NCBI GenBank assembly: GCA_963854835.1
Contig: OY978526.1
Coordinates: 88,526,846 to 88,590,845 of the forward strand
Length of the DNA stretch: 64,000 nucleotides
DNA from: Megamerina dolium
Lineage: Eukaryota; Arthropoda; Insecta; Diptera; Megamerinidae
Reading direction: 5' to 3'
Positions within the stretch are counted from its first letter, which is position 1. Each line of letters opens with the position of its first letter. The position numbers were made by a program, and so were the translations under genes. The notes beneath the pieces were generated by a model. The model saw nothing but the letters and a program-made list of their open reading frames with translations. It made no database searches and was not told where the DNA came from. This document shows, one piece after another, positions 1 to 64,000 of this stretch.

Positions 1-100
1 TCATGTGCGAGCAATAATCATATTCATTATTGTTTAAAAATATCGATCATTGCAATGGATATTATTTTGATATTTGCTTATTATTGTGGTAAGGCTTCAT

Positions 101-303
101 TCATTTGTTCAAAATCGTCTCTTCTTGTTCTTGCTCTTGAATTATTTGAGTTTTCTGTTGTTTGCATGTTGAGGATAAAATTTGATGGAGTCTTGTTTGA
201 TATTTCCAAAATACTAAATCAGATGCAAGTTGTTTTTTGGACACTTCTTGAGTTTTAGTGATTTTTGTTGCACCAATTGTAAGAATTTTGTAATTCAATT
301 GGT
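101..303 (-). CDS. Ino80: Ino80 probable last coding exon 14
   Basis: A long pyrimidine tract (about 304-335 on the minus strand) ends in a strong acceptor tttttttag|ACC at 304/303. The open frame that follows is the phase exon 13 needs (A|AC = Asn). It encodes a polar, Gln/Lys-rich tail ([15 protein letters not shown] to [12 protein letters not shown]) and stops at TGA 101-103. Joining it gives 1588 residues. No exact AATAAA lies between the stop and the window edge, so the poly(A) site may be outside. The support is splice quality and phase, not homology. Confidence 0.6.
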
Positions 304-3300
304 CTAAAAAAACGAACAAAACAAAAAAAAAAGAAGAAATGAATCAAATACTTTTATCGTATATTTTTGTTGTTGATATTAATTTAATACGAGTACATTT
401 GCATTTTCTAATTAATATACTATCGTTATAGCATTTTCCATTTTCATTTCACTAAATACATTTTTCAAATACATTAAATTTCATTACTTGATATTTATTG
501 TCGTCGTTGTTGTTGGCAATGAACAAAAATCGTGCTGTGCATTCAAATTAATTATAAAAACGTGTCTTATTTTCAATTTTCTTCCTCATTGCATTATTGG
601 TAGTAAATATGTTTTTATTAATCATATGCCAATACATTATAATTTAATGTTTCTCTCATATTATGAATATTTATATTTAATTTTTACTATATAAATCATA
701 TTATTTGTATTGTAATGTTTATGTTTAAATTTATTTATTCCTTTTTCAAATATTTGTAATTTTAATTTAATTTAACAACATTTGTAAGTGATCATATACG
801 ACTACTATACCTAGTCAAGTCATAAATATTGATACACAACTAAACGCATTCATTACGAATGCAATATCGTGCGCATTTATTTCATCTTGACTGCGATTTG
901 ACAGTTGACATTTATGCTTCATTTCCGCATAAAAAGTTTTTGGCATCATCAATGTTTACTATCATGGAATGGGGCAACATGGGAAAAGGCGATATCTGTC
1001 GGACGTTGCGACCGCTTGGAATCACTCGCAATTTTGTGTATCGCGCTGTGAAGTTATTTATGGATACTGGTGGAGTACGAAACCGTTTTAAATCTGTCCA
1101 TCCGCGCACTGTACGAACTCCGAAAGCGATCAAAGCCGTGAAGAAACGATTCGACCGAAAACCGCTGCGAAAGCAGAAAATCTTGTCGCAGGAAATGCAA
1201 ATTTCGCAAAAAATACATGTTTATGAAGACTTGGGACTCAGCACGTACAAGCGACACACTGAACACCTGCTCACGGCCGCATTGGAGGGAAAACACAAGC
1301 GAAAATCGAAAGCGTTACGCAGCGGGTACGCGCAGAGGCAAATTCTGTTTATTGACGAGAAAATCTTCACCGTAAAAGAATCGTTTAATAAACAGAACGA
1401 TCATCTGTATGCTCGGTCATCCAGAGAAGCATCCCAACTCATCCCGAGGATCCAAAGAGGCCTCTGCTCCAGCTCACAAGTCAAAAACGACTCAACTGTG
1501 GCTAAAAAACAACATTCCGGACTTCATATCAACGGATGATTTGCCAGCTGGTAGTCCAGATCTCAACTCATTGGATTACAAGTTGTGGTCCGTATTAGAG
1601 GGCATGGCTTGCTCTACTCGACACCCAAATATTGAGTCGTTGAAGCGAGCCCTTGTCTGTGAAGTGGTAAATTTCTCCATACATGAAATGCGTCTCGCGA
1701 TCGATGAGTGGTCAGATCGTCTCCAGTCGTGCTGGAAGGCAAATGGAAGTCATTTCGAATAAGTTGTTCTAAGATTTGTAGCCATTGAATAACCCAATAA
1801 TAAGAAACAAAAAAAAAAACAGTTTTGAAAAATATTAATTCGTTTTCATATAGCGTCGATTTTTCCTTGTACCAACATTTATGACTTGACTAGGCAAATT
1901 ACGATAGGTATACATAATTAATACAAGATTTTTTTTACTATAAAAAAAAATTTTTTTTTTTTATTTGTATAATATTTTGGTAGTTTATTGTGGCAATAGC
2001 AAATTACAAAATAAAAAAGAAAATATTCGAAATAGCCGTCATTTAACTTGATACAGCGCCGAAGTCTGTAAGGCCACTCATCGATCGCTTTACAGACGGT
2101 ATCGATGGGAAAATTGTCCATACCTTCTATCAACGTCTGCTTCAAGTACTTATAAACTTGGGTACATAATTTTTCAATCAGTGTTGATTTATGTTGACTT
2201 TATGAGCGGTCCCAGAGTCTTTTTGGAATATCCATCGTTTCTTTGAAGAACATAGTTCGGCTCAAGGGCTTCACTACATTCCTTACAATGACGCCGTCAT
2301 AGGATACACCCATCCAAAACCATCACTAGGTGGGATGATTACCTTACTCAATCCTTGGCATCATTTCACTGGCTTCTTTATATACACCCTGTTTTCAGAG
2401 TTCTTAATTCAATCCCTATACAAAGTCGTCAGTATTTCATCTATGACAATTATCACTGACACGTAGCTTGAAGGGAGAAATATGTATGTCAATTTTGCAA
2501 GAAATTGTAGCCGTAATATAAATCTGATTTGCAATTTTAAATATTTATACCCAAAACTTCCGCTAAACATGGTCATGGCCTAGTTTTTATATAGCATTGA
2601 GTCTGCAGGGTATAAATCGGTCGGCACGGCTGACTGTAAGGTCATTTTTGTTGCATTTGAATTCAATTAAATTCTACACCTTAAATAAAAAACACATTAA
2701 AAATATATATTATAACGGTATTTGGCTGAGCGTCACCTAAAACCCTCGCACTGATACTTAATAGCTCGATCAATGACTTCGGAGTGGGAACACAAAAATA
2801 TTACCTTTGAAAACGACTTTTTAATGGTTCACATATATTGTACTGAATAAATATGTATTACAATTAAACATTTACCAAGAATAGAATGGATGAAATTTGC
2901 AATTTTCAACAAGAGCAAAAACTTATTTAAAATTTCATCAAAATACCTTCAATAAAAGATGTAAGAACAATACTGGCAATAGTTGAAACTTAAGCAAGAA
3001 AACCCAAAAAACATTTAAACAAAATGACCATTTGTTAGTTTTATAATTATGACAAGAAACCATACTAATTGAAATGCATTTAATAAACTAGACATTTTTC
3101 TGTTTTTTTTTTATTTAAAAAATAGTTAACTTTAACGCACCCATATTATACGCATACGAATACCAACAACAAAATATATATTTGATATAAACATGTCAAA
3201 ATTAACAAAGATCCTTGTTTGTTAAACAGCTGAACTTAGTGGCATTATTGTGTTAATATACAATCAATTTTGGTATAAATTACATAAATTAACTAAGTAC

Positions 3301-6300
3301 GCACTCTGTTTTAGAATGACAACAACGAGAATTCTGTAAAAAATAACACTTGTTAAACATTATTTAATTGAAATATGAAGCAAAAACAATAAGAATCATA
3401 TTTTATATGTTTGGCATTAGAAAAAAGTAACAAATAAGAATTAAATTTAATTTGTTGTTAGCCATGAGATGCCACAAACTCGCATGTATGGTCTAGGGCT
3501 GTTAGTCGTATTGAATGTTATTCCGAATATCCCGGCATTAGCTGCAGTAGATATCGGTATTGGCATTGTGATTTCCAATTTGCCGTCAAGCATATACATA
3601 ATTTATAAGAAAAACACAACAACAACAAAAATAAATAAATAAAAATTATAAATTAATTTTCTAATTAGCTTTATAACAGGCATTCACAGTTTTTTGTGCA
3701 AGAAAAAAAAAATACTTTGTATAATTCTTTGAAAAATAGTCATTCAATTAAAATATTATACATATGTAGCAAGCGATTGTAATACTCGTATATTGATCTA
3801 TGCTTCTAATTTAGTATGACTGAAATAAATTATGTATTTAAAAAAAAAAAAAAATCCCTATTCTGAAACTTTCGTCAAAAACTGATGGAAAGTAGTTTGC
3901 TTTTAAGTTTTATATTTTCCCTAATCTTTCATTAATTTTGTTTTACTTATTAATGTTTAATCCAGCTTTGGAGCAAGAATTGCACATGTGATATCAAATT
4001 TATAAACATGTGATATCAAATTTATAACCATGTTATAGAATTTAGTAAAAATCTTCAGAATTCGTATATTGAACGGAACGTGTGATAAGGGTGCTCAGAA
4101 CGGTTTAGCTAACATACAGTTTTCTATTGAGTTGAAACATTTTGAAACTGAATCTATTTTTTTTTCGATATTTTCTTAAGAAAATTTCTAGATTAATACG
4201 GGGTTTGCGAGAGCTCCAGAAATATGCCTACTTAATACGTACATTATTATTGTTTATCAACAAATAGTAATAAATGAACGCAAAAGTTCACACACAGAAA
4301 TAGCAAAACAACAACAATGAAAAGAAAAACAATTTCTGAACAAGTGCAATAGGCTGCATTGCATTTAATAAAAGAGAGGCACATTTGAGATGAAAAAAAA
4401 AACAAAAATTGTATAAATATTAACAATTGAGATGCAGCGCATAAATTTACACCTTATTGGCCCCCATTGCGTTACTTATTGCACAAAATTATAGTAACAA
4501 ATATAAGTGGTTTTAACTTAAATTGGTCAATTGTACACGTTTATTAATTTTTGCCAATATTGTAGTACAAGTATATATTTTCAATAGACAATACAAATAA
4601 ACGTTAGTAGAAATATGTGTTTTTTTTTTTTCTAAATAAGTTGTAATCTCTAGGGATGCCAATGACTATGCCAATTATTCGTATATTATATATTAATTGC
4701 AATTTTGAAGGTACATTTTATCAAATGAAAACAAATAAAATGAAACAGTTGACACGAGTAATTTTATTTTAAAATGAACTTTTACGGTAATTAAAATATA
4801 GGTCTTAATAAAAAAAATACATATAAAAGACGTACCTAGTCAAAAACTTATTTTTCTTTTTCTTATTGGGTTATTCGATGGCTACAAGTCTTAGAACAAC
4901 TTTTTCGAAATGACTTTCATTTGCTTTCCAGCACAACTTGAGACCATCTGGCCACTCATAGATCGCGAGACACACTTCATGCATGAGGAAATTATTCACT
5001 GCACGGACAAGGGCTCGCTTCAACGACTCAATATTTGGGTGTCGAGTAGAGTAAGCCAACGGGCTGAGGTCTGGACTATCAGTTGGCAAATCATCCGTTG
5101 ATATGAAGTCCGGAATGTTGTTTTTTAGCCACAGTTGTGTCGTTTTTGCCTAGTGAGCTGTAGCAGAGTCTTGATGGAAAGTCCACGACTTTTTGGCGAA
5201 GACGGTCGATTGATATACTTTGGCCGATGTTTTGACTCCTTTCTTGCAAAAATTGAGTTTGGTAACGCTATCGTTGCTCACTACCCACTTTACCATTAGA
5301 GACGCGGGATGATGGCCTCTTTGGATCCTCGAGATGGGTTGGGATGCTTCTGTGGATGACCCCGCATACACACGATCGTTCTATTTAATGAACGATTCTT
5401 CTACGGTGAAGATTTTTTTGTCAGTAAACAGAATTTGTGTGAAAGCGTACCGGCTGTGAAACGCTTTTGGTTTTCGCTTGCATTTTCCCTCCAAAGCGGC
5501 CGTAAGCAGGTGTCCAGTGTGTCGCTTGTACGAGCTGAGTCCCATATCTTCATGGACATTTCTTTTTTGCGAAATTTGCATTTCCCCCGACAAGATTTTC
5601 TGTTTTCTCAGCAGTTTTCTGTCGATTCGTTTCATCACGGCTTTAATCGCTTTCGGAGTTCTCACAATGCACGGACACCCGGATCTTTGACAATCTCGTA
5701 CTCCACCAGTATCCTCAAACAACTTCACAGCAAGATACACAAAATTGCGAGTGATTCCAAGCGATCGCAACGTCCGAAAGATATCAGCTTTTCCCATGTT
5801 GCATTTTAGTAGGCCAACTACAACAATACGATTTTCGATGTCGTCCCATTCCATGTTTGTGAACAATTGAAGCATAAATGTCAGCTGTCAAAACTGAAAT
5901 GGATGCGCCCAATATTGCATTTGTAATGAATGCGTTTAGTTGTGTATTAATATTTTTGACTTGACTAGGTACAGTCGTCATAAGTCGGTGTCAGAGTAAA
6001 TAAATAAACAGCTTTATAAACCTTAATCATTCATTTGTTATTAATTTGCCCATTGGGAAGGTAAAAACTATTTTCATTGAAAACGATGCAGAAATTCTAT
6101 CATTTTATAAACATTTATGCTTTCATATTGGAACAAGAACGCAGATGATTTGTTCTATTTCTCACTTAGCAATGCAATGTTATTTAGAACACTTAATATA
6201 ATTAATATTTAGTTTAATATAATAATAATACAGAAAATTTTCTGAAATACAATAAACTTTATTTGAAATGAATGAAATATCGAGCTGTTATATTTACTAT

Positions 6301-9300
6301 TAATGTTTCTTTTATGACATTTTACATAGGTCATAGTATTGCACGAATGGCCAAAATGCATAAATATCTATAAAGTTTAATATTTTTAATGCAAACGTTG
6401 GTTGAACATGATAGTTATGTTGAGTAGAAACGGATTTGGATATAGTCATGAAAACTAAATTGATTATTTCGTCTTAAATTATTGTTCATTGATATTCAGT
6501 ACATATTTATTTACGATATAGATGTTCAAATGTGTTACAATTTATTTAACAAAAAAAAAAAAAAACTAGCTTCGCATCAAAAATATCAACTTTGTTTATT
6601 CACTGATTTTCTTCACATTTTAAGAAATTTTCCAAATACAAACAGCCCCATTGTCATTAGACAATAAATCATATTTTATAGCCGATTTTCTACTTGGACA
6701 CAATTTTTTGTTATTTGCCTGTATGAAAATCTTTCCATATTATTACCATTATTTCTTCTTCTTCTTCTTCTTCTTCTTAATTTAACGTGTCAATATTAAA
6801 ATGTGAAATGTATGTACTTATGCTTCTGAGAAAAAAACCAAAAATGGGTAAAAAATAACAACAACATGTTCATGCGATTCAAGTGCATAAAATTGTACAT
6901 TTTTTATATGTTTTCCTCATTTTTATGCAGATTTTTTTTTCTATACATTTTTTTAACGGCAATCACTTAAAATATCTTTCTTTTACTATTTAATATTTAC
7001 TATTATATTTTTTGTTTTGTATTTTATTTTGTAAAATACTAAACAAATTTGTCACACAATACAAGAAGGGAATAGTGAAGTGAAATGTGCATGTTGCACG
7101 ATATGTAGTGTTGTTGCGAGCAACAATAACACAAGTGAACAACGTTCGTTGACTTATGTATTTATTTATTTTTGGTATATATTTATCGAGAAAAAAAAAA
7201 AATACAAAAACCAGCAACAACACTTCACTAAAATGAACAAGAACTAAAGTAACAGCCGTAGAAAGCGAATAGCGAATTATTGTATACTAGATAGATTCTT
7301 GTCAATTCTATGCTTGATGGGAAATGTTTTCACTTTGCATTTCTTACTTCACGTTACAATCTTTGGTAATGCAATAAACATAAATAATTTTGGGCAAAAG
7401 TTATGCAATGAATTTTTGTTGTTGTTATTGTTTTCTACTTTATTTATGACTTGCATGAACATTTGAAGGAATGTACAATGAGTATGTCAAAGGGTTAATT
7501 TTCTTTAGTGTGAATGGAAAATTGAAATTAATTTGATATATCATAAAAGATTAACCACCATACTAATATTTAAATCGGAGATTTGAAATCGGAAAACAAA
7601 TCAAATGTGATTTTCATATGCAATGTTGAATTAAATGTTCATGCAAACCGTATTCAATTAGCTATTTTCATAACATATTCTCATAACATTTTTATAATAT
7701 TTTTATTACATATTTATTTTTATGGATCTTTTATAATAGCAACTAGAATATCAATTGAAGAGTTGAATGTAATTAACTGTAATTAGTATGAAACTTAAAA
7801 GGCAGCCAATATTGGCCTACTTTTATTTTTATTCGTTTCTTATTTTGAGAAAAAAACGTGGAAACTGAGCCAAGTTTGACAATTTATATGATGGCTGGAA
7901 GGTTAAATTAAAAAAAAAAATGGAACAGTTTACAGGCACCTGGTTCAATTGAGCATGGTTCCAAAGCCGGAGTAGTGGGTTCCGTCGCAAACCTTCAGCT
8001 GTGTTCGTAGCTTGAACATGAGAGTTTTTGAAACGTCTTGTTACTGGGGACGAGAAATGGGTTTTTTACAATAAGACAGATCTTAGGCAAGCTGAACGAG
8101 CTGGGATGGGAGCTAATTCCGCATCCGCCATACTCTCCGGATATTGCACCTTGCGATTATCACCTTTTCCGCGGACTTCAGTCCCATTTAAGTAATAAGA
8201 ACTACACCTCAACAGAAGCTATAAAGGACAAACAATTTTTTTTGAGCAGGGAATTAAAAATTTGCCTAAACCTATTATTGATTAATAAATATTGAAAATT
8301 CTTTTTTATTTATTTGAAAACCACCTAAGAAAACCACACAAACTTATGGACTGACCTGATATTGAATATAAATACTCTTGAAACAGTATTTTGTAAATAC
8401 ATACTTCGAAATTGCCGAATTGCCAATTTGAAAAAATCAATTGTTGGTCATCTCTGCATGAGTCGCAAGTTTGAATATCGCCAATTTAGTAGAAAAAAGA
8501 TTTATTCTTTCAAACAGTGCTGTCAGCAAGCAAAATGGCAATTTAACGTAACGAGTTGCCATGAAAACAAGTTTTGAAAAAATTATGTAAAAAAAGATCA
8601 GGAAGAATGATATAAATTCTCCCTCAACGTTGTTCTTCTTGAAGAAATGTTATTTTTGGGTATAATTTGTCAAATGGTCACATGTGAAAATCGTCAAAAT
8701 TATTGAAAAATAATAGTAATTATTAAGAACGCAATATGCCTGAATAAATTATCGAAATTTTTCACAATAAAACTAACTATGCGACAATTTGAAGATCATG
8801 GAATTCGACCTAGAAATGATGGAAGTTAATTGCAATTTTATCACCTAAAGTTGCAATATAATCGTGTAAAATTTATTTGATCTTTTGCTTAAGTAAATAG
8901 AATTATATTTGCAACAAAAATTAAAGAAAAATTATAAAACAGTCAAAAAGAGAATCCCAATCAGTATCAGTAACAGGAATGACGTTATCAATAAAATGAC
9001 ATAATTTGTTACTACTATGTTGTACATATCTTACATATGACAATACAAATGGAAAAATTAAACAAAACAACAACAACAACTAAAGCAACCAAATTATTTA
9101 GTTATGCAGCAGCAGTCGATGTAGCTCTTACATATACACTTGTTGCTATAGATATTGCTGCTGCTCATAATAATGATGATAATCATGATGATGATGATGG
9201 CTATTATAATGATAATGATAATGATTACAATAATAGCATTGTTGCACTACATATTCGTACATATCTGTTGGTAGTTGTTGCCTGTTATATTGTTGCATGT

Positions 9301-12300
9301 TAATTGTCAGACAAATTTTTCAATACATTCTTGTTGCCCCTCTTTTATGCTGTAGTTGATGTTCACATTAATTTATACAATTTGGTTTCGTACATATATA
9401 TATTTACATACTACATACTATCAAAAATCGACATGCATACATTTTAATCTCGTATCAAGTGTTGCACATCCCACGTTGTAGTACAACATGTGCAGCAGTA
9501 AAAATTCAAATTGCACCACCGCCATCAAACAACAAGAACACCAACAACACCATATACATAAGTAGATTCAGAAGAATAGCAAACAATCGCAACTTTTGCG
9601 TATTTATGGCAAGTGTACATATGTATTAGTATATTGGTTTTAATTCAAACACAATTGAGTAATCAATTCACCAATACGACGAATTGTAAATCAATAGAGC
9701 AATAGAGCATTAAGGTGACCATTTTTGTAGCAAAATGTTCCTTTAATCTCAAACAATTGAACGAATAAAAATAATTGCATTTATTATGCAATTTAATTGC
9801 ATTTTTTATATGAGACAAGAAAAAAGCGATTTTTTCCTGTCCGTCTTATCTATGTTTTGAGTTTTGAGTTGATTGGACAAATCCATTTAACGAATAAACA
9901 CTGTATTTGTAATTGAGAAAAGTCAAATATCAAAAAATTGCAAAATTGCAATTGAGTATTATTTATTGATCGTCTAACAAAAAGTAAAAAAGTTCACCGA
10001 CCAAAACGTCAATTAAAAAAAAAAAATAGATGGCACTTAGAAGTCACGCAGGGCTCTTTGGCCGAGCTTCTATTCTATTACTGTTGTGCGTGTTAAATTT
10101 TAGACAGTATTAGAAGGGACCTACTTATTTTAGCCGGTTCCGAACGGCAGAACTCTTGCGACATCACTTTTTCTGAGCTTTGTCACAGAATTCATTTAAA
10201 AGCTTTGCCATGGCAAATTGTTACTGCGAAAGAATAGCCAATTGCTTGCCAAAGGTACCGCTCGATAGAAAATTGGGACATTTTATAACGGTTGACAAAA
10301 CATAGATCAGTCATTACATCCTGTGTGTAATGACTGATCTATGTTATCGAATAACAAGACAAGCTGTAGTTGCAGATTTTCGACATAACGGCACTATCTT
10401 GCATCAAAAGTGTCATGCTGCTGGCATATGCCGACGATATGATATAATCCGTATCAACTCGCGAGTAGTCAGTACAGAATTCTATGAATTGCAACGAGAG
10501 TCACGTCGAATGGGTCTTACAGTGAAAGACGGTAAAACGAAGTACCTAGCGTCTACAAACAAAGAATCCCGGCCTCTTGGACACCACGTCACTGTTGACA
10601 ATTACACTTTCGAGGTGGTGAAGGACTTCGTCTATCTTGGAACCAGCATCAACAACGCAATGACGCAATGACGTCAGCATGGAGATCATGCGTAGCATAA
10701 CTCTTGCTAACAGGTGTTACTTTGGGCTGAGTAAGCAATTGAGAAGTGGAGCCCTCTCTTGAAGAACGAAAACTACACTCTAAAAGTCTCTCATAAATAA
10801 TGTCCTAACATATGGCGCAGAATCCTGGACGGATGAGAGGATGCTTGGAGTTTTCGAGAGAAAAGTTCTGCACGGGATCTTCTGACCTATTTGCGTTGAT
10901 GGCGAGTACCAAATGAATACAACTATGATCTGTATGAGCTGTACGCTGACATTGACAGATTTGGTGAATCAAAATCCAGAGGCTGCGCTGACTGGGTCAT
11001 GTCGAGCGAATGGAAGAAGACGCTCCAGCGAAGAGGGTATTTAATTCGACACCCACTGGAGGACGAAGAAGAAGAGAAAGACCAAATCTCCGTAGGAAGG
11101 ACCAAGTGTTGGGTAACCTGACGGCGCTTGGAATGTTCAATTGGCGCCAGCAAGCGAAGAACAGAGAAGACTGGCGCCGCATTATATGTTCGGCCTAAAT
11201 CGATCATCGGTTGTTATGGCCACATAAGAAGAAGAAAAGCTGTGGGTCAAAATATGACCAGATATGTTATTAATAGCTGGTCACCTTATAATTTATTTTT
11301 ACCGGCTCTTTAAATATGCTTCGCTTAGTACAATTTCATGATGAACTATTTCGATATAACAGTATGTATCGTACTTATGCATACATACCAATTGTATGTC
11401 ATCGAGAACGGTAACAATACGTAACAGCATTTACAACAGCAACAACAGTCTAACAAACAACCTACAGACCTAATAAAATATACGTTATATGTGTAAAATA
11501 TGTTTATAATTCGATCTAACACATTTTAAATTTTAGAAAGGTTTTCAAATTGGGAATTATGTACATATATATTATATAAGTATATGAATTTATGTAGATC
11601 AAGCTGACATGATCATTTCAATTAAAAAAGAAAAGATTAAATAAAAAATCAAATTGAATAACTTACTTGGTGATTCAGATCCATGCAATGATGCACTCTC
11701 ACAATCGACAATTAATCCCTCATTGTCAGATTCATCATTTTGTAGTACTGTTGTTGCGCCCGGTACAAATGGTTCGTTTAGCGTATTCACTGTAGCAACC
11801 GAAGGACTTGATGTCTCTGAATTACCAGCAACATCAATAGAATCATCCATATCTAAGGCAGATGCTGTTGATGTTTCCAATTTAATACGTTTTGTTGGCG
11901 GTGATGAATTGGCATCTTCCGTATTGTTACTAACGTTTGAATCAGCAATGATGGTGGTGCCACCCATATTCGAAGAAGTATTAGCGGCAGTATTTTGCTA
12001 AAAGAAAAATACAATAATATACAATTTATATAAATCCATTTTTGTTAGTCCATTGTTGTCTTGAAAATGAAAACAAATTGGAAAAATTAAAATTTTTTAT
12101 TACAACCGGATGTTATTATATCATTTCATAAGCAAAAGAACTATATAAAGTGAAACAAAAACAAATAAAATCTTTCAAGGCGACTCATACATATATACAC
12201 ACGCACACACACACACACATACAATTTATGCAACAGACTGCAACCACTTGAAAAGAGGCTACCATCTACTACCATCTACTACCACCACGTTGACCATGTT

Positions 12301-15300
12301 GTTGTTCAAAGAAAACTCATTGAAGCCAATCGAGTTTAGCTTTTTGTCAAGAAATAAATATAAGTAAGAAAAACGCAGAACGTGTCAAAACTTAAGAAAT
12401 TATAACCCAACAGAGTATGCACACAAATAGTAGTGGTTAAATAATAGTAACAAAATGTATCTAGAAATGCTTAGGAAGAGGTGATATTTTTTTTTGTTTG
12501 TTTTAATTTTTCTTTCTGTATAGTGTATTAAATATGAAAAGGGAAACTGGTGTATTTACATCCATATATAGGAGAACACTATTGTTTACACTCCCATCAA
12601 ATACAAAGTTATAAAATTATGTAGGAAATGAATATAAAGCAAAAAAAAAAAAAAAAAAGAAATAAAAATTTCAAAACAATACAAGAAAGCAACTACATAC
12701 TACTGTATACTATTTGAAGAATCTGAAAGACTTGTTATACTCTAAGTACAACCAACTGAAATAAGAAATTGAAATAGTCCACCAAACTGTTGCAGCGCAA
12801 TAGTCACAATGGCAATGACATGAATGATACTTATTATTAAGTGCAACAATATTAATGCTTATAGTTAATAACAAAAAAAAAAAAAAGGAGAATAAAAAAA
12901 GTATAGGTACTTGAAAGTGACATTGAATATGGAGTATGTATATATACGAGTATAATGTAAATATGTAAATAGGTAGATGCAATTGATGAGAATCGAACAA
13001 AATTGAAAGGGTAAAATATTTTCCAAGAATCAGGATTTTTAATCGTTATAACCAGTGAAGAAAAAAAACTAATTAATTAATTTTTATTTATTTTTATTCG
13101 CTGCGACAAGGGCTCGCTTCAACGACTCAATATTTGGGTGTCGAGTAGAGCAAGCCATGCCCTCTAATACGGATCACAACTTGTAATCCAACGGGTTGAG
13201 GTCTGGACTACCAGCTGGTCAATCATCCGTTGATATGAAGTCAGTTGAGTCGTTTTTGCCTTGTGAGCTGAAGCAGAGGTCTCTTTGGGTCCTCGGGATG
13301 AGTTGGGATGCTTCTCTCGATGACCGAGCATACACACTATCGTTTTGTTCATTGAACGATTCTTCTACGGTGAAGATTTTCTCGTCAATAAACAGAATTT
13401 GCCTCTGTATTTTCCCTCCAATAAGGCCGTGAGTAGGTGTTCAGTGTGTCGCTTGTACGCGCTGAGTTCCAAATCTTCATGGACATGGATTATTGCGAAA
13501 TTTGCATTTCCCGCCACAAGATTTTCTGTTTTCTCAGCGGTTTTCGGTCGATTCATTTCTTCAAGACTTTGATCGCTTTCGGAGTTCTCACAATGCGCGG
13601 GCGGCCGTACTCCACCAGTATCCTCAAACAACTTCACAGCACGATTCACAAAATTGCCAACAATTCCAAGCGGTCGCAACGTCCGAAAGTTATCGCCTTT
13701 TCCCATGTTCCATTTTAGTAGGCCAACTACAACAATATGATTTTCGATGTCGCTCCATTCCATGATTGCAAACAATTGGTGAGAAAAACTTTTTACATGG
13801 CAAAGAAGCATAAATGTCAACAGTCAAATCGCAGTCAAGATGAAATGGATGCGCCCAATATTGCAATCGTAATGAATGCGTTTAGTTGTGTACCAATATT
13901 TATGACTTGACTAGGTATATTTGGCATAATTAACACGACGTGGTTAATCAGCTGGTTTTAGTGTTTGTGCCATTTGAATTTTGCACGGAAACATCTCCAA
14001 ATCGCTACGTATTATTATTATGTCAGAGAGTGGTACAAAAGGTGTCTAATTCCTGGGAGTGACAATAGCCCGATGTCGTTGGAGCCTGCTCAATACTGGA
14101 GGCTCTAATATTTTCATCGGAAGATCTTGCTCGTTGTCTAAAACTAAGTAGGTAGGTAGGTAGGTATGGAGTGGCCGCCCTGAAGGGGCACACGTAGGCC
14201 ATCATAGGCCCATTGCGTTACCACAGGATCTCTAACCATAACTCGCGTGTGAGATTCCTCACTTTTGCTGTTGAAAGACTATAGTGAGGCTGTCTGAACT
14301 GTCTGAAACTGCAGACTTTTTGTGTGATCCCAGTCGAGCCGTAGCCAGCTCTGTTGTGCGATGTTGCCCGTGATAGAACGTGTCCAGAGGTCATTTGTCT
14401 TGTCCATCATTCCCCCCTTTATTGTTAGCTTACATGTACTCAATGGAGTGCTCACTGCTTGCAAAATCAGGGGAGAGTTCTAGCGTCTGTCTAAAACTAC
14501 CGGAGCTCAAAAATTTTCCGTATACACCCCGAGCTAAACAACTTCAGCTCGTTCTTTCGGAGTGTACCACTCCATGGTATAAATTTCCTTCGACTGACGG
14601 TTCCAAGGCGGTATGGCATTGGTCGATTTGACCGCGATGTCAAAAGTTTTGCTGAAAAACTTCTAAATTAATTTTGTGAATATCAGCTGAGTATCCATTT
14701 TTAGCAACCACTTTTGTGGAAATGAAAATACATTATTTTGGCTTCATCCGACATTAAAACCAAAGACGATGATATGCTTTTTATCCGATGCTTCTGACGA
14801 AAGTGAGAGCCAAAATAAAAAAAATGTTTCAATTTTTTAAATTCTTTGCATTCAACCCTGCTAAACATGTCGATAATTATTTGCGAGTTAATGTTCATGT
14901 TGAACATTAAGTCGATTGGGCCAACCCTTTTCACAACACGATTTCACCAAGAATTTATTCTCAACGTTTTTCAACTTAGTTTTGTTTGTTTTCTGTTTTT
15001 GCATAAAAACGTAAAAATGCATAAGTTAGAAAGACAAAAAATTAATAATGAAAACTTATGAAAAAGAAATCTAAACTTGAACTCAATTTTTATTTTTTAC
15101 ATGTTTGCTCTATTTTTTGTCGTTTATTCCTATTCTCTTCTTCTTCGTCGCCGTTTGATATAAGTATATGCACATAAAGATTTGTCATTTCCGATGAACG
15201 ATATGTAGTATAACCAAAACAATAACAGTAGCAATATACTTACGTAAATATATATACCTAAGTATATATATCGTACATATGTATCTATAAGCAGAATAAA

Positions 15301-18300
15301 TAACAGCAAAATAACAACAATAACAACAATTGTGATGGACCCCATTAAAAAGTTCATTGCTGCGTACTCTATACCTACATAGGAGTATACATGCATATAT
15401 CTACTACCACCACTAATATCTTTGGTAATAAGAACAACAACAACAACAGCCTGCAACAATATTGAATAACAACGACAATAACAACAATATAGTAGTATAT
15501 GGTACGATATGAATGAACTTCATCATATGTTTGTTTTTCAGTTGGTATGATTGTTGTAAAGTGGTCTCAATTTTTCATGAATAAGAAGAGTACCTACCTT
15601 GTCGTAGAAGTGATCTGCTATATGTGTATGTCAAAGTCAGACATATACCTAACTATATACAAGATGTATGAATATGGTATATATCTACTTGTGCATTATT
15701 TATTATAATCACTGTTCCATTGAACGAACAAAATCATTTAGCGAAACCGAAAAAAAGAGTTCATAAACATAGAAAAATATTGACTGTCTTTTTTTTTTTC
15801 TTCACTGTTGCTGTTGCTGCAGAAGAATATCTGAAAGAGAAGAACGATCGAACACTTCAAGAAGTACTTTTATTCTACTTTTTCTTCAACTTCGTCGTAT
15901 TTATATTGTATTATTAACTTAACAGCCACTATTAAAAAAAAAAAATAGGGGATTTTTTGAATGAAAATTTTCTCTGTTGTTGTGGCTGTTAGTTAAACTA
16001 GATTTACAAATAAGCGCAACGAATGATGATCAAGAGCAAGTTCAAGATTTAAAATTCTTATTTCTGTTTTGCTTTGTCTAAAGTACAAGGGTATTGCACC
16101 ACACCACAGGCTTTTGCTTATTCTTCTCTATAGTTATAGCAACACTAGCAGTAGCAGTAGCAGCAGTAGTAGCTGCAGTAGTAGCAGCAGCTACAGCAAC
16201 AGTCTATTAAATATAGCAAGTCAAATGTAAATCACGTGACCATAACGAAATTGAAGTTAAATACAAGTATGTACGTACTAAAAAAAGGAGCTAAAATAAG
16301 AACAGTGCTACATCAATGTAAACAAATACGGTGGATATAGATACATAAGTAGATATGAGTGATACAACACCATCGTATTACAGTGTTGCCATATTTTCAT
16401 AGTCAATCTTGAATAAAGTGTTCAAGGAAAGACAAATGAATTCAAGCATAAGCTTTTAAACGGATTGGACAGTTCCAAAATATTCATTGTAATCACCAAA
16501 ATCAATATACAGGGTGATTTTTTAAGAGCCTTCGGATTTGATTTGAGAAAAAAACACATAAAATTTAGAGAAATGTAAGAAATCTTAATTCGAGTCGATA
16601 GTACGATCTATATAATTCAATGTTTAAAGATGATTCCATGTAAATGTTGACCGTGGCTGCGTCTCAAATGATTCATACGCTGGGACCAATTTTAGCATAC
16701 TCTCTCCAATATATCGGCCGGTGTCTCACGAATAAATTTTTCAATATTGGCTTCCAGTGCGTCAACAGTTACGGGCTGGTTGCTATAGACATGAACCTTA
16801 ACATAGCCCCACAAACAATAGTCTAAAAGCGTTAAATCGCACGATCTAGGCGGCAATTGATCGTGAAATAAATTGTTCACCGAACTCGCCTCTCAATTGG
16901 GCCATTGTATGCTGTGCTGTGTGGTATGTGACGCCGTCTTGTTGAAACCCCATGTCAGCCAAGTCCAGCTCTTCCATTTTGGGCAAAAAAAGGTTTGTAA
17001 TCATCTCACGGTAGCGCTCGTCATTCACAGTAACGTTCCTACCTTCGTCGTCTTTGAAAAAGTACGGTCCAATGATGCCACCGGCTCATAATCTACACCA
17101 AACAGTGCATGCTTCTGGCTGCTCTTCACACCAAATACGGCAATTTTGATTGTTCACGTATCCATTCAACCAGACATGACCTTCGTCACTGGACACAAAA
17201 AGGTGCACGATGCGCATTCGAAAGAGCATGAATTTTGATAATTAAAATTCAATAATCTGCAAGCGTTGTTCGTTTGTAAGTCGATTCATGGATAAATTAA
17301 AGACCAAACTGAACATATTCGACAGTAACATAATCCACGAAAACAGTGTTGCCAAAAAGAAAGTTGCTAAAAAATCACCCTGTACATACATAGTAGAACG
17401 GGTTTATGTTCTTAACCATTCTGGTTCAACTAACTCAGTACAATTATTAAATTGTACCCATACATCATCAAGTGACAATGCCTGCGATAGGAATTATTGT
17501 AACAGGTCTCTTCAAGTTGGGTCCAAAATTATTAGGCGTTGACTTCTGCAACATAGAGGGCACTTGAGAGGCCCATCAAAAGATGCTCGCATCCAATCCA
17601 CCCATCGCCAGCGTCATTATGATTCCAGTATTCATAATATAATCCTAATCTCTCTAAACTGTAAAGGATAAAAAAATTCAATAAATATCTGGCACTGATA
17701 AGCCCCGAAGAGCTCTTTGGCCGAGCTACTCTTCCAGTACTGTTCTGCGTGACAAAATTTTGGACAATATTAAGAGGGACCTACTTATTTTAGTCGGTTG
17801 CGAACCACAGAACCCTGGTCACATCTATTTTTCTGAGCTTTGTCACAGAGTTCTTTTAGAATATTTTCCATGGCAAATTGTTACTGCAGGAAGAATTGCG
17901 AATTGCTTGCTGATAGATGGGTACCGTTCGAATGAAAAATCTTTTCGATATTAAATTTATGCTTCAACCGGGAATCGAACCCACGACCTAAATGCCAACG
18001 CATTAACCACTGAGCTACGGCAGTCAATTGGTCTACTTTCTGGATATCGAAACGGACGTTAATAAGCGGCGAAATGTTCTCTTGCTAGGTTTGACGTTAA
18101 TGAACCCAAGATTAGATTAGTTAGTTTGCTGCTAAAGCATAGACCAATAAAATGGAAGTTGTGAACATCGTCCATTAGTAGATAAGCCATTACGACCTTA
18201 CCTAACTTTAAAATAATCTAAGAGACCAAAGCCTTTCGAACCCTGGAATGTCAAGCATTTTTATTTTAAGTATATAAGCAGTAGCAGTAACAAGAAAATC

Positions 18301-21300
18301 GAATCAAATTAAATGTAGTGCCAAAGAATTGAGAGCAATAAATTGGATAAATCATATAATGAGTTAGTGATGTCCCCATTGATACCTGACTCAAAAATGT
18401 TATGTCGATTGTTTTTGTAAACTATCACATTCGTTGAAAGATACATTAAATTATGATTGGTATGCATTTTTTCTTTGTCGTGCACACTCCGGAGCTAGAA
18501 GAAAACTAGAAGAAGGAAAGGCAAATTAAACGTACAGCATTCAAGTGGACCAACTGACTCCCTATCCTACCTCAAATGCTTTGTAAAATGTCACAACACT
18601 CATTACTAATATTGTACTACAATAGAATGTCAGTTATCCATCTGGCAACGCATTGTAATTTTATAAACTTATATTCGTGCGTGTGAACAACTTAAAAGAT
18701 CATTTACTTTCATTAAAAAAATTAACCGACGACAACTACCTCAGCTAACATTTCAATTCTTTTTTTTTTTTTCCTTCTACTAAATATAAACATAAAATCT
18801 CCACGTAGAAAAATACTGAATTAGACAAGTGTAAACTTGTCTAACTGAGTGATGTATATACTTATAAACTCTATGATGGCTATTAGTGTTATCTACTCTG
18901 TTAGATCATTTGAATGAGGATCATGCGTGAAAAGTGTACTTGATGTAATTCCACAGAATGCATACGAGCAATAGATTAATATCATAATGATATGGTAGTA
19001 GATGAATGAGCGTAAAAAGAATTAAGTATAGAGTGAAATGTATAATTTCTTAAACTAACGTATGATTTTAGGTTGTCGTGTATGAATGTATTTTGAAATG
19101 TACATTTGTAGATATATATTTTATATAATTTATTGGACGACATAAGGACATTGTTAGAATGAAATGCATTCTAAATAAAAAAAACTATTTGATATCGTAT
19201 CGAGGCTTAATAATGCTGTGAGTTATTGGCTTACCTTATTTGGATTACGTCGTTTCTTATCACCACTTATAACTTCCTTAGGTTGTGTGGTTGTATTCGT
19301 ATCTGGTGCATTAGGTTCTACTTTTTGACGATCTGCATTTATTAAAAGAGAAAAAACAATGTGATATTTATAAAGCTAATGTAAATTAACAGGGTGTAAA
19401 AGAATTATAATGAAATTACTATATATTTATTTTAAATTTCCGCTTCAAACAAAACGCTTGTTATTTTGACAATCGTTAATTTATACATTTTCATTACCCT
19501 AAATATGTTTGACATTCGTATTACGAGGGCGGTCGCAGAACTACCCGACTTGACATATAAATGGCGGCAGTAGTTTGAAAAAAATTACTTTCGTAAAAAG
19601 CGGCAACCTTATAAAATATATGTTTTAAGTTTCAAGGCCCCACGAAGTTTAGTATTTTTTTTGGAGCCATCGAAAATTAATGACCTCAGTGAATTTGTAA
19701 ACATGAAAAAAATTGGTCACCGTTATGTAATTCAATACTTTCATTTGAAAGGTCTCAGTCCAACGAACATTAAAGCCGAACAAGATTCCACTCTGGGGGA
19801 CTTTGCTCCTTCGTTTACGACCATAAAATATTGGGTGGCAGTGTTTTTTTTTTGAAGATATAAAAAATGTCAACGTTTTAACAAACATTTTTTGACTTTA
19901 ACTCATTCGACATTAATGCAGTATACACCATATTAGCGAAAGTTGTAAACTATCGCAAAATACTCACTGAATGCCTCAAATAAAGATGGTATATGATATT
20001 TCGGAACAGTTGCGTTATTGCGAGAACAATTTCTTATTTTTTATGTTTTTTAGTCGGCTCACGCAAAATACTGACTAATTGTTTATGCATTTAAATTGAA
20101 TGTCCTAGATGAAGATGATATTTCGAGACAATCAAATTGTTTTGAGCGAGGTCGTACGAGCTGCCGAGACGAACACCGTAGTGGTCGACCAATTGAGGTG
20201 GCAACGCCAGAAACGGTTGAGAAAATCCACAAAATGGTATTGGATAATCACCTGCTGAAGGTGCCTGAACTAGGTGAAATAACAGGCGGCATTTCAAAAA
20301 ATGCTATACATCGAATATTGACTGAAAATTTGGAGATGAAAAAGCTGTGTGCAAGATGGGTGCTGCATTTGCCCACAATAGAACAAAAACAACGTCGTGA
20401 AGATGTTTGTATAGAGTGTTCACAGTAATAAAGCCGAGTTTTTGCATCGATTCGTAACCATGGATGAGACATGGCATTTATTACACTACTCGATAAAAAA
20501 AATTGTTTAAGACCCTTTGATGCGACCATTTGTTAATCTACTCGGGGCTACTACTTCGAAAATCACATCAAAAAAGTTTTCTGTTGTCGATTTTTCGAGA
20601 TAGCATTTTTTTATTTTTGGAATTTTTTTCTAAGGTAATTTTACTGTTTCCTCGAGACCAGCAAAAAAATACAAATCTACTAAATTTTATTTTTCAATAC
20701 AACATATAATCAGACACCTTTTTTATATTATGATGCTTTTGAAAAAGAAATGATTTAGAGCTCGTGATTAATATAGGTTCTAGGATCATATTTATGACGT
20801 ATTTTCTCAACAATCACCTTTCGATATCAAGTTCAATTAAGCGATTCCTAAAGAACATTATTTAGATTATCTAAGTACTTACATTTCAATTCGATTTCCT
20901 CATCGTCCAGTAGCAAAGATACTACCTCTTTGGGCTTAAGGGTATCTGGTTTGAAATTACCACCACTTATGACCATACGTTGAATCTATATAACAGAAAT
21001 GAGAGTTAAAAATACAAATTAATATTATACAATTAGTAGATAAAAAAAATATACTACATGGGGTAAGAAGTCTTTACTAGTAATAGAGATATAGCGAAAA
21101 ACAGTGAAATTACAAGTCTAGCAGTTGAACAAGATGAGCAATAATGAAAAACAAACCTGAAGAGATGGCTTCAAGAAAAAATATTTGGTTCGAACGGGGA
21201 TGATATTGCAGAAACGCCTAGCTTGCAGACCTTTCGAAATCCTATTAATTTGATGGCATTAAGAAAATTAAAAGTTATTAGTAAGGTAAGGTAAATTTAA

Positions 21301-24300
21301 CTACAAAATTGTGTGTTTTCTCTGTTAGGTCTAACACTCATTACCCCATGTAGTAGTAGTACACATACTCAAGTACTTCCGTTTTATTTTTTCATAATCA
21401 AGAGTAGGGTCATATTTGATTGAATTTTTCTTATTTCATTTCTTCTTATTACGGTATGATCAAATGAAGCATAAACTATAGAGCACGTACAAAAAAAAAG
21501 CAAATAGACAACGACATACAAATTTTCGGCCAAAAAAGTCGCCCTATTTTCTTGTCAAAAAATTCATTTACTCGTATAGATGTATATACAGGGTGATTTT
21601 GTAGCAACTTTCTTTTTGGCGACACTGTTTTTGGCAGCTCAGCTCTTTTCGTGCAACATGTTAATGTCAAACATGTTCAGTTTGGTCTATAACTTAACCA
21701 TGAATCGACTTATAGCCTAGACAGACGGCAGCCTAATTCCGGATTACCGGCGCACTTAATCCGAATAAAATAATAACCTGACAGACGGCAGTATTGCGGA
21801 TTAACTAAACGGCTGATTGCTGTTTTATTAGGTCTGTCCACTTACATTACTATCAATATTAATTTCTGTCATCTATCACTCTCGATATGAGAAAATCTAC
21901 AAGAAGTACGTGAACTGTAAACGATCAAAAACTTGTAAATTGACATTCGCCGTTCGTAATTGACAGCTGGATTTATTTGTTCGCCAACACTTTTCATGTT
22001 GAAAACTGTCAGCAATTGTTGAAAGTTTTTTGTTAGCGAACACACCTAATATTTTGTAAAATGGATGGAGAAAAATTCACAATAGACAATTTTCAGCAGT
22101 GTTGCCACCGCAAATTGCCCTAATCCTCTTTTATTTTGAGAATTAACTCATAGATTTTATGCGGATTAGCTGCAGTTAATGCCCGAGTTAATTCGAATTA
22201 ACTCGGTAATCCGGAATTAGGCTGCCGTCTGTCTAGGCTATTACAAACGAACAACGCTTGCAGATTATTGCATTTTATTACCAAAATTCATGCTCGGTTA
22301 AGAAAGTGCATCGTGCACTTCTTCCATTTTATGGTCAGTTTGGGCGACCTTCTGAGGCGGCTATTCGGAATCTTGTGACTAAATTTCGCACCAAATTTAC
22401 ATTATTGGACATTAAACCACCAACACGCATAAGTAGAGTGCGGACAGAACAAAATATCGCAACTGTATCCGCCAGAGTTGTTGATGACCGTGAACTATCC
22501 ATTCGGCACTGTTCGCAGCAATTGGGCCTCTGTTACTACACTACGTGGAAAATTTTGCGAAAAGATTTGGGTGTAAAACCTTTTAAAATACAGCTGGTGC
22601 AAGAATTGAAGCCACACGACCTACCACAACGGCTAACTTTTGGTGAATGGGCGCTGACAAAGTTGGATGAAAATCCACTTTTTTATCGGAAAATTGTGTT
22701 CAGCGACGAAGCTTTTTCTGGTTGAATGGATACGTGAACAATCAAAATTTCCGTATTTGGTGTAAAGAGCAGCCAGAAGCATTGCAAGAACTGTCAATGC
22801 ATCCCGAAAAATGCACTGTTTTGTGTGGATTGTGGGCCGGTGGCATCATTGGATCGTACTTTTTCAAACACGATAAAGGCAGGAACGTTACTGTGAATGG
22901 CGAGCGCATCCGTGCGATGATTACAAACTTTTTTTGGCCAAAATGGAAGAGCTGGACTTGGCTGACATGTGGTTTCAACAAAACGATGCCACATGCCACA
23001 CAGCGTGCGAAACAATGGCCCAATTGAGAGGCGAGTTCGGTGAACAGTTTATTTCACGTTTGAGGCCGGTCAATAGGGCGCCTAGATCGTGCGATTTAAC
23101 GCCTTTAGACTATTTTTTGTGGGGCTATGTTAAGGGTCATGTCTACAGCGACAAGCCCGCAACGGTTGACGCACTGGAAGCCAATATTGAAGAATTTATT
23201 CGTGAGATACCGGCCGAAATGTTGGAGAGAGTATGCTAAAATTAGACCCAGCGTATGAACCATTTCATACATATTTCATACATATCTCTTAAAAAATCAC
23301 CCTGTACTATGATCTACTGTTTAACGATCATTATGTTGCCTACCAACATTACAAGTGAAGATCACTCATTATGCTACAAACGAACATATATAAGAAAAAG
23401 ACGCCGCAAAGTAAAGGCGTAACGAAAATGTCGCCTACCAACATTAAAATTGAATAATTAGTTTCCGGTTAAAATGGAGAGGAAATTCTAACCACCACCA
23501 CACCACCACCACACCACCACACCACCACTATCAACAATAGTAGCAAGAACGCACAAAGATAATATATAAAAAGATTGTGTTTTTATATATATTAAAGGGA
23601 AGCAATAATACTGGTATAGTTGAAGTACACACAAAGTGATCATGTTTCACAATTAAAATGCAAAATATCACAAAACCAAGAACAACAAAACAATGAGAAC
23701 CGCAAACATAAGTGCATGATAAAATTGAGAGGAATGAATGAATTTAACTAGCAGCGGCAGCGCACGCGCCTAATATGCATGTAAGAGATGTATTTTTAAA
23801 TGTATCACCAACACAACAGAATAAATTGTGGTTTCCTTAGTCCAATGTCATGGCTTAGTGATAGTGATGTTTACTTTTTTTTTTCTTAACTTCTTTATTT
23901 GTACTTACTTCACTCTTTTCGCGTGCTCGCTGTAAAATACGTTCTTCTATGGTGCCTTTACATATCAAACGATAGACGGTTACTTGTTTTGTTTGACCCA
24001 AACGATGAGCACGATCCATTGCCTGCTGATCGACTGTAGGATTCCAATCGGAATCATAGAAAATGACCTGAAATCATAAAAAATTTATATATAATTATGA
24101 ATTAATATTTATTAGTATTTTTTTTATTAAAATGGGTCTGATTTATATATATGTAATATATATCGTAGTGTAGTATGACGGAAGCCCCAGTAAGAGTGAT
24201 GTCATAAAAGCTCTACCATTCGACATCGCCTAATATAAGTTGGTTCGTAAGAAGTTCGCTCAGTGGAACGAGAGGTCACTGAAAAGTATTGGGCCTAATA

Positions 24301-27300
24301 ATGAAAAACCATTTTAAATTTTAAAATGTATGTTTATTTATCAAAATAAACTCCTAAAACTTCAATATACCTAGTCCAACATACTGTTAATCTATCGATT
24401 CCTTTACATGGGATTTGCCCTACCCGTCTTCTTCATTGGTGATACTTTTTCAAATTTGTAAAAAAAGTTTCATTATAAAAAAATCACAAACATGTCAATT
24501 TCAAAAACTTTGTAAAAAAATAAATACGTGGCACCTTCCGTGGCCCGGAAGGTCTATGTGGTCGAGCTTCTCTTCCATTAATGTTGAGCGTGTTAAATTT
24601 TGAACAGTATTAGAAGGAACCTACTTATTTTAGCCGGTTCCAAACGGCAGAACTCTTGCGACATCACTTTTTCTGAGCTTTGTCACAGAGTTCTTTTAGA
24701 AGCATTTTCATAGCAAATTGTTACTGCAGGAAGAATTGCTAATTGCTTGTCGACCGTTCGAAAGAAAAAACTTCTATTATATTAAACTTATTACGCTTCA
24801 GCCGGGGATTGAACCCGCGACCTACAGATGAGAAAACCAACACACTAACCACTTAGCTACGGCACTTATAAAAGCTCAAAACAAAGAATATATTGACAGA
24901 TAGATTTCAAGTTTAACGTGTATTCATGTATTGGATATTGATCCTTTGTCAACATCGACACATAGACGGCGTTTCGCCCAAACCTTCTCAGACAACCCTC
25001 ATATGTAAATTGCAAGTTTCTTTGACTCAAATTCGTTTGAAACTGTCTTCTATGGAGAGCACACGATCAGCAAGGGTTTCTGCCGTTCGGGACCGGCTAA
25101 TATAAGTAGGTCCCATCTAATGCTGTCCAAATTTAAGATGCACAACAGTATTGGAAGAGAAGTTCGGTGGTATCACAATTGGCCTATCTGGCCTAAGTGT
25201 GTCCTCTCAGAGAGAGGGCAGCCACATAACCTAACCTAACCTAACCTTGTCGAATTCAGTGATATAGTGATACTATTTAAAGTAAACATAAACAATTCCC
25301 AAATATAAAAAATACTAGACATCGTAATAGCAATGCCCCAAAAATCGATATTAAAAAATTATTTTGCAATTATAATTTTCAATTGATTCGTTTGATTGCG
25401 AGATAATGCCACGTTTGCTTTTCCACCACCATAATGTACCAGCTTCAGTTCTCTGTCATCGTAACAGCAAAATTGATTGAACTTCGTTACGAATTAGTCC
25501 CCTATCCTCCAACTGCTTCTGCAACTTCTTTCTATTCTCCATTATCAACAATTGAGGAGTTCACTTAAATCATATTGTATTATTCGGAAAGCTTAAAAAA
25601 GTTGAAGCAACGTTGCACAGAGTGGCGCTGAATCCAAATCCTTGGTCGGATTTCCGCCATCACCCAAACGTTTATTAAAAAAAAAAACGTAATTTTTTCG
25701 GTAATTTTTGCAGGAGTGTTTTTTAGGATAGAAAGAAACCACAGGGTGATGAAAATTTGCTGGCGGGTTCGGATACAGCGATCCATAAATTGTGACCACT
25801 CCAACCCGCAGGGTCAATTTTCTTTTTGGGTGCTTGAAAACTACATTGCGAAAAGACTTCTGAGACATAGGTAGTCTCGTGACTCTTAGAATTTTCAATT
25901 TTTATGTTGTTTGACTCAATCTATCTGATAAAAATTCTATTAGTGCTTGAGCTCTGATATATCTGCAAAATATGCCAGACATTTCCAATAGAAACTTATT
26001 TTGTAGTGTGTAGCTTTTATCGCTACAATTTCATAAACCAATTTCAACTAATACATACCACCATCATTTCGAGTACTGTTAAATACTTTGGCAATTAGTC
26101 TGAAGCAAATAGAGGATTACATAAATCGCAAAAATAAAAATATAAAATTTTTCTCAGAAAGACTCCACAGCATCATTGCTATTATTAAGTGATTTATGCA
26201 TGAACACTTGTAGAATAATTTATCAATGTCAATAGCAAAAAATGCATGTAATAAAAACGGCTACATATTGGAGAATACATAAAATCGACTACCACAAAAC
26301 CTTTTGGGAAGAGAGCGAGAAATTATTTTTTTTTTTAAATAAAATAAAAAAGAGAAAAGTTATAGCCCAAACCGATTACCATTGTACAAGCAATAGTAAA
26401 ACATGCCAGACGACATAATAAAATTGTACAAACAAATGCAGTAAACTTGTAGGAGTGTGCATTCGAAGAAGTATACTCTCCTACATATATGAAAAGCGAA
26501 CACTAACTAGTGACAACGGCGGTAAAGATTATAGAAAATAAAAGCAGGAAAAAAATAGTAGACACTGAGAAACGATGAATTGATAATCAAATATACTTCC
26601 GCAACATTAGGTTTTGTGATTTCATAAAAAGGATATGATGATAATGGTTGTATGGTGGTAGTATGGAGTAGAAATAATCGTGATGATAACATTGTTGTGT
26701 AATTACAATTTCAATGAAATCAATGGAATAATGTACATACATCGTCACTTGTAGCTCATTTTAATTATAAATATGATACATACGTACATATAAGGCCATT
26801 ACAACCCGTTATCGAGTTACGGCCGACCTCAGCAGCTCTCTCCAGGAGTCTCTGTTTTACGCGCGCCTTCTCCAATCAGTTACACCAAGCACAGATAGGT
26901 TTTCCGCGATCTGGTCCTTCCATCGGAGGCCTTCCCCTTCGTCGTCGTCCAATGGCTTCCGTTTTAAACACCCTTTTCACCGGAGTTTCTTCATGCATAC
27001 GCGCAACATGGCCTACCCACTGCAGACGCTGAATAGTGATGCGTAGGACTATGTCAATGTAGAGCTCATAGAGCTGGTACAGTTCGTGGTTCATTCAAAT
27101 ACGATAGTCTTCACCGACGCGAACAGGACCGAAGATCTTGCGAAGAATCTTTCTCTCGAACACCCCTAGCGTGGCTGCATCGGTCTGCTTCCACGCACCC
27201 ATGCTCCCGCGCCATAGAGCAGCACGGGTATGATGAGCGTCTTGTAGAGTGTCAGTTTTTTCGGGCGAGAGATGGCTCTAATCGTAATTTGCTTCCTGAG

Positions 27301-30300
27301 CCCGTAGTAACACCTATTAGCAAGAGTTAGTCTTCATTTTATCTTCAGGCTGACATCATTTTCGGTGTTAAATTCCTTGACAACTTCAAAAGAATAGCTG
27401 TCCGCAGCTATTCTTTAGTGGGATCCTAGACGCCGCGTCTCCCTGTTCGCGACAACATATACTTCGTTTTTCCCTCGTTCACCGCCAAACCTACCTTCGC
27501 TGATTCCTTTTCGATCGCAGAAAATGCAGCAGTAACATCTCGCTTACATCGTCCGATGATACCAGTGTCAACAGCATACGCAAGGAGCCGGAGGACACTT
27601 TTGTAGAAAATAGTGCCACTACGATATACACCGGCTTTTCGCAACACTCCTTCCATTACAAAATTTAAAAGTTCGCAGTATAAAGGATCGCCTTGTCTGA
27701 AACCCCGCACGGTATCAAAGGATGCGGAGAGGTTATTTCCTACCTTGACGGAACTACAGAGCCTTATCAGCTTCGAAGGTATACCGAAATCAGACATGGT
27801 GGCATACAGGCAATCGTATCGGGCTACCGAACGCAGCTTTATAATCGACAAAGAGATGATGGGTGTCGATTTGCTTTTCGTGGGTTTTTTGCAGGATTTG
27901 GCGCAGTGTGAAGACGATCTGTAAGTTCTGAAGATCTTATACATAGATGTGATAGATAGTAAAAATTCCTTAGTAATGGATTGATGGATAGTTGTGGATT
28001 GAACTTTTGGGAGAGTAAATTGAAAAATACAGTGATTTTCAAACGCAATTTGCGCTTTTTTTCCTTTTGATTTTTTAAACGTTTCGAACTGCTCTTTTAG
28101 TCTCATTTTTTTTATAGAGTTGTTTATTATTTATAAAGTTCAAATAACAAGAGTTCTATTTTATTCAAAATTTTTTTAAAGTGGTAGTTTCAGGGCAACT
28201 ACTATTTGCATCCTCAATAATTTCAAGACAATCAAATCCTACACAGACGTTTCATTTCATATACATAGTTAATTAAAGTTCCATAATCAGCAATCCTGTG
28301 GGGTGAATTAAAAAAAACAGGAGGACGAGAGACGAATACCAAATAAATAGAATGGGAAATCAAATTGAAGAGACGTTCAATGCGTCTCAATTTTGTTCTT
28401 TTCTTTACTCCATAAACACGTGCAATAAATGGCATCGCCAGAACAGGAAATTGTTTACCATACTTATTATGCATCGTGATCGTTCTCAAGAAGGAACTGC
28501 ATCATTTACATTTGACAGTTTTCTATTTTCCTATTACTATCCATTTTCACCCTGTTTTTTCAAAGGGTTTTCTTCTAGTATGTAATACAGCAGCTCCTAT
28601 TGTTGTTTCTGTTTCGTTTTAGGATTTACTCAAGTATCAAAAAAATGATTATGCACTTGCGCTTCTTATAATCTCTACTTTCATTGAACTAACTCGTACG
28701 AATGGCGTCATTTATTGTTAAATGGGAAGCGTATTCGATTACATATACTATACTGTTTATATGTAAGTGTCTTTTAAGTGAGACGATTAACAATGTACAC
28801 ATTTTCGGTAGCTATGACAGGAAAGGGTTGTATTAAAAATTTTAATTCTTTAAAGGCGTACTTTACATGCGCTCTTATTTCAAAGGCGTATATGCATATA
28901 ATTAAATTAGCTGCCGCCTTTTCTATCAGCTTAAATTTAGTGTGTTATTGTATTAAGGCAAAGTGATTTAAATAGAATTCTAAACACGTGTTTATGCCTT
29001 TATACTTTAGCATTTTTATCAAATTGATTTAATTGAACAAATTTCAACTATTACATGAATCAGATTAGTAAAGATAACTTCCGCTTTTTGATATTTCAAA
29101 TAGATGTACACATACATTACATATTATGTTGTACATACTACATATTATAGTATCGAATTATGATCATTTTCTTAAAATTTTTATCTTATAATCTTCAATG
29201 TGCTATTAAGTGTTTTAGTTGGTGCGGTTTATTTTCGAAAATTGAGAATATTATTGTGAAAAATTGATTATACATTTAATGTTCAAAGTATTGTCCGTCG
29301 CTAGACACTACTTTTTCCCATCTTTCTGACAGCATACGGATTCCGCGAAGGAAGAAGTCAACGCAGTTTTGACGCAATCCATGAAACCACCCGATTCTTG
29401 GCTTCTTCGTAAGAGTGGAAGCGCTATTCTTCCAGGCCATGTGCGATTGATCGGAACAAGTGGTAATCGAAAGGAGCAATGTCTGGACTGTACGACGGGT
29501 GGGGTAGGACTTTCCATTTGATCGCTTCTAAGTACGTTTTAACTGGCGCCGCAACATGTTGCCGAGCATTATCATGTTGCAAAATAACTTTGTCGTATCT
29601 ATCTGTATATTGCAGCCGTTTTTCTCGCAATGTTCGACTGAAACGCATCAATCGTCGTCGGTGCAGGTCCCTTTGATCGTCCGGCCCAGTTTCAATAGCT
29701 CATAATACACCACACCCAGCTGGTCCCACCAAATAGTACACAGCAAAGTTCTTATCGACATGAATATTCGGCTTGGCCGTCGGTGATGAAACATGGCCGC
29801 GGTATCCATACGTTACCCGATATTTGGGATTATCGTAATGGACCCACTCTTTATCGTCAGTCACAGTTCGAAGCAAAAACCCCTTTCTTTTTTGTGAAAA
29901 AACGGCGTTCGACGTCTCTTGGCTTCAATTCATACATATTCAAATTTCCTATCTTTCGGATAATTCCCATTTGAACGACAGGAAATGGTTGGCTGAATGA
30001 CTCCAAGTATTTTTGCGAATTCATTTTGCGTTTGTGATGGATCTTCATTGAGCCTTGCCTCCAATTCTTCATCCTCAAACTTTGTTTGCGCTCCGGGTCG
30101 TTCTCAGATCTATCAGAGGGCAAACTTCGGCCAAGAAAGTCCGTTGTGATACCACGCGGACATTCTACTACGCTACCTCGGTAAACTATCTGGATTTATT
30201 TACAAATTTCAAAAGATTACTTATTGCAACCTCTGTAAGCAGGGCTAGGTCCTCAAAGTAGTAATTATCTAGACATAATTTTCGTATTGTGCATAGTGCA

Positions 30301-33300
30301 GGGCAATTGCATAAGAGATGCGTGACTTTTTCGAGCTCTTCATGGTCCCTGCAGCTTCTACAGAAGTCATCCGTGAGGTGGCCCAAAGCCATCCTACCAG
30401 CGAGAGGTCCTATGAAGCAGTGGCTCGTGACCACTCCTACAACGGTTGATGTGTCTTTCTTGCTAAGGTCAATAAAAATTTGAGATCGTTTCTTACTGTG
30501 TTGGGCTACAGCAATTTATCTGTTCTACAGATGGAAGATTCCGTCCATCTACTTTGTATTGCAGAGAAGATAGTTTCTTGTAATTTCAGTTTTCAAAACG
30601 TTGGATTTCCAACATTTTTCCCAAAAATTTGGTGTTAAGATGTCGACATAGGCGACACTTCGTCTTGCTATCTCAAAACTAGAATCGTTACCCATTTGAG
30701 TTCTCGTAATGAGTTCTGACATTCGTCCGTGATAATAATTTTTGCTTTCGAAATGAATTTTGACGAATTCGTTTCTGCACATTTGTATCGATTTAAGCAA
30801 AATAAAATAGATTTCAAGTGTCAATTTAGTTCAGTGGTTCGTGCCTTGGCCTTCTGATTTGTAGGTTTTGGTTCAATCCCTGACTGTGACAACTTTAGTA
30901 TTTTTCTTTTGAACAGCGCCCACCTGTCGGCAAGAATTTGTCAATTCTTTCGGTAGCAACACTTTACCATGAAAAGCTTCTGTGAAGAAGCTCTGTGAAG
31001 AAGCTCTGTGACAAAGCTCAGAAAAAGTGATGTCACAATAGTTCTGCCGTCCGGAACAGTCTAATATTAGTAGTTCTCTTCTAATACAGTCCAATACTTT
31101 GTGATATCACAAAGGGCCTTTCTGTCTTAGTTGTGTCTTCTCATAGGACAGCCACAATAATCTAACCAATAACATATAACACAAGAGCGAAATGAACAGT
31201 TAAAACACTGGTTTGAAGCTGGTGGAAGTGCACCAAAGAAGGCAAGTAGGCAGTTCCATTAGCAGGAAAGGTTATGGTAATCGGGTTTTGGGGTTGCTGA
31301 GACTTTTTATTAGTCGATCAATTGGGAATACTAATTTAAAACCCTCTCGATCAATTTGATGGAAAAATTCAACAAAAGAGCGTACGAAACGCCCGCAGAA
31401 CTTCAGAAATCATACTTTAATGAGGTTATTGAATTATTCGAGAAATGTTGAAATAAGTGTATTGAAGTTCTAGCAGATTATATTGAAAAACAAGACATAT
31501 ATCAGCCTGAAATTAATAGTCTTTCATTGTCGAACTCATATACTTTTCAGACTACCCTCGATGTAATTTGTAATCTAAGTTCCTCTTCCGTCAATCAAAG
31601 TAATATATACGAAGAGTTCGTATGGCTAACAAAATTATAATTGAAAATGTGAAAATCTACAAATGCGTAAAACGATTATGAAATTGAATCATCATAATTA
31701 TAAATTATATTGTCATCTAGTTAAGAATTTGATTGTTAGTGATAACATTTGAAAAGAGTGCTTATCGAAATTAATGCAGTCAAAAAAGTGCTGCTGTTGA
31801 GCTTCCTCAAATTCAAGTTGAATTATAAAAAAAAACAGTAAGTAGAAGGTACTTGCTATAAAAATGCAAGATAAGCACACACACTTTAAAACTCTTGAAT
31901 CGTGAGTATTTTCAAGTAGCTAAATATATTTGCAATAGAACAAGTGCTCGCCTATCAACTCTTCGCTACATATTTGGGTACATAGACATGTGTATACCTA
32001 GAAAATGGATCAATGGTAAGTGGGTAGAAGCACAGCATGAGGAGAAGGTTAAAACATAGTATGAAGTACTGATTAAAATGGCTAAAATTAATGGCTAATG
32101 CCAATTAATGTGACAATATGGTTGTAATGATAACATTTAATTGCAGTCATATATATTTTGGAATTTTAATCGGCTGGGTCTGTACTGTACTATCAATGGA
32201 TTTTAAACTAGTTCAAATATAGTATTACCATGTGCTCTGAGATACAGTAAATATTAGTAGTCTATGAGCAGTAGCCGTAGTTATACCCAAAATGAAATTG
32301 ATAATATCGATTGGAATAGGTCTGTTGGTAGCAACATGTGCTCCACTACTTGTGGATGGAACGGATACGTCAATCTTTCAGCGTACATTCAAAACTTTGC
32401 ACGGTGAACCACCACCACCACCGACTCCACCAGGTAGAAATCGTGCCATCGTGAATACATTATGGATCGATCAGAAATTAGACCACTTCAATGATTCAGA
32501 CGATCGTACATGGAAGATGGTAGGATGGAAGGATCCAAAAATCCCCCAAAAAAAAAAACATCTCAATAAAAATATATTTATATTATTTCAGCGTTACATG
32601 TCCAATAGTGAGTTTTTTAAAGAAAATGGACCAATCTTCATTTTTGTGGGCGGTGAATGGGCAATCGCAACTGGTTATTTAACAAGTGGTCATATGTACG
32701 ATATGGCTAAAGAGCATAATGGTTATTTATACTATACAGAGCATCGTTATTATGGCGAAAGCAAACCAACAAGGTGTGCTATTATGAATTATTCAAAAGA
32801 AATAATTTGGTTACATATTTTTCTTTACTTTTCTTGCATAGTGATCTTACCAATGATAATATGAAATATTTGCATGTACGCCAGGCTCTAGCCGATTTGG
32901 CTCATTTCATACGTACTATGAAATCGAGCACAGCTGGACTGAAAAATTCCAAAGCCATTCTGGTTGGCGGTTCATATTCTGCTACAATGGTAACATGGTT
33001 TAAACGATTATATCCAGATTTGGCAACTGGTTGTTGGGCTTCGAGTGCACCACTCTTCGCTAAAGTTAATTTTATTGGTAAGTGAGCTATGAGCTGTCTG
33101 TCGTATTGCAAGTCAATCATCCAATTTATCATTTTGTTCATTGTAGAATACAAAGAGGTAACTGGTCAGTCGATACAATTGGTTGGTGGAAAATCATGCC
33201 ATGATCGTATACAGAATGGTATTGCCGAATTGGAATCAATGTTCGCCAATAGACGTGGTGCTGAAGTAAAAGCTTTGCTAAAACTTTGCAACAATTTCGA

Positions 33301-36300
33301 TGAATCGAGCGATTTGGATATTTGGACCCTGTTCAGTGAGATTTCGGATATTTTTGCTGGCGTTGTCCAGACACATAGGTACCTTAAAATATTGCGGAAT
33401 TTACAAATGCGACTATTTTCCAATGTAACTCTTTTTCCACAGTGATGGATCGATTCAAAGTGTTTGTAAGAAGATTATGCAAGGCGAAGATGATGTTGCT
33501 GGCGTAGCTAACTATCTATTGAGCGTATTTGGTTCGAGATATTGTAATGATGTCTCATACAAGTCAGCTGTAGCAGCAATTACAGATTCAGCTTTTACGG
33601 AAAATATGAGTGAGTCTTTGCAAAATTATGCTATCAAACGACTATATTCAATTCAATTCATTAGTGCGTCCATGGATGTATCAGACATGTAATGAGTATG
33701 GTTGGTATCAAACTTCTGGTTCACCAAATCAACCGTTTGGTACACAATTCCCTGTTACATTATACACGACATTGTGTAGTGATGCTTATGGTCCGGCATT
33801 TACCAATGAATTTATACATGAGCGGGCAAAAAGTACAAACGAATTCTTTGGCGGTTTACAACCAAATGTTGAAAATGTCTATATAACACATGGTCAATTG
33901 GATCCATGGCGTGCAATGGGCATACAAAATGACTCACAAGCTACCATAATACCATGTAAGTTATAATCCTCTCAGTTATGATTTCCTCAGGCGGCAAATG
34001 TGAATAAAAATCAATTAAAATTTCTTTCTTTTTTTTTTAATATACCATCCAAAGTACATGCTCATTGTAAGGATTTCGGTTCGATAAGTGATAGTGATAC
34101 ACCGGAAATGCGTGCTTCTAAGTTAAAAATTGCCGAATTAGTACGTCAATGGGTTGCCACCAATAAAGAAGAAGAAGAAAACAAAGACCAAGAAGACGAG
34201 CAATATGGTGACATTGATGACGATGTTGTAGATGAAGATTATAATGAACAAACCCAAAATATTTTCGAACAAGCAAAGAAATTATGGAAAAAATTGCGTA
34301 ATTAAAAAAAAAAACCCCAATTCATATACAATTATTTGTGGTAAATACAAGCATGATTGTAATAAATTAATAAATTATTATTTCACTGATATTTTAAGTT
34401 TAAAAGTATTATAATTTATTGTTACCTTCACCGTCAAGTAATATCATCAGATATGAACAACATATGTTATACTATAAATGTGATTAGATACAAGTCACGA
34501 TAATTATATACTCTGCAAGTGTCCTATGTGAGGTAGAGTATGACCTATTCCATTGTCATCAAATCTGACATTTTCTTTGGAAAGTTTGATCTTTTTTAGC
34601 ATAAACTTACTTAGAGCGTGTTGATGTACAAGCGTTATTGTTTACAGTGACTTGAAAAATTCATCTCGTTCAAAAAATGGATTCAACTCGTGAACATTTT
34701 GAAGCTATGATTTTTTTACGATTTTCGAAGTGAATTATCTCAACGACAGTGCTTCGATCTTCTTCATACGACATTTGGCGATGAAGCACCAACCTTTCAG
34801 ACAATTTATAACTGGTTTAACGAATTCAAGCGTTGTCGTCATTCGCTCCAGGACAACTTTCGTGAAGGTCGTCCAAAATCGGTCATTGTGCCACAAAACC
34901 ATCGATGCTATGAGTGAAATAATAATGAAAGATCGTCATGTCACATACACCGTGATATAGAGGCATTCTTGGGCATTAGTTACACCGCCGTGCATTCGTT
35001 ATTGCATGAACACTTAGCTGTCAGAAAGATTTGTTCCCGTTGGATCCCGCATAATTTCACAATCGCTCTAAAAAAGGCCTCGTGTCGGATAACGGAAAGA
35101 AATTATGAAAAAACTCAATCGCGGTGCTTCGAAAGACGTTTATAAGATCGTGATAGGTAACGAAAATCATGGATATATGCGTATGAGCCCAAAACAAAAC
35201 ATCAATCAACCGTGTGGGTCTTGCAAGACGATCCAAATCCAACAAAAACCATATTTTGGAGGTGTCTCAGTCGCAGTGGCAAAAGTGCTTCGACAATTAG
35301 TTTGAGCGCATGCAAAAGTGAATAAACCTTAATGGAAAATACTTTGAAAAATAATAAAATCATTTTTGTTAATAACTAAATGCATTTTCATACTTTTTAA
35401 AGAAATTTAAAAGGCAACCTTCGAAACCGGGTTTAGAAAATTACTAACAATATTAAATTAAACTCCAAATATTTTTATTTACCCAAGAGCCATTTGGCAG
35501 GTCATCTCAGAAAAATCAGAAATCGATTGGAAAATGGCTGAGTTATTGGTTGTTAAATGACACAATTGATTGATAACGATTTTTTTCATTAAATTTTTTT
35601 GTCATTTTCGAAACCTGGTTTCGGGTCTGGAAAATATATCTACAACCTCTACGAGGTCTCTTGAAAAGTATACTCAATTCTCATTACCGTAATATTATAG
35701 AATATGTAAGTAAAAGTAATGTGTAGATAATGTAATTGTCTAAACGATTGAAATAGTTTTACTTTCAAAGCTGTTTAGAAAGTTATGAAATTTAATATCT
35801 CAGAAAAAATTCCAATTGTCACCATATCGAAGCTAAAGCTCAAGAGCTGATAGACTAGACCAGTTACGGGGCCACAAACGATGGTCACACTGCCCTACTT
35901 TTTTTTAATCAAAACCAAAAATACTTTCAAGAATCTTTGGAGTGAGAGGAAGGAGTTAATAAAAAAAACAAGGTTTGATACCATTTTGGTTCCGTGTTGG
36001 AAATAAATATAATTTGATGTAGTTATAATTAAAATGTGAATTAAGATAGGCAAAAATAATATAAAAAATGTTCAGTAATAGCAGAAGATATGCTACATGC
36101 TTGATTTATACGAAAAATAACACAATTCATAAAAGGGAAAAATATCAATTTGGTCTTCAAATTAATTTTACAAATATTTTTTTTTTATAAATTTTCAGCA
36201 TTTTATAATGAAAATAACAATTTAGCTAAAAATTTGGTGTGGACAGTGGACGTGTCTGCCGATTGATTTTGTCCAAATTCATACAAATTATTATCGTTTT

Positions 36301-39300
36301 AAATTAAAAAGCATATTTGCTGAATTCTATGTGTTCATGGATGAAATTATTTATGAAATTTTGAAATTCCGAACATTTGTCCTGAATTACAAAGAGTTGC
36401 TGCCGCACTCAGAATCATTATCGATTATTTAAATCGTCCCTTAGTGAAGATTTGAAAAATTCACTCTCAGAGTCAATTAATGATTCGTTAGTGCCCCTTA
36501 ATGACTTAAGTACGGGAAAATTTTTACTTAACTTTTTAATGATCGATTTTCACATTTTTTGCTTGTTTTATTTTCTATTAAATTTACGTTACCATAATGG
36601 GGTGGTCCTTAAATGCAGGAAGACATTATTTTGCATCAGGTTTCTTAAATCTCACCGCCTAAATCGGCAATGCCACGATGTAAAAAACATCACACATAAA
36701 TTTTGGTTCCGATTAGAGACACTTAAAGAATCTGATATTTGACCACTGGGCGACAAGCCTTAACTGTCTCCAATTGGGACAAAAATTTATGTGATATCTT
36801 TAACCATGACATTACAAATTGAGGTGTGAGACTGAAAAAAAAGGACCATCCCAATGTATACAAGCGATTCTGAAGGCAAAACAAATTATTTTTTTCCGAA
36901 GGAAAAATATAAAATATTTCAAATATTTCATTTCACATTGATAGGGCCGTAACCGGGGGGACATATTTAAGACTTTGAATATCACTCTGAGATGTATCGT
37001 TACTGATTTACTGAGTTTAACGATCATTAGTTATGTGTTCGTTAGGAAAAAATTTAATGAACGTTTCTGCGTTCGGCAGTTAGATGCATTTTTACTCGAA
37101 ATAAATTCGAAAATTCGAATTTCAACATTTCAATAAGATGCATTCATTCGACAATGCTTGGGAAATATTTTTCGAAGCTTTAGTACAACACTGAAATGGG
37201 CACCAAAGCTCATGTTCTGATCCTTTAGAGCGAGATGGGGTTTTGCGAAGCTCGATCTCACCTGATGATAGGTTAGGTTAGGTTAGCGGCTACCCTCTCT
37301 CTGAGAGGACACACTTAAACCAGAAAGGCCCATTGTGATACCACCGAGCTTCTTTTCCAAAACTGTTGTGCGTGTTAAATTTGGACAGCATTAGAAGGGA
37401 TCTACTTATATTAGCCGCTTCCGAATGGCAGAACTCTTGTGACATCACTTTAACTTAGTTTTATCACAGAGCTCTTTTAAGCAGCATTTTTGGCCACAAA
37501 AATTGCCAATTCTTGCCGGCAGATGGGTACCGTTCGAAAGAAAAATCTTTTCGATATTACATTTTATTATGTTTCAGCTGGGGATTGAACCCACGACATA
37601 CAGATCAGAAGGCCAACGGACGAATCTCTGAGCTACGGCACGCACTGCACCTAATGATAGTTATCAATACCTCCCATAATAAGAGATACTCAACAAAAAG
37701 CTTCTGAAAGTGATGCTCAAAATGATTTTCCGCTCTGCATTGATTTATATAAAAATTGCTTCCCTAAAATTAATCAGTAAAAGAACCCTGTTGGCATATT
37801 TAAAAGAAACCAATGGTTAAACAAAATAGCTGACGACACATTATCTAAAAAAAACGAAAATGTAAAACGCTAAACTTTAAGCAAATGTATAACAGTAAAA
37901 AGTAGTTAAATACCTTTAAAATGCTCCAGTTAATGATCAACAAAAATAAAACTGAGAAATTCACCCAAAAATGCATGAGGTGTAAGAGTGAGCACAAAAA
38001 TCAAAATTATCATTAAATAGTTGTAGTATGAACACAAAATACTGGTACATATCGTATGTACTGGTCGCATGTATTTACTATAATATATATAAAAAAAAGA
38101 TATATATAAAATAACACAACACAATTGATCCAAATTCATGAACATGTCAAGCATTTTAATATAAAATAAACCTCATTCCAATTATTGAATTGAATTAAGT
38201 GTAGTACGTAAATATGTGGTAATGGCGATGGCGATGGCGGTGCACAAAGCAACCCAACGAGTATTAAAACGTTAAGCAAAATATACATAAAGGTAATTGA
38301 TACATTTTAGAAAAATATCATAAATCTTACTACAAGTACAAAATAGTATGCGAACGCAATGAAACGCATTTTAATGAAGTCGTTTTGAATCATGCAATCC
38401 AGTTGAATACTCGAACATGTAAGACTCATACATACCGTAATATGTACAAGTATGTGTCGAACTTGTAGGTATTTCCTGAGGAAATCCAAAGTAGCATTTT
38501 ATAGCATAAAGTTTCCAAAATTATCTAGTCTTTTTGTAAGATTTAAGACATAAGAATTGATTATTCCTAACTCGTGTTTTTAATCGTGTTCTGATTATTC
38601 TATATCACTTCTCTGTTGGAAGTGAAAATGAATGTATACATTTAATACAAATATTATTGTATTTACAATGGTGAATTCTTAAATAAATGCTTCAATCAAG
38701 CATTCTTTAAATGAAATATTTTCCTTGTGAAACATGACAAATTCTCGTGAACTTGCATATGTATCGTGTATAAGTCTATTGATTTGTAATTTATGAGCTC
38801 AATCAATACATACAAATTAACATTGGCATGGTGATGGAGAAGTGACGAATTTCTAATTTAAAAATTATTTTATGTCTTTTTTCTTTTTTGTTCATTAAGT
38901 TCATTATTTGAAGCTGTTAGCTATTGAAAGATTTTCAAAAATTTCAGGGTCAGACTAACATTTACTTGTTAATTCCTTAAATTCCTTCAGTTTGCAATAT
39001 TCTTTATACTGTGAAATAAATCTGCATTCTTAAAACATGTTCGATTAAATCAATTTTGTATGGGAAAATCTCACAATGACGCAAACATTTTATCTGTATA
39101 TAAATAATAAAGGGTTTCGAAAAAAGTTCAGTTATAAATTTGATCGAAAAATGAAACACATTTTTCTTATATTTGAAGCGAGGTTTATTAAACCAAATAT
39201 GTGCCGTTTTGATAAATACGCTTTTGCAATTTTTGGCCATTATTCCATTTGTGTAGAACGTCTGGGTTTTCGAAGCGAAAAACTGATACAAGTGGGGTTT

Positions 39301-42300
39301 GCAGGCCTCTACGGAATTTAAATTTACACCATTAGGTGAGTTCTGCAGAGATCGAGACAAATGATAATCTGAAGGTGCCAGGTTTAAGCTATATGATGGA
39401 TGCATCAAAACTTCTCAGCTAAGCTCACTCAGTTTTTGCCGGGTCGTAAAAGATGTGTGTGATCTGGCGTTGTCATGATGGAGCACATCACATTTTTGTT
39501 TATCAATTCTCGCAGTTTTAATTGAATTGCTTGCTTCAATCGTTTGACCGGGTTGCAGAAGCTCATAATAAACAATTCCCTTCCAATCCCACCAGACACA
39601 CAGCATTGCCATTCCTGGTGTCAATACTGGCTTTGCCACCGTTTGTGGAGCTTGATCCATCGCTTCGTCCATGATCTTTTTAGCACATTATTGATGTACA
39701 TGATCCACTTTTCATCGTCCGTAATCATTCGCTTCAGAAATTGTTCAATTTCATGCCGTTTTAGTAGTGAACCGCAAATGGAAATTGTAAATTCATGTGG
39801 CACCCAAACATCGAGCTTCTTTGTGTATCCAGCATACTTCAAATGGTCGATAACTATTTGGTGATGTATGCTTAGTTCCCTAGCAATGTCCCCGCTGGTT
39901 ATGTGCCGGTCTTGCTCAATTTTTTCCATGATTTCATCGACTTTTTCAGTGATTAGTGGATCAGAACTATCAAAATTATATGATCGAAAACGAGAAAACC
40001 ACTTCGCTGATGGCTTTCTAGTTACAGCATCGCATCCGTAAACTTCACAAATTTTTTCAGCAGCCTGCGACGTATTTTTACCTTTTCTATAATAGAAAAG
40101 CAAAATATGACGATAATATTCCGAATTTTCATTCATTTTTAAACGTAGATAACTTTTCACAGAATAATACCATTTTATTAATGTCTTCGAACAAAATAAC
40201 CTTTCAAATAAGTTATAGTAAAACCCGATGCAATCAATATTATCAGAGATGTTACATTTTAGAGCCATGTACCGAGAATTTGTTACCAAACTTTTTCTAA
40301 CACGCAATATATTTTATGGCTTTTATTTTGTTAAACGAGAAGTAAATAGAAGACAAGAAATTCTCATGTGGATTTAGCCGTACTCACTGCAATACAATAT
40401 TCTATAAATTAGTGACACTTAAGTTTACCAATGTTTTGTAGGTTTTTAATATAAATTGTTCAGGTTTTTAAAATTTTCAAAATACGTACATTAGAGCGAT
40501 TGTTATATGGCAGTGAACATCGCGTTTAATGCTAACATTTCGAATCACGCCTGATTAAAGAATAACAATTGTCTGGTGCATTTGCTGAAAACTTATTGTT
40601 GACTACACTCTGCATACACACCATCCATTTACCTTCTCAAAATTAGACATTGCTTATAAATCACATAACATATTACATTAAATGGTTGCAATTACAAATA
40701 TCCTAATAGAAAACTTTGTAAACATGAAGGTCAAATTTATTGTGATGATCAAGTCGCTTCAAGAATAAATCACAACAAATATCGTATACAGTACATACAT
40801 CGAATAAAGGAAATGCCAAAATGATTTAGAACAAGTAAGAAAATGTTCACACAGTAGAAGGATCTCACATATGGAGACAATAAATAAAAATATGTATAAA
40901 TATATGTAAGGTAATATTGGTTCAAAATGAACACAAAGAGCTGCAAAGGTACGAGGGCGGTCCCAGAACTACCCGACCTGACATATAGATGGCGGCAGTA
41001 GTTTGAAAAAAAAATTACTTTGGTGAAAAGTGGTAACCTTATGAAACATATGTTTTAAGTTTAAAGGCGCCACGTTGTTTAGTATGTTTTTTGGAGCCAT
41101 CGAAAGTTAACGACCTCAGTGAATTTGTAAACATGGAAAAAATTGGTCACCATTATGTAATTCAATACTTTCATTTGAAAGCTCTCAGTACAACGATTAT
41201 TAAAGCCGAACTAGATTCTACTCTGGGGGAGTCTGCTCCTTCATTTACGACCATAAAATATTGGGTGGCCGAGTTTAAACGAGGTCGTATGAGCTGCCAA
41301 GACGAACACCGTAGTGGTCAACCAATTGAGATGGCCACGCCAGAAACGGTTAAGAAAATCCACAAAATGGTATGGGATGATCGCCGGCTGAAGGTGCGGA
41401 AGCTAGGTGAAATTACAGGCATTTCAAAAAAAGCTATACATCGTATATTGACCGAAAATTTGGAGATGAAAAAGCTGTGTGCAAAATGGATGCCGCGTTT
41501 GCTGACAATAGAACAAAAACAACGTCGTGAAGATGTTTCTATAGAGTGTTTGGCGATTTTTCACAGTAATAAAGCCGTTTTTGTGTCGATTTGTAACCAT
41601 ACACGAGACATAGGTCCACCACTTCACACCTGAGACAAAGGAGCAGTCAAACAGTGGACTGAAAGGGGAGAATCATGTCGAAAGAAGGCGAAGACAGTTC
41701 CATCTGCATACAAGGCTATGGCGTCTGTTTTTTGGGATGCACGTGGGATAATTTTTATTGATTATCTTCAAAAATGAAAAAGCAATCAACGGCGAGTATT
41801 ATGCTAATTTATTGTAGCGTTTAAGTGATGAAATTTAGGAAAACAGGCCGTCGAAAAGGAAAGTGTTGTTTCATCAAGACAAGTTCACACGTCCGCTATT
41901 GCGATGGCTTCAATCAATGAGCTAAATCTCGAATTGCTTCAGCACGCATCTTCTTTGCCAGATTTAGCTCTTTCGGATTATTTTCTATTTCCAAATTTGA
42001 AAAAAGGGCTTGATGGTAGAAGATTTGCCAACAATGAAGAGGTGGAGTTTGCGGTAGATGGCTATTTTAATGAGCTATACAGTTCATACTATAAACAGGG
42101 TATCGAAGCTATAGAATATCGCTGGGAAAAGAGCTAAAAGGAGATTATGTTGAGAAATAAAGAAAAATGTTCACCAAATTTGTTGTTTTCTTTGTTAGGT
42201 CGGGTAGTTCTGGGATTGCCCTCGTATATATGTAGGTAAAGGGTGAACAAAAGGACCCCAAAAGAGCTCTTATCTTTAGAACGGTTCAAAGTCATCGTGA

Positions 42301-45300
42301 TCAATTTTTTTTTTTCGTGTTCTTTATTCACATTCATAGATACCAGTGAGTATTAAATCGATCGATTGAAGAAGGTGAGAATAACTGAAGCATTACTTCA
42401 ACAAGAATGCAAAGCAGACATAATCAATGAGAATAACAACAATGAGGGCTGGTTGCTACCATATACAAAACGCTCACCTACGTACGATTGCTGCCACTGT
42501 TATTATTGCTAATGCAAAGATAAAGATCTGAAATAACACAACGTGAAATACTCAGTCGTATGATGTTAAAGAAGCACAGAAAAATCAAAATAAACGAACA
42601 ACTTTTTAAGAGGTGTAAATCATATGGAAGAAGAAGAAATTTTGTGCCGGGAATATTAATCAGAACAACATTGAATAACATACTCGTATCGAGGTAATCG
42701 TACTTATGAACTTGGATAATTATTTATTAGACATTATTTTATTTCTGTATATAATTAAATTAACTACATATTACAAAGACCGAAATAGAAAATTGACTTT
42801 AGAAACTCAAAACTATTCAATCCAAATTTTAACAGACTAAATATTACTGTGATTAACATTCCGTACTAATTTCTCAATATTTTGTTCGCCAAAAGGTCTA
42901 ACATTATCATAGATATTCACAATTTCGGGCATTTTTTGTAGAACCCGCAAAAATTTGCCATAATTTCGACGTTCATCGTCACGTAAATCGACCAACGATT
43001 TCGCACGAAAACCATATTCCGTATGAAGTATACGATAGCCCTTATCCTCAATAGCTTGACAGACCTCAGGTAGATCGAGTGGATTGCAGCATTTGAAATT
43101 TACAGCACCCGTCTCATAGTCGACAATCTCAACGCCACTGGCATTGCATTCGATTGCATCCAATTTCAGTCGTTGCTCTAAATCGACAAAATCCACAGCA
43201 GTGTTATAGGAAATCATTGCCTCAATAAGGGTACAACTATCGAATAGATGGAGGGCGTGTACAAAACCGGCACAATGTTTACCCAATAGATCTGAAAGCT
43301 GGCATTTGAATTCAAATATTTCTGGCGTATATACCGAACAAATTACATAGATTTTCGACTGATAACGTAACTGAACCGGAAATATATTACGTTCATTTTG
43401 GTTATCTTCACATTTTTCAATAATTTTATCGATGACACTTGTTGGCATCTCCTCTTTACGAGCTCTTCGTATAATTTGACGCAATTTCTCATTCTGTTTG
43501 GGATCCATTGAACCACCTTCATGTACAGCCAAACGGATTTGATGTGCCAGACGATTATATGAGGGAGCTTGGGGCAAAGCCATAATATCAGTCGATAATC
43601 TTCTCTTAGCCATATGTGGCGATCGTATTCGTACGATATCCATTGTCTCGGGTTTGTTGGCTTTCCCGGTCGGAGTGTTGATGGAACCAGGTTTCTTGAT
43701 ATTTGATCTTTTCGCAAAAGTGTCCATACCAAAATTGTATAAATTTTAAAACACGTTATATGAAAATTTATTAATCGAGAATTTGATTGTAAATTACAAC
43801 GAAACAGGAATTTGGCATGAAAATTTGTTTGAATTATTTTTTTTTTGTTTATAGGCACACAAAAAAAATTTTTTCTTCTTTTTCGCCTTTCAAAATAAAT
43901 ATTTTGTCAATAAAACAACATTATCATAGTAAAGGTTGATTGGAAAGAAAAAATCAAAAGGAAATTTAGGAATTAAGAAGGAAAATATTGCAGATTGCGG
44001 GCATTACGAAAATGTGGCTCTGGTACTCGGGAGATATCTCTGTTCATCGGCAATAATAAACAGAGCCTGACAATTGAGTATAACATTATTAGTGGGTTTT
44101 TCGAAGAGAGATGTGCGAGATAGAGCAGTGAGCTTCTCAACGTATTGGTCTGAGGTAACAATCTTTAACCTGATAGTGGCTGTGGCAGCTTGAAGATAGG
44201 TTATGTGGCTGCCCTCTCTCTGAGAGGACACAATTAGGCCAGAAAGGTCCATTGTGATACCACCGAGCTTCTCTTCCAATACTGTTGGACGTTTTAAATT
44301 TGGACAGCATTAGAAGGGGCCTAACTATATTAGCCGGTTCCTAACGGCAGAACTCTTGTGACATCACTTTAACTTAGTTTTGCCACTGAGATCTTTTTAG
44401 AATCATTTTTGGCAAATTGTTACCGTCGGGAAAATTGCCAATTCTTGCCGGGAGGTGGGTACCGTTCGAAAGAAAAATCTTTTCGATATTATATTCTGTT
44501 ATACTTCAGCCGGAGATTGAACTCACGATCTACAGATCAGAAAGCCAACGCACTAACCACTGTGCTACGGCACCCACAGCTTGAAGATATAGAAGTAGAA
44601 GATTCGCGGTGGCAGTACGACCCTTTGGGGCACGCCTTGATTCGACAACCTTGAGCAACAATTTTTGAACTCAGCATAAGATTGACTGCCTACTGGTCGA
44701 ATAAGTTGATAACCAGCGCTTGATGGCAGTTAAATAGTACTTCATAGCTGAAGACATAAAAAGCTTTCGCACGGATGAGTTTGATTAAGACCTAGGCTGA
44801 TATGATGAACCAGCTCAGTAAGGGCTGAAGTCGTATTATGCAGTTTGCTAAGGTTATATTGATGGCGCGCTGCCTTTAAATATTCAGTAGGGTTGAGTAG
44901 CAAAAGAGACTTAAGAATTTTTGCCACAGCTGATAGAAGCTATATTGGGCATCCCGCATAGGTACTTTAGAATTGATCCCACTCGGTAAACTTTCCAGAT
45001 ATTGGGCAATATGAGGTACCCTGCCCTGGTCCTTTAGGACTGATCCCACTCGGTAAACTTTCCCGATATTGTGTGATATGAAGTACCCTGCCCAGGTGCT
45101 TTAGGATTGATCACATTCGGTCAACTTTCCAGATATTGGTCGATATGAAGTACCCTACCCAGGTTCTTTAGGATTGGTCCCACTAGGTAAACTTTCCAGT
45201 TGTTGGGCGATATGAGGTACCCCACCCAAGTGCTTTAGGATTGGTCCCACTCGACCAACTAGCCCGATATTAGGTATATCGCAAATGACGCATCAAGTTT

Positions 45301-48300
45301 CCGAGTTTAGCAGTTTAGGCCCTGAGGGTCTAGATGTTTAGGGGCCACCATTCAAAGGCCATCATTGCCAATGACTTCTAAGGACGTTACTCTCTTAATA
45401 GCTTCGACTTCGCTCGATACAAACGAGTTTTGCAGGGCATTTTTCTTGAGTGCTTTGAGTCTTCTTATGACCGAACGTAAGTCTAATAGCCTAGACAGAC
45501 GGCAGTGTTAATCTAGATTACCGGCTCACTTAATCCGAATAAAATAATAACCTGACAGACGGCAGTATTGCGAATTAACTAAACGGCTGATTGCTGTTTT
45601 ATTAGGTCTGCTCACTTACATTACTATCACTATCAATTTCTGTCATTTGTCACTCTCGATATGAGAAAATCTACAAGAAGTACGTGAACTGAAAACTATC
45701 AAAAATTTGTAAATTGACATTCACCGTTCGTAATTGAGAGCTGGATTTATTTGTTCGCCAATGCTTTTTATGTTGAAAACTGTTAACAATTGTTGAAAGT
45801 TTTTTGTTAGCGAACACACCTAATATTTTGTAAAATGGATCGAGAAAAATTCACAATAGACACAAGCACAGCATGCTGTCGGCTAGCTCTGCTCTAAACA
45901 TTGCATTACCAGCACAAGCTCTAGAAGGTGATTCCTGTAACCAGGAACTCAGTGTAACCAGGTACTCAGTGAGTACTTATTGAATACTAGACACTTGGCT
46001 ATAGCAAAGTTAATATATGTTCGTTTTCTAATCTGATATGGATTTACAATAGATTAATATAAAGTAATGTATTGTGATAACGCCTTATCTAATTGTATTC
46101 TAAATCGATTCTTTGGTAAAAACAATAATTTTATTATGATTATAAATAGACTAATACGAATTTTGATATAGTGATAAAAGCGGCGGCATATAATTGCATT
46201 AAACGTGCGACCAGTTTCTAACCAGTTTGCATAATTTTCCAATCAATATGCATCTATATAGTATATCTGATGTTTTCTGTAGTATAAAACTTGTTATACA
46301 TAGACACAGCCACAAAAACATCATTATGATAATGAGTAATTGAAGCAATTTAACAATTATGGGCTACTAATTAAATTGTCGGTTAATTTAAAATTCATTA
46401 AAAAATTATCATAATATTATTATGCTCAAATATGTTTACTTACGGTATCAGCTGCTGTTAAATTAATACCAAGACCACCAGCACGTGTTGATAGTAAGAA
46501 AACAAAGATATCGGCACGTGTTTGAAAATCGGCAACCATATCACGACGTGCTGATATTTTGCTTGAACCATCTAAACGCATATAACGATGTTTACGATGC
46601 CACATATATTCCTAGACGATTATGAAATGATATTTATACAATAATTTCATTATCTGATAATCTGATACTCACCTCCAGTAAATCAATCATCTTTGTCATT
46701 TGCGAATAGATTAGCACACGATGACCTTGTGCCTTTAAACGTGTCAATAGGCTATCGAGTACTGCCAATTTGCCAGCATCAGTGACTAGTGTTTGCTTAT
46801 CGGGTATTACAATCGATGACCAACCATAGCGTGGCTTACATAAATCCAAACCAGTTGTCACCAATTCTAAGCCCAATGGATTTTCACATTGTGTATGACG
46901 AATATATGACCATTCGGCGGCACGATGTTCACAACTGTTGGCAAAATAATGAAATTGACAAATTCAATTGAAGACTAATTAGGCACATTTTACTCACTAA
47001 AGACGTCTTTTAACCGCTTGTACACGTTGACTCAATCCGTAGAGAAAACGTGGCATTTCTAATGGCTCACAATAATACTGTACTGGCTCGTGTGGTATAT
47101 GTACAAATTTCGGTAATAATGTGGCAGCTGCAGCACATACACTATTATCAACAGACGAACTACAACCAGCACCGTCGCCATTCTTTGTTTCCAAGTCCAA
47201 TTCCGTTTTAATCTCCTGCATATCTTCCATCTCTTCTAGCAGTGCCACCGTTTTGGGATTGGTGGTTTTTAACATTTTACTACGAATAATACGATGCTCC
47301 ATAGTCTCTGGTACATTAACAGTTGAGTAGTTGCCAAATGCATATATGGTACTCTCATTGTCGGTCTATAAGGATTGCATAGGTAAATTATATACATAAA
47401 TATAAGGTCTAGTAAAAAGAAATACATTATTTTTCCATTAAATTGAAGGTTTTTTTAGCATAGTTAGAATCATCCAATTTAGGTCAAATATGCACCGTTT
47501 TGTTCATAGAAATCCTCGTCCCTATTGGCAATAAAATGGGACAGTCGATTTTCACAAGCTTCTCTTGAGGCGAATTTTTTACCAGCAAAATCATTCGCCA
47601 TAGACAGGAACAGGTAGTAATCTCTTGGTGTCAGGTCCGGACTATAAGGTGGTTGCATAAGAACCTCCCAACCAAGCTCCCGGAGCTTCTGGCGTGTTAC
47701 TATCGATGTGTGTGGCATGGTGTTGTACTGATGGAACACATTTCCTCTCCTATTGGCCAAAGCTGGCCGCTTCTGGGCGATTGCTTCCTTCAGACGGTCC
47801 AATTGTTGACAGTACAGGTCCGAATTAAGAGTTTGGCCGTAAGGGAGCAGCTCATAGTAGATGATTCCTTGCCAATTCCACCAAACACATAGCAAAACCT
47901 TACTGACCGTCAATCCTGGCTTGGCACCCGTTTGCAACGCCTTACCGCGATTCAACCACGACCGTTTTGGCTTGAAGTTGTCGTAAGTGACCCACTTTTC
48001 ATCACCAGTAACAATCCGCTTCAGAAATGGATCGACTTTGTTGCGATTCAGCAGCGATTCGCAGATGGAAATTCGTTTTTTTTTTGCGTTAACTCGTATG
48101 GCACCCTTATATCGAGCTTCCTTTTGTATCTAGCCTTATTTAAATGGTTCCAAACGTTTTTTTGTGCAATGTTCAGCTCTTGGACAATAGAAACAGTGCT
48201 TACATGACGGTTAGACTCGACGATTTCCATTATTTTTTCGATATTTTCGACAATTGGCTCTCCAGAGCGTCGTCAAAATTACCGGAACGGAATCGACGAA

Positions 48301-51300
48301 ACCAAAATTGCACGTGATTGGCTGTTACAGTATCAGGACCATAAACACTATTCACATTTTCAGCCGTCTGGCTTGCGTTTTCACCTTTAACGAAGAAAAA
48401 ATGTAAAATATGGCGTATTTTCTCTTTACTGGTGTCCATCTTTGACGCGTGCTCAAACAATATTGAGTCAAGCAATCACAAAACTGCCTGAAAAGTTTAT
48501 TTATTACGAAATCCTATCTAATCTAACGTCATCTAGCGTAACCCGATCGCACTTATACAACGCGAGATACAGATTACTAAAGTCATCTATTGGAAAAATA
48601 ATGGATTTCTTTTTACTACACCTGATATACATAATATGTATATACAAACCATTCCCGTAAATATGAATTGTTTCAAAATGCTATATTCTAATAATTCTCT
48701 ATGCTGTAATGGTTGTTCCAGTGAAGGTTCCATAAGTTGAAAACGTGTTGCACTATAATGAGACCACCATTGGCGACGATAGGCGAGCAGAGAAGCATAT
48801 TTGACACGTTGACGATAATGTTGAAAGCTATAAAACAGAGACAGAGTGAGACACATCATAAAATCAACAAACATTTTCAATATTTACAATCTTATAAGAC
48901 CGCCTATGCTGACATCCTCCAAATCTTTTGGTGATAGATCACACAAACGTGTAAAACTAAATCCACTGCTATCCGTACAATTTAAATCCACATAGCGGGT
49001 GTATTGTTTTTGTGATGCACGAAATAGTGAACATTGTATATTCTCCGATTTGAAAATGGAAAATCTGTAAATTGGGTAAATTCAACAAAAGCATTGGTTA
49101 ACAAATGAGTGTATCCATCTCACCTATTATAGATTAAATGCCGTATACTTGGTATGGATCGATGGAGTAGAGCCTCTTCGAAGAGCAAACGTGGAAGCAC
49201 ATACTCCTCGCAACGCATCGCAAACGGACTTTTCGCATCGCGTCGCTCGAAGAGCTCTGGATGATTGCAGACCTTACGAAATTGCATGACCAAATTCATT
49301 AGATTTGATGTGAAGTTTCGATCAACATGATGACCATCGCCAGCGGAGCTACCAGCACCGCCACCAGTTAGATGCAGTAAATCCTCGATACGTATTTTCT
49401 TTTTCAGAGCCATATAGAGCAACTTTTGACGTATGGTCAACGGACAATAGACCATAATCTCAATCTTATCGGATAACTCATTCTCTACGTCCTTTTTGAT
49501 GCGTCTCAACATGAATGGTTTGAGTATCATATGCAGCCGTGAGATTTGTCGCTCATCAATGCCCGTCTTATTCTCAGCATGCGATTCAATATCTTTGGAA
49601 AACCATTCATTGAATTCCTCATGTGAATCGAACAGTGTGGGCATAATGAAATGCAGCAGCGCCCACAGTTCTGCCATACTATTTTGTATTGGTGTACCGC
49701 TAAGCAATAAACGATTGCGACAATTGAAACCGAGCAACAACTTCCAACGCATCGACGTGGCACTCTTAATGGCCTGCGCTTCATCCAACACCATATATTG
49801 CCATTTGATACGATTGAAGTATTTATAATCCGAAACGATTAGCTGATAGGAGGTGATCACGACATGAAAGCTCGCGTCACGTGTATGCAAATCCTTTTGT
49901 TCCCAAAACTGTCGTAGAATTTTACGTTCGTTCGGTGAACCCCAATAGGGGACAACATTGAAGTCGGGCACAAAACGTTTCATTTCCTGTTGCCAGTTGT
50001 GCAGTGTGGAGGCGGGCGATATGATCAAGAATGGACCCCAAACGCCATAACGCTCAGCAATGTGGCACAGAAATGCTATCGATTGCACTGTTTTACCCAA
50101 ACCCATTTCATCGGCCAAAATGCCGCTTATACCCTGATCATATAGATTGGCTAACCAAGTCATACCTAAAAGGATAAAAACGTTAATATTTGATCGACAT
50201 TGAGAAAATGAGAAGATATTTTACCCTTAATTTGATACGTTTTTAAGGTGCCTTTGAAAATGTTCGGCTGTGGCAAATCGGCTTTCACCTTCTCACCGCT
50301 TTCTGCCTTTACTTCGGGCATTCCCACCCCCTCCTCTTCGTCGGCCTCTTCAAGGTCGGGCTCCACTTTTATTTTGCCTACTACATCGAATTTGCGCGTC
50401 TTTGCACGATCCGTATCGAAAGCCAATTCGGCATTCTTTTGTGCCAATAATTTCATCTGCTCCGCATCGTAATCATCATAAGCAGCCAAACGTGGATTAG
50501 CCTCCTCATCCAATTGATTGAGTATACGCAATTGTTCCTCCTCGGTACCTTGTCCCAGTTTTTTGGACATGAAATGCGCATACAATTCCGTCTGTGTGAT
50601 GAGAAAATTTAATTTGCGTTGCTGTCGTTTGGCCTCAATTATTTCCACATCTATTTTGCGCTGTTCTTCTGCTTCACGCTCCATTCGCCGACGCGTATCA
50701 CGCTCAACGCGTTCATAACGCTTCCAATAGGATATCATTTCACGAGTTAGACGTTTGGCACGCCATACCGTTTCTTTCATAACTTTCTGTGATATCATTG
50801 CTCGCTGACGCACCACTTTCATGCACATCGTTGATACACGTTTACAATTCTGCAGCGCTTCCTTGTGATTATTCACCTTGGCGCGATGACAACGTCCCAG
50901 CTCTTTTTTGGCCATCAACTGCCAGACACGGCGACGACGTGCTGCCATCACTTCCGGCGTTCGTGACTGTTGACTCTTACGACGGCGTCCACGCCCCGAA
51001 TGCATACCATGACCAGCACCGGTTACAGATCCAATGCCAGCGGTAATATCAAGACCAGTTTCATTGTCATCTGTCAAATCGTCGTCATCATCATTCACCG
51101 CTGAGGTATCACCGAAAGCATAATGTTTCAAATCTTCGGGATCAATTTCACCAGGTTCGGGCTGTTCGAATTGTACTTTCGGCTGGCGCGGTTTTCGCAC
51201 TTTAGGTGATTTTGGCAGCTTTGGTATTTTTATTGGTTTCTCCTTCTTTGTGCGTCGCTTACGTTTACGTACGCCCACAACTGATTGCTGATGCTCTGGA

Positions 51301-52032
51301 AACATATCGTGGTTTGAGAGTAGACCAGTTGCATAGTACGCATATTGATTGTTCTACGGAAAGGGTGGAATACATATGTTATAATTAATAATGACGGGTA
51401 TATGGGATACGCTTACAGATGACTTCTTATAGAAATTCTCTCGATGTTTCTGTTCACGTGCGTGCGTCCTCAGCAGTTCCTTGACATAATCATCTTCATC
51501 GCTTATTTCAGTCTCTGTTTCTGTATCACTTAGTAAGACTTGACAAAGCCATTCGCGATCGCTTGTTAAATCGGTAAAGTTAAATATGCTTGCTTTTACA
51601 CTTTGACGTTCTATATAGATAGATAACATAATATTCATTCATTATTACTATATCACGATCGTAATTAAGTCACAAACCTTCTTTGGTACCCAGCAAATGT
51701 GTGCGTCGTTTACGTTTTGCACTTTGACCACCGCCACCACTAACACCAGCAATTCCATAATTTTCATCTTCCGAAATTCCTATACCACGCGATTTATTTC
51801 CGTCCAAATCAGAGTCCGTATCATTGTCACTACTTAATGGCTGTGCCAATATGTTACGTGCATAGGCCATAAATGGTCGCATATCCAAGGCTGCTTCCAA
51901 ACGTTGAATATGTAATGGTTCAGCCATTTGACATTGCACCCGATTTTGTTGCTGTTGTTGCTGCTGATGAAGTTGCTGTGCAGCTGATGGCACAGTAATT
52001 TGTCCATTGGTCACTACAATTGCGCCACTCAT
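101..52032 (-). CDS. Ino80: Ino80: INO80 chromatin-remodelling ATPase, whole coding span of 14 exons
   Basis: This is the SNF2-type ATPase of the nuclear INO80 complex, which slides and edits nucleosomes with actin-related proteins and Reptin/Pontin (family knowledge). The exons are 52032-51678, 51610-51417, 51353-50225, 50165-49124, 49064-48888, 48827-48650, 47365-46998, 46934-46673, 46611-46444, 24067-23909, 20985-20883, 19332-19235, 11997-11667 and 303-101. All junctions are GT-AG and the phases join without a break to give 1588 residues. The order is an acidic, Q-rich N-terminus, the DBINO basic region (about 318-450), ATPase lobe 1 with [12 protein letters not shown] (Lys about 584) and the INO80-type DEAQ box (about 687-690), a long INO80-specific insertion, and lobe 2 with [11 protein letters not shown] (about 1306-1316). 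A Ser/Thr-rich tail follows. The length is close to what I recall for the Drosophila protein. Identity is very secure. The least certain parts are the last exon and the exon 6 donor. Confidence 0.93.
304..809. other. Ino80 intron 13, start of AT-rich stretch
   Basis: Holds the pyrimidine tract of the exon 14 acceptor (304-335). Otherwise AT-rich with nothing recognised. Confidence 0.6.
810..1894 (+). mobile_element. maT-type Tc1/mariner element (DD37D), copy A, defective
   Basis: Inverted ends read cctagtcaagtcataaat at 810 and its complement at the right, ending 1894. A TA flanks the left end; the right flank reads CA, probably a mutated TA. The transposase reads from [20 protein letters not shown] through [13 protein letters not shown] (first Asp) to about 1460. 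A deletion with a frame change then removes the middle, including the second catalytic Asp. The frame at 1409-1762 resumes with [26 protein letters not shown] (third Asp) and ANGSHFE. It cannot encode active enzyme. Confidence 0.88.
1960..2405 (-). mobile_element. Decayed DD37D transposase remnant of a second subfamily
   Basis: The minus strand reads [14 protein letters not shown], [18 protein letters not shown] and [20 protein letters not shown] to KLNDGYFE, interrupted by stops and gaps. It aligns in order with the C-terminal half of the maT copies but is clearly a different lineage. No inverted ends were found. It sits just right of copy A. Confidence 0.65.
2406..4834. other. Intron 13, no gene seen
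   Basis: AT-rich sequence with A/T homopolymers and a short direct repeat (catgtgatatcaaatttata, twice near 3985-4025). Confidence 0.6.
4835..5969 (-). mobile_element. maT-type element (DD37D), copy B, defective
   Basis: The ends cctagtcaa... at 4835 and ...ttgactagg at 5969 are flanked by TA on both sides (4833-4834 and 5970-5971). The minus-strand transposase lies in three frames: 5875-5381 ([20 protein letters not shown] to [11 protein letters not shown]), 5371-5150 ([20 protein letters not shown] to [10 protein letters not shown]) and 5089-4871. The [12 protein letters not shown] block carrying the third Asp is missing, leaving [14 protein letters not shown]. Inactive. Confidence 0.9.
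5970..7919. other. Intron 13, no gene seen
   Basis: AT-rich, only homopolymers and the CTT microsatellite. Open frames here are short and not protein-like. Confidence 0.6.
6754..6778. repeat. (CTT)n microsatellite
   Basis: About eight CTT units, in Ino80 intron 13. Confidence 0.85.
7920..8345 (+). mobile_element. DD34D mariner remnant
   Basis: The plus strand reads [17 protein letters not shown] (first catalytic Asp region) and then, after an internal deletion, [20 protein letters not shown] and [11 protein letters not shown] (third Asp region). No terminal repeats were seen, so the limits are approximate. Confidence 0.75.
8346..10046. other. Intron 13, no gene seen
   Basis: AT-rich. A (GAT/AAT)n simple-sequence stretch at about 9165-9240 creates a spurious open frame. 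Confidence 0.6.
10047..10290 (-). mobile_element. tRNA-derived SINE, copy 1 (tail type I), head truncated
   Basis: Carries the type I tail (ggcactta...gggctctttggccgagctt) and the SINE body (agccggttccgaacggcag, tgacatcac-like block, ggcaaattgttactg). It stops near 10290, before the tRNA-like head. A perfect hairpin and a LINE fragment follow directly. Confidence 0.8.
10299..10345. repeat. Perfect 19-bp inverted repeat with 9-base loop
   Basis: The arms are aacatagatcagtcattac (10299-10317) and its exact complement (10327-10345), with loop atcctgtgt. It lies at the junction between the truncated SINE and the LINE fragment. Confidence 0.9.
10330..11215 (+). mobile_element. Non-LTR retrotransposon reverse-transcriptase fragment (RTE-like)
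   Basis: Decayed RT C-terminal half. It reads [44 protein letters not shown] and, after frame breaks, [11 protein letters not shown] and [20 protein letters not shown]. The catalytic YADD block is already degraded ([12 protein letters not shown] region). It belongs to the same family as the fragment at 26805-28000. Clade assignment is tentative. Confidence 0.8.
11216..11666. other. Intron 13, 5' end
   Basis: A CAA-rich run near 11430-11460; nothing else recognised. Confidence 0.55.
11667..11997 (-). CDS. Ino80: Ino80 coding exon 13
   Basis: Ser/Thr/Asn-rich, disordered C-terminal region ([15 protein letters not shown] to SLHGSESPS) with an embedded TKRIKLE basic patch. Acceptor ttttag|CAA, donor CCAA|gtaagt, leaving phase 1. 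Confidence 0.85.
11998..13102. other. Intron 12, no gene seen
   Basis: AC microsatellite, a triple accatctact direct repeat near 12260, and poly(A) runs. Confidence 0.55.
12193..12219. repeat. (AC)n microsatellite
   Basis: Roughly 13 CA/AC units with one interruption, in Ino80 intron 12. Confidence 0.8.
13103..13915 (-). mobile_element. maT-type element (DD37D), copy C, 3'-truncated
   Basis: The transposon's 5' end is intact (...ttatgacttgactagg at 13915, then TA). Its 3' end and terminal repeat are missing left of about 13103. The minus frame 13820-13365 starts [20 protein letters not shown] and breaks after [10 protein letters not shown]. Further pieces ([21 protein letters not shown]) lie at 13352-13164. 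The middle segment with the second Asp is deleted. Confidence 0.87.
14035..14500 (-). mobile_element. Unclassified retroelement 3' end with (CCTA)n tail
   Basis: On the minus strand an open stretch ([30 protein letters not shown]) is followed by a 3' tail at 14230-14153: gtggtaacgcaatgggccta, then tggcctacgtgtg, ggcggccactccata and (CCTA)n. The tail matches SINE tail type II block by block, so this is probably the end of a partner LINE or a related SINE. The left limit is uncertain. Confidence 0.5.
15428..15487. repeat. (AAC)n microsatellite, imperfect
   Basis: Runs of aac/aat triplets, in Ino80 intron 12. Confidence 0.7.
16140..16203. repeat. (AGC/AGT)n imperfect triplet repeat
   Basis: About 20 interspersed agc, agt and tag triplets in intron; not part of a plausible exon. 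Confidence 0.75.
16510..17383 (-). mobile_element. DD41D (rosa-type) Tc1/mariner element, copy 1, internally deleted
   Basis: The ends cagggtgattttttaagag (16510) and ...aaaaatcaccctg (17383) are flanked by TA. The minus-strand transposase pieces include [59 protein letters not shown] and ERVC. The expected start ATGAATCGACTTACAAACGA lies near 17290 on the minus strand. About 41 residues separate the second and third Asp, which defines DD41D. A large N-terminal part is deleted. Confidence 0.87.
17693..18026 (-). mobile_element. tRNA-derived SINE, copy 2 (tail type I)
   Basis: The type I tail (agccccgaagagctctttgg) is at left. At right is the tRNA-like head, whose minus strand reads gccgtagctcagtggttaat (A box) and gggttcgattccc (B box). 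It lies in Ino80 intron 12. Confidence 0.85.
18027..19234. other. Intron 12, no gene seen
   Basis: AT-rich, nothing recognised. It ends at the exon 12 donor. Confidence 0.55.
19235..19332 (-). CDS. Ino80: Ino80 coding exon 12
   Basis: Reads [20 protein letters not shown] then [12 protein letters not shown]. It joins exon 11 through a split Tyr codon (T|AT). Acceptor tgcag|ATC, donor AAG|gtaagc. The basic KKRR patch may be a nuclear signal (inference). Confidence 0.88.
19524..20475 (+). mobile_element. DD34D mariner copy 1, split and 3'-truncated
   Basis: Left end cgagggcggtcgcagaacta at 19524. The N-terminal half ([20 protein letters not shown] to TTIKYWVA) is interrupted at about 19845 by roughly 290 bases of unrelated AT-rich DNA. 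It resumes near 20135 with [20 protein letters not shown] to [10 protein letters not shown]. The element stops near 20475 (FVTMDETWH), before the catalytic core. Same family as 40952-42224 and 62874-63990. Confidence 0.83.
20476..20882. other. Intron 11 remainder
   Basis: AT-rich sequence between the truncated mariner and exon 11; nothing recognised. Confidence 0.55.
20883..20985 (-). CDS. Ino80: Ino80 coding exon 11
   Basis: Reads [20 protein letters not shown] then [14 protein letters not shown], the conserved segment just after lobe 2. Acceptor tatag|ATT, donor AAAT|gtaagt. Confidence 0.94.
20986..21588. other. Intron 10, 3' part
   Basis: Nothing recognised between exon 11 and the DD41D element. 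Confidence 0.55.
21589..23304 (+). mobile_element. DD41D (rosa-type) element, copy 2, split by a MITE and frameshifted
   Basis: The ends cagggtgatttt (21589) and aaaatcaccctg (23304) are flanked by TA. The start codon (21700) opens MNRL and is broken four codons later by the MITE at 21713-22240. Coding resumes at 22244: [33 protein letters not shown] and KIVFSDEA (first Asp). Frames break near 22718 and 22935, then [11 protein letters not shown] and [19 protein letters not shown] (third Asp) follow. The second Asp sits in a shifted context (QQND for QQDG). Inactive. Confidence 0.9.
21713..22240. mobile_element. 528-bp MITE with 37-bp perfect inverted ends (Harbinger-like)
   Basis: Both ends begin tagcctagacagacggcagc and stay perfectly inverted for 37 bases. 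The insertion duplicated TTA (21710-21712 and 22241-22243); copy 1 of the DD41D element shows the uninterrupted site CGACTTACAAACG. A 3-base TWA target suits PIF/Harbinger-derived MITEs (family knowledge, so inference). An inner repeat of acagacggcag occurs near 21781. An ATG at 22061 opens [13 protein letters not shown]. Confidence 0.88.
23305..23908. other. Intron 10, 5' part
   Basis: The CAC microsatellite and otherwise ordinary intron sequence. Confidence 0.55.
23490..23529. repeat. (CAC/ACC)n microsatellite
   Basis: Imperfect caccac repeat in Ino80 intron 10, right of the DD41D element. Confidence 0.8.
23909..24067 (-). CDS. Ino80: Ino80 coding exon 10: ATPase lobe 2, motif VI
   Basis: Encodes [20 protein letters not shown] and [20 protein letters not shown] (arginine-finger motif VI), ending REKSE. 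It is 53 codons, phase 0, with acceptor tttcag|GTC and donor GAA|gtaagt. It continues exon 9 exactly, so the gene is intact across the giant intron. Confidence 0.96.
24529..24868 (-). mobile_element. tRNA-derived SINE, copy 3 (tail type I)
   Basis: Tail at left (gtggcacctt...gtcgagcttctc). The head at right has minus-strand A-box gccgtagctaagtggttagt and B-box gggttcaatcccc. It lies in the giant Ino80 intron. Confidence 0.85.
25075..25246 (+). mobile_element. tRNA-derived SINE, copy 4 (tail type II), 5'-truncated
   Basis: Starts within the body (tgccgttcgggaccggctaa) and ends with the type II tail: cggtggtatcacaattggcc, gagagggcagccacat and three or more AACCT units at 25225-25246. Confidence 0.83.
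25395..25535 (+). mobile_element. Short DD34D mariner remnant
   Basis: The plus strand reads [20 protein letters not shown] then [14 protein letters not shown], a decayed FHHDNAPAH...[11 protein letters not shown] stretch. Both flanks are lost. Confidence 0.5.
25536..26804. other. Giant intron 9, no gene seen
   Basis: Minus open frame 25898-25593 is basic and not recognisable. The rest is AT-rich. Confidence 0.5.
26805..28000 (-). mobile_element. Non-LTR retrotransposon reverse transcriptase, RTE-like, decayed
   Basis: The minus strand reads [24 protein letters not shown], [40 protein letters not shown] and [20 protein letters not shown], then [15 protein letters not shown] and [20 protein letters not shown]. 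The catalytic YADD box reads YAVD here, so the enzyme would be dead even where the frame is open. It shares its family with 10330-11215. Confidence 0.85.
28001..29254. other. Giant intron 9, no gene seen
   Basis: AT-rich with short random frames only. Confidence 0.55.
29255..30117 (-). mobile_element. DD34D mariner (second family), decayed
   Basis: From the right, the minus strand reads [82 protein letters not shown] and [17 protein letters not shown], in several frames. The second and third Asp are still present (QHD, FDYH). The 5' part stops abruptly at about 30117 against LINE sequence. Confidence 0.85.
30118..30434 (-). mobile_element. R1/Jockey-type LINE C-terminus with 3'UTR
   Basis: The minus frame 30434-30186 reads [40 protein letters not shown] and [11 protein letters not shown], the zinc-knuckle-like (CxxC...H...C) C-terminus common to RNase H-bearing LINEs. 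The 3'UTR at 30158-30118 resembles SINE tail II, with 33 of 41 bases the same by eye. Confidence 0.8.
30815..31166 (+). mobile_element. tRNA-derived SINE, copy 5 (tail type II), full length
   Basis: The head at left reads ttagttcagtggttcgtgcc (A box) and ggttcaatccctg (B box). The body carries a local triplication of gaagctctgtgaa near 30985-31015. The type II tail (gtgatatcacaaagggcctt to cacaataatctaacc) is at right. Confidence 0.85.
31170..31500 (+). mobile_element. DD34D mariner remnant (third family)
   Basis: The plus strand reads [36 protein letters not shown] and [19 protein letters not shown]. These are separate pieces of a mariner transposase with the catalytic core deleted. It abuts the SINE copy at left. 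Confidence 0.6.
31501..32291. other. 5' flank of the S28 peptidase gene
   Basis: Should hold the nested gene's promoter and leader. No clear TATA-Inr pair was found. The short leader before ATG ends gttatacccaaaATG. Confidence 0.4.
32292..34305 (+). CDS. S28-family serine carboxypeptidase (PRSS16/Pro-X carboxypeptidase type), nested in Ino80 intron 9
   Basis: Peptidase family S28 cuts next to proline, in lysosomes or after secretion (family knowledge). Seven exons join in phase: 32292-32519, 32592-32773, 32842-33077, 33147-33378, 33443-33609, 33665-33955 and 34055-34305 (TAA at the end), giving 528 residues. Residues 1-22 look like a signal peptide ([20 protein letters not shown]). A proline stretch (PPPPPTPP) follows, then the S28 entry DQKLDHFN. 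The triad is complete: Ser about 181 in GGSYSAT, Asp about 428 in HGQLDPW, His about 449 in HAHCKD. The conserved [14 protein letters not shown] block is present. The C-terminus carries an unusual acidic tail ([19 protein letters not shown]). The gene lies on the strand opposite to Ino80. Intron 1 is 72 bases, in frame and stop-free. Two AATAAA signals lie at 34361 and 34369. The family is certain; which fly paralogue it is cannot be said. Confidence 0.93.
34361..34374 (+). promoter_or_regulatory. Poly(A) signals of the S28 peptidase gene
   Basis: Two overlapping-range AATAAA hexamers lie at 34361-34366 and 34369-34374, 56-69 bases after the TAA stop at 34303-34305. Confidence 0.6.
34540..35400 (+). 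mobile_element. DD34D mariner (fourth family), decayed, downstream of the peptidase gene
   Basis: The plus strand reads [30 protein letters not shown] in shifted frames, [30 protein letters not shown] and [20 protein letters not shown] (first Asp replaced: GNE for GDE). It then reads [15 protein letters not shown] and VAKVLRQLV. The C-terminal catalytic region is deleted. Confidence 0.72.
35401..37270. other. Giant intron 9, no gene seen
   Basis: AT-rich; short frames (36452-36742 plus, 37027-36812 minus) have no recognisable features. Confidence 0.5.
37271..37647 (-). mobile_element. tRNA-derived SINE, copy 6 (tail type II), with target duplication
   Basis: The type II tail (ggttaggttaggttag...ctctctctgagaggacacac) is at left and the tRNA-like head at right (minus strand gccgtagctcagagattcgt and gggttcaatcccc). 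It is flanked by a 12-base duplication: cacctgatgata at 37259 and cacctaatgata at 37648, one mismatch. Confidence 0.87.
37648..38999. other. Giant intron 9, no gene seen
   Basis: AT-rich; a short ggcgatggcgatggcgg repeat near 38223. Confidence 0.55.
39000..40310 (-). mobile_element. DD34D mariner (fifth family), nearly full length, decayed
   Basis: The minus frame 40307-39621 holds [40 protein letters not shown] and [20 protein letters not shown] (first Asp). It continues in 39672-39415 ([20 protein letters not shown] and [20 protein letters not shown], second Asp) and 39408-39004 ([20 protein letters not shown], third Asp). All three Asp survive, but the frame is broken at least twice and the 3' region is altered. 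Terminal repeats were not located. Confidence 0.87.
40311..40951. other. Giant intron 9, no gene seen
   Basis: AT-rich sequence between two mariner copies. Confidence 0.55.
40952..42224 (+). mobile_element. DD34D mariner (first family), copy 2, full length with intact ends
   Basis: The left end cgagggcggtcccagaacta at 40952 and the right end (complement of cgagggcaatcccagaacta) at 42224 are flanked by TA. The 41091-41633 frame reads [60 protein letters not shown] and [13 protein letters not shown]. Then come [25 protein letters not shown] (second Asp) and [19 protein letters not shown] (third Asp). Several frameshifts; no standard ATG at the conserved start (TTG at 41091). Confidence 0.9.
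42225..42836. other. 3' flank of the TACO1-like gene
   Basis: Contains the minus-strand AATAAA at 42728-42723; nothing else recognised. Confidence 0.55.
42723..42728 (-). promoter_or_regulatory. Poly(A) signal of the TACO1-like gene
   Basis: AATAAA on the minus strand (plus-strand tttatt), about 110 bases after the stop codon at 42837-42839. Confidence 0.5.
42837..43727 (-). CDS. YebC/TACO1-family translational activator, nested in Ino80 intron 9
   Basis: Single-exon gene of 296 residues on the same strand as its host Ino80. The family (bacterial YebC/PmpR, mitochondrial TACO1) helps ribosomes translate difficult messages; human TACO1 supports COX1 synthesis in mitochondria (family knowledge). 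The match rests on the YebC helical block [19 protein letters not shown], then RLRQ-like [29 protein letters not shown], and the C-terminal domain ending [12 protein letters not shown]. The usual N-terminal GHSKW..IKH motif is not seen; a Lys/Arg-rich start stands in its place, and a mitochondrial presequence is not obvious. A TAA lies in frame six codons before the ATG and no acceptor intervenes, so the start is well fixed. A minus-strand AATAAA lies at 42728-42723, about 110 bases after the stop. It is likely the fly TACO1 homologue, though a divergent paralogue is possible. Confidence 0.85.
   Translation of the reverse strand: MDTFAKRSNIKKPGSINTPTGKANKPETMDIVRIRSPHMAKRRLSTDIMALPQAPSYNRLAHQIRLAVHEGGSMDPKQNEKLRQIIRRARKEEMPTSVIDKIIEKCEDNQNERNIFPVQLRYQSKIYVICSVYTPEIFEFKCQLSDLLGKHCAGFVHALHLFDSCTLIEAMISYNTAVDFVDLEQRLKLDAIECNASGVEIVDYETGAVNFKCCNPLDLPEVCQAIEDKGYRILHTEYGFRAKSLVDLRDDERRNYGKFLRVLQKMPEIVNIYDNVRPFGEQNIEKLVRNVNHSNI
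44199..44576 (-). mobile_element. tRNA-derived SINE, copy 7 (tail type II), with perfect 13-base target duplication
   Basis: The 378-base SINE is flanked by cagcttgaagata at 44186-44198 and again at 44577-44589. The type II tail is at left and the head at right (minus-strand A box gtgccgtagcacagtggtta, B box gagttcaatctcc). Removing it restores one coding-like minus frame. Confidence 0.9.
44961..45285. repeat. 67-bp minisatellite, about 4.8 units
   Basis: The marker ggt.ctttag recurs at 44961, 45028, 45095, 45162 and 45229, exactly 67 bases apart. Units share cactcggtaaactttccaga and gatatgaagtaccctgccca with scattered differences. Confidence 0.92.
45487..45861. mobile_element. MITE, second copy, right end missing
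   Basis: Starts tagcctagacagacggcagt after TAA and follows the 21713-22240 element closely through ttattaggtctg and atggatcgagaaaaattcac. It stops at about 45861, so the right inverted end is lost. Confidence 0.85.
46444..46611 (-). CDS. Ino80: Ino80 coding exon 9: ATPase lobe 2, motif V
   Basis: Encodes [19 protein letters not shown] and [19 protein letters not shown] (helicase motifs IV-V). It is exactly 56 codons, phase 0. Its donor ACC|gtaagt opens the 22.4-kb intron that holds two nested genes. Confidence 0.96.
46673..46934 (-). CDS. Ino80: Ino80 coding exon 8: start of ATPase lobe 2
   Basis: Reads [20 protein letters not shown], then [20 protein letters not shown] and [14 protein letters not shown], the start of the helicase C lobe. 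Acceptor caacag|TTG, donor GAG|gtgagt. Confidence 0.95.
46998..47365 (-). CDS. Ino80: Ino80 coding exon 7
   Basis: Reads [20 protein letters not shown] to [19 protein letters not shown]. It holds an acidic, low-complexity spacer ([20 protein letters not shown]). Acceptor ttatag|ACC, donor TTA|gtgagt. The upstream intron (47366-48649) is filled by a mariner copy. Confidence 0.85.
47405..48585 (-). mobile_element. DD34D mariner (sixth family) filling Ino80 intron 6
   Basis: The minus frame 48475-48230 reads [20 protein letters not shown] and [20 protein letters not shown]. The frame 47955-47479 reads [40 protein letters not shown] (second catalytic Asp is Tyr) and [15 protein letters not shown] (third Asp present). 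It occupies nearly all of the 1284-base intron between exons 6 and 7, in the gene's own orientation. Ends not resolved. Confidence 0.87.
48650..48827 (-). CDS. Ino80: Ino80 coding exon 6
   Basis: Insertion segment beginning [21 protein letters not shown] and ending at about IFTGM. The donor is taken as ATG|gtttgt at 48650/48649, which restores phase 0 with exon 7. The donor is non-consensus beyond GT, so the exact end is less certain than for the other exons. Confidence 0.72.
48888..49064 (-). CDS. Ino80: Ino80 coding exon 5
   Basis: Part of the INO80 insertion, reading [14 protein letters not shown] and [11 protein letters not shown]. Acceptor ttacag|ATTT and donor ATT|gtaaat. It is 59 codons long and phase 2 on both sides. 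Confidence 0.8.
49124..50165 (-). CDS. Ino80: Ino80 coding exon 4: ATPase lobe 1
   Basis: Contains the Walker A block [22 protein letters not shown], the DEAQ Walker B box, [20 protein letters not shown] and [18 protein letters not shown] in place of DEAH/DEGH is the usual INO80 mark. The exon runs on into the INO80-specific insertion ([14 protein letters not shown]). Acceptor tttag|GTATG, donor AG|gtgaga. Confidence 0.97.
50225..51353 (-). CDS. Ino80: Ino80 coding exon 3: linker and DBINO domain
   Basis: Acceptor ccgtag|AAC and donor AAGG|gtaa. It encodes a Lys/Pro-rich linker ([20 protein letters not shown]), an acidic patch, then the long, basic, helical DBINO block from [18 protein letters not shown] to about [16 protein letters not shown]. 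In INO80 this region binds actin and Arps and extranucleosomal DNA (family knowledge). The exon ends at the conserved TYQIKG entry to the ATPase. Confidence 0.93.
51417..51610 (-). CDS. Ino80: Ino80 coding exon 2
   Basis: Acceptor atatag|AACG and donor TCT|gtaagc. It encodes a conserved-looking acidic helix ([18 protein letters not shown]) and a basic tail ([14 protein letters not shown]). The phase is consistent on both sides, and 355+194 bases make 183 whole codons. Confidence 0.85.
51678..52032 (-). CDS. Ino80: Ino80 coding exon 1
   Basis: The N-terminus begins [11 protein letters not shown] and carries a short polyglutamine run (QQQQQQQ). An acidic stretch ([12 protein letters not shown]) and a basic KRKRR patch follow; the patch could act as a nuclear signal (inference). 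The exon ends in phase 1 at GAAG|gtttgt. Confidence 0.85.
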
Positions 52033-52125
52033 TTTTAAATTTACGTAATTTGACTAGCATAAAACAATATAATTAGATTGGTATTGATATAAATGCATAA
52101 ATCTCATCCACATATCTCTACTCAC

Positions 52126-52280
52126 CTTCAAGTTGCAATGCTGTGTGTAAGTGTGTTGCACTACAGTGCAATTTCCGTTATAATTCTTCACCCCTGGCAG
52201 TGTATTCCACTTCCGCTGCAATGTATTAATACGATTCAAATTCAACTTTGAAAATTTTCCTCTAGAATATTCAATTTTCA
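52126..52280 (-). other. Ino80: Ino80 probable 5'UTR exon and UTR intron
   Basis: On the minus strand a good donor (AAG|gtgagt) lies at 52126/52125. A good acceptor (gctag|TCA) lies at 52054/52053, 21 bases before the ATG at 52032. Together they define a 72-base intron in the leader. The outer limit (about 52280) is a guess, because no clear core-promoter motif was seen. The ATG context is AAAATGAG, acceptable for flies. Confidence 0.45.
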
Positions 52281-55200
52281 ATACAATTTCCTAAACGCAG
52301 TGCTACAAATATTACACATGATTCAATATGTATAGACACTTTTTTTTCGCTGTCAGAATTCTTAATGCTAACGCTATTAACACGAGTGTGTCGAGTAATA
52401 AAACATCATCAGCAGCGAACAGCAAAACAAATATCGAAATAAAAATGAAAACAACAAAAACAATACAACTCGTTTTGGCATTTGTGTGCAACACAACCTA
52501 CTTTACAGCTGATGTGAACAGTATTGTAAGCTTTACAGTGTTGTATCTTCAATGAATTAGACATGAACAAATACTAAAATAGTGTTATAGGTACAAAGTC
52601 CTCATACTCAGATCATAACCTTAATTAACTGATATAATGTTATGAATATTAAGTCCAATAGTAATAGTTTTAATTTATCATTTTGATTTAGTAAAATAAA
52701 GCGCATACAAAATACAACACTGCATAATATTAGAGAACTGTCAAATATGGAGCTTTTGTTTTTTGTCCAAAATACTTCCTAATTGAAAGCATAGATGGCG
52801 CAATACGCTTTAGAGTTGCCAATTGTAAATATTCTTGAAAATTAGATGATTGAACCATCAATTAACGGCAGAGGAAAAATAAAAAATAAAATTCCATGAA
52901 GCCAATAGCAAATAAATGACATAATGCTGTTATATTTTTTTTTTTATAGAATCCAAAATTCTCATATATATATATACATTTATGATATGATGGAATATCG
53001 CTGTCGTCACCAGTTGTATGGATGGAACATTTTGAACGCAAATTCTAGTTCTGATAGGCTAGAAATGTTTGACTTGATAAAAACTTAAAAGTAACAAGTT
53101 TCATCCCAATTGATGAAATCTTAGAACTTGTCCTTGAGAGGGTTTTCGGAATTGTTTTATTATTTAACCATAAAATATCCCCTCTAAAATGGTCTACTCA
53201 ATATAATTCCATAGCATACTTAAACCCTATCTCCATATGAGAATATTCAACCCTATCTCCAACTCCCAGGGAGGCTCTCTTACATAGTTAATGTTTATAT
53301 AAAATTCGCTACCTTCACTCTCTGGAGACCCTCTAGGGGTGGGCACAATAGTTTTATTCTTGCAATATTTTTGCAGAATATATCGAACCGTATCTCCACT
53401 ACTTAAATATACATATATAATTGTCCTGTGCTTGATACTTCGTAATTTATGGCAGTTAACATCTGTTCAATTTCCGTGACTTAAGACTTGGGATTCACAT
53501 TGACGTGACTTGCTGATTTCATGTCAGCGTATTTCCCACTACAAAATTGATCGAAATGGTTGTTCTTGGTGGAAGACTGTCGTACTTATAGCTGTTTACA
53601 TTTAAAAGAAATTCAGGTCTTCAGAAATTCTTGTAAAATTATTAGGCAGAATGATGTAAAACTACATTTCAAATATTGCTGGCAAATTAAAATTTTTCCA
53701 AAACTCTGAGGTTGGTAGTTTTGATTGCTCCGTGTGGGCGTGCAATTGATCGATCATGCACCATTATTAATCACGTGGGTATCCTTGGATCATAGGCGGT
53801 ATAATAATATAATGTAAATCCATTAGTCAAGACAGCAATCACATACGGAATGAAGAAGAAGTAAAGAAGAAAACAACCAACATACAAGTTTGACACTATA
53901 AGGAAACAGTTTCTGACATTATATGGCGCAGCCAAGAGGAATCTTTTACAATTGTTCTACTTCTATTGAAATATCTTGGATCATAGGTCATTCAAGACAG
54001 TTTTCGTTAAAATAGCTCAATATTTGTTACTGCTCGAACCTGCCAGGTGACTGACAGACGGGCAGACGGGCGGATGGACGAATATCACTAAATTAAAAAT
54101 TTAGACGACGCTGTTGAAGAATATACATATATATTAAACTTTTCTATATCTTCGGAACTCCTTTCAAGTGGTTATAAATATCTGACCGAAATGAATATAA
54201 CATGAACTCGTTATAGATGTCTATCAAGCCAATAGAGATGAACATGTGGTGTTATTGTGGTTTGGGTACATAATTTATTTGACTAAATGCTTATGTATAG
54301 AAAAACAACTTCTAAGGGCAATTTAGATTAAACTGACATAGGATAATTACTTATACCGAATTACATATAATAATTAAAAGAAGGCAGACATCACCATTTC
54401 TCTTTGCTTCTTTGTTTAATTTCCGCTGTGTCACATATACAAGAATACAATTTCTATCAGTATGTGGTATTAATAATAATTAGTTATGTCATGCAATGTT
54501 AACATAGCAAACCTTTAATCTTTATTATGTGGCAACCTTGGCCACAATCTCGATTTATGTTTATTTTGATCCTTCTTTTCATTGTTTAAAACACTTGCTT
54601 GTACGTTATTATTTTTGTGTTCGTTGTGAATTTAATTAATAGCCGTTGACAATTTCTATCTGAGCATTTACACATATACAGCAAGTATTCCCCAAGAAAA
54701 AAAACACAGGGTACGTACACAAGTAAGAATATAAAACCTTTTAGCAAATTTCAAGACATTCTATTTATTTTATCAGTTTAAAAAATCGGTATTACTTAAT
54801 TGTCTTAAAATATAAATTCAAAGAAAAGCGACTATACACCGTCTAATTGACCGAATTACGACAGATTCCACAGGTCTGCTTTTACTGTTTATATTTGAAG
54901 CATTTTGCAAGACGGGACATTATGGGTCACGCTGCTTAGGTGTATTATTGGTCAGGTGGAAAGCATTTTCGCATTGAGTATTACTACATACATACTATAT
55001 TTTCCAATATGTATGTCTGTATTATCCTTCTGTCTGATGTTGGATTCGATAATAAGAAATCCACCATTTCTACTTTAGTTGTGTACACTAAAGAAACTAA
55101 ATTTGTTTTTCGAAGAAGGAAATTACGCGCTAATTTCATTGCCAATGTGGGATTTGAAGATAAACACTTGCAGCTAAATTTGTATTTATGGTATTCGATA

Positions 55201-56544
55201 TATGTACACACACATATGTATGTACAAGTGTACTTGGCTATGCTATGATTGTGCACATATACCTAGTTGGAAATGATGGAATGTTTGACGAGTAAGGTCC
55301 ACTACGGGTGGAAGGTTGCTTTTTGGGCGTTTTTAACTGCTTAACTCTAACTTTAACTCTACCTCGACCTGGATACATTACATCGAGAACGAATATACGA
55401 TTTGAATTCATTGAACTAAGATTTCAAGGTTGTCATAGATGGGTTTTTATTTTTCTCATTTTATGTCTTCTAATCCTAAAACAATATAATCAGCTATATA
55501 GTTGATAGCTATCGATACACTTTGTTTACTTCCAATAACTACTAAAACAATAATGAAAAATTATTTTTTTTCTAATTCGACTAGTCATTATTGACAGATG
55601 ACTTCAAACGATTATTAAAATATACAGATTTAAAATTAGTGGAGTAAACTGATTTTAAAACCAATCACTAATTTGATTTCTGAAAAATCATTATAAAATT
55701 TATGTTATGATATTTGTCTACGTCAGAGTAAGACGCGTGCCCTGTTGGCTTTGATTAATTTGAGTTGGTTGGCAACCCTCTTACTTATATAAAATTTTCT
55801 CTTATGGCCGCCCGTTTTGAATATTTTTTCACACTCAAGTGACATCTTATAGAAAATTCAGTGCGCGAGAAAATTTGAATCTCTCTCTATATATATAAAA
55901 CGAAAACATCAAATAAATATTGTAGATTAAAAAATTGTAAAAATCGCGTGTGTTATTATTTAAATAAAAAACCATAGCATTAGCAGCATTGCACAAACAA
56001 ACATCCTCACACTCACACACACCACGATCACCTGGAAGAAGCAACCATCGTTGGAATGGCACCCCATCCCTTACACAATCAATATTAAATTAACTGTTGA
56101 ATTTTCAATGCACTTGTATGTATGTAAATATACATATTTATTGATCACATAGACCCTTACATTTTCTACCGGGTAGTAGTGTTTGGATGTACAGTATTTA
56201 CATGGGGATAAATAAGTGTGCAGTTTTAATATACAATATGTTGAGAGCTTGATTTGTAGTATGATTTTATATGTCTACACTCATACAAACAAGATGGTAT
56301 AATAGGAGTAACAAGAATTAGCGAAACGAAAATATAAGATTCAAACCCACGTGCATGTACATAAATAAAAACACATAGGGTTGTCGGAAAAGTCATGACT
56401 TATTTAGCAATACGTATTTTTACGCTTCTAACGCCTTCGAATACGTTCATGTGCTGACATGAACATTTGACTTTAAAATTGACTTGGCTTTTATCGTGTC
56501 GATCAATTTTTGTAATAAAACTACATTTTCGATATGTTTTTTTA
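52281..56544. other. Upstream flank of Ino80, no gene seen
   Basis: AT-rich. A TATCGATA palindrome (DRE core-promoter type) at 55510-55517 and a cagacgggcagacgggcgga repeat near 54055 are the only notable short motifs. Confidence 0.5.
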
Positions 56545-56690
56545 GAGGGGGAGGTCAGCACAGAGCATTTCCTCAGTGTTTGCCCTGCCTTCGCTCGAGC
56601 AAGATTTCGTATATTTGGCTTTGATGTAATGAGAATGGATAAATTCCATTCTATAGCCCCGCGGGAGATATTCAGATCTGCTAAAGAGTG
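56545..56690 (+). mobile_element. R1/Jockey-type LINE C-terminal fragment
   Basis: The plus strand reads EVSTEHFLSVCPAFARARFR, IFGFDVM and IAPREIFRSAKEW, matching the (H..C)-type C-terminus of RNase H-bearing LINEs. Both flanks are unrecognised. Confidence 0.6.
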
Positions 56691-58779
56691 GAAAATTCTT
56701 TCGGGAAGAAAATTAAAACCCCTGTATCAACCCCTTCCACTTTCCTTAGACTTTCTTCCTTCCCATCTTACTATCTTCTATTTCCCTGAGCTTTAAATGC
56801 AATGTGTTTCATAGCCTGAGTGTTTTAGTGCGTGCCACTTGCCTCACACTCACATCACACACATCACACACACTCTATTATATCCGCATCGGAAAGAACC
56901 CTAGGCAAACCCTAGAAAAACCTAAGAACCCTTCGCAAAAAATTTCGAAAAATTTATTTAGAATTATTGACAGATACCAGGGGCGGTTTGCCAAATTTCG
57001 TACCGTCTATTTTCATATAAATGATGCTCCTCAGATAAAGGATTCCATCTCAGGAAGTTGGTATTCATCAGCAAGCTTGATATTTGGGTTCGTCATTGGG
57101 TCAAAGAAGCCCTTATCATCAAACAAAAATTCAATTATCATTAAAACGCATTGTGACCAGTGATGAACAATGAATTGTTTAAAAAAATTTCCAACGTTAA
57201 TAATCATGGTACATTGGCAAAAAGGCTGCTAAAATTTCATTTAAAGGCGATCTTCACCAAATTAAGGTAGTATTATAAGGGTGTCATATTTTTCGAGCTT
57301 CTACCGCCGAACAGGGCGATTAATTCGAAAGTATGTATGTTTTCGTAGATTTGATGATTTGAATTGTAGAGAAATGGCCAGGTCACGTCAATACCAATAA
57401 TGTAATGTTTCATTACGACAATGTCAGATTTCGTTCGTTGCAAATCGACTTGTTCTATATATTGTAACGAGTATCGATGGTTGGTTACTCATCACTAATT
57501 GTGAATGACACGAATATTGACAGCATTGAACCGAATGTCAATAAAAAGAAATAGGCGATAACCAGAACAAGCCAACGAAATAGAAAGAGAAGAATCCCGA
57601 CTACCATAAAGGAAGATTCTGGAGTGTTGCCACAGAGTATGAATAGGGCATAGTTATTGACAAATGAAATCAATTGAGTTCCGAAAGTGATCGCGCAAAC
57701 ATTGATACAGGATCAGAGGCAAAAGTTGCAAGTACATTAAAGTGTTATTGTAAATAGTTGATTGTAAATCGAGTTGATTAAATAAATTGTTGCTGTATAT
57801 AGTTGTACAAAAATAAATGCTGCAATTATTATTGACAGAATTTTCCAGTGATGGAACAGGGTTGATTCAAATAGAATTAAACTTTCACAAAATAAAAACG
57901 TAACAATATTAAAAAATGTGTTTTGAGAATCACTCTAAATATGCGTCATGACTATTTCGACTATCTAATAATACAAAATATAAAATAGAAATAAACAAAC
58001 TTTTTGTGAAAATTGTGGCTTTAGAGAGAACATAAATTCTACACCACTACTAGCATTATCATCAACGCCACCACCTATAACAACAATAACAACAACAACA
58101 ATAAACAATTCATAAACTTCTATGCATGTACATATTTTCATATTTCTACTTTTTCTCCTCGAAATTCTTCCTGCCTTTAATCACAAGTTCCACTTGCCGC
58201 CATCACTATAGCATCATCATTACAAGTGCTTGTGAAATTGTGCTATACTTACTATGGAAAGTCCTGCTGCGTATAAACCACAAAAATTCATTTAGTGCTA
58301 AAATATCATCATAAAATATTGTATGAATGAAGTCAACAAGCACAAACACGCTTATGAAGAGTCGTTCTACACACACATATTATGAAAACAGTAACTTTGA
58401 CTTTGGTATTAATTCAATTTCACGCTAGTGACTGCAGATGCTGTACAGTATTTCCACAAAAAAAAAATTATTTTTTTATTATAGGCGGCATGAGTTAATG
58501 CTGATATAAATAAGCCATTTAAAAGACGCCCTATTTTGCCATAAGCATTCTCATTATTCCATCGAAACTCAAATGTGTGCAAAGCATTCCTACAACTTAA
58601 ACCTTTCTTGGGTCTGATCTCGACGGCATATTACTGTCCTTAATGGACTGGACTCCTATTATGGTACTTCAATCAATTAATCAAAAGAGAGTATGACGTT
58701 GGAGCAAGGACAAAATCCTTGTTCATCAAGTGGACTACGCGAAACCAGACTGAAGTCTTTTAGAGGATATTAGCCCTAC
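56691..58779. other. Flank region, no certain gene
   Basis: Minus frame at about 57720-57485 encodes a strongly hydrophobic stretch (MVVGILLFLFRWLVLVIAYF) with two or three possible membrane segments. It is too short and isolated to name. A possible mariner scrap (MFHYDNVR) lies near 57410. Confidence 0.3.
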
Positions 58780-59523
58780 GGTTAATACCTCCTAGGGCCA
58801 ACCACAAGTGTTACGGGCACTGCGACCATACGAGGTCTTTTGTACCCAAGCCCGTATACGACACTAGAATCTCTTCTACTTTTTAATAAAAGATAGAATT
58901 GATCTTGTCGAACTTTTGATGATTGAAGCTGGTGTTGGAAACTCAGCTGAAAGTGTTTGACGCGAGACCAAGACTGCACTCCGTGACAGAGGATAATCCC
59001 ATTTTGTGGAGGTGGTACTTTAACCAGTTATGTCCTGTTATGCTAAGACTAATTCTGTCAAAATCTGTATCAGAGCTGTTGAGGGTTTTCGCTTGGCGGA
59101 GACCTGTTGAATTTGTCCATTGTATTTGGTATTTGTAATGTGGTAATGTTTTTCTATCATAGCTTTGGCCGATGCCCGGCTTATACCGCAGAAAGGCTCT
59201 GGGCCTGTCAAAGGAGAAGACGAGCCAGCTCTCGGTAGTTCGTCCGCCACTTCATTGCCTTAAATTCCGTTGTGCCCCGGCACACAACATAATGTGACCT
59301 TATTTTGCATAGAAAATTTTTGTAGGATAAGGAAGCATTCGGTAACTAGTTTGGAAGTAAACTCCCATGAAGAGAGAGATTTGATGGCAGCTTGGCTGTC
59401 TGAGTAGTCAGGAAGTATAAGTGACTCTTGGTAGAGCCAGATTGCCAAAGGAAGCCAACTTAAAACCGAAGGGCGGCAGGTATTCTGAGTTCGCATATTA
59501 AAACCGTGCAGCCCCATCGCCAT
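58780..59523 (-). mobile_element. R1/Jockey-type LINE: RNase H and C-terminus, decayed
   Basis: The minus strand reads LPDYSDSQAAIKSLSSWEFT, CCVPGHNGI, GNEVADELPRAGSSSPLTGP and EPFCGISRA (RNase H), then after frame breaks TGHNWLKYHLHKMGLSS. The 3' limit is approximate. Confidence 0.82.
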
Positions 59524-60149
59524 GCATCTATCGGCATATGCTGTTTCACATTAGATTTTGGGCATTTTTTAGACAGTTTGCATATCTCTGCTCATCTCAT
59601 TATGGTATTTGCTAATCCAACTTTTTTGTGAGTGCCTTTATCTTTTAGCTGTGTCGAAACTCCAGCCTGAAAACAAGTTGATCGACTTAGATTTGTGCAT
59701 ACCTTTAACTCGAACGTGCTCTTTGTGTATGTACTGTAAATATATACTATTTTCGACTACGTCTACTATTCCTAAGTGGTTATAGTTTAGGCTTTTAATT
59801 GTGGTAATAAAAATGAAAATATAAAGGTCCTTTCATCCTACATCGCACAACGTATGTATTTGAATTTTAGTGCTCTGTTTTTCATGGCCACAAATTGATG
59901 CAATTATTTTATTATCATGATATTCCGTGAATGGCATACCACACACGAGTGGTTATTCATAGCAATTATAATGATGGTCTTGCCCAAATGTTCTGTTGCA
60001 TCTTAAAGAATTGTTTAAAAGGTTTTTTTTCCAATGTAAATGTTTGAAAAGAAAACATTTTTTAAGGAAATTATTAAGGAAGCTGGCATTATAAAAAGGA
60101 AATAATCATTTTGGTCGTTGATTAAGTACATCATACCATCATAAAAGTG
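59524..60149. other. Spacer between two divergent LINE fragments
   Basis: AT-rich, nothing recognised. Confidence 0.55.
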
Positions 60150-61325
60150 GTAAATAATATAGGTGCTAATATAGGTACTAATACTAATCCGCCGGGTGCT
60201 ATGCGAACATGTCCAATGGCATCAATGGAGATACTCTTGGATCTTACACCTATTCATATTTACATTCAGTCCCAAGAGAGAAGGTTGATTTTGAGGGTAG
60301 CTGGGAATAACATCTCAACCGAAAGATGATAGAACTTCTCGTTGAGCAACTTCCTGATGCCAAGAGACTCGATACTCCCAACGTTCAACTTCAAGAAACA
60401 TTTTAAAACTGAGCTTAGTAATAAAAAAAATTGGAAAGGTATATCACAAAGGTACAAGGTAAATCAGTATATGACGACGTGGTACACCAACGGCTCTCTC
60501 ACCGACGATAGAGCCAGGGCGTCTGTATTCGGACCAGCAGAGAGATACTCTGCACCATTAGGTAAGAATACCTCTATCTTTCAAGCGGAAGTGTACACGA
60601 TAGATAGATTTACCGAAACCGCAGAATAGCAATATTGGCTGACAGCCAGGCAGCTATCAAACCATTCAAATCTCACCACGTTACAACAAACTGGTGACAG
60701 AGTGCATTGAAAAGCTGAACATCCTAAGCCAATTCAATCAGGTGTAAATGCTATGGGTTCCGGGGCATGTAGGGATCAATGGAAATGAAATGGCAGATAA
60801 ACTTGCCAAGAAAAGAGCATCAACTCCATTTGTAGGGCCCGAACCATTATGTGGATTAGGATCGGGAAACATCTCCCATATTATCTGGATAGAAGAGGAT
60901 AGACCGAGAAGATTATACTGGGTAAACATACCGGGGTTATCACACTCCAAACTAGCGCTAGGGATATACAACCTAAAATGCTACGAGGACTGTATGAATC
61001 TAACGAAGAACAACATGAGAATCATTATGGGATTATTTACAGGGCATTGTAGGATGAATTATCACCTAACAAAACTAGGAATTTTCTCTGATGCTTTTTG
61101 CAGGTTCTGCAGGGAAAAGGACTAGACCCCACAACATATGATAGAAATTTGTTTCGTGCTGATGCACAAGAGAAGTAAATACCTGGGAGATTTCATCATA
61201 CCCGAGAACGTACTTAGACTCTGTGAAGTAGGACCAATACTACAATTCATCGAGGGAATTGGGCTAAGAGACATACTTTAAGTCCACGGGGGGACACAAT
61301 GCCCGGCTGAAGCATAAATAAAAAA
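60150..61325 (+). mobile_element. R1-type LINE: RT end, RNase H, C-terminus and 3'UTR
   Basis: The plus strand reads GAMRTCPMASMEILLDLTPI, HIYIQSQERRL, TTWYTNGSLTDDRARASVFG, FQAEVYTI, MLWVPGHVGINGNEMADKLA, VGPEPLCGL and GLFTGHCRMNYHLTKLGIFS, then DAFCRFC and FIEGIGLRDIL-stop. The 3'UTR runs into ggctgaagcataaataaaa. The 5' part is missing and at least two frame breaks occur. Confidence 0.87.
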
Positions 61326-61330
61326 ATAAA

Positions 61331-61677
61331 TATGTGGCACTTAAAGCCCCAAAGGGCTCATTGGCCGAGCTTCTCTTCCATTACTGTTGTGCGTCTTAAA
61401 TTTGGACAGTATTAGAATGGACCTACTTATTTTAGCCGGTTCCGAACGGCAGAACACTTGTGACATCACTTTTTTTTAGCTTTGTCACAGAGTTCTTTTT
61501 AGAAGCTTTTTCATGGCAAGTTGTTACTGTCGGAAGAATTGCCAATTGCTTGCCGACAGGTGGGTACCGTTCGAAAGAAAAATCTTTTCGATATTAAATT
61601 TGTTATGCATCAGCCGGGTATTGAACCACGACCCACAGATCAGAAGGCGAACACACTAACCACTGAGCTACGGCACC
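61331..61677 (-). mobile_element. tRNA-derived SINE, copy 8 (tail type I), full length
   Basis: The type I tail (tgtggcacttaaagccccaaa) directly abuts the LINE 3' end. The head at right has minus-strand A box gccgtagctcagtggttagt and B-box-like gtggttcaataccc. Confidence 0.88.
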
Positions 61678-61682
61678 CCATA

Positions 61683-61834
61683 ACGGCTGAAGCATAACAA
61701 CTTTAATATCGAAAAGATTTTTCTTTCGAACAGTACCCACCTGTCGGCAAGCAATTGACAATTCTTTCGGCAGTAACAATTTGCCATGGAAAAACTTCTA
61801 AAATAACTCTGTGACAAAGCTCAGAAAAAGTGAT
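61683..61834 (+). mobile_element. tRNA-derived SINE, copy 9, inverted fragment
   Basis: Reads cggctgaagcataacaactt then caatttgccatgg and ctctgtgacaaagctcagaa, in the orientation opposite to copy 8. It lacks both the A/B-box head and a tail. Confidence 0.85.
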
Positions 61835-62873
61835 TCGTTCAATCCGTACTTTTATATGACACAAGCTGGGGTGTTACAATTTCTTATTTTCTCATGATCT
61901 TAAGTAAATGTTTCTAAGCCACCATTCCCAAAATAAACTCCCATTCTTGAAAAAATTCACACATTTTAAGTGTTTTTAGTGTACTAGGATTTGAAGAGGT
62001 CATGTCGACTACCCCGGTAAATATACATAGAACGTAGAAACGTAACGGTCTATAAATTCACTTCTACCGTATCCATATAGACAACAAATGCTTAGATAAT
62101 CTGAAGTGGAATGACACCAATTCAAATGTCCGGCGCTTTTAGTTTTTAGCTTATACAAATTTTGACTGTATTCTATTATTATTTATTCAAAAGTCTGTTT
62201 AAATTTCTATACATTAAGATATATAAATTTTAATTAGAATATTCATTAATGTAGCATCTTAAAGTAAAAACTTTTTATTATACTTATACATAGCAGTTAT
62301 ATTTTTGTGTCAAATTTAAAGCAACCCCGTAAATTCACTTTGACCTTATTTATAAATCAAGGTAATATGCAAAACTTGTAAAGTGCTATCATTATTATTA
62401 TTATAATTACACAAACATATGCATGTATGATGTGTAAGAATATGTACATATATGTGGTTAATATAATACTCAAGCCATTTACATATATAGTAAATAACAA
62501 CCTTAACCCTATTCCACCATTATTATGTATATGGCTCGATTTCTAGTTCACACGTTTACTCGCATCAAAACAATTTTTAACATTCATAAGCTATTTAATA
62601 GCATTTCACACCGTTTACCAGCAATTTCCTACCTTATAAATAATAATGTTAACGTTTATATTTGATTACCATTTGCCCATTTCACTGACTATTTCAATTC
62701 AAGGATTCAGCATAATATTTTGTGATCATTTAGATTGTTCGATATGTTTTGCGACATGGTTACCTTGGTATTATTAGATGAAATCTGATGTTTCCATTGT
62801 AGTAAAAGTTCATATATTGTGAAAAATTAAACTAGGTCTAATGTTTGATAACAATGAAATCTCATTAAAATTA
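61835..62873. other. Flank region, no gene seen
   Basis: AT-rich sequence between the SINE pair and the last mariner. Confidence 0.55.
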
Positions 62874-63990
62874 CGTGGGCGGTACCAGAACTACCCGACC
62901 TGACATATAGTTGGCGGCAGTAGTTTGAAAAAAAATTACTTTGGTGAAAAGTGGCAACCTTATAAAACATATGTTTTAAATTTCAAAGCGTCACGTTGTT
63001 TAGTATTTTTTTTGGAGCCACCGAAAGTTAACGACCTCAGTGAATTTGTAAACATGGAAAACATTGCTCACCGTTATGTAATTCAATACTTTCATTTGAA
63101 AGGTCTCAGTCCAACGAATATTAAAGCCAAACTAGATTCTACTCGGGGGGAGTCTACTCTTTCGTTTACGACCATAAAATATTGGATGGCAGAGTTTAAA
63201 CGAGATCGTACGAGCTGCCAAGACGAACACCGCAGTGGTCGACCAATTGAGGTGGTCACTCCAGAAAAAATAAAATTCACAAAATGGTGAAATTAGGGGC
63301 ATTTCATCGTATATTGTCCAAAAATTTGGTGATGAACAAAAACAACGTCATGAAGATGTTTCTATAGAGTGTTTGGCGATGTTTCACAGTAATAAAGCCG
63401 AGTTTTTGCATCGATTCGTAACCATGAATGAGGTATGGGTCCACCACTTCACACCTGAGACAAAGGAGCAGTCAAAACACTGGACTTAAAGGGGAGACTC
63501 GTGTCCAAAGAAGCCGAGGACAGTACCATCTGGAGGCAAGGCTATGGCGTCTGTTTTTTCGTATGCATATGAGATAATTTTTAAGTGATGAAATTAAAAA
63601 AAAAAGCCGCATTTGGTAAAAAATAAAGTGTTGTTTCATCAAGACAATGCACCAGCAGATCACACATCCGCTATTGTGGTAGCCAAAACCAATGATCTAA
63701 AGCTCGAATTGTTTCAGCACGCAAATTATTCGCCAGATTTAGCTCTTTCGCATTATTTTCTATTTCCAAATTGGAAAAAATGGCTTGGTGGTAGAAGATT
63801 TGCAAACAATTGAAGAGGTGGAGTCTGCGGTAGATGGCTATTTTAATGAGCTATACAGTTCATACTATAAACAGGGTATCGCTGGGAAAGGTGTATAAAG
63901 CTAAAAGGAGATTATGTTGAGAAATAAAGAAAAATTTTCCCAAATTTGTTGTTTTCTTTGTTAGGTCGGGTAGTTCTGGGACCGCCCTCC
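62874..63990 (+). mobile_element. DD34D mariner (first family), copy 3, complete ends, decayed
   Basis: The ends cgtgggcggtaccagaacta (62874) and the complement of ggagggcggtcccagaacta (63990) are flanked by TA. It reads [20 protein letters not shown] to SGRPIEV, then a deletion, [20 protein letters not shown] (first Asp is Asn), VLFHQDNAPADHTSAIV (second Asp) and YSPDLALSHYFLFPNW (third Asp is His). Inactive. Confidence 0.9.
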
Positions 63991-64000
63991 TAATGCCATT

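Follow-up and report, generated by a model that had tools for sequence, protein, structure and literature searches.

SINEs rely on the enzymes of LINEs, and the tail of a SINE is thought to decide which LINE serves as its partner. Families with varied 3′ ends have been described from several animals. According to PMC3272025, the tRNA-derived SINEs HaSE1, HaSE2, and HaSE3 of Helicoverpa armigera have a common head and central domain and differ in their 3′ ends, with the 3′ region of HaSE1 derived from an RTE LINE and that of HaSE2 from a mariner-like element. The same paper proposes template switching for HaSE, gives estimates of ~11,000 and 1,200 copies, and names CORE, V, Deu, and Ceph as SINE superfamilies with conserved body domains. 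Two further reports describe lepidopteran PxSE families, with the statement that SINE tails also exchange with other LINEs (PMC8010984), and Metulj of Heliconius, in which varied tails occur in one family (PMC6685494). In the passerine TguSINE1/PittSINE lineage, PMC5729268 attributes a module change to template switching; in those birds it was the head that was replaced, next to a retained CR1 tail, whereas in the fly family described here it is the tail that differs. Tail exchange is already established in the literature, and the present family would be a fresh instance of a SINE changing its partner.

The SINEs of the schizophoran fly Megamerina dolium are probably best explained as one dispersed family with a tRNA promoter and two coexisting subfamilies, in which body and tail are linked and the tail has changed once or twice. 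Tail II would be the structured 3′ end, with a three-way-junction-like fold followed by (AACCT)n, of a group of I-superfamily-like LINEs. By description only, the family is like HaSE1, HaSE2, and HaSE3, which are insect SINEs with a common head and central part and unlike 3′ ends; by contrast, the ends of HaSE1 and HaSE2 are of RTE and mariner-like origin according to PMC3272025. PxSE and Metulj, again likened by description, are abundant insect SINEs from another insect order. Among the literature matches listed, with subscription journals mostly outside the scope, no paper on this two-tailed fly SINE family was recognised. Within the literature matches listed, the family appears to be new, and the event is of a known kind.

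The window is the whole 64-kb stretch of DNA that was analysed. All nine SINE copies claimed by a sequence-only reading of the window were recovered where they had been placed or close by (Table 1). That reading attributed one head and body to all of them; the bodies can be aligned, but copies 10047, 25075, and 61684 (61684–61834) are truncated at the 5′ end and lack the head. The motifs that it quoted are present but drawn from both strands, the body motifs gaacggcagaactcttg and ggcaaattgttactg being antisense. The sense strand in Table 1 is defined by the order of the A box followed by the B box. Tail II occurs in the four copies to which it had been assigned and tail I in three of its four; in the remaining copy, 24529, tail I is diverged and has the lowest tail-I score of the four, and it is still matched by the tail-I model, whose training set included this copy. 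Copy 30815 is mixed and lacks the segment matching TTTAACACGCACAACAG...GAAGCTCGG. The TSD of the nested copy 61331 is the sequence that follows the B box in the older SINE.

Table 1 SINE copies and LINE-related features in the window (positions in the 64-kb stretch)
Copy	Feature	Positions	Strand	Remarks
61331	SINE copy with head, tail I	61325..61676	-	Inserted within older copy 61684; 14-bp TSD TTATGCTTCAGCCG
44199	SINE copy with head, tail II	44199..44575	-	13-bp TSD TATCTTCAAGCTG
37271	SINE copy with head, tail II and terminal (AACCT)n	37270..37641	-	TSD CTATCAT[T/C]AGGTG
24529	SINE copy with head, diverged tail I	24519..24865	-	
17693	SINE copy with head, tail I	17680..18022	-	
30815	Old SINE copy, degenerate head, tail II, body mostly tail-I-like	30827..31167	+	Matched by tail-II LINE-end model R2, E 9e-4
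10047	SINE copy, 5′-truncated, without head, tail I	10021..10272	-	
25075	SINE copy, 5′-truncated, without head, tail II and (AACCT)n	25078..25242	+	
61684	Fragment of an older SINE body; head and tail absent	61684..61834	+	Interrupted by insertion of 61331
	LINE remnant	30109..30515	-	C-terminal ORF 30186-30515, then tail-II-like 3′ UTR 30155-30109
	LINE-type 3′ end resembling tail II, then TACC repeats	14169..14225	-	Training row of model R2

The claim of one SINE family with a tRNA promoter and two 3′ ends held: the boxes, the common body, and both tails were found. The A box TAGCTCAGTGG is at position 8 and the B box GTTCAATCC at position 53 of the head consensus, a tRNA-like spacing, as matched to the consensus strings of the two boxes. 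The head motif has five matches in the window with at most three mismatches, compared to none in 100 shuffles. The structure of the head is not recognisable as that of a tRNA, since ARAGORN detected no tRNA gene in the window (0 genes) and Rfam gave 0 matches at the gathering score and 0 up to E = 1 for two copies. Many SINE heads retain the promoter only.

Tail II is homologous to the 3′ ends of LINEs in the same genome, as had been proposed. The covariance model R2, trained on five LINE-type 3′ ends and zero SINE sequences, recovers all but one of the tail-II SINEs (31 of 32) and none of the 22 with tail I, and six LINE ends each beat all 1000 shuffles when aligned to tail II. LINE ends of this type are associated with remnants of RT and of RNase H-like sequence, and frequently with (AACCT)n-type repeats, and a LINE ending in the tail-II motif (L030) contains RVT_1 (E 2e-12). 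The LINE remnant in Table 1 has no Pfam match and is missed by R2 because its 3′ end is cut short. The predicted fold of tail II has a z of -4.1, and the sequence at 14206 in the window adopts the same shape; the minimum-energy fold of some LINE ends is not of the three-way shape, and the covariation support is modest. A SINE of this build would consist of a Pol III head, a body specific to the family, and a tail for recognition by LINEs, whose reverse transcriptases would mobilise it in trans via target-primed reverse transcription. Judging from the homology of their ends, LINEs of the tail-II type may mobilise the SINEs.

Body and tail are linked. The sequence-only reading had described the same body with exchangeable tails; however, the bodies are not identical, and 13 body positions split the two tail classes, so that free exchange of the tails is not supported. 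These sites were selected for a consensus of >60% in each class, in an alignment that also included the unrelated 5′ flanks of truncated copies. Several of the 13 sites are adjacent and therefore represent fewer than 13 independent events. A tree was calculated from the 46 of 54 tailed copies whose matched body measures 130 nt or more, leaving out 8 shorter and 10 tailless copies. The best tree has a branch supported at 100/99 and contains two tail changes, with 2 of the 30 tail-II rows grouping with tail I. The AU test does not reject a single clade of tail-II copies (p = 0.38), which together with the body-tail linkage means that one or two changes suffice; the bootstrap range spans 1–3. It is improbable that tails have been exchanged repeatedly between bodies. 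Such exchange would account for tail II on two body backgrounds and for a locus (L021) at which a truncated body carrying tail II directly follows a tail-I copy; however, both odd tail-II copies are old, one of them (L013) is limited to the 3′ part of its body, and the L021 pair is explicable as two insertions.

The proposed tail swapping between LINE partners has a LINE on the side of tail II, but the tail-I covariance model found no convincing LINE carrying tail I in 348 kb of genome sequence. Tentatively, tail I could be a remodelled tail II, with no swap between unrelated LINE partners: an ancestral tail-II-like SINE would have been shortened by ~8 nt (TGGTATCA) and by its second hairpin of 22 nt, and would have gained another terminal repeat. 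The two tails align in part, as diverged forms of one sequence would, along 25 nt and GCCACATA with a single 22-nt gap at hairpin 2; the sequence-only reading had named an end-to-end alignment of this kind as grounds against a swap. The similarity was reached by 1 of 1000 in the first test. With cheap long gaps, 4 of 2000 dinucleotide shuffles reach the score, as do 8 among 5000 structure-keeping nulls; with standard gaps, these numbers rise to 14 of 2000 and 69 of 5000. The tests are short as well as post hoc, and seven single tail-I copies score 13.9–27.7, compared to 27.8 for the consensus. The LINE end of L030 also has no clear second hairpin, and two old tail-II copies carry partly tail-I-like bodies. 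By contrast, the terminal repeats of the two tails differ, and the covariance models keep the tails apart, the tail-I model matching no tail-II copy and R2 no tail-I copy. Given this weak similarity, tail I may have arisen by remodelling of tail II or may come from a related LINE. The description of the ends as unrelated is unproven: the two tails may be distant relatives that differ by the loss of a hairpin and by the terminal repeat. It is rather doubtful that the structured LINE 3′ end was a portable cassette recruiting reverse transcriptase, captured and then pruned by the SINE, so that the helper enzyme shifted, the ~8-fold commoner subfamily resulted, and the old tail-II copies on tail-I-like bodies are surviving intermediates.

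It is unlikely that the tails were truly swapped between two clades of LINEs, with tail I taken from an RTE-like LINE in the fly genome. There is a precedent in HaSE1, the tail of which derives from an RTE LINE (PMC3272025). The 3′ end of the fly LINE (TCGGCC...stem...GGCCACATAA) has a nested-stem layout as in tail I, and in the first test 0 of 500 shuffles reached its score against tail I. However, later tests gave 35 of 2000 and 134 of 2000 shuffles, and 120 of 5000 and 340 of 5000 structure-keeping nulls. The terminal repeats differ, and covariance model R1, built from ten RTE-like LINE ends, recovers none of the 22 SINEs with tail I even at E values up to 10. In view of R1 and the later tests, the RTE-like LINE was rejected as the tail-I partner. 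The assignment of this LINE to the RTE clade is our assumption, and its C-terminus has no match in Pfam. A tail-I-like piece at L031:6983-7005 was rejected as a LINE end, because antisense LINE sequence precedes it. In the favoured history of two linked subfamilies, the tail would have changed once or twice; template switching or a remodelling of the end, near GAAGCTCGG, is the simplest route, and continual tail exchange need not be invoked. How the tail changed and in which direction are inferred, as is the partner of tail I.

The SINEs are high-copy dispersed insertions, part of which have TSDs. Of the 54 tailed copies, a minority of 12 have a TSD score above 99% of the null; among copies with a full head, the figure is 10 of 24. 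Exact junction 18-mers occur 10,772 times genome-wide for tail I and 1,396 times for tail II, a difference of ~8-fold, and their reversed controls 0 times. Tail I, predicted to be shorter, with a single hairpin and a terminal repeat rich in T/A, would mark the ~8-fold larger subfamily. Extrapolation from the 17 pieces found in a sample of 200 kb gives ~25,000–68,000 genome-wide. Matched SINE body pieces alone add up to 3.2 kb in 200 kb of sampled sequence, a noticeable SINE load for a fly relative to the survey in PMC6327564, which puts SINEs at <1% of TE content in most dipterans, although the denominators of the two figures differ. One body with two tails in many thousands of copies, together with the donor type of tail II in the same genome, provides a natural comparison of the effect of the tail on SINE success. 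Separately, an INO80 fragment was observed with 87% likeness to Etl1 of Drosophila busckii.

Nine pieces of one SINE family lie within the window (contig C2, 88526846-88590845), and additional short matches are present at 24189-24244 and 8483-8567. With the sense set by the Pol III boxes, the modules are ordered head, body, tail. The head consensus has A box TAGCTCAGTGG and B box GTTCAATCC, with box starts 45 nt apart, and the body 3' end reads GGAAGAGAAGCTCGG. The sequence-only reading described nine copies sharing one head; the family and its motifs are real, but the motifs had been taken from both strands, and the head is reached by six copies (17693, 24529, 30815, 37271, 44199 and 61331), whereas 10047, 25075 and 61684 are 5'-truncated. 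The piece at 61684-61834 also has no tail, and the 61331 copy is nested within this older copy. Target duplications are clear at 44199, 37271 and 61331 (0-1 of 200 random pairings equally good), and none or only a weak one was found in five other window copies put through the same test. A LINE remnant at 60748-61310 (+), with a sub-threshold RNase_H match, ends near the start of the head-less older fragment in the same orientation; the pair is either a chimera or two insertions. A near-perfect palindrome at 10300-10345 (AACATAGATCAGTCATTACA...TGTAATGACTGATCTATGTT) lies just upstream of truncated copy 10047 and also adjoins an RTE-like LINE remnant. A tandem array at 44960-45253 (67-bp unit, 4.4 copies, 85% matches) adjoins tail-II copy 44199.

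Judged from sequence, tail II is a LINE 3' end, and the sequence-only reading was right about the family and this tail. The 28 examined loci with a tail-II 20-mer (8 + 20 fetched, all on contig C1) comprise 27 SINEs of the family and one LINE end, at sampled locus L019, where the ORF (..LTKIVSFIKFTGWLKEDPVG*) stops directly before the tail-II-like end. LINE remnants at window 30186-30515 (minus strand) and at loci L030, L031, L039 and L011 terminate in a motif akin to this end, made up of GGTAT..CA..ATGG, a GGCC hairpin, usually another hairpin, and a GCCAC-like 3' strand; in the last three, AACCT-type repeats follow. The motif was not seen in the other LINE remnants inspected (L045, L037, L032 and L038). 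Each of six LINE ends scores above all 1000 shuffles against tail II. Covariance model R2, trained on five LINE-type ends and no SINE (the row from window 14206 has no recognised host element), detects 31 of 32 tail-II SINEs, the four window copies among them, and 0 of 22 tail-I SINEs. It matches one extra place, L031:707-775, and misses the tail-II copy in L016, piece L021:594-666, L019 and window 30155. Domain searches return RVT_1 for the LINE of L030 (E 2e-12), RNase_H below threshold for that of L011 (E 0.002), and nothing relevant for the L031 peptide. Because of the reverse transcriptase, RNase H-like region and C-terminal motif, we take these LINEs to be I-superfamily-like. AACCT/TAACC-type terminal repeats at LINE or LINE-like ends (L031:7802-7871 (+), L039:5917-5971 (+), L011:359-435 (-) and L031:707-775 (-)) are the complement of the insect telomere unit TTAGG; flies are not known to have TTAGG telomeres.

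The predicted fold of tail II is a three-way junction (z = -4.1), a shape also predicted for window 14206 (z = -2.3) and the L011 end (z = -1.9) and not for the minimum-energy folds of the L039, window 30155 and L031 ends. In 11 sequences with hairpin 2 excluded, 85% of cells are paired versus 83% in shuffles (28 of 500 equally high) and 24-51% in slid controls; there are five double-sided changes, and the covariation score is 0.162 versus 0.114 in shuffles (11 of 500 equally high). Pair counts and covariation lend modest support to a tail-II-type fold.

Tail I may have been acquired from another LINE or produced by pruning tail II. The search against LINE ends, proposed in the sequence-only reading for both tails, relates tail II to LINEs and, in the 348 kb covered, gives no convincing LINE for tail I. 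Model R3, built on tail I, detects all 22 tail-I copies (14 had served as training rows), 0 of 32 tail-II copies and no convincing LINE: L047:7859-7897 (E 0.0036), directly behind an RTE-like end, is AT-rich, and L031:6983-7047 (E 0.14) is a fragment. Tail I and an RTE-like LINE end have TCGGCC, a GGCC:GGCC stem and GCCACATA in common; model R1 of RTE-like ends, run on 27 of 49 sources that include all 22 tail-I copies, detects none of these SINEs at E values of 10 or below. In a direct alignment, 25 nt and GCCACATA match between tails I and II, and hairpin 2 falls in a 22-nt gap. In this post hoc test of a short match, when long gaps are cheap the score is reached by 4 of 2000 nulls made by dinucleotide shuffling and by 8 of 5000 structure-keeping ones; under standard gap costs these counts are 14 and 69. 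The consensus scores 27.8, and seven individual tail-I copies lie at 13.9-27.7. The possibility that tail I is a pruned tail-II relative is a serious lead, which would partly undercut the proposed swap, as that presumed ends that are not diverged forms of one sequence. The description of the ends as unrelated is accordingly unproven: R2 and R3 keep the tails apart, but the alignment hints at kinship.

Tail type goes with body type: the two tail classes differ at thirteen body positions, and the cleaned tree, which keeps 46 of the 54 tailed copies, has a 100/99-supported branch that divides 16 tail-I and two tail-II rows (window 30827 and L013) from 28 tail-II rows. Two tail changes are needed on the best tree and 1-3 across bootstraps, which had not settled; one suffices in 16% of trees, and the AU test does not reject a single clade of tail II (p = 0.38). 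"Exchangeable", as the tails had been called, is therefore too strong. The old tail-II copies window 30827 and L013, the latter confined to the 3' portion of the body, mix both body states. Copies diverge from the body consensus of their own class by a median of 7.2% for tail I (16 rows) and 6.5% for tail II (30 rows), the latter possibly biased low because rows were mostly fetched by exact 20-mer; the youngest copies diverge by 3.3% and 1.6%. The ranges indicate that the subfamilies were active over overlapping times. At L021:213-666, a tail-I SINE runs directly into a truncated body that bears an old tail II, either a tandem insertion or an intermediate.

By analogy with established SINE biology, Pol III would probably transcribe the SINE from its head, a LINE reverse transcriptase would recognise the structured tail, and target-primed reverse transcription would begin on the terminal repeat, leaving target duplications (TSDs) and frequent 5' truncation. 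Twelve of the 54 tailed copies, 10 among the 24 with full head and 2 among the 30 truncated ones, have TSDs of 10-15 bp that score above 99% of the null (400 mispairings, maximum 12). The tail change would lie near GAAGCTCGG; the L019 LINE reads ACTCCGG, then TGGTATCAC, so that short microhomology would be available for a template switch. The closest precedent is HaSE1/HaSE2, with head and central domain in common, different 3' ends and a proposed template switch (PMC3272025); SINE tails are described as exchanging with other LINEs (PMC8010984), and those of Metulj as varied (PMC6685494). Set beside these precedents, the family is a putative new example of an event type already known.

In the 500.5-Mb genome, exact 18-mers spanning the body junctions occur 10,772 times for tail I and 1,396 times for tail II (reversed-pattern controls, 0). 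Twenty 10-kb stretches, spaced evenly along contigs C1 and C2, contain 17 catalogued pieces (12 tail I, one tail II, four without tail), with a few weaker ones below the cutoff or merged and two in L030 possibly one interrupted copy; scaling gives ~42,500 pieces (95% range 25,000-68,000). Tail II is frequent in the window: 4 of its 8 tailed copies carry it, versus 1 of 13 in the sample (post hoc Fisher p = 0.047). Among other features of the window, the domain matches suggest that the HTH_48 and DUF4817 ORFs are DNA-transposon remnants, mariner-like in part.

Other repeats, ORFs and host genes of the window
Feature	Position	Strand	Remark
Repeat family	974-1815, 4848-5983, 13105-13929		several diverged copies
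Second repeat family	19577-20420, 41007-42035, 62928-63810		several diverged copies
Third repeat family	16661-17122, 22799-23270		diverged copies
ORF	39621-40313		HTH_48, above cutoff
ORF	41037-41633		HTH_48, below cutoff
ORF	22237-22725		DUF4817
Host gene, INO80-type ATPase	46634-52053	-	DBINO domain; 87% to Drosophila busckii Etl1 over 366-aa piece
Host gene, serine carboxypeptidase S28	32268-34305	+	
Host gene ORF, TACO1/YebC-like	42837-43745	-	likeness by eye
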